A DNA stretch of 64,000 nucleotides from Bolinopsis microptera (lineage: Eukaryota > Ctenophora > Tentaculata > Lobata > Bolinopsidae), in the NCBI RefSeq assembly GCF_026151205.1, contig NC_087075.1, forward strand, positions 1,729,911 to 1,793,910, read 5' to 3'. Positions 1-64,000 of the stretch are shown piece after piece (within the stretch, counting starts at the first letter, position 1; every line of letters begins with the position of its first letter). The notes beneath the pieces were generated by a model. It saw only the letters and a program-made list of their open reading frames with translations. It was not told the DNA's origin and made no database searches. Both the position numbers and the translations under genes were made by a program.

Positions 1-193
1 TACTCACCACACTTGATGCCGAGAGCTGAGTCTGCTACACCCCCCCCCCCCCCCCCCAGAACTAAAACTCACCACACTTGATACCGAGAGTTTGCTACAA
101 CCCCCCACTCCCGCCCCAGAACTAAAACTCACCACACTTGATACCGAGAGTTTGCTACCCCCCCCCCCCTCCCGCCTCAGAACTAAAACTCAC
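1..193. repeat. Tandem copies of an exon-end plus donor, exon 38
   Basis: Three copies of a roughly 60-bp unit lie beside the true exon 38 donor. Each keeps the exon tail (TTGATGCCGAGAG or TTGATACCGAGAG on the plus strand) and the donor complement CTCACCACAC. They are separated by C-runs of 6 to 17 bases and short linker. Confidence 0.85.
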
Positions 194-352
194 CACACTT
201 GATGCCGAGAGGGTCCAGATCACCATCACAAGCGCAGCTCCTCCCGGTGGGGTTTACCAGGCACAGTCCCACACAATTCCCGTTATCTACACCACAGGGG
301 GACAAGGTACCCGGACACAACCAGGTGTTGGCACCAGGTGAAGGGTACGCTT
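194..352 (-). CDS. LRP-like gene, exon 38: EGF domain, last exon in window
   Basis: The acceptor is GTTTCAG and the donor G|GTGAGT. Phase 1 entry fits exon 37 across an intron that contains the CR1 element. It encodes a textbook [20 protein letters not shown], then [15 protein letters not shown] and a final IKCG. In LRPs this motif precedes or follows a propeller, so the gene should continue to the left. The last about 30 bases of the exon together with the donor recur three more times on the intron side (1-25, about 60-90 and about 120-150), separated by C-runs. Confidence 0.88.
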
Positions 353-3300
353 CTGAAACACAAGGATTTATATAGAGAAGATTTGTTCAAGGAGAAATGC
401 AACAACTTGAATTCCGTTACGTATCATCATACAGCATTTCTTACTAATAGGTAGTAGTATAATTGCTTTTGCATCGTTTTATTGAGCTCGCTTATCAGCA
501 AATTTATCTACTGAGCAAGCATTACCATCGGCTATCTCTGTGTGTATACATATTGTCTTGTATATACATTACTCCATGGTTACGAGTTCTGAGAATGATG
601 GCAGTGAAAAAGTTAAGATTATCATCGGGAAGCTTATTGATAAAGCTGAAATGCACGTTAGACCGGTTATTTCTGCTTTTGATAATTCTCAGTCGTGTGC
701 AGCTAACGCTAAGCGTTTTGATCGGTTTTCTCTCCCAATACTTGAAAATTGTGCGGAATTCTTAAGAATTTCTCTCGCTGACAAGGACAATTTCAAGATA
801 TTTACGAAGAAATCACTTATGGACCGTCTTTATTGTGGTTTCCAAGCTTTGATGCCCTCTAAATGTGCGGAATGTAGTGAGGACTATGTGATCGACCACG
901 AGCCAGATGATGCACCATGTTTCACATGTTTTCGGTGTTTTAAAGGCTCGCACAGCTGTGAACGGAACACGCTACTTCATCAGACCATATCAGCGATGAA
1001 CACTCCTTCCGGCTTTGTGTGGCTATGTGACACATGTTACAGTGCTGTTGATCCGATCGAGTCCAGAAAGACAAGATCACGACATACATCTGCTTCAGAT
1101 AATAATAGGAGTGGAGCTCAATCCAACAATTCTATTGGAGGAGATTTTTCTAATATCATCACCCCCTCTGGAGATGGGATGTCCTCTACCCACAACCCCC
1201 AACAGCAATTCGTGTCTTTCTCTGAAGAGAATTCAAATCAAGGAACTGAAAGAATCTGCCAGAAGTTCTTGAGCTGGAACTGTCCGCACGGAATTAGCGG
1301 AAAGAAGACAGTGAATGGAAATTGTTGTCCCCTCAAACATCCCCGAGTTTGTAATCAGTATAGAGTGTCTGGGTTTACTGGTAAGAAGGGATGTATAAAG
1401 GGTAAAAACTGTGCATTTTTTCACCCTGATATTTGCAAGGTAGCACTCGAAAGAGGATCGTGTCTCAACAAAGAATGTTCCAAGTTTCACCCCCTTTCTT
1501 GTAGAAAGAAGAAAAAGGAAGAACCCACTCGGGACAGGAATCAGAGATCCGGTATGCAGACAACCTCTAACTATAAGTCTAACTCTTCTTCTAGTTCGAG
1601 TGGTTTTTTAGAGCTACGAGACTTGGTCACGGGGATGGCGGCCAAGTTAGCAGCTCTAGAAAAGAAAATGGATCAAAGTGCCCCGTCCTCAGTGTGCCAC
1701 CCTCCAGCACAACCAGCGGGACAAATGTTCTACCCATCCCAAGCAGCTCCTGCGATGATGAGTTTAGGTGTTCCCAGGCTACCCCAGCACCAGACTCCCT
1801 TCTCTCTTCCCTCCTACTTCTAAACGCTAGGAGCTTAAACCCCTCCGCTAAGAGTGCCGGGAGGTGGAAGCTGCAGGACCTTATAGGTCACTTAGACGAG
1901 AAGCGACAGGACGGACACCTGTTTCCTTTTATCGCCATCACAGAATCCTGGCTGAAATCATACCACCATGATGCTCAGTTAGAGGTTCCAGGATACTCTC
2001 TATCTCGGTGTGATCGCAGTAAAAGGAGTGGTGGGGGAGTTATGCTGTACTCTCTATCTTCTATCCCAGTCTCCCTATCAGAGAGTTTTGATGATAGTGT
2101 TTGTCAGGGAATCATCAATCTCTACCCCTCTGCTAAACTCTGTGTTGCAGTGGCGTACAGACCTCCTGATGCAACGGCCGCCAGTTTCTCAAAACTATTG
2201 GACAGCTTTACTCATGTTATTGAGAACTGCGCTCCGAGCGACTACGACCTCTTCGTAACAGGGGACTTTAACTTACCACAGGTGGATTGGGAAACGCTCC
2301 AAATCCGAAGTGGGGGGACATCAGACTCCAATCTCTCCGCTCAGTGTTTGATACGGTTTATGTCCACTCACCTGCTCAGCCAGATGGTTACAACCCCGAC
2401 CAGAGGGAGCAATGTGCTGGATCTGATAATGTGCAACAACGATCGGCTGGTGTGCGATGTAAGCTGCGAAGCTACAGAAATGTCCGATCACAACATGGTT
2501 AATGCTCTCCTCTCTTTTAACCCTGCATTACTCGAGGAAGCTAAGCTCACGTATCTGGACGAAATGAACTTTCGGGCTCTAGATTTTAACCATACTGATT
2601 TCGAGGAACTTAACGAAGCTCTCAGTAGTGTGGACTGGAAACAGGTTCGAGGTTCCACTACCTTTGAAGAATTTCCGATAAATTTTACACGTAAAGTGCT
2701 AAACGTTTGTCTTGAAAATGTCCCAAGGAAACGACCTCCTAAAGGAAAACCGAATGTCTACAACTCGCTGAGAAGGAAGAAGTCCAGACTCAAGAATCGT
2801 CTTTCAGCGGCAGAGTGCAGCGGCGACCATGCTCGAATGAAACAGCTTGAAGACGAAATCGGATTAATCAGCTTTGAGATTAAGGAAGCTATAGTACACC
2901 ATTTTGATGAGGGCGAAAGGAGAGCGGTGAATAAGATAAAAGCTAATCCGAAATACTTTTATTCCTACGCGAAATCGTTCTCCAAAGTAAAGCAAAACAT
3001 CACAACTCTTCTTAATAGTGAAAATAAGCTTGACACAGAGAAGAAGGATCTTGCGAACATCCTCCAGACTCAGTTTTGCTCAGTCTATAGTGACCCCAAC
3101 TGCCCCTACAAATCCATGCCTGAATTTGCGGTGCCGCCCATTACTTGTCGAGATAAAGAACTTGTCCTCACTCTCGACCACGTAAAGGACGCTATATCGG
3201 AACTAAAGCTTGACTCTGCACCGGGACCCGATGGCATCCCCTCCATCCTGCTGAAAAGATGTACCTCTAGCTTAGCGGTCCCTATCTATCTCATCTGGAC

Positions 3301-6300
3301 AGAATCTATGTCGTCTGGCATCGTCCCAAGCTACTACAAGACCGGATATGTCACTCCTCTCTTCAAGAAAGGTAGCAGATGTGAAGCTGTAAACTATAGA
3401 CCTGTGACGCTGACTTCCCACGTAGTGAAGGTGTATGAAAGGGTCGTCAGAAAGCACATGACCCAGTACCTTGATTCTAATGATCTGTTATCGGACAAAC
3501 AGCACGGATTCAGGTCAAATAGAAGCTGTCTCACCCAAATGTTGGAGCACTTTGACGACATATACGAAGGTTTCACGAAAGGAAATGACACCGATTCAAT
3601 CTACCTCGACTTTGCAAAAGCTTTTGACAAAGTCGACTTGGATCTACTTCTTCTAAAGATGAAAAGATATGGATTCCAGGAGAAGCTCTTAAGATGGATT
3701 CAATCCTTCTTAACTGGTCGTGACCAAGTTGTTGTCGTGAACGGTGTGCATTCAGACAGCGCTAAGGTGTTAAGCGGGGTGCCTCAGGGCAGTGTTTTAG
3801 GTCCACTGTTCTTCCTGTTGTTCATCAACGACCTAGAGGACGTGGTTAAGCATTCTAGAGTGAGCTTCTTCGCAGACGATACTAGGGTTTCCAAGCAAAT
3901 TAGCTGCCTTGAAGACTGCCAACTTCTTCAGACTGATCTTTACAGCATTATAGATTGGTCCCTATGTAACAACATGAAGTTACACGAGCAGAAGTTCGAA
4001 CTCCTAAACCACCTACACAATAAGAGGAACTTATCAAGTGAACTTCCCTTCTACGTAGAAAGTCTCCTCTACAAGGTTTCTAGTGACGTCACTCTATATC
4101 CCGTAGAAAACGTTAGAGACCTTGGTGTAAAAGTGTCAAGCGATCTGAGCTGGTCTAAACACGTCGGGGATATGGTCACCAAAGCTAGAAGTAAACTGTC
4201 TTGGGTGTTCAGTGTGTTTAAGACACGGGATAAAGTGGTTATGATGACCCTCTACAAGTCTCTAGTCAGAAGCTTATTGGAGTACTGTTGTCCGCTGTGG
4301 GACCCAGTCAAGACGACAGAGATTCAGCTTTTGGAGGGGGTCCAGCGTACCTTTACAAGCCGCATTGGTGGTCTATACAGCTTAAACTACTGGGAGAGGC
4401 TAGCTCATTTGAAGTTAATGTCCCTGCAACGGAGAAGGGAGAGATACATCATCTTGATGATGTGGAAAACGTACCATAACGTTGTTCCAAATAGCTGTAG
4501 CATCGAGTTTGTGGAAACATCCAGATATGGCACTAAAGCAGTTGTTCCTTCTCTATCAAAGTCGAGTTCGATGAGAAACCAGACACTGTACGATAGCTCG
4601 TTCGCAGTAAAAGGATCCAAACTGTGGAATAAGGTGCCGAGTGAAGTGAAAGCCGAGAAAACGTTTGCCAGCTTCAAAGTCAGTTTGTCGAAGTTTCTTG
4701 CTTTGATACCGGATAACCCTCCGGTTTCCGGTTATACGTGCAGCTGGTCGAATTCCTTGGTAGACTACACGCCATCACGGTGGTCAGACATCTGATGACC
4801 CTTCCTGCTACGAGGATAAACCTTACCAAGTTACCAAGTTACCAAGTAAGTAATATTTCGGTAGAACTATTGCGGTAGAATAATTTAAACGCAACGAAAA
4901 ATATCTAACCAGCGTGATTAATAGTATGAGCTAGGGATCCAGTGAGTTCAATGAGCTTGTGTTCACCGGACACTTTTCCTTTCCCAATAGTTAGAGTTTC
5001 ACCTGGAGATGTTAAATATCAGGGTCTTGTAACTACTATATAATACACACACCAACAATACTTGTTGTTCACCCCCTAGTATAATACCTGTAAAATATCA
5101 GTTACTGTAAAATCAGCACAATATAGCGGCACAGATTTAGCTCAGCTCAGCACGATTAATAACACACTAGCGGCCCCCACCCCGCGCGGTGGGGTAGCAC
5201 CCCCACACCACTATTGTTTTGTTAACAACTAGTTTAATTATCTGCCACTGAGGCTGCTTTTGTAGCATGATTAGAGACATCTCGATTCTCGAACGCGATC
5301 AGCAATAGGTAATCAGTTTGGTAGTTAATTTTCATCAGGCGATAAGAAATCAGAAATCAAGGAGGAAGAATTGTGCTCGAAGAAAGCGATTTTAGGAGGA
5401 AGCTAACATGCAGAGATAAGAAGATATGGTTTGGTAATTATGTTATAACAGTACTTATCGTCGATTTAAGTAATTATTTATCATGGGGGGTCGGTATTAA
5501 CATTTTTTAGAACAAGAATCTTCTAATCTTATATCATTACTGATATAGTTTTTCTAAATTTCTGTTCTTTGGAGATAATCGTAGGTTATCTATTGCGGAC
5601 TGAATAATTAATGTTAGCTGGGTTTTTTAGCCAGAAGATTGGCTTTTCACAAATAAATCAATCGGCAAAGGTGTCGAATCATTCTTGTGTTTAGAGACAC
5701 GGCAGTAAAACACAAGGAAATGTTTTTTGAGGGCCTACTTTTCCCGTTGGGACACAGCGTCTGCAACCAGGATATCTCGTTAGCAACACTGGGAAACAAC
5801 TCTCTGCCCGATCGCAGTGTGAACTTGTATAGCTTCTTTTGGTCCCGCTCATATGTGACCCCGCTGCAGTCTGTGGACGTGTGAATATGTGTTAAAGTGG
5901 TGTTAGTTAGTGATGTTAGGAGACAAAAGATATTTAAGAAATTTCACAAAATTGTAGCAAAGAGTTGAAACCATTAACCAACTAAAACGCATCTCAAATA
6001 AGCTATAACTTCTTTACGAGACATTACCAGTATAATTAATTAATTAATTATAATTACCAGTATAATTAATTACCAGTATAATTAATGACCAGTATAATTA
6101 ATTACCTTTATTTATAATTATTAATTAATTAATTATAATTACCAGTATAATTAATTAATTAATTATAATTACCAGTATTTATAATTATTAATTAATTGAT
6201 TATAATTACCAGTATAAGTCTGACAAGCGAGTTTAGCAGCCTCTAGGTTCCTGTATCCCCTCCTTTTCCCTGTAGTGTATCCAGCAAGATAGGTGGTGCC

Positions 6301-9300
6301 GTGTCGCGAGTAACATACTGTGAAGTTACTTTAGCATTCAGTTACCTTGGTTACTGGGCTGCTACTATGGTTACTGTTAAAGATATGTGGTGCCGTGCCG
6401 CGAGTAACATACTGTGAAGTTACTTTAGCATTCAGTTACCTTGGTTACTGGGCTGCTACTATGGTTACTGCAGCAAGATATGTGGTGCCGTGCCGCGAGT
6501 AACATACTGTGAAGTTACTTTAGCATTCAGTTACCTTGGTTACTGGGCTGCTACTATGGTTACTGTTAATCGTGCCGCGAGTAACATACTGTGAAGTTAC
6601 TTTAGCATTCAGTTACCTTGGTTACTGGGCTGCTACTATGGTTACTGTGGTGCCGTGCCGCGAGTAACATACTGTGAAGTTACTTTAGCATTCAGTTACC
6701 TTGGTTACTGGGCTGCTACTATGGTTACTGTGGTGCCGTGCCGCGAGTAACATACTGTGAAGTTACTTTAGCATTCAGTTACCTTGGTTACTGGGCTGCT
6801 ACTATGGTTACTGTGGTGCCGTGCCGCGAGTAACATACTGTGAAGTTACTTTAGCATTCAGTTACCTTGGTTACTGGGCTGCTACTATGGTTACTGTGGT
6901 GCCGTGCCGCGAGTAACATACTGTGAAGTTACTTTAGCATTCAGTTACCTTGGTTACTGGGCTGCTACTATGGTTACTGTTAATCGTTACTATGACTGTT
7001 TCTATGGTAACTTTTTATAAAGTTATAACTGATTAAGTTATCAACATCAATTTTTGTGTGATTTTGTGTGATACCGAGTAGAGATACACAGTTTTTAAGA
7101 TGTTTCTCGTACATGTTAGATTAGTGCTATTATTAGACTGGGTACTGTCGTTAGAACAAGCAGGCTTGGGAGATAACTGTAAAACTCAATAACTCATGAG
7201 TTATTAGCTGCTGTTAGCCTTAATTAATAATTAGCGATGTTAGCCTTTAAAAATGCTGAAGCTGTTGGCCGTTGGTCGCTAGTTTATAAATATTAACCTT
7301 TCTAGTGGGAACGTACTAAGTAATCTTGGTAAGTGTTCGGCTTTTCAACCCCGACAATTCACTAGAGTATGAAAGTCGGGTCTCAAATTTGCAATTGATT
7401 AAGAACTGTTGAATAAGAATGAGAGAGTATTGATTGCAGTCAGACAAATAACATGAGTATTTAACTTACAGCGAAGGGTGTATGTAACCTGATAAGCTTA
7501 ATGAAAAAAGAGCGGAGCAAACAAGCCATGCTTTATTGGAGAAATGTACCAATACAATTAAATTAAATAAATTAAATAAGTCGCTCCAGACTCAATATAA
7601 AACTGCGAAATACACTATTACACTGCATTTATAAACACTTTATAAACATTTATAAACTGCAGTTATTCTTACCCACAGCTTTACCAACCATCACTTGTTC
7701 AACTTACAACACGACAATCATATCGATAAACTTAGTATATAAATATACTTGGTAAATTAGTATTTAATTTACGTATGCATACTTGGTGTATGAATATTCT
7801 GATGAAAAACATTTAAATCGCTACTTCAGAATGTGGTCTGACGAACAGCTTCTCGACAAAAACAGCGCCCTAGTTAGAACACAAAGTAACACTGAACGTG
7901 AAAACACAACGTGACGTCATGACAACACCGCGTGAGTTCAACAAAACATCACGCGACGTCACCACAACCCCACGCGTTGCCAAGCCACGTGACACTTACC
8001 GCCATGCGTGATATAGAAGTATTTGACGTAGTCCATGTCGTTTCCCGGGTAGATCTGAGCGGGGAAGGTGACGGTGTTTTGTGGTTCGTTACTGTCCCGG
8101 TTAAAGAGCTGGAGCGAGCCTCCTGATATCACCAGTTGGAGGTGCTGCTCTACATTGTCCTGGGGGTGTTAGTGTTAGTGGTAGTGTTAGTGTTAGTGCT
8201 GCTCTACATTGTCCTGGGGGTGTTAGTGTTAGTGGTAGTGGTGTTAGTGGTGTTAGTGCTGCTCTACATTGTCCTGGGGGTGTTAGTGTTAGTGCTGCTC
8301 TACATTGTCCTGGGGGTGTTAGTGTTAGTGTTAGTGATGTTAGTGTTAGTGTTAGTGTTAGTGTTAGTGTTAGTGTTAGTGTTAGTGATGTTAGTGTTAG
8401 TGTTAGTGTTAGTGATGTTAGTGTTAGTGATGTTAGTGTTAGTGTTAGTGTTAGTGTTAGTGATGTTAGTGTTAGTGATGTTAGTGTTAGTGTTAGTGTT
8501 AGTGTTGTTAGTGTTAGTGATGTTAGTGTTAGTGTTAGTGTTAGTGATGTTAGTGTTAGTGATGTTAGTGTTAGTGTTAGTGTTAGTGTTAGTGATGTTA
8601 GTGTTAGTGATGTTAGTGTTAGTGTTAGTGTTAGTGTTGTTAGTGTTAGTGATGTTAGTGTTAGTGTTAGTGGTGTTAGTGATGTTAGTGATGTTAATGT
8701 TAGTGATGATAGTGTTAGTGTTAGTGTTAGTGGTGTTAGTTACTAGTTAGTGATGTTAATGTTAGTGATGTTAGTGTTAGTGTACATTGTCCTGGGGGTT
8801 TATTTTTAAATGCGCTGTTCAAAAAGAAAGGAATATGTTGTCTTTCCAGCAAATCATAAAGATAATTAACATTAATTGTTGACTCTACACTCTACAGGTA
8901 CATTAACCCATAATAACACGACTTTAATGGAACACTCATAAAGATGTTACACTCACAGATGTAACACTAAAGTTGACATTAGCGGGGGACCTAATTAGTG
9001 ACCTAATTACTAATAAAGATGTTAGACTCACAGATGTAACACTAAAGTTGACTTTAGCGGGGGACCCCTGGAACCCGATGTAGAAAGTGTTGTGTAGAAT
9101 GTCGTGATCAGCAACTGGCTCTCCTTCACGGTAACAAGGTCCTGCAGAGATTACTATTAGTTTACTATTAGTTTACTATTAGTTTACTATTAGTTTACTA
9201 TTAGTTTACTGTTAGTTTACTGTTAGTTTACTATTAGTTTACTGTTAGTTTACTATTAGTTTACTATTAGTTTACTGTTAGTTTACTATTAGTTTACTAT

Positions 9301-12300
9301 TAGTTTACTATTAGTTTACTATTAGTTTTTACAGTTAGTTTACTATTAGTTTACTATTAGTTTACTGTTAGTTTACTATTAGTTTACTATTAGTTTACTG
9401 TTAGTTTACTGTTAGTTTACTATTAGTTTACTATTAGTTTACTATTAGTTTACTATTAGTTTACTGTTAGTTTACTATTAGTTTACTATTAGTTTACTAT
9501 TAGTTTACTATTAGTTTACTATTAGTTTACTATTAGTTTACTGTTGGTTTACTATTAGTTTACTATTAGTTTACTATTAGTTTACTATTAGTTTACTGTT
9601 AGTTTACGATTAGTTTACTGTTAGTTTACTGTTAGTTTACTATTAGTTTACTATTAGTTTACTATTAGTTTACTATTAGTTTACTGTTAGTTTACTATTA
9701 GTTTACTATTAGTTTACTATTAGTTTACTATTAGTTTATTATTAGTTTATTATTAGTTTACTATTAGTTTACTATTAGTTTACTATTAGTTTACTATTAG
9801 TTTACTATTAGTTTACTATTAGTTTACTATTACTTTACTATTAGTTTACTATTAGTTTACTATTAGTTTACTATTAGTTTACACTTTACTATTAGTTTAC
9901 TGTTAGTTTACTATTAGTTTACCATTAGTTTACTATTAGTTTATAGGTTACTATTAGTTTACTATTAGTTTATAGGTTACTATTACTATTGTCATTTGTA
10001 AGATAGTAATAAAGAAAATTTAGAGATTCACAAATAATCTAAAAGGAAACAAATAACCTAGTGACTGTTACCATGACATTTAATGACAACAACTAACCTG
10101 GTGACTGTTACCACGACAACAACTAACCTGGTGAGTGTAACCACGACAACAACTAACCTGGTGACTGTTACCACGACAACAACTAACCTGGTGACTGTTA
10201 CCACGACAACAACTAACCTGGTGACTGTTACCACGACAACAACTAACCTGGTGACTGTTACCACGACAACAACTAACCTGGTGACTGTTACCACGACAAC
10301 AACTAACCTGGTGACTGTTACCACGACAACAACTAACATGGTGACTGTTACCACGACAACAACTAACCTGGTGACTGTTACCACGACAACAACTAACCTG
10401 GTGACTGTTACCACGACAACAACTAACCTGGTGACTGTTACCACGACAACAACTAACCTGGTGACTGTTACCACGACAACAACTAACCTGGTGACTGTTA
10501 CCACGACAACAACTAACCTGGTGACTGTAACCATTACAACAACTTACCTGGTGACTGTTACCACGACAACAACTAACCTGGTGACTATTACCACGACAAC
10601 AACTAACCTGGTGACTGTTACCACGACAACAACTAACCTGGTGACTGTTACCACGACAACAACTAACCTGGTGACTATTACCACGACAACAACTAACCTG
10701 GTGACTGTTACCACGACAACAACTAACCTGGTGACTGTTACCATTACAACAACTAACCTGGTGACTGTTACCATTACAACAACTTACCTGGTGACTGTTA
10801 CCACGACAACAACTAACCTGGTGACTATTACCACGACAACAACTAACCTGGTGACTGTTACCACGACAACAACTTACCTGGTGACTGTTACCACGACAAC
10901 AACTTACCTGGTGACTGTAACCATTACAACAACTAACCTGGTGACTGTTACCATTACAACAACTTACCTGGTGACTGTTACCACGACAACAACTAACCTG
11001 GTGACTGTTACCACGACAACAACTAACCTGGTGACTGTTACCACAACAACAACTAACCTGGTGACTGTTACCAAGACAACAACTAACCTGGTGACTGTTA
11101 CCAAGACAACAACTTACCTGGTGACTGTTACCACGACAACAACTAACCTGGTGACTGTTACCACGACAACAACTAACCTGGTGACTGTTACCACGACAAC
11201 AACTAACCTGGTGACTGTTACCATTACAACAACTAACCTGGCATCTGATGATCTGGAGATAAGAATGTGAGATCCATGAGAGCCGTTCCGAAGGACATTA
11301 AACTTGTAATGTTTGTGCCGTTCTTGTTTCCCTGTGTGTGTGTTTGAGAACATTAATGTATTTGATATTTGTGGTTTGTATTGGGCAGTTTTCATGAGAG
11401 TCTTTCTCATGAAAACTGCTAGAATAGAATTCACAGTTGAAAGTTGTGTAATTAAGCTTCTAATTCGATAAAACACTACAAAATTACCTTTTTTTTATTA
11501 TTAAATTACCTTTTTTATTGACTGTGAGGTCCAGTCGGTAAAGTACAAACTGTCGTCAAAATAGTGGAATCCGTAAGGGTGTTGAATCTGAAACAGTAGT
11601 TACTTCTTTACTGCTTTAGTTAACTTTAAATTTATTTCATTTATATTAATGCTTTCAAAGTATCAAAATTCACAAAAGAGCTGACAACTGTTTACAGTGA
11701 TGGAAAACAATTAAAGATTAAAATGTAATCTAATATTGGAGATGTAACTACTGACGTTTTCAGAAGAAACAACTCTTCTGTCCTCTCCGTTTATTGATAC
11801 ACTCTCTATAGTATCCTCCAGTGCATCAACCCAGTACAGTTTCTTCGTCTCATAGTCCATGGCTGAAACGGAGTGATGTGAGATGGAGAAGGAGATTTAA
11901 AAGAGATAATTTAATTAAAGCAGTGAGTTATGAGTAATGCAAATCCTGTATCTGGTCTATAGATTAAGAGGTAGCCGATACGGTTTTACTTTTATCACCT
12001 CAAAACTCTATCAAATGCACGTGCAAAACTGGCAATAATGGTGTGACACTAACCAAGTAATGCACGTGCAAAACTGGTAATAATGTTGTGACACTAACCA
12101 AGTCCATTATAAAATGCACGTGCAAAACTGGTAATAATGTTGTGACACTAACCAAGTCCATTGGGCCAGCCTAGTCCCGTGGTAACCAGTAGAACCTGGT
12201 CAGTCCCGTCCATAGCAGCTCGTCCTACTGCAGCGTTAGTCCCCCAGTCAGTCCAGAACAGATACCTGGTCACAGGTAACACAGAGTTAACACACAGTTA

Positions 12301-15300
12301 ACACACAGATAACACACAGTTAACACACAGTTAACACAGAGTTAACACACAGTTAACACACAGTTAACACACAGTTAACACACAGTTAACACACAGTTAA
12401 CACACAGATAACACACAGTTAACATACAGTTAACACACAGTTAACACACAGTTAACACACAGTTAACACACAGTTAACATACAGTTAACACACAGTTAAC
12501 ACACAGATAACACACAGTTGACACACAGTTAACACACAGTTAACACACAGTTAACACACAGTTAACACACAGATAACACACAGTTAACATACAGTTAACA
12601 CACAGTTAACACACAGTTAACACACAGTTAACATACAGTTAACATACAGTTAACACACAGTTAACACACAGTTAACACACAGTTAACACACAGATAACAC
12701 ACAGTTAACACACAGTTAACACACAGTTAACACACAGTTAACACACAGTTAACACACAGTTAACACACAGTTAACACACAGTTAACATACAGTTAACACA
12801 CAGTTAACACGTCAGACCAGCCCGGAGAGGGGGGATAAGAGGGGGTGCGACTATTATAGGTCCTATATTTGATTCAGATTAATGATAATGATCATAAAAC
12901 TAATGTGTTGTACAATAAATACCTGTCAAGAGGAGATACCAGAATTGCCCGGGGTCTGTCTAAACCGGTTATTTTCAGGGTAGCTTTGTTACTCCCGTCA
13001 CTTGACTTTGCAACAAATATGTGATCTGAAAGGAATGTGATGGAGTTCAACCATCATTATTGATATGTTGTGCCTTGTGGGTATCTACCAATACGTTCCT
13101 TTTATAAGATGACGAGTGTTGCTATATTGTTTAGGCAGCAATATTACCTGGTAATATCCGTAAATATTAGTAATATTATTAGTAATTATTAGTAATACTA
13201 TTAGTTAATATTAGTAAATATTAGTAAATATTGGTAATTATTAGTAATTATTAGTAATTGTTAGTAATATTATTAGTAATTACTAGTAATTATTAGTAAT
13301 ATTATTGGTAAATATTAGTACCTGGTCCGGTGTCTGTCCAGTAGATATTCCTAGCCACCCAATCTACTGCTATACCGTCTGGAACATGAAGATCAGACAT
13401 AATCACCCTCATATCACTCCCATCCAACTAAAAGAGAAGCATTATTAAAGAGTACTTTAGTCAGTTTAAATATTCTTTAATTATTCGAGCTAAAAGAGAA
13501 GCATTATTAAAGAGTACTTTAGTCAGTTTAAATATTCTTTAATTATTCGAGCTAAAAGAGAAGCATTATTAAAGAGTACGTTAGTCAGTTTAAATATTCT
13601 TTAATTATTCGAGCTAATATTTGGATGGAAATTACTATTTTAGTGGTTGGCTGTAAGTGTAACTAGAACAATTATTTGATCTACGTTCAGTATTATCTAG
13701 ATATCTCTACTTCTAATTTGAGAATATTCTTTATGTACTCACATTAGAAGAGGAGATAGTATCTTGCATAGAGTCGCTCCAGAACAATCGTCCTGCTCTG
13801 AAGTCTATATCCAGACTCACTCCACTTGATATCGCCTGGGATATTATTAGTAAATATTAGTAATATTATTAGTAAATATAATATTACAAATATTATATCT
13901 AAAGTCTATATCCAGACTTACTCCACTTGCGATTGTTTTACTGCGTTTTTACTTTTCCCAATCAAGTTAATCTATGTGAAATGTCCACAACTTTTCTATG
14001 GAGTGGAATAGTATCGAGTGATATCTTACTAACCGGTGAAATGTCCACAACTTTTCTATGGAGTGGAATAGTATCGAGTGATATCTTACTAACCGGTGAA
14101 ATGTCCACAACTTTTCTATGGAGTGGAATAGTATCGAGTGATATCTTACTAACCGGTGAAATGTCCACAACTTTTCTATGGAGTGGAATAGTATCGAGTG
14201 ATATCTTACTAACCGGTGAAATGTCCACAACTTTTCTATGGAGTGGAATAGTATCGAGTGATATCTTACTCACCGGTGAAATGTCCACAACTTTTCTATG
14301 GAGTGGAATAGTATCGAGTGATATCTTACTAACCGGTGAAATGTCCACAACTTTTCTATGGAGTGGAATAGTATCGAGTGATATCTTCTGAAGAGAGCTC
14401 CTCTCCAACACAAACATGGACAGTTCGCTCTCTACACAGAGTGAAGAGTTGTTAGGGTCGGGTTTGTACCAGTCTCTACATGCACACTCTACCTCTCCAC
14501 CTTCTGCAGGGTTACATTGTTAACTAATGACATATTGTAACAATATTATTGTTATCTTGGAAGCAATATTGGAGACGTGTTAACTAATGATGAGGACTAC
14601 AAGCATGTCATCTAGTTAAAGTAACATGTCTGATCTTTAAAGGATGGACCAGTAATAATAATAATACTGGTAACTGATTTAACAACTAACCAGATATACT
14701 GCAAGTGTGCTGGCAGCCCCCGTTATCATGCCCACAAGGGTCCTGGACACAGTCCCTCCCGTTCTCCTGAAGCTGGATGTTCTGGGGACACGCACACTGC
14801 ACCCGCTCCGGGGTGTAAAAACAGAAGTGTGAACAGTTCCCGTTATTCGTACCACAGTCGTTGGTATCTGAGGGAGCGAGGTTGTTATTAGTGAGCTAAA
14901 AGGAGGAGATTTAGGCAATTCTGAGGGGGGGGGGTTATTATTAGTGAGCTAAAGGAGGAGATTCTGGCAATTCTTCCTTTCCTTTTATTATGGTTTTATT
15001 AAAATTGGAAGTGTTTTTTCATTCCCTGCGGCGCTTAATGCGTTTCTGACTTTAAATATTGTGTGGACAACTTTCTTTTGTAGATTTTGTGCACTCTGTA
15101 GCTGTGTATAACTTAAAGAGCGATTCTAGTCAGAGGTAAAACTAACCAGAGGTGAGGAGTAATTTAGCAAAACAGATGATACAAAGTATTATCATTAAAG
15201 TGAGGATTTTACGGTGAATAAACAACTGACAAACTGAAAAGCAATCTATTTGGTAGTAACACAACTATTTGGTAGTAACACAACTATTTGGTAGTAACAC

Positions 15301-18300
15301 AACTATTCGGTAGTAACACAACTATTTGGTAGTAACACAACTGCTAGAAGGAGCGAAGGATCATGTACAGTAAACTAACAACATGAAATGGTAGCCTATA
15401 TAATTATTACAAAGAGCATAAGTACACGTGCTATCTTATCAGTACACCCAGGGCTACAGGTGTGTCACTTCTGTCCTGTAACCACTCCTCTCAGTTATGT
15501 AACCACCCCGCTTTGTTCTGTCACACAGGACGGTTCATTGATGTTTTTAGAACCGCCCTGGGAGAAGTTAGACTGTGTAGTCTAATAGGTTATTTTCTAA
15601 GTTCTTTACTATTCTCTATTGCTTTATTTTGTTTAAAACTTAAAGGTTCTTGTTACAGTTCTATAATTTATGCGGTTAAAAGTAATATTAATACTGTGTG
15701 TACTGGTAATATGTTATTGTGTGGCTATGGTCTGCACTCTGCATAGTGCATCATTTTACAGGTTTCAGGAATCCCTACAATTTTTGTCTTGACAGTGACA
15801 ATAATTTTACACCAAATTCGACCGGAAGCACTATTTAGGTGCGATGAAATAGCAAAATTTGCTCTATTTTCTGCATTTTTTGTGTCACTATGCAATAAAA
15901 TGAGATACAGGATCGCAGAAACTACCGAATCTACACTACTACACATAGGATGTACGTTGAAGCCTCAGCAGCCCGGGAATTATATACAATAGAGATTTCA
16001 TGGAAACAGCTAAGTGTGTTCACCGTAAATGTAGCCGAAACGTCTGTACAATACATGATGTATTTCGTTTTACAGTGAGTGGAGACTCTCATTTCGTCCC
16101 GACTCTATCTGTGGAACTAACCAATCAGAGCAATCTGTGGAACTAACCAATCAGAGCAATCTGTGGAACTAACCAATCAGAGCAATCTGTGGAACTAACC
16201 AATCAGAGCAATCTGTGGAACTAACCGATCAGAGCAATCTGTGGAACTAACCAATCAGAGCAATCTGTGGAACTAACCGATCAGAGCAATCTGTGGAACT
16301 AACCAATCAGAGCAATCTGTGGAACCAACCAATCAGAGCAATCTGTGGAACTAACCAATCAGAGCAATCTGTGGAACTAACCAATCAGAGCAATCTGTGG
16401 AACTAACCAATCAGAGCAATCTGTGGAACTAACCAATCAGAGCAATCTGTGGAACTAACCAATCAGAGCAATCTGTGGAACTAACCAATCAGAGCAATCT
16501 GCGGAACTAACCAATCAGAGCAATCTGTGGAACTAACCAATCAGAGCAATCTGTGGAACTAACCAATCAGAGCAATCTGTGGAACTAACCGATCAGAGCA
16601 ATCTGTGGAACTAACCAATCAGAGCAATCTGTGGAACTAACCGATCAGAGCAATCTGTGGAACTAACCAATCAGAGCAATCTGTGGAACTAACCAATCAG
16701 AGCAATCTGTGGAACTAACCGATCAGAGCAATCTGTGGAACTAACCAATCAGAGCAATCTGTGGAACTAACCAATCAGAGCAATCTGTGGAACTAACCGA
16801 TCAGAGCAATCTGTGGAACTAACCAATCAGAGCAATCTGCGGAACTAACCAATCAGAGCAATCTGTGGAACTAACCAATCAGAGCAATCTGCGGAACTAA
16901 CCAATCAGAGCAATCTGTGGAACTAACCAATCAGAGCAATCTGTGGAACTAACCGATCAGAGCAATCTGTGGAACTAACCAATCAGAGCAATCTGTGGAA
17001 CTAACCAATCAGAGCAATCTGTGGAACTAACCAATCAGAGCAATCTGTGGAACTAACCAATCAGAGCAATCTGTGGAACTAACCAATCAGAGCAATCTGT
17101 GGAACTAACCGATCAGAGCAATCTGTGGAACTAACCGATCAGAGCAATCTGTGGAACTAACCAATCAGAGCAATCTGTGGAACTAACCAATCAGAGCAAT
17201 CTGTGGAACTAACCAATCAGAGCAATCTGTGGAACTAACCGATCAGAGCAATCTGTGGAACTAACCAATCAGAGCAATCTGTGGAACTAACCGATCAGAG
17301 CAATCTGTGGAACTAACCAATCAGAGCAATCTGTGGAACTAACCAATCAGAGCAATCTGTGGAACTAACCGATCAGAGCAATCTGTGGAACTAACCAATC
17401 AGAGCAATCTGTGGAACTAACCGATCAGAGCAATCTGTGGAACTAACCAATCAGAGCAATCTGTGGAACTAACCAATCAGAGCAATCTGTGGAACAAACC
17501 AATCAGAGCAATCTGTGGAACTAACCAATCAGAGCACTCTGTGGAACTAACCAATCAGAGCAATCTGTGGAACTAACCAATCAGAGCAATCTGTGGAACT
17601 AACCGATCAGAGCAATATGTGGAACTAACCAATCAGAGCAATCTGTGGAACTAACCAATCAGAGCAATCTGTGGAACTAACCAATCAGAGCAATCTGTGG
17701 AACTAACCGATCAGAGCAATCTGTGGAACTAACCAATCAGAGCAATCTGTGGAACTAACCGATCAGAGCAATATGTGGAACTAACCAATCAGAGCAATCT
17801 GTGGAACTAACCAATCAGAGCAATCTGTGGAACTAACCAATCAGAGCAATCTGTGGAACTAACCGATCAGAGCAATCTGTGGAACTAACCAATCAGAGCA
17901 ATCTGTGGAACTAACCAATCAGAGCAATCTGTGGAACTAACCAATCAGAGCAATCTGTGGAACCAACCAATCAGAGCAATCTGTGGAACTAACCAATCAG
18001 AGCAATCTGTGGAACTAACCAATCAGAGCAATCTGTGGAACTAACCAATCAGAGCAATCTGTGGAACTAACCAATCAGAGCAATCTGTGGAACTAACCGA
18101 TCAGAGCAATCTGTGGAACTAACCAATCAGAGCAATCTGTGGAACTAACCGATCAGAGCAATATGTGGAACTAACCAATCAGAGCAATCTGTGGAACTAA
18201 CCAATCAGAGCAATCTGTGGAACTAACCAATCAGAGCAATCTGTGGAACTAACCAATCAGAGCAATCTGTGGAACAAACCAATCAGAGCAATCTGTGGAA

Positions 18301-21300
18301 CTAACCAATCAGAGCACTCTGTGGAACTAACCAATCAGAGCAATCTGTGGAACTAACCAATCAGAGCAATCTGTGGAACTAACCAATCAGAGCAATCTGT
18401 GGAACCAACCAATCAGAGCAATCTGTGGAACTAACCAATCAGAGCAATCTGTGGAACTAACCAATCAGAGCAATCTGTGGAACTAACCAATCAGAGCAAT
18501 CTGTGGAACTAACCAATCAGAGCAATCTGTGGAACTAACCAATCAGAGCAATCTGTGGAACTAACCAATCAGAGCAATCTGTGGAACTAACCAATCAGAG
18601 CAATCTGTGGAACTAACCAATCAGAGCAATCTGCGGAACTAACCAATCAGAGCAATCTGTGGAACTAACCAATCAGAGCAATCTGCGGAACTAACCAATC
18701 AGAGCAATTTGTGGAACTAACCAATCAGAGCAATCTGTGGAACTAACCAATCAGAGCAATCTGTGGAACTAACCAATCAGAGCAATCTGTGGAACTAACC
18801 GATCAGAGCAATCTGTGGAACTAACCAATCAGAGCAATCTGTGGAACTAACCAATCAGAGCAATCTGTGGAACAAACCAATCAGAGCAATCTGTGGAACT
18901 AACCAATCATAGCACTCTGTGGAACTAACCAATCAGAGCAATCTGTGGAACTAACCAATCAGAGCAATCTGTGGAACTAACCAATCAGAGCAATCTGTGG
19001 AACTAACCAATCAGAGCAATCTGTGGAACTAACCAATCAGAGCAATCTGTGGAACTAACCAATCAGAGCAATCTGTGGAACTAACCAATCAGAGCAATCT
19101 GTGGAACTAACCAATCAGAGCAATCTGTGGAACTAACCAATCAGAGCAATCTGTGGAACTAACCAATCAGAGCAATCTGCGGAACTAACCAATCAGAGCA
19201 ATCTGTGGAACTAACCAATCAGAGCAATCTGTGGAACTAACCAATCAGAGCAATCTGTGGAACTAACCAATCAGAGCAATCTGTGGAACTAACCAATCAG
19301 AGCAATCTGTGAAACTAACCAATCAGAGCAATCTGTGGAACTAACCAATCAGAGCAATCTGCGGAACTAACCGATCAGAGCGATCTGCGGAACTAACCAA
19401 TCAGAGCAATCTGTGGAACTAACCAATTTGTGTGGAGGCGGAGTACCAGTGAATATCAAAGGGTTGGTCCTGTGAGAACATTTGAGAAGCGTCCGAATAC
19501 ATTCTGTATCCTGTACTGTTCGTCTCTGTGTTAGACCTGCAATTCAACATATTACCATGTCTTATATTACCAGAATTTGTTATTCTTCTAGATGAAAAAC
19601 TCGAATAGAACAGAGTAAACAACTTCATATAAAAAACAGTGGATAAGATAACGCTATTAGGTGAGAGGGGGATCGTTGATCGTTCAGGTGTTACTCAATC
19701 ACTGACGGGGTTTCTTGATTACGCCAGTGTTATGTTGTAAAGCTACGATGAAGGGGTTCTAGAAGTGCCCAAAACGTGATCACGTGATACGTTGATGGTC
19801 TCCTGTAGGAATGTAATCCCTCTACTCACAATAAGACTTGCAGTATAGCCTTGTGTTTCCAGTCAGTTAGCAGTATCTTGTCTCCAGCTCCTTCACCAGC
19901 TCTGGGAAAGGTTTTCAGTCAACAAACATTTTCAGGAAAATTATAAACATATAAAATAGTAACCCTTGAAACGGAAATACGCTAAATTGAAGTGAAGGAA
20001 AGTGTAAGAATGTAAGAAGTGAGGGTAACCTGTCTCTGTAGAAGGTAAGTGCGAAGGAATGTGTAAGAGTGAAGGAGGTGAGCAGTTTTCTGTTTTTTCC
20101 GTCCGTGTCCACTCTCTCCAATACATCCTCTTTAGCGTCCACCCAGTATAGAACCTGTTGTAGCGCCATGTTAAGGACATAGTGATCACACTTACTCTAG
20201 TAGCAGGGGGGGTTGAGTACTAGAGTAATAATAATAATAGTGGTAATCACACTTACTCTAGTAGCAGGGAGGGGTTGAGTACTAGAGTAATAATGATGAT
20301 AGTGGTAATCACACTGTTACCCTCATACTCATAATATTCCGTGGAAGTACTCATTTGTCCTGTCCACAAATTTACCAAAACATGATCTCAAATTTACCAA
20401 AATAAGACCTCAAATTTACCAAAACACGACCTCAAATTTACCAAAATAAGACCTCAAATTTACCAAAATAAGACCTCAAATTTACCAAAATAAGACCTCA
20501 AATTTACCAAAATAAGACCTGAAATTTACCAAAATAAGACCTCAAATTTACCAAAATATGACCTCAAATTTAACAAAATAAAACCTCAAATTTACCAAAA
20601 TAAGACCTCAAATTTACCAAAACACGACCTCAAATTTACCAAAACACGACCTCAAATTTACCAAAATATGACCTCAAATTTACCAAAACACGACCTCAAA
20701 TTTACCAAAACACGACCTCAAATTTACCAAAATATGACCTCAAATTTACCAAAACATGACCTCAAATTCATCAAAACCCGACATCAGATTTTGAAAATCC
20801 GACATAAAATCTACCAAAATTCAACCTCAAATTGACTAAAACCAGACTTTTTGAAACCCGAGGTCAGGCTCCTGTATGCCCCCCACGTGATGCCCATATA
20901 AGGAGTCCCAGGATACCTCCGAGATGACTATTATATGCTAAATTAGGATTGTGTGGTCGTTTTGTTGGCTACAAATTCACTGCATATTTATCATATCTTT
21001 CCATAAACCAGGTAACTGATTTACATGACTTATGTTTGGAACATTTATCTTGCAATATTCGTAGGCTCAGTCATTGTTCTATTCCCAGTAATTTACCTTT
21101 GTCTTGTATTTAAATCAGAAAAAATGGTGTTTATTGTTGTTGTTGTTGTTGTTGTATTCTCAGTGCTTTTGAGCTTTAAAAGGAATGGTGTTTGTTGTTG
21201 TTGTTGTTTTTGTATTCTCAGTGCTTTTGAGCTTTAAAAGGTTTACAGTATGTGGGCATATTATATATTCGTCACTTTCAACAGTTTTGTTGCGAAGGAG

Positions 21301-24300
21301 TAAGTACCTGGTTATCCCTGTCGATGGTGAGACCGTTGGGCCAGGAGATATTGCCGCTCTCTATTTGTGTAACATTGGAACCGTCTAACCAAGCCGAGTA
21401 GATCCCACTCTTAGAACCCCAGTCAGTGAAGTACATCTTACTGAGAAGTGAGGTGTTAGTAAGGTGTTAGTAAGGTGTTAGTGAGGTTTTAGTGAGGTGT
21501 TAGTGAGGTGTTAGTGAGGTGTTAGTGAAGTACATCTTACTGAGAGGTGAGGCGGTGTTAGCAGAGAAAGTTAGATTTAGGGTAGTAATACCTACAACTT
21601 AAATAGTGGAAAGCAATTTCCTGTAAAACCGATATATATATATTTCTTGAATTTTAGATGTTTAAACAAGTCAAAAATCAGATTAGTAGCCAGCAATCAG
21701 CATGAACGAAGAATTTTAGAGGAGCAATTAATCAATTGTAGTTGGAAAGCGAGTGAAGAGTGTCTCCTTGTCCCTGTGTGTTAACTTACCCTCTCTTGGG
21801 ATCCAAAACCAAAGCTCTAGGTTTGTCTGTTTCCGCAAAAGAGTGGACAACTCTAGAGTAGCTGCCGTCCGATTTTGTCGCTCCTGTGGACATTTTCATC
21901 TTATTTGTATGATTTGGGGAGAATAGGACGATAACAATAACAGAACCGTTTTATTGAAGTGTAACCTCGTGATCTCCATCATTAGATAATATAGCTAAAC
22001 ATGGAGCCGAGATAAAAGTAATCAGGGGAACTCACCAATCATTTTAGTTCCCATATCAGTCCAGTACACAGTATCAGTAACCCAATCGTAGGCTATACCG
22101 TCAGGTGTCTGTAGTCCTTGGTCCACTATTTTAACAGATGAGTTACCGTCGATACTGGCAGCAAATATGGCATCAACCAGCGTGTCTGTCCAGAATATCC
22201 GACCCTGGGGAAAATGTGAAATTATCTGAGAGATGATTATAAAGTTTGCTAAAATTTTTTGACATGATTAGTGTTGCATTCGTTAAAATTTGATTGTTTG
22301 TGATTTAGAATGAATAGCCTGTTACTGATCAAACCAGTTAAATTAACCAAATAACTCACATTTTTACTGTCGAAGTCCAGGGCAACCACTTTACCCTGTA
22401 CAGCAACTGATGTTTGCTGGTGCGCAGAATCTCCCAGCGGGGACACTTTCCAGATTTTATGTTTAGTGGCAAGTAACAGGTAACTCTCTGAAATTAATGA
22501 GTTCGTTCCAAGTACGATAGTTTATTTAGGTTATCATGCGACAGTTTCTCAGAATTTGTTTGAGCAGTTAAATGACTAAATATTAAGATCTAGGGGATGC
22601 GCATGTACGTAATTGAGCAGTTGCAAGGAGTACAGTTCATTATCACAACAGCGCATTAGTGATCTATATTTATGTTATTTTGTGCCAGATGTTCCCATAT
22701 AATATACATTGCGCATCTTAAATGTGTTATACCCAATTCTTAAAGATCTCAGAAGATTAATATTAAACACTCACAACTTTTCAATACTGTAAATTGGCCA
22801 AAGCCCAAATGTATTAAATTTCTGTGAAATGTATTATATAACCTGTAATATAATCTGTGAAGTGGACTGCAGACTAACCTACACACTTCCCATTGACCTT
22901 TTCGTAGAAGTCATCACAGAGGCACACAGCCTGTCTATCCTCAGACAGGGTACACCTGTGCTCGCAGCCTCCGTTACCCTCCTCGCATGGTGACTTTTCT
23001 GTGGAATAAACTTTAAGTTATCATTTACGTAGCGTGTTGGTCAGGTTTATCAAATTTATCTCTGTCTGTAACAAACAAATTACGTTTTGCATAATTGCCC
23101 GCGCTTTCTCAAACTCCGATGAGTAATATGTCAAATGTAGTCAAAGTATTATGCAATATATCATTTAAACATTATCAGTAGAGACTACAGTATAAAACCG
23201 ACTGTGTGTAATGTTGTGTGTATAAGTTGGAGCTTCACACCGCTTTTACACGCAGCCCCCTAAATAAACAAAGCACATGCACGTGACCTATCGACCTAAT
23301 GACATGGACAAGCGCGAGGGTAATGCGCGCGTCAGCAAATGTTGTCAATGAACTTTACATTTGGGTAACAAAGAAAATATCGCGCGTTCCAGAAGACCAA
23401 GAAATAATTTCTCGAGCGAAGCATTTTTTAAATGCCTGATTTAGCGTTAAACTGCTTCTAAACTGTTCATAAGTGCTAAATAAGTGTACTAATGTATCGT
23501 AGCAGTGTTTGGAAGGACTGAAGCGGACTAGAACCCTTATAGAGGTTAATCCAAAGATACAGGCTCCAGAGGGCCAAAAAATTGAAAATTGTTTGGCTTT
23601 AAATCGTCAAGAAACAACAGATGTATTTTTGGAAATATTTCATGTAGGATTTCTCAAGGCTCCATCCTTTGGAATAGCCGATAATCATTTACCCCTTGTT
23701 TTTAGAAATGATGAAATACCTTCCTGGTTGATAGAACAGATGGAATTTATCAAAGTGAAATTCTAATTTGATACGTGTCCAACTAATTCTCATAACACTA
23801 GATTTGGAATATTTCTCTAAAACCTTTGCAGAATCGAAGATACTCCTGCAACAAAAATGCAAACAATGCAGAAATGGAATTTCTAGACACGTCAAGCCAT
23901 ACTTCTGACAAGTCCACAATTACACTTAACAGGCAAATCGTGCGACTTTACACCGACATGGGAAGGTAAAATCGTGTAACAAGGTACCGGCCAACAATGT
24001 TTCTAGACTTGAAGAACAAGCTAATGTGAACTAACCACATGTGTTACGATTGGTGGGATCTATATTCACTCCATCTGAACAGCCACAAGTATACAGCTGG
24101 GTGAGATCTCCGGTATTGTAACAGAAATGTGAACAGGGATTCTTTGGGGAACACGCGTTTGTAACTCCTGTAAATATGTAAATATTATGTAAATATTATG
24201 TAAATATTATGTAAATATTGTGTAAATAAGTTAGCATTATTTACTAAAAGTATTATTCAGTTTATTTTAAAGTTGAAATAAATTTAGCCGTATTGATAAA

Positions 24301-27300
24301 TATTAATGTTGATACATTTTTCATACAGTGTGATGATACTTTGTGAGTGTGATGTGTGTGTGTGATGTGATAATTACTACTTTATTTTACTTTATCAAGA
24401 TGCAGCTACTATAATACTGTGAGGTAATATTGACAACACGAACCTCATGTAGATCAGTATTCAGTAATTACATAATCATAAGATTGGCACAATGCCAAGT
24501 GAAGGAGGATATATTGTTCACTAAAATTAAAGTGCTTTGTGTTTGGATATTGATCTGCTGTATATTATGGAAACAAAGTAAGTTATGAGCTGTATATCAT
24601 GGAAACAAAGTAAGTTATAAGCCACACCGAGTAATGTACTGAGCATAACAACTTTTTCTGTGTTGGTAACAAATGAAATGGAATGAAACATGAGATCTAA
24701 AGCAAAACTTAAGAATAAATTTCAAATTTGAAAGTATGTAGGTCACGCGGGGGTCGATATTAGAAGAGTAAAAACTACACTTAACAACTTTGGGCAGACG
24801 TTTGTCACATGAATGTCGTGGTATTCGTAAAATTGAGTCAAGAGTTGTTGTGCCGTGAATTTGAGTGCAAGTTGCATTGTTGCAAGTACCACTATTTTAA
24901 TATCGACCCAAATTACTAAATATCCTTGCTTAATAAACACACTTAATACGGTACCACCCGTATTAACACTCAGAATTGAGTTGGATCATTTTCCGATACG
25001 AGATTGGGGACGGGTTCTATAAACAAACAGACGTGAGATCATATTTTAAACCAATCAAATGTTAAAATAGAGGTCTGAGCCCTAAATATCCTTGTTGTCA
25101 GCTTAATTGCTGTAAAAACAATAAGTAAACTCACCCAGAGTAAACGTTTCCCCGTAAGTAACGATGTCCATTATAATGCCAAAGCTGGTGACCACAGTTT
25201 CTGCTTCTGTACTGTTATCTATCGGAACCTTCCCTGAAAATAACTCATGTTATCCGATACAATTGTAGGCATATACATTTCAAAAATCCTGTATAAACAT
25301 TCAGAATCACACAAATCAGAATAAACCGTTGACCCAAACTTTATGTTGAGTATTTGGCTCAGGTCTATCAGACCATGAAAATCATGTACATGTAATTAAC
25401 ATTATAATCCATAAACCTGTGGTGCCTCACAAATATAAACCCACGTACAAATATGATTTCTGACTACATTCCCAAACCTTTCAATGTGAAGATATCGGTG
25501 ATTTAATGAACATGTGTAATTTAAGTTATGATTGATGTTTCAAGGATCAGATAGAAAATTCATTCGGCCAACTTCAAGTTTCCGATTACTTCAGTTCTGA
25601 ACATCAGGTTGATCACAGGTTGATCACAGGTTGATCAAAGGTTGATCACAGGTTGATCAAAGGTTGATCACAGGTTGATCACAGGTTGATCACAGGTTGA
25701 TCACAGGTTGATCACAGGTTGATCACAGGTTGATCACAGGTTGATCACAGGTTGATCACAGGTTGATCACAGGTTGATCACAGGTTGATCACAGGTTGAT
25801 CACAGGTTGATCACAGGTTGATCACAGGTTGATCACATGTTGACCACAGGTTGAGCACAGGTTGATCACAGGTTGATCACAGGTTGATCACAGGTTGATC
25901 ACAGGTTGATCACAGGTTGATCACAGGTTGATCACAGCTTGATCACAGGTTGATCACAGGTTGATCACAGGTTGATCACAGGTTGATCACAGGTTGATCA
26001 CAGCTTGATCACAGCTTGATCACAGGTTGATCACAGGTTGATCACAGCTTGATCACAGCTTGATCACAGGTTGATCACAGGTTGATCACAGGTTGATCAC
26101 AGGTTGATCACAGGTTGATCACAGGTTGATCACAGCTTGATCACAGCTTGATCACAGGTTGATCACAGCTTGATCACAGCTTGATCACAGCTTGATCACA
26201 GGTTGATCACAGGTTGATCACAGGTTGATCACAGTCCACCTTGAAGGAACAGGTCAAGCCACTACATAGTATGTTGGCACTTCTTCTCCTTACCCACATT
26301 TCTCCGTGATCGGAACAGGATCATTACTTAGAATCGATTCGACACTCATGACTCAGCAATATAATCATTATACCTTAACATGCCTTAATATATCTTAACA
26401 TATCTAACATCTTACTCCATCCATTTCTCAAACCTACCAGAAGAAATCACTCGTATTGATAATTTGATAATTTGCCAAATGTAATTTCGACTTTACTGCA
26501 CATACTATGAGGTTCACTAACTTAACTGCATCGCCGCCCCAAGTGTAGCCTCTAACTAGTGTTATTTCACACTAATCACACACTTATCACACACTAATCA
26601 CACACTAATCACACACTTATCACACACTAATCACACACTGATCACACTAATAACCACGTAGTGCTCACACCATGTGATCACGTGACTCTACTACAATATG
26701 TAATATAAATCATCATCATGTCAAATTTGTTCAACTCATAGTGTAACATAAACATCATAGTATATCAATGTTATATAATCACATATGCAATGAAATAGCA
26801 ACATATTTTGGAGCGCAGGCCAGTGCCTGGTGTATGTAAGTGTAATCTAGCACAGCTCGCCTTCTCGCCCCGTTACAATTACTTACAAACTATTTCAAAA
26901 GTATTCTCACCTCCTGACACCGCAGCGCACAATATTTGGTATTCCCTTGGTATTATATGTGTTCTATTACTTACAAACTATTTCAAAAGTATTCTCACCT
27001 GACACCGCACAATATTTGGTATTATATGTGTTCTATGGAGGGATTAGTAAATCAATGAGTGGGCTATAAGTGAGGTCATTGAAGCTCACCTTCACATTAT
27101 CAGGTACATATTATAGTCTATAACTTATAGAATTCTGTGGAATATAACTGCACAATGTAGGATCCTTACAATGTAGGATGCTTATAATTTCTTAATATAA
27201 TATTTCATATCCTACCCCTTTCACACGGATAAATTTTAAGCCAGTATTCTGACTCCCAAAAATGTCTTTTAAAGGGTCCTTAAAAACATCTGAATCTTTT

Positions 27301-30300
27301 GCGTTAGACCTTACTAACACCAAGATAAGCCCAGTCTAGATAAATTAGGATAAAACAGGCTTTCGTTAAAGTTGACAGCCACGCTTCACTTCACCAGGCA
27401 GTCAAGGTTATCTAATTTAGAATCTGTATATTGGGTATATGATAAGTGCTATACCAGCTTTAATTAGGTTTAGATGTATCATTGATAAAGGAAATCACGT
27501 GTGAGAAAGGAAAGCACGTGTGAGAAAGTGTGAAGCAAAAATACTTTCGAATGTGGCACCGTATTACGGGTGACATCATGCTGAGATAACAGTGTATGTA
27601 AGGTATGTAAGGTATGTAAGGTATGTAAGGTATGTAAGGTTTGTGTGGGGTGGTTTGTTGTGAACTTGAAATACCAGGCAACCACGTCACGTGACAGTTA
27701 TATGCAGCTGGTTTGAATTAAACGAGAATAATCACAGCTCAAAGAATGAGTATTTATAAATAACCTTACAAATAAAGTTTAAACTAGTGAAGATATTTAT
27801 CATCCCTCTCAAAAAATGAAATCCAATAAGATTTTCCGGTATATAATTAAACTAAGTTTTAGAAAAGCGCTGTTTTAGAAAAGGCCAGAGTTAGGTATCT
27901 GTAATTTGGTGTGTACGATATGTCATTAAATGTGCAGTAACTTAATTAGAAATGTAGGAGTTTGTGTTGTATGTTGAGGGTCTGCAACTTAATAACGTTA
28001 TTATCGCTAACGTCACCGGATAATAATTGTTTTAGATGTAATGAAATTCCGACACCTCGAATCTGAATATTCTCTATCAAATGATCAGACTTTAAAAATA
28101 TCACCATATAATATCGCTTCAAAAAAGAAGCCGCGAAATAAAGCCGGCTCTGACACAGACTTAAACTACACTTAACCTTCCTTTATATCTGTTCCATCTT
28201 GTACGAGTACAGAAAGCACTAAAGCAGACATGTTCCGTATAACAACCGGCCTATTATCAACACGCCAGGAGGACCCCATTATCCGGGACCTTGTCAAAGG
28301 GTCTGTCCCTTGCCCCCTGCCCCCTGCCCCCCTGCCCCCCTGCCCCCTGCCCCCCTGCCCCCTGCCCCCCTGCCCCCCTGCCCCCCCCTGCCCCCCTGCC
28401 CCCCTGCCCCCCTGTCTCCTGTCCCCTCACTGTTCGTGACTGCACTTGTGCTGTGTAGGAAGACTGTGTGTAAAACTGATTATGGAGGAGGATTTAAAGT
28501 TGGCCAAATATTGATTATGTAATATGTGAACGACCCCTAACACATTTATTTTCACATCAATAACCTTCAACCCCTGTCCCCCTGTCCCCCTGTCCCCCTG
28601 TCCCCCTGTCCCCCTGCCCCCCTGCCCCCCTGCCCCCCTGCCCCCTGCCCCCCTCCCCCCTCCCCCCCTGGGTAGAGGACCTCGTGCTCTTCATTAGACT
28701 GGTGTATTTAGTCGGGTAGTCTACGTGATGTACTCTGGCCCGGATATTTTTGGCTAGTCCTTATTAAAATATCTGAGTAAAGCGAGTAATGTCATATCCT
28801 TAAAGTCCTAAGAAGGAACACTGATCACCGGATACACATACTTCAAACCCTTTGGAGCGTTGCAGCCGAATAGGGACATTATATTGGCTTAAACTAGCTA
28901 ATTAAAACTAGCTGGTTAATTGGCTAATCGTCTCCAGAGCTAATTAGATATTGAATAAGGTTCAATAATTTCGGTTACGTAATGGTTAAACTTACAATAC
29001 ACTCTGAAGCCAAGAGTTGACATAGCAACAAAGAGTAGTCCTCCAATCTTTTCAATCGAATTATCGGTACTCCTCTTAAATGCTTTAAGCAATAAACAAT
29101 TGAATTTCCTGAATCATATCCGGCCCAATGCCACGACCAACGACCTCAACTTAAACTTGAAATATTTTCTGGCACTGAAAACTATATAGATGTTTGAAAA
29201 TCATGCATGTTCATGCTTGGTTTCCGACAAAGTCCTATAATATATTAGCACCATCAGATTTCCGGCCATCGCAGGGATCACGGGACAATTAGTTTTAACT
29301 TATAGTGCGGAAATGTAGGATAATAATAGCCGGGCAAGTTGCCAGTTTTGCTGGGCCAGTTGCCAGTATTACAAGGTGATATATTTATTTTATTCAGATA
29401 CCGTATGTATTACATCATCAGACCGTAGCACAGGTTTCCTTCTCCCCGTTCTTCACAAGGATGTATCATAATTAAGGGGCTATAGTGTAGACTGGACTAA
29501 CGGTTGGGGGCTAGTTGTTAGTCACGTGGTTGCTATGCGGGTCACGTGGTTGCTATGGGGCTAATTCATTGGTTGCTGCAGGAGATGAGGAATGGTTGGT
29601 AGGCTGCCAGGGGGGTTTAATAGAGTCCTGCATAACCCTAATGTAGACAGGAAGGCGAACAAGGTGTTACTACACTCCTTACTTCTAATTCTAATTGCTA
29701 CACACACGCCTACTATAATTACTATAATTACTACATTATACTACTATAATTACTATAATTAATATAATTACTACATTATACTACTCTAATTACTACATTA
29801 TTATCCCCACCTTGGATCATAAAACCTACACTGAACTGAGGTGTACGTAGTTTTACAGCTGTGGTGGTGATTTGTCAGCGGGAAATCTAATACTCCCTCT
29901 CTTTCTAATACTCCCTCTCTTTCTAATACTCTTTCGTTTACAGTACACGATTAGAATATTACATTCCGACTATGGAGAAGACAGAACAGCGTTTTATTGA
30001 ATGCAGTACGGCAGTGGTCTGAATAGAGGTGGTAGTGATACTGCTTATACTACTGGTAACTGGTTACTACTGGTAACTACTGGTAACTACTGGTAACTAC
30101 TGGTGACTACTGGTAACTACTGGTAACTACTGGTAACTACTGGTAACTACTGGTACCTACTGGTAACTACTGGTAACTACTGGAGTACTGGTGACTACTG
30201 GTAACTACTGGTAACTACTGGTAACTACTGGTAACTACTGGTAACTGACACCATGTACTACTTGCACAGTCAAATCTTTACTTACCGCCTCACTCGGTTC

Positions 30301-33300
30301 ACTACTAGTTCACTACTTTTTCATTGCTTTACCCATCAGATAATTGCTTAGTGTACAACCAACCACAAAACTCCAGTAACTAGAGCTTGACTGTGCCACG
30401 AGGAAAAGAAGCTTTTTAAGTGTATGATTTTGAGAAGAATTACGATGAAGACAAATTTGTAAGATCAATTCGGTAATTTTTTCAGAAGAGCTTTTATTTT
30501 TATTGTGAGCAGTAAACATGTGACTAGTAAGAGTTAAAGTTGTACTGCATTATGGGGTTCGTTATCTTATTATCATAGTTACAGTTACACAGTTAGCTTA
30601 ATATCATAGGCTATTCCTGTGTTTATCTATAATATAAATAATATGTAAATTCTAACATTTTGAAAGATGATGGTGGTGTGTAATTTATTGAGCTTTTTCT
30701 TCATTTACAACCAGCGTGAGTTTTGAATTGAGTATGTTTCACAATCACTGTCATTAAATCTTAAGTAGTATAAAGGGTATCTAACGGTTACCAAGGTTAC
30801 AAGGAAAAATAACAAGACCGGTAATCGTTTTCCCTTATTACTAAATTCCAGAAACCCCCAAACAACATACCAATTCTCTTCTTACTAATTAATTACTAAT
30901 TACCAATTCTCTAATTACTAATTAATTACTAATTACCAATTCTCTTCTGCTGCCAGTCACTCCAATAGAAGTACCCATCTAGGATGGAGAGACTAAACCC
31001 CTGACTCCCGTAGAGTTGTATCACTTCTCTTACCACGCCGTCCTCATACCCTGAAAACATAACTGTTAAAATTCCCACACTTTTTTATAACATTTACTGA
31101 TAACAGTCTTAAAGTTACTAATAAAAGTCCTAAATGTTACTGATAACAATCTGAAGTGGTTACCCTGACAACCCTAACAATCTGAAGTGGTTACCCTCAT
31201 GCAATTAAACCGTACAAATAAATAACAACTAAAAGTAACCTGTAGTAACCTGTAGTAACCTGTAGTAATAACAACTAAAAGTAACCTGTAGTAACCTGTA
31301 GTAACCTGTAGTAATAACAACTAAAAGTAACCTGTAGTAACCTGTAGTAACCTGTAGTAATAACAACTAAAAGTAACCTGTAGTAACCTGTAGTAACCTG
31401 TAGTAACCTGTAGTAATAACAACTAAAAGTAACCTGTAGCTTTAGTAACCTGTAGTAACCTGTAGTAACCTGCAGTAATAACAACTAAAAGTAACCTGTA
31501 GTAACCTGTAGTAACCTGTAGTAACCTGTAGTAACCTGTAGTAACCTGCAGTAATAACAACTAAAAGTAACCTGTAGTAACCTGTAGTAACCTGTAGTAA
31601 TAACAACTAAAAGTAACCAATAGTAACCTGTAGTAACCTGTAGTAACCTGTAGTAACCTGAAGTAACCTGTAGTAACCTGTAGTAACCTGTAGTAATAAC
31701 AACTAAAAGTAACCTGTAGTAACCTGTAGTAACCTGTAGTGACCTGTAGTAACCTGCAGTAATAACAACTAAAAGTAACCTGTAGTAACCTGTAGTAACC
31801 TGTAGTAATAACAACTAAAAGTAACCTGTAGCTGAAGTAACCTGTAGTAACCTGTAGTAACCTGCAGTAATAACAACTAAAAGTAACCTGTAGTAACCTG
31901 TAGTAACCTGTAGTAACCTGTAGTAACCTGTAGTAATAACAACTAAAAGTAACCTGTACTAGTAACCTGTAGTAACCTGTAGTAATAACAACTAAAAGTA
32001 ACCTGTAGTAACCTGTAGTAACCTGTAGTAATAACAACTAAAAGTAACCTGTAGTAACCTGTAGTAACCTGTAGTAACCTGTAGTAACCTGTAGTAACCT
32101 GTAGTAACCTGTAGTAACCTGTAGTAATAACAACTAAAAGTAACCTGTAGTAACCTGTAGTAACCTGTAGTAACCTGTAGTAACCTGTAGTAATAACGAC
32201 TAAAAGTAACCTGTAGTAACCTGTAGTAACCTGTAGTAACCTGTAGTAATAACGACTAAAAGTAACCTGTAGTAACCTGTAGTAACCTGTAGTAACCTGT
32301 AGTAACCTGTAGTAATAACAACTAAAAGTAACCTGTAGTAACCTGTAGTAACCTGTAGTAACCTGTAGTAACCTGTAGTAACCTGTAGTAATAACAACTA
32401 AAGTAACCTGTAGCCATGATCTGATCGGTGTACGCGTCAATCCAATAGACTATCTTGTTAGGCATGTCCAGTGCAATTCCATTAGGTTGACTTCTGAAGA
32501 GGGTTTAGAGTTGTGAAATAAGGAGCCTCAGGGTGAACCCCTAGTATCATGACAGTCAGTCAGTTTAGATATAAACATGACATGAGCATGGGAAGTTACA
32601 GTACCATGCCTCATGATATAGCAGAGTAGCGGGGACAGCTAACAATAACCCTTAATTAATCTTTGTTTAATGTTAGTTCCTTAGAGTGCACTGAGACAAT
32701 TAGTCTAAAGAAATACCAGTAACACCAGTAAAAGGGGGTTTCAGGGTTTCATTGAGGAGCACTAGTCACTACCCAGCACTAATTACTAATTACACTAATT
32801 GGGAGCACTGCCCAGCACTGACGCCTTTAAATCTTTAATCACAATCGATTTAGATTTGTAAGCTGAACAGTGAGGTATTATTATATTGTAAACTGTAAAG
32901 GGTGTATAAGATAGAGGACGTTACCCTGATTCGGTGAGGTTAGCTAGAACAGTGAGGTTGGCTCCAGATAGTTTAGACCGGATAATCCGAGCGCTAACTC
33001 CCCGGTCACTCCAGAATACGTACCTGTGTAATGTTATTAGGTGCAACAAATAAGTAACGGTAACTTTAGGTAACGCCAATAGATAACGGTAACTTTAGGT
33101 AACGCCAATACGGTAAGTAACGGTAACTTTTGGTAACGCCAATACGGTAAGTAACGGTAACTTTTGGTAACGCCAATAAATAACGGTAACTTTAGGTAAC
33201 GCCAATACGGTGAATAACGGTAACTTTTGATTTCGCTTTAGATGTTTGTAAGGAAAACAAAAGAAAACAACAAATATAGTAAATAATAATTTATTGTACC

Positions 33301-36300
33301 TAATTTGTAGTGACCTTCAATTATAATCAATATGCTTTAGTAGTGTGCATGTAATTAGTAGTAACAATTAGTGTAATTAGTGTGTGTAATTAAGTTCTAA
33401 AGTTTTAAAAGCCTGTGTAGGTGTTACTTAATTACTTTCAGTACAGTTAACTCTATTCTGAAGCGTTAGGATGAGATAAAAGTGACAGTTATTTACAGAG
33501 TGTATAATAACGGTCTGTAGTTGGTATTACTTAAGAACAAATCATTTAGCTGTCTTAAGGGGGCCGGGGGGGGTCTTCATCAAAATTCTCTCGAAATTGA
33601 TTTTATAGTTGTTTCTGATAGAGGGGAGTGATATCTATCAGCTGCTTTTGGTCCCATGGAAAAATATTGTTCCTAGCCAAAATTATCGCCAGTCAAAGGT
33701 CAGCACTTATGTGTAATTGTATTGCGCGAGCGATTTTCAATCGCGCGCCCTGAAAATCGAGTCTAAAAATCTATCTTCTCCTACATTTTTTGAGCAATCA
33801 CCCTGAAACTTTCAGAATATGTTCTATGGATCATTTAGAAGATATCTGTCGAGCCGAATTTTGAGATAGGCCTTAGAAGATTTTTTATTCAATTTTGAAA
33901 ATCTTGGACCTGGAAAAATCGTCAAAAAATGAGGTCCAAGATTTTCAAAATTAAATAAAAAATCTTCTAAGGCCTATCTCAAAATTCGGCTCGACAGATA
34001 TCTTCTAAATGATCCATAGAACATATCCTGAAAGTTTCAGGGTGATTGCTCAAAAATGTAGGAGAAGATAGATTTTTAGACTCGATTTTCAGGGCGCGCG
34101 ATTGAAAATCGCTCGCGCAATACAATTACACATAAGCGCTGACCTTTGACTGGCGATAATTTTGGCTAGGAACAATATTTTTCCATGGGACCAAAAGCAG
34201 CTGATAGATATCACTCCCCTCTATCAGAAACAACTATAAAATCAATTTCGAGATAATTTTGATGAAGACCCCCCCCCCCCCCCGGCCCCCTTAAGTTATT
34301 TGCTAACGTTTAACAGTGTTCACACACTATTTGGTTGAGTGAGATGGTTGCAAAGTGGACGTAACGTCACCATTCTTATTTATAAACCACTCAAAAGTTA
34401 CGCAACATTGGAATGTGTTGCGCTGTAAATTACTGTTCCAAACACTAAACGTGTTGGCTTACAAACGTGGACAATAATATGCTTGTTTTGAAGTGTTTGA
34501 TAGTAATTTGCTTGCGTCCTTTAAGTAGGTACTGTATAATGTGTTTTAGATGTTTTACACAAATGTTTATTAGAATAATATGCAATGGAGAGTTTAGAGA
34601 AGGTAGAGGAAGAAAAATAAACTAAATTAGGTGATCCCAATAAACCGCTCAGTTCAAATAAAGGTCTGTTGAAACATGCATGAATCTCTATCATCACTAC
34701 ATTTGTATCGGAGTTTATTTTCAACACTTCAATGTTTCGTCGCACGACATTCCTCATCGCTAATACACAAAAACATGCCAGCACGCAACAATAGAATATG
34801 TTGCACTGCTGCAGTGATTTAATTAGGAAAGTGCGGCAATTAATTAGCAGAATGATAGATGTAGCCCTACAAGATAATAGTATTTGTGATAACAATGTCT
34901 GGAGTTGTGAAGGGTATCTATTCCCTGAGGAATAGGTGGAGTCATTGTCGCGTTGTGTCTACTAAACATACGGTACTAACTACTGCAGTCAGCTATCTCA
35001 TCATACAAACAATCACACATTTCAGAGGGGCGAGACAAAAAGTTCTTCTTTCTAAAGCCTAGTTATAGAGTCCTTCTTTCTAAAGCCTAGTTATAGAGTC
35101 CTTCTTTCTAAAGCCTAGTTATAGAGTCCTTCTTTCTAAAGCCTAGTTATAGAGTCTTTCCTTCTAAAGCCTAGTTATAGAGTCCTTCCTTTTAGTCTAA
35201 AGCCTAATTATAAAGTCCTTACTTCTGAAGCCTAATTATAAAGTCCTTCCTTCTAGTCTAAAGCCTAATTATAGAGTCCTTCCTTCTAAAGCCTAATTAT
35301 AGAGTCCTTCCTTCTAGTCTAAAGCCTAATTATAGAGTCCTTCTAGTCTAAAGCCTAATTATAGAGTCCTTCCTTTCTGAAGCCTAATTATAGAGTCCTT
35401 CCTTCTAGTCTAAAGCCTAGTTATAGAGTCCTTCCTTCTAGTCTAAAGCCTAATTATATAGTCCTTCCTTCTAAAGCCTAATTATAGAGTCCTTCCTTCT
35501 AGTCTAAAGCCTAATTATAGAGTCCTTCTAGTCTAAAGCCTAATTATAGAGTCCTTCCTTTCTGAAGCCTAATTATAGAGTCCTTCCGTCTAGTCTAAAG
35601 CCTAGTTATAGAGTCCTTCCTTCTAGTCTAAAGCCTAATTATAGAGTCCTTCCTTCTAAAGCCTAATTATAGAGTCCTTCCTTCTAGTCTAAAGCCTAAT
35701 CATAGAGCCCTTCCTTCTGAAGCCTAGTTATAGAGTCCTTCCTTCTAAAGCCTAGTTATAGAGTCCTTCCTTCTGAAGCCTAGTTTAAATAGAGTCTTTC
35801 CTTTTAGTCTAAAGCCTAATAATAGAGTCCTTCCTTCTAGTCTAAAGCCTAGTTATAGAGTCCTTCCTTCTAAAGCCTAATTATAGAGTCCTTTCTTCTA
35901 AAGCCTAGTTATAGAGTCCTTTCTTCTGAAGCCTAATTATAGAGTCTTTCCTTTAAGTCTAAAGCCTAATTATAGAGTCCTTCCTTCTAGTCTAAAGCCT
36001 AGTTATAGAGTCCTTCCTTCTAGTCTAAAGCCTAGTTATAGAGTCCTTCCTTCTAAAGCCTAATTATAGAGTCCTTCCTTCTAAAGCCTAGTTATAGAGT
36101 CTTTCCTTCTAAATCCTAGTTATAGAGTCTTTCCTTCTAGTCTAAAGCCTAGTTATAGAGTCCTTCCTTCTAAAGCCTAATTATAGAGTCCTTCCTTCTA
36201 AAGCCTAGTTATAGAGTCCTTCCTTCTAAAGCCTAGTTATAGAGTCCTTCCTTCTAAAGCCTAATTATAGAGTCTTTCCTTCTAGTCTAAAGCCTAGTTA

Positions 36301-39300
36301 TAGAGTCCTTCCTTCTAAAGCCTAATTATAGAGTCCTTCCTTCTAAAGCCTAGTTATAGAGTCTTTCCTTCTAGTCTAAAGCCTAATTATAGAGTCCTTC
36401 CTTCTAAAGCCTAGTTATAGAGTCCTTCCTTCTAAAGCCTAGTTATAGAGTCCTTCCTTCTAAAGCCTAATTATAGAGTCCTTCCTTCTAAAGCTTAATT
36501 ATAGAGTCCTCCCTTCTAGTCTAAAGCCTAGTTATAGAGTCCTTCCTTCTAAAGCCTAATTATAGAGTCCTTCCTTCTAAAGCCTAGTTATAGAGTCTTT
36601 CCTTCTAGTCTAAAGCCTAGTTATAGAGTCCTTCCTTCTAAAGCCTAATTATAGAGTCCTTCCTTCTAAAGCCTAGTTATAGAGTCTTTCCTTCTAGTCT
36701 AAAGCCTAGTTATACAGTCCTTCCTTCTAAAGCCTAATTATAGAGTCCTTCCTTCTAGTCTAAAGCCTAATTATAGAGTCTTTCCTTCTAGTCTAAAGCC
36801 TAATTATAGAGTCCTTCCTTCTAGTCTAAAGCCTAGTTATAGAGTCCTTCCTTCTAGTCTAAAGCCTAGTTATAGAGTCCTTCCTTCTAAAGCCTAATTA
36901 TAGAGTCCTTCCTTCTAAAGCCTAGTTATAGAGTCTTTCCTTCTAAATCCTAGTTATAGAGTCTTTCCTTCTAGTCTAAAGCCTAGTTATAGAGTCCTTC
37001 CTTCTAAAGCCTAGTTATAGAGTCCTTCCTTCTAAAGCCTAATTATAGAGTCTTTCCTTCTAGTCTAAAGCCTAGTTATAGAGTCCTTCCTTCTAGTCTA
37101 AAGCTTACTGACTGAATTGTGTTATACTGCTATAATGACCAAACTGCTATATATATTATATAATGACCAAACTTACATTCTGATTGTGATAGAATAAGTC
37201 CTAATTCCAAAAGACAAAACTATAGTTATGTCTGTGAATCTTATGTTGCACGTACAATACGTTTATCATGTTGCACGTACAATACGTTTCTCATGTTGCA
37301 CGTACAATACGTTTCTCATATTGCACTTACAATACGTTTCTTATGTTGCACGTGTAATACGTGTATCACATTGCACTTACAATACGTTTCTCATGTTGCA
37401 CGTGTAATACGTTTCTCATGTTGCACGTGTAATACGTTTATCATGTTGCACTTACAATACGTTTCTCATGTTGCACGTGTAATACGTGTATCATATTGCA
37501 CTTACCCGTTTATTGGGTCCACTTTGACACTCCTGGGACTGTCCCCGAATGTAGCGAGGGTCGCTATCTCACTTCCGTCGTTTGTGATAACTACCAGTGA
37601 GTTACTGATATCGTCAACAAAGTAGATGTACTTGCTTATCCAGTCTATACTCAAACCTGGGGTATTTAATATTTTATCACTATTCATTAAATAATTAATA
37701 TCATTAAATGAATTTCATTTCTCAGTGGTGGCTCCACTCAAACCTGGGGTATTTAATATTTTATCACTATTCATTAAATAATTAATATCATTAAATGAAT
37801 TTCATTTTGTTAACTCAAAAATGTTTTTCTAGCGAGTTATGTTGAATAAAACGTATGATAAATAACGAAAGAGGCAGTGTTAATGTATGCCATGGCAGTG
37901 TTAGCATAAAAGAAGTTTGAATCTTGAAACAAGAGCTTCTGAGTACTCCACGAAGAGTAGTAGTAGTAGTAAGTAGTAGCTAGTGCTGGTAATGTGTAGA
38001 GTAAAAGTAAGTGAGTAAAGAAAAAGGATTGTTTTCAAAGTAAAAGGATTGTTTTCAAAATATTACTGCTGTCTCACGAGTCATTATTAGGACTCACTCC
38101 AACGTATATTCAATACATTTTTCGGTACACTCATCATGGTCACACATTAAAACTTATGATTCCATCGTTTAACTCTAAGTTTGGTGAGCGAAGCTTCTCA
38201 GAGGTGGCTCCAAAGATCTACAACCGTCTGCCTACTACCATCACATCAGCTGAATCTCTGGAATCCTTTAAAGCATTTCTAAAAACTTTCTTATTCAAAT
38301 TGTCTCAGCATGAACTTTGTCACTGACCGATTTTGGCCTATATTAGTTCTTCTTTAGTGTTAGTTCTTTAATTTTACACTTCACTCTTTGATTTTAGTAT
38401 GATCGATATATTTTCAAGTATATGATAAGATGATAGCAGTCCTAACATTTATCATGATAGTGTCTGGGATGACTAGATGAAACACTGAGTTTAAGTGTAT
38501 CTTAATAGTGGTGTTCTTAAACTTCAATTTATTATTATTATAAAGTAGGAAAATGTAGGTTAAAACTAACCTGAGGGTTGTCCAACATTTTCTCTGACTA
38601 TAACAGGACTCGCTCCTGCTTCAACCTTCACTATTTGCTGAAATTATATTTATGCTTCACTATTTGCTGAAATAATATTTATCCGTTAAAATAACCTAAG
38701 CAATAAAATATGATATATTTTTCTTCAAATTGCAAACTTTAAATAAGTTTAAGTAATCATAATTTTAGTCCTTAACTTAATATAACTTAATATAAAGATT
38801 AATATAAATATTTCCTCATTTACCACATTGACTAACATGGTGTTGTGTCAGTCCCTAGGTGGATAGCCAGCAAAGAGGTAAGAATGTAAGGAATGTAACA
38901 ACAATGTGAATAATGTGAATTATGATCCCACACGCCACCATCTGTTTAACAGAACAAATTCAGGCTCACTACACATGGTATCTAACAGATGTTTATGTAA
39001 AATAGCACAACAAAGTATACATAATTAGTTTATAAATAGTATATCATATTATATAATATGTAGAAATTGATTGATAGATTGGTGGAGCACCACCCGGACA
39101 ATTAGGAGGTACTCGGCACTAAAATGTTAAATTGCAATCAATTTTAAGGTATACCCACATTATATGTTAATATAATAACACTACCAGGAAATCAAAATAA
39201 TTCTTATCTCTCACATTAATTTAGAACAGTGACACAGGGTCTGAAAGGCACAGATACTATATCTAGTATATAGTTGGTTAGGCAGACTATCTAGTATATG

Positions 39301-42300
39301 TTATATAGTTGGTTAGGAAGACTATCTAGTATGTTATATAGTTGGTTAGGCAGACTATCTAACTTATTTTATATAGTTGGTTAGGCAGTCTATCTAACTT
39401 ATGTTATATAGTTGGTTAGGCAGACTATTTACTTATTTTATATAGTTGGTTAGGCAGACTATCTACTTACAGAATATCTGATGTCACTCCAGTACACAGT
39501 GTTGTATATAGTTGGTTAGGCAGACTATTTACTTACAGAATATCTGATGTCACTCCAGTACACAGTGTCAGTCAACTGATCGTAGTCTATACCAACTCCT
39601 ACTTGCATCAGATCGTCTCCTGGTTATGTGAACTTCAGTTAGATTATAAAAGTAAGGGGTAATGTGAACTTCAGTTAGATTATAAAAGTAAGGGGTAATG
39701 TGAACTTCAGTTAGATTATAAAAGTAAGGGGTAATGTGAACTTCAGTTAGATTATAAAAGACTCTATCACACGTAAGGGGAAAGATTGTTAATATTGATT
39801 ACTGACTATACACTACCTTACAAGACTTTTTTATAACGTACGAAATGCGACGGTTTTCCCGAAATTTCGCCATATTTTCGGACCGCCAAAATTTCGGTCG
39901 TCGTAATAGAATCCGTCGCATTATTTTTAGCTTATTCCAATAATTGTGGCTTCATCGATTAATTTTGTTCTTAAAAAGTTGGTGATATGATGGTGGGACA
40001 AATAAACACAATATTCCATGATGAATTTAATGTCAAGTAATACGTTTTAAATTTACAATAAATTACATTTATGTGCTAACATAAACGTCTTATAAGAGAC
40101 TAAGTCAAGATAAACAATTTAATACCAAACTCAATAAGTGAAACTGAAAGAGTCGAGCCGGACCCCTATTAGAGGAAGATGAAGAAATCAAGTTTCATTT
40201 TGTTTCAACATGATTTTACCGATTTTTAGAAAATTTTGAATTTCCTTTGTGTCAGAAAACAAAATGATGAAAAATACCCTTATTTTCTGTGACGTCCGAA
40301 ATGTGACGGTTTTTGTTCAATTTCGCCATATTTTCGGACCGCCAAAATTTCGGTCGTCGCAAATTGGTCCGCCACAAAAATGTCTTGTAAGGTAGTAGAA
40401 AATACAACACGCGGTATTCCTTAATTTCAGTTTAAACATCTCTTTAATTAACAATTATTTCTCATCCACTGACTTTACTTCTACATTTCACACCGTTTAC
40501 TATTGCAATCTCCTCTAGTGCTCCTTTATTCAGATATTTTGGCACTTTGCCAATGTTTGCGATAATGACCTCATAAGCGCAAATCCAGGCCATGTGTATA
40601 ATAAAACATGGCCTCGATACATTGTTTATTGTATATTGTATACATTGTTTATTGTATAGGATGAACAATACCGCCCTTTAACTCGTGTATCGTGTATTTT
40701 TAAATTCTGTTTTGCATACTTTGTTTACGGACTGTCGGGACTGTAAGCTACGTAGCGTAACAGTAGGGGATTTTTAGAAGGCGGTTTATTCATGTTTACA
40801 TTACTGCGGTTTAAGTGCACGTTTATCTTTTTGAAAACGCCATACGTACGCGATATCAAGTCACGCATTGAATACTAAACAAAAGGATAACAATAGAAAT
40901 GAACAGCTGTAATATCACTAATGATTAATAATTAATAATCTCACCAAGTCCTAGAACAGGATAACAATAGAAATGAACAGCTGTAATATCACTAATAATT
41001 AATAATTAATTAACTCACCAAGTCCTAACACAGACTCCTGTTGAGACTCCAAGTCCACAATAACAACACTCAGCTGGTCAGTATAGAGCAGAGTCTGTGT
41101 ACCCTTAGTGCACGTGCCAGTCTCCACATCCACATGGTTACCTTCCTGACACAGACACACTGGACTTGTGGTGCCGTTGTTAGAGCTGGTCACACAGAGG
41201 AACTCACAGGTTGTGCTGTCACATGGGTTAGGTTGCAGGGGGGTCAGCTGGTAACTGAATACTGATACTGCTGGGATGTCTTCTAGCTGGAGGGAATATT
41301 TGATTTTGTTTATCTGATTTTATTACGGGTTATTTGCTGATATATTAGATCATACAGTAGTGATCTTAGTTGAAGTTGGCCCCTGGTATGTGATTTAGAA
41401 GAAACTGGATGATGTATTGAACTGGACGTAAAGAAGTTGAGAGAGGTAAACTGACAATATCAAAGAGGCTTTAACTTAATTAATTAACTTAATTAATAAT
41501 TTAACTTAATTAATAATTTAACTTAATTAATAATTTAGCTTAATTAATAATTTAATATTATTGAGAATGATATGCTTTTAAAAATAAAAACAAATTCACA
41601 AGAATATTTTATCCGATTAACATAATTTAAAAGACAATTATTTTAGTAAAAGCTCGCAATGAATAATGATCTTTTAAACTACCTCCAAGCCCATGAACTG
41701 TAGAGGCTGTTGGATTATCATTCCAGAGCTCTCAAATCGTGTTATCAGTACTCCATTCTCCTGCAGAAAATAAAAGTTGTTAGTTAAACTTAATTTCAAA
41801 GCTGTAGAATTTAGCATAAAGTATTCAGATATAAAGAAATGTATATCATGGATGTAAATTCCAGTATTTCTGCCTTTCACACCAGAGGTGGCCTTGAAAC
41901 CCTATATGTAGTGACAATTAATAACAGTCCTGACACTGTTATTAAGAACTAAAACATAAAACGAAGGTGGTGTTAGTTCAGGTGGTGTTAGTTCAGGTGG
42001 TGTTAGTTCAGGTGGTGTTAGTTCAGGTGGTGTTAGTTCAGGTGGTGTTAGTTCAGGTAGTGTTAGTTCTCTAATTCTCACCTCTCCCCCAGAAGCAACA
42101 TGAGCAGTAACAACTCCTCCATCAGGTAAACAAGCCAGGTAAGCCAGCTTGGTTACAGGTGGTCGTGATCCTGGTACTTGCATCTTACTTCCCACACAGT
42201 CCTCTGGTCTGTGGTATTTACTGGGTCATCTTATTGTTGAGCTACAGTTCATGAAATTTAATGACGGCTAGATGTACAACTATTATACAATGTACAATGT

Positions 42301-44244
42301 ACAACTATGTACATCTATTATACAATGTACTATGTACTAATGTACAACTATCGAATAATATGTACATTTTTGTACAATCAAAACTTGGAAGTATTAAATG
42401 TAACACTGTATGTGATAGTTGTATGATAATGTACCCGCAGAATGGAGATATTGTCAGAATGGTATCAGGAGCGTTTGAATCTTCTCCCAGCGTCATAACA
42501 ACCAGGTTACCAGTTGGGTTGAGCGATATCCCTGTAGAAAAGTTATACACAATGTATAATGTATAATGCATAATGTATAATGTATAATGCATAATGTATA
42601 GTTGAGCGATAACCGTGTATAAAAGTTATTGGAAAACCGAAAACTCTTACACAAACTTGGACATTTCATTGAGCAATACATTTTATTAGATTTATCGGTA
42701 TCAATCATAGTTTGTGATTCCTGGGATTCTTTGCACAGACTGATACAACTGAAGAATAAAAAAAAGAAACTAACCAGACGGAAAGCTCAAGCCTGCAGCA
42801 ACAACTGTAATTCCCGTACCATCTAGTCCAGCGAACATAACATTACCGCTGTAGGGCTCCGTCCAGAAGAACCCTCCCCTGGTTTGATCCACCACCAGAT
42901 CAAACGGGAGGTTGTCAGGAGGACGGACTAGAAGTGTCCTTTTATTCGTACCACTGAGGATTGTTGTTATGTTAGCATCAACTCCTTCGTCTTTTATCTA
43001 CAATTATAAACACAAAAGTGGCTTGTAAGTAGTAGATAGTAACTAATAAATCAAGTTTATAGAATTCAGAAAAGATTATCTTCTTATCCAGTAAGATATT
43101 TGTTGATGCAACTCACTCGGTGACGTATATGGTGGATATAGAGTGATCTGTCCAGTAAATGTTTCCCGTGGAGACGTCTATATCAATACCAGTGGGGTGG
43201 TGTATTGAGTTGGTGGAAACAAGTTCTTTTACAGGTCCTATTAGAAGATTTTCATTAGTTCTCAAATTATCCTCCAGTAGACCACATGTAAGGAGGTAAT
43301 AACACAATTAATTCCAAGCTACAAAATATTGTAAAAAACGAAACTTACGGTCGTCATCAGAGCTGGTGAGCACTTTATAAATAGAGTCCTCAGTCGACAG
43401 ATAAAGTAAGTTTGTCTTTGCGTTACTGGCCAACGAGATAAAACTTGTTCCCTCAAACTGAAAATATGGTTTCCTTTAATTTCGTTTTGATTTCAGGGCA
43501 ACATCAGATGACCTGGTTCTGTAATTCCGATGCCACAAATATTGGAACTATAGATAGAGTTCAGCAATTATGTACATACCTTTAAGGAACTGAGGGTGCT
43601 GTCAATGCTTTCTGTGATAGGGAACTGGTATATTGATCCTTTCAGAGCTATGCTTAATTTCTCATCTGAAATATTCACTTATTTGTAAAATGGAAAATGT
43701 GTTATGGCTTTAGAATCATCAAGACACATAGCAGTCACACACAGTGCTAATCAGACTGATACCACGACATTATTTAGAGAATTAGGCATTATATGAGAAC
43801 ACGATTATATTGTAATAAACCAATACATTTGTGACTTCATATTCACAAATATGGATGAGGACTCAATGAACATGCATTAATTTTTGTGAATAATTCTTGT
43901 GGGAATAATTTGCAGTTCAAAACTTTACAGAATAATTGTAACACATACCACATGAAGCAAAACATGAGGTTGTTACACGTTCTGAGCATCTCAAGCAGCC
44001 GTCTTGCAATCTCACAATATCTGTTAAAGTTGAAATCATCAAATAGGATCAGAAATATTTTAGACTAGATAGGAACTGAAACATAAAATAGAAGCAGGCA
44101 GCATTTTGTGTTTCAGATATATTTCTGATCACTAAGGATCCGTGATTGGATAATGGTGTTATAAAAATATGGAATGTCAAATCTTTAAATTTAAAAGCAC
44201 TCACCAAAGAGCTGAAATAGCAGAACAAAGACTGCTATGTTCAT
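194..44244 (-). CDS. LRP-like receptor, YWTD propellers plus EGF, 38 exons, 3' end off window
   Basis: A large modular extracellular receptor, split into 38 exons read right to left; each block is given separately below. Exons were found by reading both strands for YWTD-type (YWTD, YWSD, FWSD, YFTD) and EGF cysteine patterns between GT and AG sites, then testing phase. All junctions keep frame except exon 4 to 5. The visible coding sequence is about 4,526 nt (about 1,508 aa). Order: signal peptide, propeller 1, EGF, propeller 2, EGF x2, propeller 3, EGF x2, propeller 4, unknown region, EGF. Members of this family are single-pass membrane receptors for secreted ligands. The absence of N-terminal LDL-A repeats resembles LRP5/6, but LDL-A, transmembrane and tail exons would lie beyond base 1, so the subfamily is unresolved. 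Introns are filled with minisatellites and transposons. Confidence 0.9.
576..1823 (+). CDS. LINE ORF1, CCCH zinc-finger RNA-binding protein
   Basis: The protein begins [14 protein letters not shown] at 576; an in-frame ATG at 540 is also possible. An N-terminal half has a Cys-rich, PHD-like patch ([28 protein letters not shown]; roughly residues 93-165). Three CCCH-like units follow at about residues 230-315: CPHG with LKHPRVC, then [17 protein letters not shown], then [16 protein letters not shown] basic stretch and a Ser-rich, coiled-coil-like tail come next. This CCCH arrangement is known from CR1-family ORF1 proteins of invertebrates, where it is thought to coat element RNA. It overlaps ORF2 by 130 bp in another frame. 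Confidence 0.85.
   Translation: MVTSSENDGSEKVKIIIGKLIDKAEMHVRPVISAFDNSQSCAANAKRFDRFSLPILENCAEFLRISLADKDNFKIFTKKSLMDRLYCGFQALMPSKCAECSEDYVIDHEPDDAPCFTCFRCFKGSHSCERNTLLHQTISAMNTPSGFVWLCDTCYSAVDPIESRKTRSRHTSASDNNRSGAQSNNSIGGDFSNIITPSGDGMSSTHNPQQQFVSFSEENSNQGTERICQKFLSWNCPHGISGKKTVNGNCCPLKHPRVCNQYRVSGFTGKKGCIKGKNCAFFHPDICKVALERGSCLNKECSKFHPLSCRKKKKEEPTRDRNQRSGMQTTSNYKSNSSSSSSGFLELRDLVTGMAAKLAALEKKMDQSAPSSVCHPPAQPAGQMFYPSQAAPAMMSLGVPRLPQHQTPFSLPSYF
1694..4795 (+). CDS. LINE ORF2, endonuclease and reverse transcriptase
   Basis: It is 1033 aa without an internal stop. The N-terminal AP-type endonuclease shows NARSL (about residue 43), [23 protein letters not shown] (about 190) and MSDHNM. The reverse transcriptase shows APGPDGIPS (about 508), [33 protein letters not shown] (about 636), [10 protein letters not shown] (about 694) and the catalytic FFADDT (about 725). 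The C-terminal part has the usual CR1 features ([24 protein letters not shown]). The enzyme nicks DNA and copies the element RNA by target-primed reverse transcription. The start is uncertain because ORF2 of such elements may be reached by reinitiation; 1694 is the first ATG. Confidence 0.92.
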   Translation: MPPSSTTSGTNVLPIPSSSCDDEFRCSQATPAPDSLLSSLLLLNARSLNPSAKSAGRWKLQDLIGHLDEKRQDGHLFPFIAITESWLKSYHHDAQLEVPGYSLSRCDRSKRSGGGVMLYSLSSIPVSLSESFDDSVCQGIINLYPSAKLCVAVAYRPPDATAASFSKLLDSFTHVIENCAPSDYDLFVTGDFNLPQVDWETLQIRSGGTSDSNLSAQCLIRFMSTHLLSQMVTTPTRGSNVLDLIMCNNDRLVCDVSCEATEMSDHNMVNALLSFNPALLEEAKLTYLDEMNFRALDFNHTDFEELNEALSSVDWKQVRGSTTFEEFPINFTRKVLNVCLENVPRKRPPKGKPNVYNSLRRKKSRLKNRLSAAECSGDHARMKQLEDEIGLISFEIKEAIVHHFDEGERRAVNKIKANPKYFYSYAKSFSKVKQNITTLLNSENKLDTEKKDLANILQTQFCSVYSDPNCPYKSMPEFAVPPITCRDKELVLTLDHVKDAISELKLDSAPGPDGIPSILLKRCTSSLAVPIYLIWTESMSSGIVPSYYKTGYVTPLFKKGSRCEAVNYRPVTLTSHVVKVYERVVRKHMTQYLDSNDLLSDKQHGFRSNRSCLTQMLEHFDDIYEGFTKGNDTDSIYLDFAKAFDKVDLDLLLLKMKRYGFQEKLLRWIQSFLTGRDQVVVVNGVHSDSAKVLSGVPQGSVLGPLFFLLFINDLEDVVKHSRVSFFADDTRVSKQISCLEDCQLLQTDLYSIIDWSLCNNMKLHEQKFELLNHLHNKRNLSSELPFYVESLLYKVSSDVTLYPVENVRDLGVKVSSDLSWSKHVGDMVTKARSKLSWVFSVFKTRDKVVMMTLYKSLVRSLLEYCCPLWDPVKTTEIQLLEGVQRTFTSRIGGLYSLNYWERLAHLKLMSLQRRRERYIILMMWKTYHNVVPNSCSIEFVETSRYGTKAVVPSLSKSSSMRNQTLYDSSFAVKGSKLWNKVPSEVKAEKTFASFKVSLSKFLALIPDNPPVSGYTCSWSNSLVDYTPSRWSDI
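4849..5738. other. Intron sequence between LINE and exon 37
   Basis: AT-rich intron DNA with a short GC-rich patch (about 5169-5200, CCCCACC and its inverted copy GGTGGGG). No ORF, RNA gene or array is recognised. Confidence 0.5.
5739..9141 (-). CDS. LRP-like gene, exons 35-37: region of unknown fold
   Basis: Exons: 35, 9032-9141; 36, 8000-8159; 37, 5739-5870. They are supported by in-phase junctions (1, 0, 1, 1) linking exon 34 to exon 38 and by GC-richer, stop-free sequence. The encoded stretch of about 134 aa follows propeller 4. It begins [18 protein letters not shown], passes through [18 protein letters not shown] and [14 protein letters not shown], and ends [10 protein letters not shown]. 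It has only three cysteines and no YWTD motif, so it is neither a normal EGF nor an obvious propeller. It could be a degenerate fifth propeller or an inserted domain; I do not recognise it. Exon 36's acceptor is present in five copies (8159-8790), but only the innermost gives an open frame. Confidence 0.75.
6033..6220. repeat. AT-rich TTAATTAA / ACCAGTATAAT repeats
   Basis: Irregular tandem runs of TTAATTAATTA with ACCAGTATAATTA, including inverted copies. Low-complexity intron DNA between exons 37 and 36. Confidence 0.8.
6293..6985. repeat. Long-unit tandem array, about 83 bp x 8
   Basis: Eight copies of a unit running from TGGTGCCGTGCCGCGAGTAA through CTGTGAAGTTACTTTAGC to GCTACTATGGTTACTG. 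The third and fourth copies have altered linkers (CAGCAAGATA, TTAATCG). Near-identity between copies suggests recent expansion. It lies 420 bp from exon 37 and does not abut it. Confidence 0.92.
8160..8790. repeat. Hexamer array and duplicated exon 36 acceptor
   Basis: The acceptor end of exon 36 (plus strand CTGCTCTACATTGTCCTGGG) recurs near 8199, 8259 and 8295, with a partial copy at about 8784. The copies are separated by GTTAGT hexamer runs that expand to about 450 bp (8325-8780). Only the copy at 8159 is followed by the open exon frame. Confidence 0.88.
8943..9066. repeat. Duplicated exon 35 end with donor
   Basis: GATGTTACACTCACAGATGT with the following exon bases (to GCGGGGGACC) occurs at 8943-8990 and again, with slight changes, at 9018-9066. 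The second is the real exon 35 end. Both copies have the GTGAGT donor on the minus strand. Confidence 0.88.
9146..9985. repeat. 11-bp minisatellite TTTACTATTAG at exon 35 acceptor
   Basis: About 75 copies of TTTACTATTAG (variant TTTACTGTTAG) start five bases from the exon 35 acceptor (CTCTGCAG). Some copies carry single substitutions such as TTTATTATTAG. Confidence 0.93.
10084..11240. repeat. 30-bp minisatellite starting at exon 34 donor
   Basis: About 38 copies of a 30-bp unit, on the plus strand AACCTGGTGACTGTTACCAC plus GACAACAACT. Read on the gene strand each unit contains CACCAG|GTTAGTTGTTGT, matching the true exon 34 donor CCAG|GTTAGTTGTTGT. The unit length is a multiple of three, which explains long spurious ORFs on both strands. 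Confidence 0.95.
11238..14503 (-). CDS. LRP-like gene, exons 27-34: end of EGF pair and fourth propeller
   Basis: Exons: 27, 14334-14503 (nearest donor); 28, 13743-13835; 29, 13322-13427; 30, 12923-13025; 31, 12153-12265; 32, 11756-11862; 33, 11510-11587; 34, 11238-11331. Phases all agree. Motifs: [81 protein letters not shown] and [13 protein letters not shown], closing with [18 protein letters not shown]. Exon 27 can use any of six donors spaced 60 bp apart (exon-final bases 14334, 14274, 14214, 14154, 14094, 14034). Each adds 20 residues in frame. The 14274 copy has GTGAGTAAG; the others have GTTAGTAAG. Confidence 0.9.
11482..11520. repeat. Duplicated exon 33 donor
   Basis: AAATTACCTTTTTT occurs twice about 21 bp apart, so AAAAAAG|GTAATTT is present twice on the gene strand at the end of exon 33. 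Confidence 0.7.
12010..12165. repeat. Three copies of exon 31 end with donor
   Basis: A unit of about 50-58 bp, AATGCACGTGCAAAACTGG then TGTGACACTAACCAAGT, occurs three times. The exon tail GTCCATT is included in the last two. All three have the GTTAGTGTC donor on the gene strand. Confidence 0.9.
12277..12810. repeat. 11-bp minisatellite ACACAGTTAAC at exon 31 acceptor
   Basis: About 48 copies of ACACAGTTAAC, with ACACAGATAAC and ACATACAGTTA variants, start a few bases from the exon 31 acceptor (plus CTGGTCACAGGTAACACAGA). Confidence 0.93.
13150..13321. repeat. ATTAGTA-type low-complexity repeat at exon 29 donor
   Basis: Irregular repeats of AATATTAGTA and AATTATTAGT run up to the exon 29 donor, whose sequence on the plus strand is itself ATTAGTAC. 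Confidence 0.8.
13427..13620. repeat. Three 62-bp copies of exon 29 acceptor
   Basis: A 62-bp unit beginning CTAAAAGAGAAGCATTATTA and ending TTTAATTATTCGAG occurs three times in direct contact with exon 29. Each copy has the polypyrimidine acceptor GCTTCTCTTTTAG on the gene strand; only the innermost joins exon 29. Confidence 0.93.
13836..13932. repeat. Partial copy of exon 28 start
   Basis: AAAGTCTATATCCAGACT and the following TTACTCCACTTG at 13901-13930 repeat the first part of exon 28 (13803-13830), separated by ATTATTAGTAAATATT repeats. Confidence 0.85.
13979..14390. repeat. 60-bp tandem array containing exon 27 end and donor
   Basis: Seven near-identical copies of a 60-bp unit (ATGTCCACAACTTTTCTATG, then GAGTGGAATAGTATCGAGTG, then ATATCTTACTAACCGGTGAA). 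On the gene strand the unit encodes [20 protein letters not shown] and holds the donor CCG|GTTAGTAAG. Six copies keep the donor; one has GTGAGTAAG. The last copy lacks it. Confidence 0.97.
14691..14867 (-). CDS. LRP-like gene, exon 26: paired EGF domains
   Basis: The acceptor is CCCTCAG and the donor GTTAGT; entry and exit are both phase 1. The exon encodes one complete EGF module ([18 protein letters not shown], then CACPQNIQ, ending GRDC). It also encodes the first half of another ([17 protein letters not shown]), which is finished in exon 27 ([10 protein letters not shown], then SLCV). The CGxxNGxCSHFC and [12 protein letters not shown] patterns are diagnostic of LRP EGF modules. The acceptor side carries a duplicated copy of its upstream sequence (about 14880-14965) interrupted by a G-run. 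Confidence 0.93.
14868..14970. repeat. Duplication at exon 26 acceptor
   Basis: TTATTATTAGTGAGCTAAA followed by GGAGGAGAT and GGCAATTCT occurs twice about 56 bp apart, separated by a run of ten G. Confidence 0.8.
15246..15345. repeat. 19-bp tandem repeat x5
   Basis: Five copies of CTATTTGGTAGTAACACAA (one with CTATTCGG) in the intron between exons 25 and 26. The surrounding stretch from 14970 to 16100 has no recognised gene. Confidence 0.9.
16107..19423. repeat. 26-bp minisatellite, about 128 copies, from exon 25 donor
   Basis: A 3.3-kb array of GGAACTAACCAATCAGAGCA plus ATCTGT. On the gene strand each unit carries ATTG|GTTAGTTCC, the same string as the exon 25 donor where the array begins. 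Common variants are CCGATCAG and CTGCGG; blocks of variants recur in the same order, pointing to higher-order duplication. Confidence 0.97.
19424..22487 (-). CDS. LRP-like gene, exons 19-25: third propeller
   Basis: Exons: 19, 22360-22487; 20, 22036-22204; 21, 21790-21883; 22, 21308-21440; 23, 20030-20154; 24, 19830-19901; 25, 19424-19536. All phases join. Motifs: [77 protein letters not shown] and [13 protein letters not shown]. Exon 25 ends with the usual propeller exit (QPFDIHWYS). The compact exons here are the best-preserved YWTD repeats in the gene. Exon 25's donor, ATTG|GTTAGTT, is the first edge of a 3.3-kb array of a 26-bp unit carrying the same string. Confidence 0.92.
20165..20325. 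repeat. About 80-bp duplication near exon 23 acceptor
   Basis: ATCACACTTACTCTAGTAGC, a G-run, GTTGAGTACTAGAGTAATAA and GATAGTGGTA form a unit present twice, with a third start at 20307, next to exon 23. Confidence 0.85.
20366..20800. repeat. 22-bp minisatellite AAATTTACCAAAATAAGACC
   Basis: About 19 copies of CAAATTTACCAAAA followed by TAAGACCT, CACGACCT or TATGACCT. It decays toward 20870. It lies within the intron between exons 22 and 23 and does not touch an exon. Confidence 0.93.
21441..21560. repeat. GTGTTAGTGAG repeats and copied exon 22 start
   Basis: Eleven- to twelve-base units of GAGGTGTTAGT lie against exon 22. They are followed at about 21525 by a second copy of the exon start and acceptor (GTGAAGTACATCTTACTGAG). 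Confidence 0.88.
22879..24167 (-). CDS. LRP-like gene, exons 17-18: two EGF domains
   Basis: Exon 17 (24036-24167) encodes one EGF module ([17 protein letters not shown], then [10 protein letters not shown], ending RNTCG). Exon 18 (22879-22998) encodes a second ([18 protein letters not shown], then CLCDDFYEK, ending GKCV). Each exon is one domain with phase 1 at both ends, the usual arrangement for shuffled EGF modules. Both donors are GTTAGT. The intron between them (23.0-24.0 kb) also has an unassigned plus-strand ORF at 23509-23766. Tandem EGFs between propellers are seen in several LRPs; a single EGF per propeller is the LRP5/6 rule, so this is a departure from it. Confidence 0.9.
24168..24232. 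repeat. TAAATATTATG repeat at exon 17 acceptor
   Basis: Five copies of an 11-bp unit repeat the acceptor sequence ATTTACAT against exon 17. Confidence 0.8.
25135..39619 (-). CDS. LRP-like gene, exons 10-16: second propeller
   Basis: Exons: 10, 39537-39619; 11, 38571-38637; 12, 37506-37656; 13, 32935-33023; 14, 32408-32493; 15, 30937-31050; 16, 25135-25233. Phases join without a break. Blade motifs, in order: [55 protein letters not shown] and [13 protein letters not shown]; exon 16 is the closing strand before the EGF pair. The block covers about 14.5 kb for 689 coding bases. The intron between exons 15 and 16 (5.7 kb) and that between 12 and 13 (4.5 kb) hold arrays and a foldback element. 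Donors include GTTAGT (exon 11) and GTTACT (exon 14). Confidence 0.88.
25605..26234. repeat. 11-bp minisatellite TTGATCACAGG
   Basis: About 57 copies of TTGATCACAGG, with TTGATCACAGC and TTGATCAAAGG variants. Each unit contains the palindrome TGATCA. Confidence 0.95.
28303..28425. repeat. CCCCCTG repeat array 1
   Basis: Tandem CCCCTG and CCCCCCTG units, strongly C-rich on the plus strand. Confidence 0.9.
28571..28670. repeat. CCCCCTGT / CCCCCTG repeat array 2
   Basis: A second C-rich array about 150 bp from the first, beginning CCCCTGTC and passing into CCCCTGCC. Confidence 0.9.
30048..30247. repeat. 10-bp minisatellite TAACTACTGG
   Basis: About 20 copies of GGTAACTACT with a few GTGACTACT and GTACCTACT variants. 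Confidence 0.93.
31225..32407. repeat. 10-bp repeat with higher-order spacer, from exon 14 donor
   Basis: Blocks of GTAACCTGTA x2 to x8 are separated by ATAACAACTAAAA. On the gene strand the units read CTACAG|GTTACT, the same as the exon 14 donor ACAG|GTTACTTTAG that abuts the array. Each block therefore has both a donor-like GTTACT and an acceptor-like TACAG. Confidence 0.95.
33024..33230. repeat. GTAACGGTAACTTTAGGTAA repeat near exon 13 acceptor
   Basis: Five copies of AACGGTAACTTT(A/T)GGTAACGCC with AATA linkers start about 30 bp from exon 13. Confidence 0.88.
33555..34294. mobile_element. TTAA-flanked foldback element (long palindrome)
   Basis: Arms 33555-33911 and 33932-34294 are inverted copies, about 98 percent alike by eye (single mismatches and one indel), with a 20-bp loop. 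Outer ends read TTAAGGGGGCCGGG and CCCGGCCCCCTTAA. TTAA is the target of piggyBac-type elements, so this may be a non-autonomous relative. The G/C runs next to the ends differ in length. There is no ORF. It lies in the intron between exons 12 and 13. Confidence 0.85.
34296..35036. other. Intron sequence, no recognised gene
   Basis: AT-rich intron DNA between the foldback element and the 28-bp array. A 124-codon minus-strand ORF (34521-34895) shows no recognisable domain and is not in phase with flanking LRP exons. Confidence 0.4.
35037..37105. repeat. 28- to 33-bp minisatellite, about 70 copies
   Basis: The unit is AGAGTCCTTCCTTCTAAAGC plus CTAGTTAT or CTAATTAT. A longer form inserts AGTCT before AAAGCC. 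Short and long forms alternate in recurring blocks. It is in the intron between exons 12 and 13 and touches neither exon. Confidence 0.95.
37238..37505. repeat. 24-bp minisatellite at exon 12 donor
   Basis: About 11 copies of ATGTTGCACGTACAATACGT or ATGTTGCACTTACAATACGT with TTCTC. The exon 12 donor (plus CTTACCCG) is preceded by the same TTGCACTTAC. Several units thus carry GTAAGTGCAA on the gene strand. Confidence 0.93.
37650..37823. repeat. 87-bp duplication of exon 12 start and acceptor
   Basis: CTCAAACCTGGGGTATTTAA and the following about 55 bases occur from 37650 and again from 37737. The exon start plus the CCCAG acceptor is in both copies. Confidence 0.95.
38094..38540 (+). mobile_element. 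CR1-type LINE, 3' end fragment
   Basis: A 5'-truncated LINE tail. The plus-strand frame ending at TGA 38324-38326 encodes [34 protein letters not shown] and [14 protein letters not shown], the conserved C-terminus of CR1/L2 reverse transcriptases (GERSFS.AAP..WN.LP). The 3' UTR runs to an ATT microsatellite (about 38528-38540). It is a different family from the full-length copy at 440-4848. Confidence 0.85.
39264..39536. repeat. TTATATAGTTGGTTAGGCAG repeat and copied exon 10 end
   Basis: About seven copies of a 30- to 37-bp unit containing TATAGTTGGTTAGGCAGACT. At 39470-39507 it includes a partial copy of exon 10 (ACTTACAGAATATCTGATGT and CACTCCAGTACACAGTG) with its donor. Confidence 0.93.
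39620..39775. repeat. 36-bp repeat x4 at exon 10 acceptor
   Basis: Four copies of TGTGAACTTCAGTTAGATTA plus TAAAAGTAAGGGGTAA lie directly against exon 10. Confidence 0.93.
39816..40392. mobile_element. TA-flanked MITE with internal direct repeats
   Basis: Ends are CCTTACAAGAC and GTCTTGTAAGG, both flanked by TA (39814-39815 and 40393-40394), as for Tc1/mariner-like elements. Near both ends the same block occurs in the same orientation (ATATTTTCGGACCGCCAAAA then TTTCGGTCGTCG; about 39870-39905 and 40328-40362). There is no transposase ORF. It is 577 bp, in the intron between exons 9 and 10. Confidence 0.75.
40883..41032. repeat. 75-bp duplication of exon 9 end and donor
   Basis: AGGATAACAATAGAAATGAA through CTCACCAAGTCCTA occurs at 40883-40957 and 40958-41032. 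Each has the exon 9 tail and a GTGAG donor on the gene strand. Confidence 0.95.
41019..41286 (-). CDS. LRP-like gene, exon 9: EGF domain 1 and start of propeller 2
   Basis: The exon runs from acceptor CCCTCCAG to donor GTGAGT. It encodes an LRP-type EGF module, [16 protein letters not shown] followed by VCLCQEG and TGTCTKG, giving six cysteines. It then enters the next propeller with [18 protein letters not shown]. Entry is phase 0 and exit phase 1, matching both neighbours. In LRPs an EGF module packs against the base of each propeller. The donor side carries a 75-bp tandem duplication (40883-40957 and 40958-41032) that includes the last bases of the exon and a second copy of the splice donor. 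Confidence 0.9.
41683..44244 (-). CDS. LRP-like gene, exons 1-8: signal peptide and first propeller
   Basis: Exons: 1, 44205-44244; 2, 43580-43665; 3, 43349-43457; 4, 43117-43237; 5, 42775-42997; 6, 42435-42531; 7, 42082-42208; 8, 41683-41760. Exon 1 starts [14 protein letters not shown], a hydrophobic signal peptide; it sits just after TTTTTAG, so a 5' UTR intron ending at the ATG is possible. Blades are recognised by [14 protein letters not shown] (exon 3), [10 protein letters not shown] (exon 4) and [20 protein letters not shown] (exon 5). Exons 6-8 are more diverged and include a Cys pair (PFCGPEDC). All phases agree except exon 4 to 5, where the GTGAGT donor leaves phase 2 while the exon 5 reading frame needs phase 0 or 1. 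That boundary is one base off and may be a sequence error or an unusual site. Confidence 0.85.
41950..42078. repeat. 15-bp minisatellite next to exon 7 donor
   Basis: Seven copies of GGTGGTGTTAGTTCA start 10 to 15 bp beyond exon 7. The frame runs on past the GTGAGA donor, so intron retention would add a PELTP-type repeat. Confidence 0.93.
42262..42370. repeat. TATACAATGTACAACTA repeats near exon 6 donor
   Basis: Irregular tandem copies of ATGTACAACTATTATACA. The exon 6 donor is GTACATTATC, the same motif on the gene strand. Confidence 0.8.
42532..42630. repeat. ATAATGTATAATGC repeats and copied exon 6 acceptor
   Basis: GTTGAGCGATATCCCTGTAG with AAAAGTTATA (exon 6 start plus acceptor) recurs at about 42601 as GTTGAGCGATAACCGTGTAT with AAAAGTTATT. 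A TAATGTATAATGCA array fills the gap. Confidence 0.88.
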
Positions 44245-47200
44245 CTAAAAATATTCAATTTGTTAATTACAGAAACAAAAACAATAGTAAGGAAGGCTAG
44301 ATAACACACAATTCTTTATTCTTTTTTTAAATCAAACAATATATTATATTATATTAAAGTCACTATTGTGACGGTACATTAGAACTAGACAGAAACAAAG
44401 TGTGAAGGGCCTGAACGGAACCCCTCGGTTTCAGTTCCTTGTTTAACACTGCTGTACAGCAAGAACATCCACCGGGTTCTCCAAGGATGGGCACATAGCT
44501 CACTTCACACAATGCTCTGTCAAATGTTGCTTATATACCAAGGATCTACAGGAAATATTTCCTTGTAAGTTTTAGAGGGCGATCTGTGAACAGACAACTA
44601 CCTCATTCCCAACTATATGCAATAAATTAAAACACACAATTATCAACTCAGCAGTCTTATCAGTAAACATACATAGTATAGGTCAAACATGTACATTTTC
44701 ATCTCATTATACAAATCACGGAGTAACAGAATAAATGAATTCCAAACGTCATTACGAAATCAAAGCTAGTTCAATACATCTAATTTTAAGCAAAACATAT
44801 GTATGTATTAAGTCCTACAAAAAATTTGTTCTTCAAAATACGTGGCTTTCTCCTTATCTCATCTTAAAAGTGAAACATGCTAAATACACTTGAAATACAT
44901 GCACGAGCGGTGATTGTTTCTGTAAGCATGTTAAATTCGGTTATAGTTAACTTTAATATTTTTTACAGAATTAAAATACCTCATATTTTTCAAACACCAA
45001 ATCGCTGTTTGAATGTGGGACAATTTTGAAAAACTAAACTGAAGTAGTAGCAAAACTGCCCGTTTTGCTCTAAAAACACACTTTTTTGGAAATATTACTG
45101 GCGTATCCTCTAAGTTCACCTAATTTTTCCAAATTTTTGTTTCTACTTTAAGTGTTGGCACCAAACGTGAGATTCAGCTATCAGAAGTCTCATACAACCT
45201 CATCCCTGCCCCTATAATGGAGTAGATCATGTGTTTTGTTAAAATGTTAAAAGAAAATATTATTGGTAGCAATGAATTGTGCTCTGCCAATTGCAACACT
45301 AACAAGAATTTCGCCGCGGTTAAACCATGCACGATAAATTTTCCCTACGATGTACTTATACCATCAATTCTTTTGAGTGAAAAATGTGACTGGAAAAAAG
45401 TGCAACATATTTACATACTAGTTTTTTATAAATGAGTAGGATTCGTGCATGGTAAAAATTGACGATTTATTTGACCAATGCAGCGCAGAGCATCAACAAT
45501 AAATTAATCCAGAAAATTGCGGAAAATAACTTTGCGAAGGAGGTATTTCACTGCAATTAATTAACACATGGCTAGCGTCGCGCACAGCATAACAGACGCT
45601 TCCTATACACTTAATTATAGGGGAGTGGTCTATATTGTGAAGGAGCAGACTTTTGTCATCACTGCAGGTCCATCGGGCCACCTCATATATCCAAACCCGA
45701 TTACTTATTCCCTACGATCTTTTTACCTTCGGCAAGAGTAGGGAAAAAATTTGATTGTGCTCTGCCAATTGCATCACTTCATTTAATTGAATGTATATAT
45801 ACATATATACAGTATATATATATATATATATACTGTTTGACACACTTTTCAACTATTTCTATTTTTAAGCACCAGCCACCAAATGATAGCTGCCTCTGTT
45901 GTAAGGGTACCTTGGCCTTCTAAACCAACATGGTTGTGTAGTGTAAACCATAGTATCATACTATACTTTCCTATATTGTACTGTACTCAATGAAACAAGA
46001 TTTTGTTTCAATGAAACCCACGACCCTCGGCCTGAGGTGGCAATTGGGTTATGACGGACTTAACTGTATGGGTCAACTACTGAAACTGTATTGTTTACTA
46101 TCTTATTCATTATACTGGACATGAGATGACGAAGTATCTTAAGCAGCACTTTATACCCCCACTTAGAACTTGATTAGTCACGAACAATAGAATCATCAAA
46201 AACCAATACAATAAAACATCTTGATCAATAAATGCCTAGCAGCACCAGACAGCAGCCGTGTACCTTTTTCGACTCCGTGGATTCCCTGATGGACTTTTGT
46301 TTACTTTTGTTAATAATCGGGCCAACCTTTCTTTCTCGAAACATGTATCCTATTGTATTTCATTTTGTCATACGTTGTATGACCCGCCGCGCACGGAGTG
46401 CGCGGCTCCCCCTGTATCGTCAGGACGATAAAGTGAAACGACCGTTGGGGTCGCAACGTGATACAAATTTCATTATAATATTAAGATGTGAAGATATACT
46501 AGATATTACTACGAAATAGAGGTATACCAAATTGGCCCTTGATATTAACTATAACCGTGTTGATGGTTTTAAATTTTGTATGTTGTAAGTACTTTAGTTT
46601 GTGAAGCGTTTACTCCTCCCCTCAGCAAGACAGTTTAAGTTAGATTGTAGATTAATAATAATAATTGTCAAATGACGTTATATATTATATAACAGTTATA
46701 AATGTTCAATAGTTGTAGAGCGATTTCAAGAGTAGTGCCTAGTGGTCCACAGGGGTCCGAAAAAGCCGTACAGGCACTTGGGTCCTTATCCTTGTCCCTA
46801 ATCTCAATTGGATTCGGTTTACACAAAACATGAACATTTAGACGTACACATTGACACGATATTTATTAGAAAGCAAAAAGTATAAAATAATACGTGCGTG
46901 CGCGGCTTGAGCCGCGCCGCATAAGAACGGATGCGTGCAGGGGCTGGAGTACGCTTGTATGTAGATTAATGAAATGTTGCATTGTAAATATTTAGAACTG
47001 ACAATATATTATGATCTAATAGTAAATTCTACAAAGCTGGCTTTGGATTTAGGTAAGATTATAATTTATTTCAAAAAAACCACGGATAGTTTTAAATTTA
47101 TTTCTATTTGTCGTATAATCATAAACAATTTAATCCTGTTTTCAAGAATGCGCGGCTTTGGCGGCCAATTATTGATTTATACATTAAATTGAATTTTAAA

Positions 47201-47320
47201 TAGAAATGTGAATATATTAAAATTTAAAACTTTCAAAACGGAGGCTTATAAATATTATTATATTTGATATTATGATTGTAAAATAAAGGATAAAATTTTA
47301 AATTTGTTTCACTAAATGCT

Positions 47321-47604
47321 AAAAATAATTTGTTTCACTAATTTGCCATCATTGAGTAACGAATAGAAAGCACATTTCTTTACGATTTCCACTTATATCA
47401 CTAAGACCTGTGATAATTTGACACACGCTGTAACCCCTTTTGAGCGCCGGCCGGCCGGCGTGCACGCTTCGCGTGCACGAGAGGTATACAACGTGTAGCA
47501 ATAGTAAAAATAATTTGTTTCACTAATTTGCCATCATTGAGTAACGAACAGAAAGCACATTTCTTTACGATTTCCACTTATATCACTAAGACCTGTGATA
47601 ATTT
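47321..47604. repeat. 99-bp direct repeat pair
   Basis: Copies at 47321-47419 and 47506-47604 begin AAAAATAATTTGTTTCACTA and differ at about one base. The spacer holds GCCGGCCGGC and a CACGCTTCGCGTG palindrome. Confidence 0.93.
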
Positions 47605-49091
47605 TGTAATGAACTTATTGTGTTATGTCATGAGTCATTAAAAAATAAATAAAAAGATAATCGGAAGAGCGGATGATCACATCAGAAATAAAATTATTAA
47701 GACTTTCTTACGTCTAGATATCATTTTTAAAACACGATTGGATATGCGAATCACGAATATTTTAATTGCAAGTAAAGTATTAATCATCACTTATACTACT
47801 TAATCGTTAGTAAACAGTTTAATGAACGCCAGAAGTAGCCACAGGATTTTTGCTCCAATTTTGATAAATATATATTTCGGTACTAAAAATTGTCCAAAAA
47901 TGTAATTTAATGTGAAACAAAATTTAAAAATCTGAAAATTATGCAGGGCACATTTATTTTACCATCAACCATGGGCCTTGACAATTGTTAATGGTCTGGC
48001 CCGGCGCGCGCTACTCGATAGCACTTGCCATCGAGAAGAATGAAGAAAGCGTTGCGCGCTACTTCGAAGAAATTTAGACGAGTAACATCCATTGCATCAA
48101 CCATGGGCCTACCCATAATGCATGCATACTACGTGACAGGCTTGTTTCCCAAACTACTGTAATACAAGCGCAAAAGGGCTTTGTACTACAATTATTTTAA
48201 ATTTCAAAGTAGTTATATTTGGTTTGCGTATAAAAACGTAAATGTACGTTTGCTATACAAAGCAACGATCTGGAAGGGTTGATGCATAGGTGATTGACGA
48301 TGTCAACCCATCGAGATCGATGCTCTGCGAAGCAGAGCAACGATCGACGAAACGAAGCAAGAATGCTAGTTTGCGCGGCGCGTCGAAGCGGCGAAGTCCC
48401 CCAAATGCATTGTCAATCAAATATACGTGTGTCATTTCAAACTTGGGGTGAAAATTATTGATTTTATTATAGTAGAAATATGATATTTTTAATTTACAAC
48501 TTAAAATTTTTAAATAATATATTTAAAAATATTTGAACCCACGTGTACATGCCGCGAAAAGTTTGATAGACGTTGAATTATTTAAATTAATGGCATCGTG
48601 CACGAAAACATGAACAGATTAAAAAAGGTCTACAACGTGTATCATTGTTGATTGTAGCGCGCGATGCACTATTGTCACGAGTGCACAGCTCCCCCTGTAT
48701 CATAAAAACGACCGTGGGTGTCAATATTACGAGGTGATACAAATAGAATACAAAGCCGCGCAGCGCGTCAAATAATTCTTTTAGCAACCAAATTCGGTAG
48801 ATTGTAGATCGGCGAATTGTAGCGCGATGCACTACTGGGTCGCGCGCGCATCAAATAATGCTTCTCGCAACCACAGTGCACAGATCGTATGCAGATCGGC
48901 GAAATGCGAAGGATCGACATCGTGATTTAAATCGGCGAAATGCACCATTCCCAGCAAACCTTATGTCACTGGCTGGCCAGTGCACAGTGGTTGTAGGTTT
49001 ATAACCTACCAGGACGCACGCCGAGTTGGACTGTAAAACATATATTTTACGAGTATCACCCATTAAGCCAATGGCCGTGTTACAGTTATAA

Positions 49092-49355
49092 GTAGTGCGC
49101 CATCGACAGTGAGCCGCGCTTGCCGACTGTAGGATGGTTTTTAAGCGCTAATTTCGGCCAGCACAAAATTCTTGAAACAAATGCGTATTGAGTAACCTTC
49201 CCTTGATCCAATTTTCAGAATGATCGAATTCCATGCTTCCAATAAAACTTTACTGCAGCTGGCGGGTTCGCTAGATTAGGTAGTGCGCCATCGACAGTGA
49301 GCCGCGCGTGCCGACTGTAGGATGGTTTTTTAGCGCTAATTTCGGCCAGCACAAT
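49092..49355. repeat. About 78-bp direct repeat pair
   Basis: GTAGTGCGCCATCGACAGTG, AGCCGCGC and CCGACTGTAGGATGGTTTTT occur at 49092-49171 and 49280-49355. The downstream sequence GCGCTAATTTCGGCCAGCAC is shared. Confidence 0.9.
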
Positions 49356-51266
49356 TTTCTTCACACTAATAGATATTAAGTATTCTTCCCGACCTCCGAT
49401 TGCAATAAAAATTGGAAAGCTTACTCATAGACTTACAATTCACCTAACCATGTGCTTTTGCGCCACTTCGGGCGCGCTTGTTTCACAAGTCAAGAAAAGC
49501 ACCTATCCACGAACCCCGATGGGAAGGTTCGTGCGCTCGTGCGCAGTGCTGACAACAGCGTCTATGTAGCGCATGTAGTCTTGGTACTTCTCACTCTAGT
49601 ATGCAGTAACCACTTTTCAGGTTTCTATAGTACATAGTGACAGTGTATAGGGGTTAATTAGGTATAAACTACAGTACAGCTGTACTTACACCTAAATTCA
49701 CAAGCATGCAAGCTCAACTGGTCCAATGAGCGGGAAACGGAGGATGGTCAGCCCCCTGTCACCCGATCTTGAGGTGACGTACGACATCTCGTTTACGCAA
49801 TCAATGTCTGAAAGGCTACACACGTCGCATATGAGGACAAAAGCGCGGGTAATTTTGGCACCACTGTAGAGTGGTGCCAAAATCGTTGGGTGGGTTTATG
49901 GCTAGAGCCCTTTTACCGCCGTGAGGCGGGCGCGCGCTACTGCAAGCGCAAGGGCTCTGGATAGAGCAAGACTTACAAGGAAGGTGTCCGAAAAGTTTAA
50001 AGCATATCTAACCATCAGACATTATGTTACAGCTAAAAGCAGCGTATTTTACCCCATTTTGATCACTATATCAACTCCGATATCCACCAAATTTTTCGGA
50101 CAGTTGTGAAAGCCCTATTGGAAGGTCGTTGCCAATTTTCAAAATGATCTCATTCAAGGAACTGAAGATATATCCAAATAATACGACAAAAATCAACGAA
50201 TTTGGTCAAATTTGGTCAAATTACGCAACTTTTATAGCAAATTTTGCTCCAAAAGCCGCGCACCATCAAATATGGCACCTAGGCGAAACTCACTGATCTT
50301 TTCAAAAAGGTACGACAAATTTGGTATTGTGAAATTCTCACAGTCTCTAGAAAACAATGGTACAAAAATTTTTAAAATCCGAGCAGGTTTATTTTTATAA
50401 TGCACCCCCTAGCTAGATGGAGGTTTGCTCTATACATAACATGATACAGAGCCCTTCATTTTGCAAGTCATTATGCATAATTGAATTACATATATTCGTA
50501 TGCGAAGCTTGGCTTATTGGACGAGAGCAACTGTTGGCACCGTTTCACTACAAATGGCAGAGTTTGATCAAAAACCTGGTTTCAGCTCCCCCTGTGGAGT
50601 GCTCATTGATAACAACTAAATTGTGAATGCTTTTGCGCGTAGTACGCATCGAGAATTTGGCAAAAACGATGTGACTATTTTAAAAAATTGTCACATCGTT
50701 GGGTTGATTTAATACAGTTGCAGAAAATTATTCAAACTTTTAGCAAAAAGGGCACATTTTGACCACCTTTTTGGATTTTTACCCGGGGGAAAATTAAGGG
50801 ATTTGTTTTATTTTTATACCATCATGTGTTGCTGTATTTCAGTGCATCTATCTTCATGCAAATTTTGCTGATATGCCAACGAAATGAACTTTTCTGGCTT
50901 ATTTTTTGGCCTATTTTGGGCCAAAAATACGTCTAGAAAGGTGTATCTGAAGTCCCTAGCGTATCGAGCAGAAAATGCCCGTTTCCTGCATGCTAGCTAA
51001 TTCACTTTACAGTCGATTTTCGAGATTTTTCTAAAAGGCCGGGCCTCTAGTTGAATTTTTAAACTAACTTAAATCGATGTATTTTTGGACGCTGATTCAG
51101 GATCACCCCCATGACACAAGTAAAGCTGGTTAAAATGCTTCCCTGGCCTGGCGAGATATCGGCGAAAAACTGTCTCGATCACGCAATATGACCAAGTAAG
51201 GAAGTTGGTCTAATTTCTCGTTTAAAGGATGATTCTATATTGATGGTTGACTTATCGTACTTTAAT

Positions 51267-51500
51267 GCAGGGCTTTTTGCCATATTGTCGCAGCCTCCGT
51301 AATTTATAGAAATCATGACATTATGTAAATTGTAAATCAGCAAATTCACAAGAAATACTGAAAGAGGTAATGGAGCTAAGCTAAGTTTGTATAAGGTTTT
51401 GATGGTTGACTTATTGTAGATTTAAATTGGATCGGCAGAAAGTTTTCTTGAGCAGCCGAATCTGTAAGGTTGTTTACTTTCCCACTGGTGAAAAACTTAA
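51267..51500. repeat. Left copy of diverged repeat flanking the GPCR
   Basis: Shares GCAGGGCTTTTTGCCAT, GCAGCCTCC, AAATTCACAAGAAATA and GTTGTTTACTTT-CCACTG in the same order with 53456-53800. The copies are clearly diverged. Confidence 0.7.
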
Positions 51501-52121
51501 TTATTATATTAAATCTATTTTTCAGTAAAATATTTAAAAACATTGAATGCAAAATTTTAAAAGTTACAAAAATCACAATCATATTGTGTTCTAAAGAATC
51601 CCTGAATATGGAGCAATAATTAAAATGGAGAGAAATAAACAAAAATTATGGACAAGAAGAACCAGAATTTTTAAAAATTATAAAAAGTTAGTGATCATAG
51701 CAAATTAGCAATAATAAGATCCGACAGGTTTATGTAAGAGTAATTATAAACTATAGTTTGCGCTTATTTTATTTAAAAATTAAGTTAAGATTCTTCATAA
51801 CCATTCCAGATATCAAAATTAGACATTGCTTTTTGAAATTTCGTACATTGTGCTACACGTCTCTTTAAATATGGTATTCTAGTTTCTCTAACTATTTTTT
51901 CTAACAATGTTCTGGGTCAACGTATCACAATCAAACTGGTGTTTGTTGACTCCCTTCATTCACGTTTCCAGTGTTCGCTCCTGTGCTTGCTGTATTACTC
52001 GCCCTTCCTCCTGAAAAAAGAAACTGTACAAAAACCTCATTGTCGTGGTAAAATATCCGTAGCTATTCAATTAAAAACCCGCTGTCAGGACAATAAGGTT
52101 GATAAATAAATATCCATAGTA

Positions 52122-53117
52122 TTAATATTCATACATTAATTTTGTATTACCATGACTTGTAGAAGTTGTAACGTTGATAGTGTACTGATAAGACATCTGC
52201 ATTTTCAACCAGATAAATGATCTGAAGCTAGACACGGTCAGACTATAGATGTAGAAGTTGCTGATGTTTAAAGACAGGAGCGAGAAAGTAACTCTAGAAA
52301 ACGTGGTGTGGAATGTACTCTTGCTCTTGTCATCTACACTAACGATAGATTCCCCAACACGGTAAGCGACGTATGGTAGTAGAGACAAGCAGAAGACTGT
52401 GGCTGTAAGGACTGTTGTCACGATCCCCTGCCACTTTAAACTTTCTCTTCTCCTGGAAACGACTTTTCTGGCTTCAATCAGCAAACAAAGGGTGGTTAAT
52501 ACAACCAGGCATATTGGAATAAAAGCGAATAGCACTGCCAAAAAAGGCCTCAGATAGTGCCAAACCTCTGATGAGAAACCATATTCGCATTGATAGCCCC
52601 TATACGAAAAGAAAACATCATCTTTATCTACAAGAAGGAGTGTCCCAGGTAAGATGAAAGCTGCCAACCAGCATGCCAAGCAGATCAAGTGTGCTTTCTT
52701 CGAAGTGGTTGTTCCAAATCTGAAGGGATATTTCAAGAGGAGCAGCTTGCTGGTTGTCATGGCACAGATGAGGAACACACTCGTAAGGTTTGAATAGTAC
52801 CATGTATAGGATAACAAGTAGCAGAAGAAATTTCCTAGCACCCACTTATCAGAGATGATAGAGACCATCCTTGGGAGAACGTAGGTAGCAGATACAATCA
52901 GGTCACAGAATGCCATGTGCTGGATGACGACAACGATGACTCGGTGAAGTTTAAAGGCCTTGTACTTTATGGATCCTATGAGAATGGTTGTGTCTCCTAT
53001 TAAAGATGAGGCAATGACGAATAGATAGTATCCGGCCCAAGTGTATCTTATAGCATCATTTTGAATACCATAAGCAGTCTTATTACTGTAATCATCATAA
53101 TATTGGGTTGTTGGCAT
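52122..53117 (-). CDS. Intronless class A (rhodopsin-like) GPCR
   Basis: 331 aa starting MPTTQYYDDYSNKTAYG, a short N-terminus with one N-glycosylation sequon. Seven hydrophobic segments are visible. TM2 keeps the Asp (MAFCDLIVSATYVLP). The disulphide pair is present (FFCYLL at TM3, YQCEYG in loop 2). TM6 has CLSLLPY in place of CWxPY. The DRY position at the TM3 end is replaced (LLLLKYPFRF), and NPxxY in TM7 is NFYIY. Loop 3 is short and basic (RKVVSRRRESLKW). Ligand unknown. Single-exon class A receptors with altered DRY are frequent in large lineage-specific families of basal animals. It sits between two diverged copies of a repeat (51267-51500, 53456-53800), as in tandemly duplicated GPCR loci. 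Confidence 0.9.
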   Translation of the reverse strand: MPTTQYYDDYSNKTAYGIQNDAIRYTWAGYYLFVIASSLIGDTTILIGSIKYKAFKLHRVIVVVIQHMAFCDLIVSATYVLPRMVSIISDKWVLGNFFCYLLSYTWYYSNLTSVFLICAMTTSKLLLLKYPFRFGTTTSKKAHLICLACWLAAFILPGTLLLVDKDDVFFSYRGYQCEYGFSSEVWHYLRPFLAVLFAFIPICLVVLTTLCLLIEARKVVSRRRESLKWQGIVTTVLTATVFCLSLLPYVAYRVGESIVSVDDKSKSTFHTTFSRVTFSLLSLNISNFYIYSLTVSSFRSFIWLKMQMSYQYTINVTTSTSHGNTKLMYEY

Positions 53118-53455
53118 GATAAAGTATTTGCGAAAATGGACAACTATTGCATGAGCGACAAGAACGGAAATGAGCTATACATTTTGTGATTAATCCCATT
53201 TCTTATATCTTGAGGGGACATGGAGCAGTTTTGCTACTCAATTTAAAAATTCAGAGGTTCCCTAGAGGCCTTCCTACAATTGAGTCCAGTTCTCACGGTT
53301 TCTCTTTCTTTCATAATTACCATTATCCTATTTGATCTTCCACTTGCACTTGAGGTTATCCATTTCTTATATCTTAAGGGGACATGGAGTAATTTTGATA
53401 CTCAATTTACAGATTTAGAGTTAGCCTTTTTGTAGGCTGGTCAAAAGGAAAAGGC

Positions 53456-53800
53456 AGGGCTTTTTGCCATGCTGCAGCCTCCTTAATCTAGAGACATCAT
53501 TATTGTCAGTTTCGCAAACCGCACCAAACAACCAATTGTGCTAAGGAGCTGGATCTGACCGGAGTGATATAGACCATAATTATTACTCACGTATTGTCTT
53601 AGCTCATCTTTCTGTTACACAACAAACAAATTCACAAGAAATAATGAAATATGTAATGATATGAAGGTAATGATATGAACGTGGGCAGTGAATCTGAAGG
53701 ATGATTTATTGTAGTTATATGTTTCAGATTGGAGCGTCAGAATGTTTTCTTCTGTAGCGAAATTTGTAAAGTTGTTTACTTTTCCACTGTTGGAAAACTA
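53456..53800. repeat. Right copy of diverged repeat flanking the GPCR
   Basis: Same order of shared blocks as 51267-51500, including AAAGTTGTTTACTTTTCCAC near its end. Confidence 0.7.
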
Positions 53801-53929
53801 AATTATAAATCTTTAGTTTATGTACTATGCTTCATTTTATGGGTAATTTCGAATTTATTATAAAATTATTGTTATTTATTTTAAATTTAATTATTATAAA
53901 TTGTGTCTAAGTTTGATACCAGTTAGACC

Positions 53930-54574
53930 CCAGCTAGAGGGCAGGTAACGCATCACAAAATGGAGAGAGATGGAGTCTTTGTTCTAGCTAAACGACACTT
54001 TCTGAGTATGTGAGGTAGGTAACAGAACTTGATGATTTATTTGGTAATTGTTGGGTCTTTATAGTTGGACCTTCTCTTGTCTTGCCACCAACAAATCATC
54101 TGATCTCATTAATGCTTGCCCTGCCAATGACAAGCTATGAATTGGCAGGGCCAGCCTGATTCTGTTAACTATTTTGTGTATGACATGATGCTGTTGTAAA
54201 ACAATTTCATTATGAACTATGGGTTTACAAAGATTTGTCTTGTCTCGTGAGTTCACTGAACTATCTTAAATTGAACACTTGAACAAGATTATTCAGAAAT
54301 AGATTATATATGTGCTCCTAAACTTCTGTCCTGTCTAAGATATATGTCATTGTGCAAGAACTCAACTTGTATTTTACTGCGGTCTGTCTGCAGTATGTAT
54401 CGTTTAGCTAGAACAAAGACACTATCTTGTATTGCAAAACGTGAGAGGTCTGAGGTGCTAGCTAGAAGGCACATACTGCAGAACAATATGTCCTAGCTAG
54501 ACGGCACGTAACGCATCTCGTAATTGATTACATGACGCGCTATGTGCCGTCCAGCTCTAGCTGGGTTCTAATGT
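53930..54574. mobile_element. Inverted-repeat element candidate (MITE-like)
   Basis: The left end TTAGACCCCAGCTAGAGGGC and the right end, read inverted, TTAGAACCCAGCTAGAGCTG, match imperfectly over about 20 bp, each followed by a similar GGTAACGCATC / ATAGCGCGTCATG block. A third copy of the motif (CTAGCTAGACGGCACGTAAC) is internal at about 54493. No clean target duplication was found. Confidence 0.45.
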
Positions 54575-55074
54575 TGTAGACTTAGTCTTATTTCAAGACC
54601 TCAATACCATCCCATATAAAAGGGATGACTGTGCATTGCAGATTCATAACCGTGATCTATTGCTTGTTAACAGATCTTGAATATGGATCAGTCTAATCTT
54701 GTTTTGGAACAAGATAGTTCTATGCAACAGAGGAATGGAATTTGTTCTATGCAATTATTATTGTCATTGAGCTGAGCGGTAAATTGTGATTATTTCAATA
54801 ATCTAGAAAGAGTGAATAAGAAAACACTATTGAATTCAAACATGTGCATTTATTACTTCTCAATAAAAGGTACAACCATAATAATAATGCAATCATTCTG
54901 AAACACTTCATTCCACTATGTGTAAACAATAACAAGAAATAGTGTTTTATTAAGCACGAAAAAATTCAAACTTCCATCCTGTGCCTCTTAACTAAATCTT
55001 GGTTCATGAAATACCATCTGTCATTAGAAAAATACCAACTGAAATTCCACAAATAATACCACCTTAATATACAA

Positions 55075-55845
55075 CTACAAACCAGGCAAACGATAGCTGT
55101 AGATACACGAAATAGCAGAATGTTTGTTTACCGAACATCCTACAGTCAGGTTGGTTGACATTTTCTTCAGAGCCTCAAGCGCAGAACCATAGATAGCGAA
55201 GTAACTATCGCAAGACCCACGAAACAAAATGTTGGTTTCATGTGTTTTTGATGATTTCTTCTCGAGTTTCCTCTCGACTATGGCTTGTCTTCTTCTTCTT
55301 CGAAAGGACACTAGACTACCTCCGGATTTGCTGTTGTTGGAAGCCCAATCTGTTCCATATTCATCCTCGTGTTTGGATTTTAAACACTTTTCTGTTTCTT
55401 CTTGGGTTTCCTGTAAAATGAACATTCGTTTGATTTTGTTATGATACACTTCAAACTAGTTTGGTTCGTGAAGAGTCCATGATAGTCGGGAATATGTTTC
55501 ATGTCATCATCATATTTTTGTTAGCTGGACAATCCCTTATAAAATATGGACTAAATTTTTTTCATTTTTGTAAGATTAGGGATTGACTTCCAAAGATGTT
55601 GCTTACGATAAAAAGTTTGAAGATTGTTTCACACAGAACCTATCTGAGAAGAAATGACTAGTATTCTAAATTTCTTAAAATACTGTTAAATTTAGCACTA
55701 ATAAAAACAATGTAAACTCACAGGGTCAATAGTTAAAATACTGTTAAATTTAGCACTAATAAAAACAATGTAAACTCACAGGGTCAATAGACTCGGGTCT
55801 TGTCGCCGTCAGGAGCAGTGCAACTAGTGACACAAAGAACAACAT
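55075..55845 (-). CDS. Small secreted protein, two exons, unknown family
   Basis: Exon 1 is 55780-55845 and exon 2 is 55075-55410, joined in phase 0; total 133 aa. Exon 1 encodes MLFFVSLVALLLTATRPESI, a clear signal peptide. Exon 2 starts ETQEETEKCLKSKH, has a run of five arginines (VSFRRRRRQAIVERKLEKK; possible furin-type cleavage), then a region with cysteines at RGSCDSYF, VGCSVN and ISCIYS, and stops after RLPGL. Four cysteines in the mature part and a polybasic site would fit a processed growth factor or peptide precursor, but no family is recognised. A TATA-like element lies 70 bp upstream. The exon 1 donor is duplicated 58 bp downstream; using the distal copy would bring an early stop. 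Confidence 0.75.
55683..55798. repeat. 58-bp duplication of exon 1 end and donor
   Basis: CTGTTAAATTTAGCACTAAT through ACTCACAGGGTCAATAG occurs from 55683 and again from 55741. Both copies contain the exon tail ATTGACCCT and donor GTGAGT on the minus strand. Confidence 0.95.
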
Positions 55846-55914
55846 CTCCAATCTACTAAAGGAGAATTAGTGCCGCAACATTCAACAATGAGCTCTGTAA
55901 TTTAGTGGTCCTAG

Positions 55915-55925
55915 TTTTATTTATA
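55915..55925 (-). promoter_or_regulatory. TATA-box-like element for small secreted gene
   Basis: TATAAATAAAA on the minus strand, 70 to 80 bp upstream of the ATG at 55845. That spacing allows a start site near 55885-55890 and a 5' UTR of about 40 bases. No other core element was identified. Confidence 0.45.
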
Positions 55926-57778
55926 ATAGCAATCTTGAGACTGAGCAATTATCTTTCACCTTGACAAAGTATACCAAGACTAAGCAAAACGTGAAACAAT
56001 CAACCAATGATCATTCGAGTTGACTTGTCATATTGCAACCCCCTTCTAAGCTGTTCTTGAGGGACACAATTACAATTAGTACCGAGTTAACAATGAGCTG
56101 AGATGGAACGCCACTCTTTATATATATCATGTATCATAATTAGATTGGGGAGGGGGGCCGTCACAATTATTGCTTAATCTAACCCCAATTAGCTATTAGC
56201 GTGACGTGCCTAAATGTCTCAAGTATATGAGGTCCAACCTTCTCGACACGTCATACTTACTTCAGGTACCAAAACAGTTGCATCATTTCGCGTGCAATTA
56301 ACAGTAGGGTATACAGAGTGGAGAAGCACTGACCTAGTCATGGATGACAGGAACCAGTGGTGCTCAAGTAACAAGTGAGGGACTGTTGTTATAACTTTTC
56401 CTTATCATCACGAGGAATGTTCTAGAGAACTCTAGAGATTACACTTTACAGAGTGGGACAGCCTCAGTTTACTCAGCCAAATTAGCTGGCTGATTATTTA
56501 GATTGTTTGAATCCTTATACCATGCCAGGGACAATAAATGTTCATGACAGTCTTACCTCACGTACCTATCACCTCAGTGACGACATGGTCATAACAACCG
56601 GGAATATTCTCGTTGATTATGATGAATATTTCTTATTTTTTCAAGACGACGATAATATTCGAATAACATATCTCCGACAGAATTCTATCTATAACAAATA
56701 AATGCAAGACAAAAATGATAAACTCCTGTCACAAAACTCGACAACCACGAGATTATCATTTAGACGGTTTCGATAGGGGCAAACAATAAATACAAGCATT
56801 TAGCAGATACTTTCCTAAGCATGTGAGATAAGGAGTAAGATTAATTTAAGTATGCAATTTAACAAGTTTTAAGAAGGTGACTTACAGCTAAATTTACCGA
56901 TTACAATCCCTTTTTTAGTTTGAAATGTCATCGATTGTACAAGTTGAAAATTAATGTATGATAAAATATTCTTCGGATCAAATTAATTTTAATTATCTTA
57001 TATTAACGAATTTATCAATTTTCAATGAAGGTCTCCTTCATAATATATACTGAAGAGTGAAGTGAAGTGAAGTGAAGTGAAGTGCTCATTTCCTTCAATA
57101 AACTTTGAGCTACAATGTTGCGATGTATTGCATTGATTTCCTTAGTTATGATCAGAAAAGGCTCTTCACTAACTTGCACTAACTTTGCAGACAAAACAAC
57201 GCCAGCGCCGATAAGATTAACTACATGCGTTTGGGTATAAATAAATATAGTAAATAAATTCTCACGTCTATTGCACTCTTCGAACGAGAGATCAGTTCTC
57301 AAAGAAAACTTACGATAGACTCAGATTGAAAATATAATACTCACTCGATAGTATATTGTTCTATAGTTCCATTGATATTCATTTTAGACCGAAATAGTTT
57401 ATATTTCTTTGTCTTACTACTCGGCTATTATGAAAAGAAGTGAGACAGAAGAAAAACCGACTGCCCGTAAAATTTCATTTATTAATCCAAATTCAGGATT
57501 GGTAACGAATTGTTAGCCTAATCATGTGCAGACGAAAATTGATCGAATTACGAAGCCTGTTCTGATGAGGTTTGATCAATTATCAGATAAAATTGATCAA
57601 TCTTTAGAATATAAAAATTATCCAAATTCAATTTATCAAACCACTTGTAACTGACGGTCATTGATTTAACAATTTCGATTTTTATACTTCTCATCCATTA
57701 AAACATACTCAAACAACATTTCAAAACAACCTGGAACCACATATTATAATATTTAACCAAACCACACCAAAATGTAAT
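55926..57778. other. Intergenic region, no recognised gene
   Basis: AT-rich DNA with short ORFs only (56507-56701 plus, 57015-57302 minus), neither with a recognisable domain. A short GAAGT-type repeat lies at 57057-57082. Confidence 0.4.
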
Positions 57779-57945
57779 CACAATGTGTCACAATGTGTAA
57801 CAATGTGTAACAATGTGTAACAATGTGTAACAATGTGTAACAATGTGTAACAATGTGTAACAATGTGTAACAGTGTTTACCAATGTGTAACAATGTGTAA
57901 CAATGTGTAACAATGTGTAACAATGTGTAACAATGTGTAACTAAC
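57779..57945. repeat. 10-bp minisatellite AATGTGTAAC just upstream of NECAP
   Basis: About 16 copies of CAATGTGTAA with one CAGTGTTTAC variant end 20 bp before the NECAP start codon. The array therefore falls in the promoter or 5' UTR. Confidence 0.93.
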
Positions 57946-57965
57946 CCTGCCTCCCTCTACCTAGC

Positions 57966-58352
57966 ATGAGTTCCAACTTACCAGATGACTACGAGAGGAT
58001 ACTGCTGGTGAAACCTGTGGTGTCTGTTTACAAGATCCCTGCACGTGGAGCTAATCGCGGAGTCAGGTCTGTTAATTAATAATTAATTAATAATTAACGT
58101 GTATTGTTTGTCTTCTGATGGGGAGGCATATTACTATGACACGTGACAGGAATGAACCAATCAGCTTCCACTGTTAACCAATTAAACCCCAGAGTAACTG
58201 TCACGTGTTAAAAAATATGTCTCACCTCCCCAACACCTCCACATTAATTGTTTGTCTTGTGTTAGGTTTCATCGCTCTTCTTGTTTGTATTATAATACGA
58301 CACACATAAGTTATGATCCGATTTGCTGCATCCTTTACATCTTCTATAGTTT

Positions 58353-58387
<35 letters not shown>

Positions 58388-58723
58388 AATGACTTGGGGA
58401 ATTACGTCAACGATTTTACCCCGAGTCCCCATGATTTTTAGTCCCCATTAGTCCCCAAAAGTCTCCATTAGTCCCCATTTAGATGATTTTTAGTCCCCAT
58501 TAGTCCCCAAAAGTCTCCATTAGTCCCCATTTAGATTTATCCTACTCTTATCTTGGACAAAACATCTCGATCGTATCGTTATTAAACTAACTTGAAAACC
58601 ATAAATAACTGTCAAAAATTCTGGGGACTTATGGGGACAAATGGTGAATTACGTCAACGAGTTGACCTCTAGTCCCCACGATTTTTAGTCCCCATTAGTC
58701 CCCAAAAGTCTCCATTAGTCATT

Positions 58724-58758
<35 letters not shown>

Positions 58759-61700
58759 ATAGTTTCTTATAAACAATACGACAACAACACGTGACAGCAA
58801 CACGTGACAACAACACGTGACAACAACACGTGACAATACAACAAATAAGGCCCTAATGGGGGCTTGATAGGTTATTTTAGAGGCTACATTCGAACGCTCT
58901 ATACCGGCCACCGGCTTTACTATAAATAATGCACTCTTCGTTTCCCCTTAGGTATATAGATATTATATATAGATCATTTGGTGATTTATTGTACTCCGGA
59001 ACCTTCCTGCTTTTATGAAGATTACATTTATTGAGGAAACTAGGGTTTGCATTATCGGTCCAAAATTTTTTATCGCCGATAACCGATAATAATTTTTCAA
59101 TTATCGGCGATAACGATAATTATCGGCGATAAAATTTGGTCAGAACAATTAGCTTATTTTCCATCGATTCAGTGGCTTAATTAATCATACGTTCATGATT
59201 TATAACTTCCGTGATTGAGGGGCATGAATTCCCGAGATATCGTACACAAATTGTTTCGTTTGTTTGAAAGACCACGTGGGCCACCCATAAGGGCTTTGAA
59301 ACCGGTTTATTTAATACAATATAATATAAACGTAAACTGCAATAATATCATAAAATTCCTGTCGATCCTAACTCAAATAATATAAACTGTTGTTAAAACA
59401 ATAATACCACGTGTCACATTATTAAAATATATGATATAATTGTATATAATTGTAAACGCGTAATTTCAAAATAGTCAATTAATCGAAAGTGAAGTGGTAA
59501 TAACAATCTCCCCCTATGACTCCATGATGGATATTAATCGTCATATATCTCCGGCAATTAAGGCCACTCCATTCGTCGAAAGTAAGAGAAAACCGAACTC
59601 CGTCTTTTTTCAACTTAACTAAATCCTGTTTAACTTCATCTTTAGCAGCTTCGTAGAATTCAGATACTTTACCACGAATAGTGTTAGGAGAGCTATGAGC
59701 GACAAGTTTCTTCTCCCGCATGGCATCTCTGATGAAACTGCTGGTTGCAATTTGATTAAAAGAAAGTCTGTCCACAGCCGCTAAACGGCTATACATTTCG
59801 GCTTGAGTTTTCTTTTCGATGTAAGATACTATTAGGGACTAATTTTTTTGGTCGCTTGACTTTGGGGGATGCCGAAGATTTATCATTATTAGCAGCTGCA
59901 TTTTCTATACCGTGTTTAACTCTCAAGTGGTACCAAAGACTAGTGTAAGACCTTTTGGCTGTTGTGCTGAGAAAAGACTTGTCACATTGCATGCAGGCCA
60001 CGTTGTCCCCCTCTTTTCTGAAATGTTTCCAGATCTCGTTGGTTGACATATCAAGATTAATTAGTTTTCCGAGACACAACAGAAAACAGATAACAACTGA
60101 TACGTGTAACGTAATCAATCAACGATATAAGCAAATGAGCGACCCAGGCAAGTTAATCATCGGCATTTCTCAGGGGAGGGGCGTGGAGTGTGGACTGTGC
60201 AGGAGTGTATTGTGTTGTTATGGTGTGTACTGTGTCGGGTTCAAATTATTACCTTATACGGTTGTAACTGAATTGATAGCTTGAAGTGAACAGCTTATCT
60301 GTAATAGGGTGGGGCGAAACTACGGGATACTTATTACAGATTTACCGTTTAAACTTTAATTCCGTTGGATTCAAATATGCAACTATCCCATGAAATATGA
60401 ATACTTTTACATAGTACATACCTTGTTTCACCAATATCTTATGATCAATCTAGTGAAAATGGGAGGTAAGAATCTGCGAGTTAGCTGTAAAGTCTCTAAA
60501 ATTCCGAAATTATTTTTGAAAAGAAATTTCTGAAATTATCGGTTTATCGGTCAGAAATTATCGCCGATAACCGATAACGATTTTACTACGAATTATCGCC
60601 TATAATTTTATCGCCGATATTATCGATTGCAAACCCTAGAGGAAACGATGTAACAGAGTCGATATATTTTAATGTTGCCATGGGGTGACAAGTCCCCATA
60701 CATCGTGGTCTGGTAGTTTCATTGCGTCCTAATATACATAATGTAGGTGTACAGAGGTTTGACTGTACAACAAATGTCATACACCGAGTTTCCTGACATT
60801 TCAATTATACAGGGTGGGCCAAAAGTCAGTGTGCAAACGTTGGGTCTTATACCTCCGCCGTGTTTTATATTTGAGAGCTGTTGCTTTGCAGATGGCATAC
60901 TGTACTTACTGGTTCGAGGATTCCGTCGTCAAAATTTGAAAATTAGAATATTTTAGACCACGCCCATTCAATATTAAAACACCTATATTGTTTTCTCTGA
61001 ACATGCTGAACGCCTTATTTTTTCAGAGACGGTAGATTATCAAATGTTGCATATGATCTGAAAACATGAGGCAAAACGGATTAGAAATGACGAAGTAATC
61101 AAGCATTTTGTGTATCTCGTTAACAATATTGACTGGGTGATTATGTGACACAGTGACACGACAACTTAATTGGGCACCCTTAACAATTCCCATAATGTTT
61201 AACGGGGTAGTTAACGGGGGCACCTTATCACGTGATTAGGTAAACCAATCACCTGATCACACGTAATGAATAAACTCGTTATGCTTCATATCTCGGTCAT
61301 CTGAGAAGCTACAGTTCTAATTCTTTCAGGACAAACGTAATTCGAATGGCCAAACACAATTCAATAACATTTAGCTTGATCCGACTATCCAAACTATCAA
61401 ATAAATGTGAAAATGAACCTCCATTTGAAAAAAATGAACGCGAATATTTTTCGAGTTGACAAATTCCTCGAACCAGTGGTGGTACTAAGTCATACCAGAA
61501 GGAAGTATTTCAATTGGGCACTCAGTGACTGAGCTATTAAGGCCAACGTTTGCACACTGACTTTTGGCCCACCCTGTATATCTAGAATTACCCTTATAGA
61601 AGGTCTTACAAATAGATGGGTAGGATGACTGGGGTATTATTATAATTTTAAAATATTATTTTTTATACATTTACATATAACTTTGTTTGGCAGGGCTGCA

Positions 61701-61794
61701 GACTGGAAGTTAGAGTTCCCAGACTGGAAAGGTAGGATGAGGATTGTAACGTTGGGGGAGAAATGTATTATCAGACTGGAGGATAGTAACAACG
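57966..61794 (+). CDS. NECAP: NECAP, adaptin-ear-binding coat-associated protein, exons 1-2
   Basis: Exon 1 (57966-58066) starts MSSNLPDDYERILLVKPVV and continues SVYKIPARGANRGVR. Exon 2 (61694-61794) continues AADWKLEFPDWKGRM, RIVTLGEKCIIRLEDSN. This is the start of the NECAP PH-like domain: vertebrate proteins share the YExxLxVKPxVSVYxIPxRxxNRGxR and ADWKLxxPDWxGRxRI patterns. NECAPs bind AP-2 and act in clathrin-mediated endocytosis. Phase 2 joins the exons; donors are GTCTGT and GTTAGT. The remaining exons (GELFAQ onwards) were not found before 64000, so the gene continues past the window or is interrupted. Intron 1 (3.6 kb) holds three transposable elements. Confidence 0.9.
58354..58758. 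mobile_element. Foldback element with poly-G/poly-C tips and 8-bp target duplication
   Basis: It begins with 33 G followed by TAATGACT and ends with AGTCATTA followed by 34 C. It is flanked on both sides by ATAGTTTC (58346-58353 and 58759-58766). The interior repeats AGTCCCCATTAGTCCCCAAA several times. An 8-bp duplication suits hAT-type transposition. It has no ORF and is 405 bp. Confidence 0.85.
59041..60638 (-). mobile_element. hAT transposon, internally decayed
   Basis: A 1,598-bp element with terminal inverted repeats TAGGGTTTGCA / TGCAAACCCTA and an exact 8-bp target duplication GAGGAAAC (59033-59040 and 60639-60646). Subterminal regions at both ends carry many copies of TTATCGGCGATAA-like palindromes (59070-59135 and 60535-60625), likely transposase-binding sites. 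The transposase is broken. It lies in NECAP intron 1. Confidence 0.95.
59479..60049 (-). pseudogene. hAT transposase remnant with BED zinc finger
   Basis: It starts MSTNEIWKHFRKEGDNVAC at 60049. The BED finger shows C-x2-C (CMQC) and H-x5-H (HLRVKHG). Around 59790-59830 the frame shifts; the next frame (IEKKTQAEMYSRLAAVDRLS, then FSLTFDEWSGLNCRRYMTIN) is the N-terminal part of a hAT catalytic domain. It ends at a stop after YYHFTFD, so most of the RNase H-like domain and the C-terminal dimerisation region are missing. It cannot encode an active transposase. Confidence 0.88.
60810..61576. mobile_element. Tc1/mariner-like MITE with perfect 34-bp terminal inverted repeats
   Basis: The ends, CAGGGTGGGCCAAAAGTCAG followed by TGTGCAAACGTTGG and its exact reverse complement (61543-61576), are flanked by TA (60808-60809, 61577-61578). 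The interior of 700 bp has no transposase ORF. Perfect end identity suggests recent movement by a transposase encoded elsewhere. It lies in NECAP intron 1. Confidence 0.93.
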
Positions 61795-61960
61795 GTTAGT
61801 TATTTACATTTATTTATTTAGTTAAATCATAAGTTATTTATAAGTTGTTTATAAGTTATTTCATTAATCAAATAAATTGTTTATAAACTTATTTATCAAC
61901 TTATTTATCAACTTATTTGTATTATTAATAAATACAAAAAATTTATTTGTATTGTAACTA

Positions 61961-62165
61961 GGCTAGGTGGCCTAGTGGTTAGAGCATCCGCCTTCTGCGC
62001 AGAAGGTTCAGGGTTCGAATCCCAGTGTCACTTAGTCTAGGGAGTAGCTAAGGATCCATTGGATCTATGTGATCTCCTCGGTCGACTCAGCCGAATGATA
62101 GGAAACTTAATTGAGGGTTAAATGAGGAGGGGTACCTGTTAAAAGTTCAAGAAACTTCCTAGGAT
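61961..62165 (+). mobile_element. tRNA-derived SINE-like sequence
   Basis: The head has a pol III A box (TGGCCTAGTGG) and a perfect B box (GGTTCGAATCC) at tRNA spacing, with a palindromic anticodon-arm region CCTTCTGCGCAGAAGG. The 5' GGCTAGG does not pair with the sequence following the T arm, so it is not a functional tRNA. A tRNA-unrelated body follows (AGTAGCTAAGGATCCATTGG onwards, to about 62165). The right end and target duplication are not resolved. Confidence 0.65.
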
Positions 62166-62724
62166 ACCCCTTCAGTGAATACTGTAAACATAGTGCTATT
62201 AACTATTAACTATATTAACTTATGAATTTATTTACGAAAAGCTGAGTCTCCGTTTAGTTGGAACTGTGCTATATATTTAAAGGTCAAATTTTTAAATTTA
62301 TGAAACTTTGTTTCTTGATATTTAACGAATATTTGGTACTTTAAAGTTTCAAGCTGTGGATGTGCACTGTGTAGGCACATCACGCATGATACATATAATG
62401 CAGACACGACCCATATTTACACTACGCCCTAATTTCAAAATGTATCTACAGACGGACTTCGATTCCTTGAAAATAGACAAATGTATTAATACTATTAAAT
62501 ATATCACAATTGAACGTTGTAGATGATTAATACTTTGAGGAAAAGGTTCTACAGAATCAAAGGATAACTACACCCTACATTAAGATCATACCGTACCTTG
62601 TTAGACCCGTCCTGAATAATAATTATCGTTCAAAACTGCAGTCTCAAAATAATTCTACAACCACTGAATTCTCAGCTTGTATATATTTTGACTACTTCAA
62701 TTCAATATTAACTCAATAATTAAC
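62166..62724. other. Sequence between NECAP exon 2 region and GalNAc-transferase
   Basis: AT-rich DNA with no recognised exon or repeat. NECAP exon 3 was looked for here and not seen. Confidence 0.4.
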
Positions 62725-64000
62725 TTAATTAATATTAACTCGCCGCCACCAAGGCTCATGAATAAACCACCTTTGTCGTATGTCCTCCAAAACGCAGGTC
62801 CTCAACCTCACCCCTCCCTCAGTCTCATCCTCCAATGTAACACACCTGTTAGTTGTAGTGTGCGTGATCTGTGCTGTGGTTACGTTGTATGCAAACATCT
62901 GGGTTGAATAGGGCTTTCTTTCTGTTAGAGATTGTTCATGACAAATGTATGCGATTATTTCTGAGTCGCTGTTCGTGTCTGGGGCATCTAAGCAGTATTT
63001 AGCCCCCACTCCGACGTGTATTGCACCGTTTTTAGAGAAACTCAATAAGTGTGTATCAAAAAAGTAGACATTTTCTTTTCTGCATGATGGCTCCGTACCT
63101 AGTTTACTTCTGACCACAGACAGACAGAATCTCTGAAGATACACTGATTGAATTTCGCCCACGTGCACATAACCGGGGGTATCATAAAACTTGTAATGGT
63201 GACTTGAATGAACATTTTTCAAATACCAATTATAGTCTCTGGGACACTTAGAGTATTCAAACGTCTGCTGCATTACTTGAGCTAATTTGAAAACAGGACC
63301 AAACGAAGCTTTGTCCAAGTAGATTGTATTGAGAAAGAACCTCTGCTCTGCAGGATCCTTGATAAAGTTCGTTATTTCTGCTAAACTCTCACCCTTGAGT
63401 CGGTTCATGAGATCGTTCGATTCTTTCGTGTATCTTTGAAGGGAAATGTCATTACCATTTGTATGAAGAACCTGAGAACAGGGGGGTACCCAAAGTCCAT
63501 CACCACACAACCACACTCTCAGTGCTAACCTGTTATTTTCAATACCCCACGAAGTACTTACTATTGAGGCAGGATACAAGTCTACAAGAGTAGTTTTATA
63601 CGCTGCAAGTGCACCTCCAGCTAAGGACGAAACAAGATATGGTTCGGTTACATTATCTTCCGGCGGTCCTGCAATGTAGAATTGCATATTTTCAAAGCCA
63701 CCGGCCATTTGCATCCCATATGGCTGCACATTATTCATTCTTAGCTCTTCATAATCTTTTTCTCCCATCATGTGGACTAATGGGATTGCCACAGCTGCTG
63801 ATTTATGTTTTAAAATGTCTAGCAGTGGTTGCAGCCATATTTCTGAGACCTCCATGTGACTGTCCAAGATAGCTATAACGTCACCTGTAGCCGCACGTAT
63901 TCCTGCATAGCGTGCGTTAGCTATACCTACACTAACGTTGTTCCTAATCATACGCACGGGAATACCAAAAACCCTACAATATTCCAGTATCTCTAGACTG
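62725..64000 (-). CDS. Polypeptide N-acetylgalactosaminyltransferase-like, C-terminal part
   Basis: Open to the window edge, so the N-terminus is missing. The frame upstream of the first ATG (63957) continues with LEYCRVFGIPVRM. About 425 aa are visible. The metal-binding motif is DSHMEV (family DSHxE). Next come LVSSLAGGALAAYK (family GGxxA) and WGIENNRLALRVWLCGDG, then PCSQVLH, the usual end of the catalytic part. A ricin-type lectin domain follows, with TNRCVTLEDETEG and QRWFIHEPWW. These enzymes start mucin-type O-glycosylation in the Golgi by moving GalNAc from UDP-GalNAc to Ser/Thr. WGI for WGG and VLH for VGH are departures from the consensus, so activity is not certain. No intron lies in this part. 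Confidence 0.88.
   Translation of the reverse strand, partial: SLEILEYCRVFGIPVRMIRNNVSVGIANARYAGIRAATGDVIAILDSHMEVSEIWLQPLLDILKHKSAAVAIPLVHMMGEKDYEELRMNNVQPYGMQMAGGFENMQFYIAGPPEDNVTEPYLVSSLAGGALAAYKTTLVDLYPASIVSTSWGIENNRLALRVWLCGDGLWVPPCSQVLHTNGNDISLQRYTKESNDLMNRLKGESLAEITNFIKDPAEQRFFLNTIYLDKASFGPVFKLAQVMQQTFEYSKCPRDYNWYLKNVHSSHHYKFYDTPGYVHVGEIQSVYLQRFCLSVVRSKLGTEPSCRKENVYFFDTHLLSFSKNGAIHVGVGAKYCLDAPDTNSDSEIIAYICHEQSLTERKPYSTQMFAYNVTTAQITHTTTNRCVTLEDETEGGVRLRTCVLEDIRQRWFIHEPWWRRVNIN

What the first reader, a model, noticed from the sequence alone, without database searches (positions are those of the whole stretch)
1..42630. Minisatellites of the LRP-like gene are seeded at splice junctions
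Across the gene, at least 20 exon edges touch a tandem repeat, and in many the repeat unit holds the splice site plus exon bases: exons 6, 9, 10, 12, 22, 27, 28, 29 (acceptor only), 31, 33, 34, 35, 36 and 38. Arrays that happen to lie near exons would not contain exon sequence. This suggests that local duplication starts at or near exon-intron borders and then expands into minisatellites, so that much of the intron mass may descend from splice sites. I know of introners and of tandem exon duplication creating introns, but not of this pattern described as a genome habit.
Basis: partly seen in the sequence, partly recalled or inferred. Interest (0 to 1): 0.9.

Follow-up and report, generated by a model that had tools for sequence, protein, structure and literature searches.

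The report
Splice-site minisatellites in an LRP gene
In one receptor gene of what is probably a comb jelly, many short tandem repeats were made by copying the edge of an exon together with its splice site, a kind of repeat already known in lancelets as 'mirages'.

Summary
An LRP4-like gene lies on the minus strand; 37 modelled exons (43425 down to 194) join into one open frame of 1464 codons. Of 74 exon edges, 24 have a tandem array over them or within 20 bases. In 12, TRF finds the array crossing the edge by at least 4 exon bases (9 donors, 3 acceptors). A 13th (exon 33 donor) is a duplication TRF missed. Eight of the 13 edges lie where homologues align, and most of those homologues give a gap-free alignment across them.

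Array ends pile up at exon edges in this gene (23 against 6.3-13.5 expected). But inner-intron points lie in a repeat more often (148 of 400) than junctions do (16 of 74). The excess of edge-crossing arrays vanishes if arrays may enter exons by 60 bases. Controls from the same genome: 0 of 86 edges in five myosin genes, 1 of 136 in two random 100-kb blocks. Edge-crossing arrays hold 38% of array bases and 15% of intron bases here. So it is dense in this gene and sporadic in the controls, not a shown genome-wide habit.

The kind is known: amphioxus 'mirages' (PMC3087553). Species inferred: Bolinopsis-like ctenophore.

The parts
194..43425 (-). LRP4-like gene as modelled: 37 exons; continues past base 1 of the window
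   Evidence: gene finder; 1464 codons, no stop; P0001 LRP4 Ciona E 2.8e-201; junctions against 15 of the 20 homologues
40884..41027 (-). array 74 bp x1.9 over exon 7 donor (exon end 41019), 9 exon bases
   Evidence: a gap-free alignment in 11 of 14 proteins, 22 of 40 aligned pieces
39439..39568 (-). array 66 bp x2.0 over exon 8 donor (39537), 32 exon bases (codes ...YWSDIRYS)
   Evidence: 12 of 15 proteins, 31 of 45 pieces
38626..38682 (-). array 29 bp x2.0 over exon 9 acceptor (38637), 12 exon bases
   Evidence: same junction as exon 8 donor: 12 of 15 proteins, 31 of 45 pieces
37649..37807 (-). array 87 bp x1.8, 100% matches, over exon 10 acceptor (37656), 8 exon bases
   Evidence: 15 of 15 proteins, 39 of 47 pieces
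30868..30948 (-). array 33 bp x2.5 over exon 13 donor (30937), 12 exon bases
   Evidence: 15 of 15 proteins, 35 of 47 pieces
16107..19427 (-). array 26 bp x128 starting at exon 23 donor (19424), 4 exon bases (ATTG|GTTAGT)
   Evidence: 11 of 15 proteins, 21 of 48 pieces
13976..14387 (-). array 60 bp x6.9 over exon 25 donor (14334): 54 exon bases + GTTAGT
   Evidence: 11 of 15 proteins, 14 of 46 pieces
12013..12162 (-). array 54 bp x3 over exon 29 donor (12153), 10 exon bases (NGL of WPNGL)
   Evidence: 15 of 15 proteins, 46 of 48 pieces
10085..11241 (-). array 30 bp x39 starting at exon 32 donor (11238), 4 exon bases (CCAG|GTTAGT)
   Evidence: only 1 protein covers this junction
8935..9066 (-). 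duplication at 75 bp of exon 33 end + donor (9032); not reported by TRF; lower limit read by eye from the printed alignment
   Evidence: no homologue covers this junction
8142..8294 (-). array 60 bp x2.7 over exon 34 acceptor (8159), 18 exon bases
   Evidence: no homologue covers this junction
6023..6217 (-). array 67/30 bp over exon 35 donor (6210), 8 exon bases
   Evidence: no homologue covers this junction
2..211 (-). array 60 bp x3.4 over exon 37 donor (194), 18 exon bases
   Evidence: last exon in the window, junction not tested
55675..55790 (-). array 58 bp x2.0 (100%) over the donor (exon end 55780) of a signal-peptide-like exon MLFFVSLVALLLTATRPESIDP (ATG 55845), 11 exon bases; perhaps exon 1 of the same gene
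   Evidence: TRF; read by eye, not found by the gene finder and not tested by homology

Best explanation
These are mirages: short local tandem duplications that straddle an exon edge and sometimes expand into minisatellites. Steps shown: the unit carries exon codons plus the splice site; TRF copies are 83-100% alike; with splicing at the exon-proximal site the gene stays open over 37 exons, and at the testable edges most homologues align without an insertion. Steps inferred: the duplications arise by ordinary slippage or end joining in a gene unusually prone to it. Those that cross an edge survive because splicing keeps using the exon-proximal copy, so the other copies become intron; unequal exchange then amplifies some. 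Donors outnumber acceptors (10 to 3 with exon 33), as expected if an extra upstream acceptor is harder to ignore than an extra downstream donor. A modest further preference for junctions (pile-up of array ends) is seen here and in myosin genes; its cause is unknown.
For: 13 duplicated edges with 9-10 of 10 matching splice-site copies; 8 of these 13 edges lie under homologues, with a gap-free alignment in 11 of 14 to 15 of 15 proteins; use of the next copy would bring a stop or a frame shift in 11 of 13, so the exon-proximal site is likely the main one; in this gene junctions are repeated less than inner intron (16 of 74 against 148 of 400) but more than exon interior (1 of 58), as a tolerance model predicts; amphioxus precedent, where RT-PCR suggests that regular splicing is not disturbed (PMC3087553, section 16 read).
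Against: Array ends pile up within 20 bases of junctions beyond placement within introns at every tolerance tried (23 against 6.3, 8.1, 9.5, 13.5), and in myosin genes 7 against 1.61 (P 0.0004); tolerance alone does not give that. Long-unit low-copy arrays are biased to junctions. In one myosin gene (M4) 126 of 400 inner-intron points but 0 of 16 junctions lie in repeats, so tolerance is not equal between genes. By aligned piece, gap-free support is weak at some edges (14 of 46 at exon 25, 21 of 48 at exon 23). No RNA data were available; the 10:3 donor bias is small.
Confidence: 0.6

Rival explanations
1. Junction seeding: exon-intron borders are true hot spots where duplications begin (for example transcription-linked breaks), so minisatellites are born there and feed intron growth.
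For: Pile-up of array ends at junctions (myosins); 9 of 19 long-unit low-copy arrays cross junctions against 3 of 32 others; tandem triplets of the donor word AGGTTAGT number 2343 in the genome against 293 for a dinucleotide-matched word, 94 for the reversed word and 15 for the matched word reversed; six-base donor words are mildly in excess in array units of the random blocks (6 against 2.8 and 9 against 4.8 of 124, z 2.2 and 2.4).
Against: Counted as loci on contig C1 the words give 8 against 4 and 0 (P 0.051 against the matched word; one C1 locus is shared by both words), so the large match counts come partly from big arrays; 0 of 86 myosin and 1 of 136 random edges are crossed; no excess of crossing arrays if 60 exon bases may be entered; the seven-base donor words show no clear excess in random-block units (0 against 0.4 and 2 against 1.0).
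Confidence: 0.27
2. Selected spare splice sites: copies are kept because they serve as alternative or backup splice sites.
For: Distance to the next copy is a multiple of 3 in 8 of 13; the insert at exons 25 and 33 is open and in frame.
Against: In 11 of 13 the insert has a stop or shifts the frame; most homologues align without an insertion at the 8 testable edges; 8 of 13 is weak evidence.
Confidence: 0.06
3. Intron gain by tandem duplication (Rogers model): the introns themselves were made by duplicating exon sequence with AG/GT.
For: Reported for a potato gene and some Drosophila introns (titles and abstract starts in the listing); proposed for amphioxus mirages.
Against: Where both ends of an intron are crossed (exons 8-9 and 33-34) the two units differ in length and, by eye, in sequence; elsewhere only one end is crossed.
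Confidence: 0.03
4. Misplaced exon edges: exons were modelled into nearby arrays.
For: It happened once (exon 21); 5 of 13 edges lie where at most one homologue aligns or no test was made.
Against: 8 of 13 edges have gap-free alignments in most homologues covering them; at exon 29 the copied bases encode residues shared with LRP2.
Confidence: 0.04

Closest known systems
Amphioxus 'mirages' (Adh3, globins BflGb6 and BflGb9; PMC3087553 section 16 read; Canestro 2002 cited there, not held)
   Same: Minisatellite-like tandem duplications spanning exon-intron borders, 5' or 3' border, units of 10-72 or about 150 bp, many copies with AG/GT signals, regular splicing reported as not disturbed
   Different: Here probably a ctenophore, 13 of 74 edges in one gene; length polymorphism and RNA not tested
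Intron gain by tandem genomic duplication (Rogers model; potato RdRp PMC4974935, title and abstract start in listing only)
   Same: Small tandem duplication carrying splice signals
   Different: Here existing introns gain repeats, mostly at one end; no new intron is shown
Introners / introner-like elements (PMC4457414, title and abstract start in listing only)
   Same: Intron sequence carrying splice sites and copied
   Different: Units differ from array to array by eye; no dispersed family seen

Membership tests
mirages | tandem repeat spans an exon-intron border, unit has exon and intron bases | tested here: met
   12 edges by TRF, 13 with exon 33
mirages | both 5' and 3' borders can be affected | tested here: met
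   10 donors, 3 acceptors
mirages | regular splicing not disturbed | tested here: inconclusive
   no RNA; gap-free alignment in 11 of 14 to 15 of 15 proteins at 8 of 13 edges
mirages | length instability between alleles or in soma | not testable with these tools
   a second copy was sought for window 13322-14900 only, none found
mirages | found in cephalochordates (where described so far) | tested here: inconclusive
   assembly of 264.65 Mb in 232 contigs, large contigs seen up to number C13, fits B. microptera 265 Mb, 13 chromosomes; that paper lists 346 scaffolds; species not proven
introners | one sequence family copied to many loci | tested here: not met
   crossing units differ by eye (units printed); window 13322-14900 with the exon 25 array has one full match in the genome, the other 17 being short pieces of 49-60 bases; the other arrays were not searched this way
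intron gain by tandem duplication | the same duplicate at both ends of the intron | tested here: not met
   units differ in the two introns crossed at both ends, other introns crossed at one end

The most novel reading that the evidence does not exclude
In this animal splice junctions are preferred birth sites of tandem duplications, so splice sites continually seed minisatellites that enlarge introns, most strongly in certain genes such as this LRP gene.
Probability: 0.25. Interest if true: 0.75.

Novelty: new member of a known kind. Interest (0 to 1): 0.45.

Why it matters
If the species is a ctenophore, mirages are not a lancelet peculiarity and are likely a general by-product of tandem duplication at splice junctions. 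One gene with 13 cases gives a test bed for how splicing copes with duplicated splice sites, and for whether such duplications feed intron growth or new introns.

Tried and rejected
Exon 21 acceptor over array 20185-20315: dropped, homology moves the acceptor to 20154; still contain it. Motif enrichment in TRF units: seven-base donor words (GGTTAGT, GGTGAGT, GGTAAGT) in sense are in excess in the LRP gene (5 of 51 against 0.4) and in myosins (2 of 41 against 0.2), not in random blocks (0 of 124 against 0.4; other strand 2 against 1.0); six-base donor words mildly in random blocks (z 2.2 and 2.4); acceptor words show nothing, branch-point words z up to 2.1. Multiple-of-3 unit length: 8 of 12 TRF units before the exon 33 case (P 0.019), 8 of 13 by distance to the next copy; not pursued. 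Second haplotype: none found for the one part searched. Random-block exons: my gene finder at the cut-off used gave 80 exons against 40 from reversed sequence, so perhaps half of the 68 kept exons (after dropping terminal, low-complexity and array-rich ones) are false; 1 of 136 is then likely too low a rate. The myosin set (43 exons overlapping PF00063 hits by at least 40 bases) is the better control, though its exact edges come from the gene finder. Only 5 myosin genes were taken from the 73 hits; L010 and L011 (a sixth, with its hits) were held but not analysed, nor were L001-L008; kinesin hits could not be fetched. L009 (10 kb) gave no exon over the cut-off and was left out. Locus counts rest on the first 100 rows printed (C1 complete, C2 begun) and all rows. 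One search used 15 of the 20 homologues; a protein counts as gap-free if at least one of its aligned pieces is. Literature; in their listings I saw no paper on such repeats in ctenophores (passages of the Hormiphora and Mnemiopsis genome papers seen; the one paper not read); only this library was searched.

Full report
What it is. The window lies in an assembly of 264.65 Mb in 232 contigs, at C4:1729911-1793910. Large contigs are seen up to number C13. This fits Bolinopsis microptera (265 Mb, 13 chromosomes; PMC11797021 Table 1, passage seen), although that paper lists 346 scaffolds; the species is inferred. On the minus strand a gene finder written here, trained on the gene's own conserved exons, gives 37 exons from 43425 to 194 after curation by hand. 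With one edge corrected by homology they join into 1464 codons without a stop. The protein matches LRP4 of animals (best Ciona, E 2.8e-201, 27% identity); its first 1255 residues match LRP2, LRP4 and LRP6 in the PDB.

Observation. TRF arrays scoring 50 or more cross 12 of the 74 exon edges by 4-54 exon bases and come within 20 bases of 12 more. A further edge (exon 33 donor) carries a 75-base duplication that TRF does not list. At all 13 a neighbouring copy repeats the splice site in 9 or 10 of 10 bases. Of these 13, eight lie where homologues align: at them 11 of 14 to 15 of 15 proteins have at least one alignment without a gap within 5-6 residues (by aligned piece 14 of 46 to 46 of 48; 15 of the 20 homologues used). 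The other five have no or one homologue, or were not tested. The best case is exon 25: seven copies of 54 exon bases plus GTTAGT. An independent 16-mer test finds a nearby copy at 16 of 74 edges, 1 of 58 exon-interior controls and 148 of 400 inner-intron points. So the pattern is real, and junctions are repeated far more than exons but less than plain intron.

Is it more than chance? Fifty arrays in 36 introns were placed at random within their introns 2000 times. Ends at or over junctions (20 bases or closer): 23 observed, 6.3 expected if arrays must stay in the intron, 8.1, 9.5 and 13.5 if they may enter exons by 10, 20 or 60 bases; no placement reached 23. Crossing by 4 or more bases: 11 observed (the exon 37 donor lies outside the introns placed), 1.9, 4.05 and 9.74 expected at 10, 20 and 60 bases; the last is no excess (P 0.38). 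Long-unit (25 or more), low-copy (under 4) arrays cross junctions in 9 of 19 cases, the others in 3 of 32 (P 0.005). Whether crossing is in excess thus depends on how far arrays may enter exons; the pile-up of ends does not.

Is it a genome habit? In five myosin genes (43 exons anchored by PF00063 matches) 0 of 86 edges are crossed, although array ends do pile up near junctions (7 against 1.61, P 0.0004). In one of them (M4) 126 of 400 inner-intron points but 0 of 16 junctions lie in repeats. In two random 100-kb blocks 1 of 136 edges is crossed: an exon with the look of an SLC27 gene (name by eye, not tested), 35 bp x 24 copies with 25 exon bases. These random exons are partly false (80 found against 40 in reversed sequence). 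The LRP gene differs from both together (12 of 74 against 1 of 222, P 3e-7) and per array from the myosins (11 of 50 against 0 of 37, P 0.002). The LRP introns are also richer in arrays (42% against 5-34%, TRF score 30 or more). Genome-wide, three donor words AGGTTAGT in tandem occur 2343 times against 293 for a dinucleotide-matched word, 94 for the reversed word and 15 for the matched word reversed, but on contig C1 that is 8 loci against 4 and 0 (P 0.051 against the matched word). Array units of the random blocks show a mild excess of six-base donor words and none of seven-base ones. This is suggestive only.

Mechanism. That copying ran from exon to intron is clearest at exon 29, where the copied bases encode NGL of a WPNGL stretch shared with LRP2, and likely at exon 8 (YWSD, a form of the YWTD motif; recalled). 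Use of the next copy would add a stop or shift the frame in 11 of 13 cases, so the exon-proximal site probably dominates, and the extra copies behave as intron. I judge tolerance of ordinary tandem duplications in an array-prone gene most likely (0.6), with true seeding at junctions the main rival (0.27). Edge-crossing arrays hold 5959 of 15730 array bases and 15% of 38838 intron bases; two arrays of 3.3 and 1.2 kb make up most of it.

What is known. Ebner et al. 2010 (PMC3087553; [quoted passage not shown] This is the same kind of thing in what is probably another phylum, and dense in one gene.

Noticed in passing
window 486-4795 (+): LINE-type element with open frames (endonuclease and reverse transcriptase domains in 1595-4792, none in 486-1820) lying antisense in the intron between exons 36 and 37 of the LRP gene
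   Followed up: partly
window 52122-53174 (-): Open frame of 350 aa with a rhodopsin-family 7TM domain (PF00001), possibly nested upstream of or within the LRP gene
   Followed up: partly
window 55675-55845 (-): Signal-peptide-like first exon whose donor is duplicated in a perfect 58 bp x2 repeat; may be exon 1 of the LRP gene, with an intron of about 12 kb
   Followed up: partly
L035 (C3:9154012-9154485): Two neighbouring myosin exons that match the same part of the head domain (positions 102-167), perhaps mutually exclusive exons
   Followed up: no
L012-L021 joined, base 63471 (C3 block, + strand): SLC27-like exon (name by eye) whose donor and last 25 bases are repeated about 24 times in a 35 bp array
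   Followed up: partly
G000:C2:494000-509000: Arrays holding most of the first 100 listed AGTTAGGT triplets
   Followed up: no
window 58354-58386 and 58725-58758: Runs of 33 G and 34 C about 340 bases apart, with TTAGTCCCCA repeats between them
   Followed up: no
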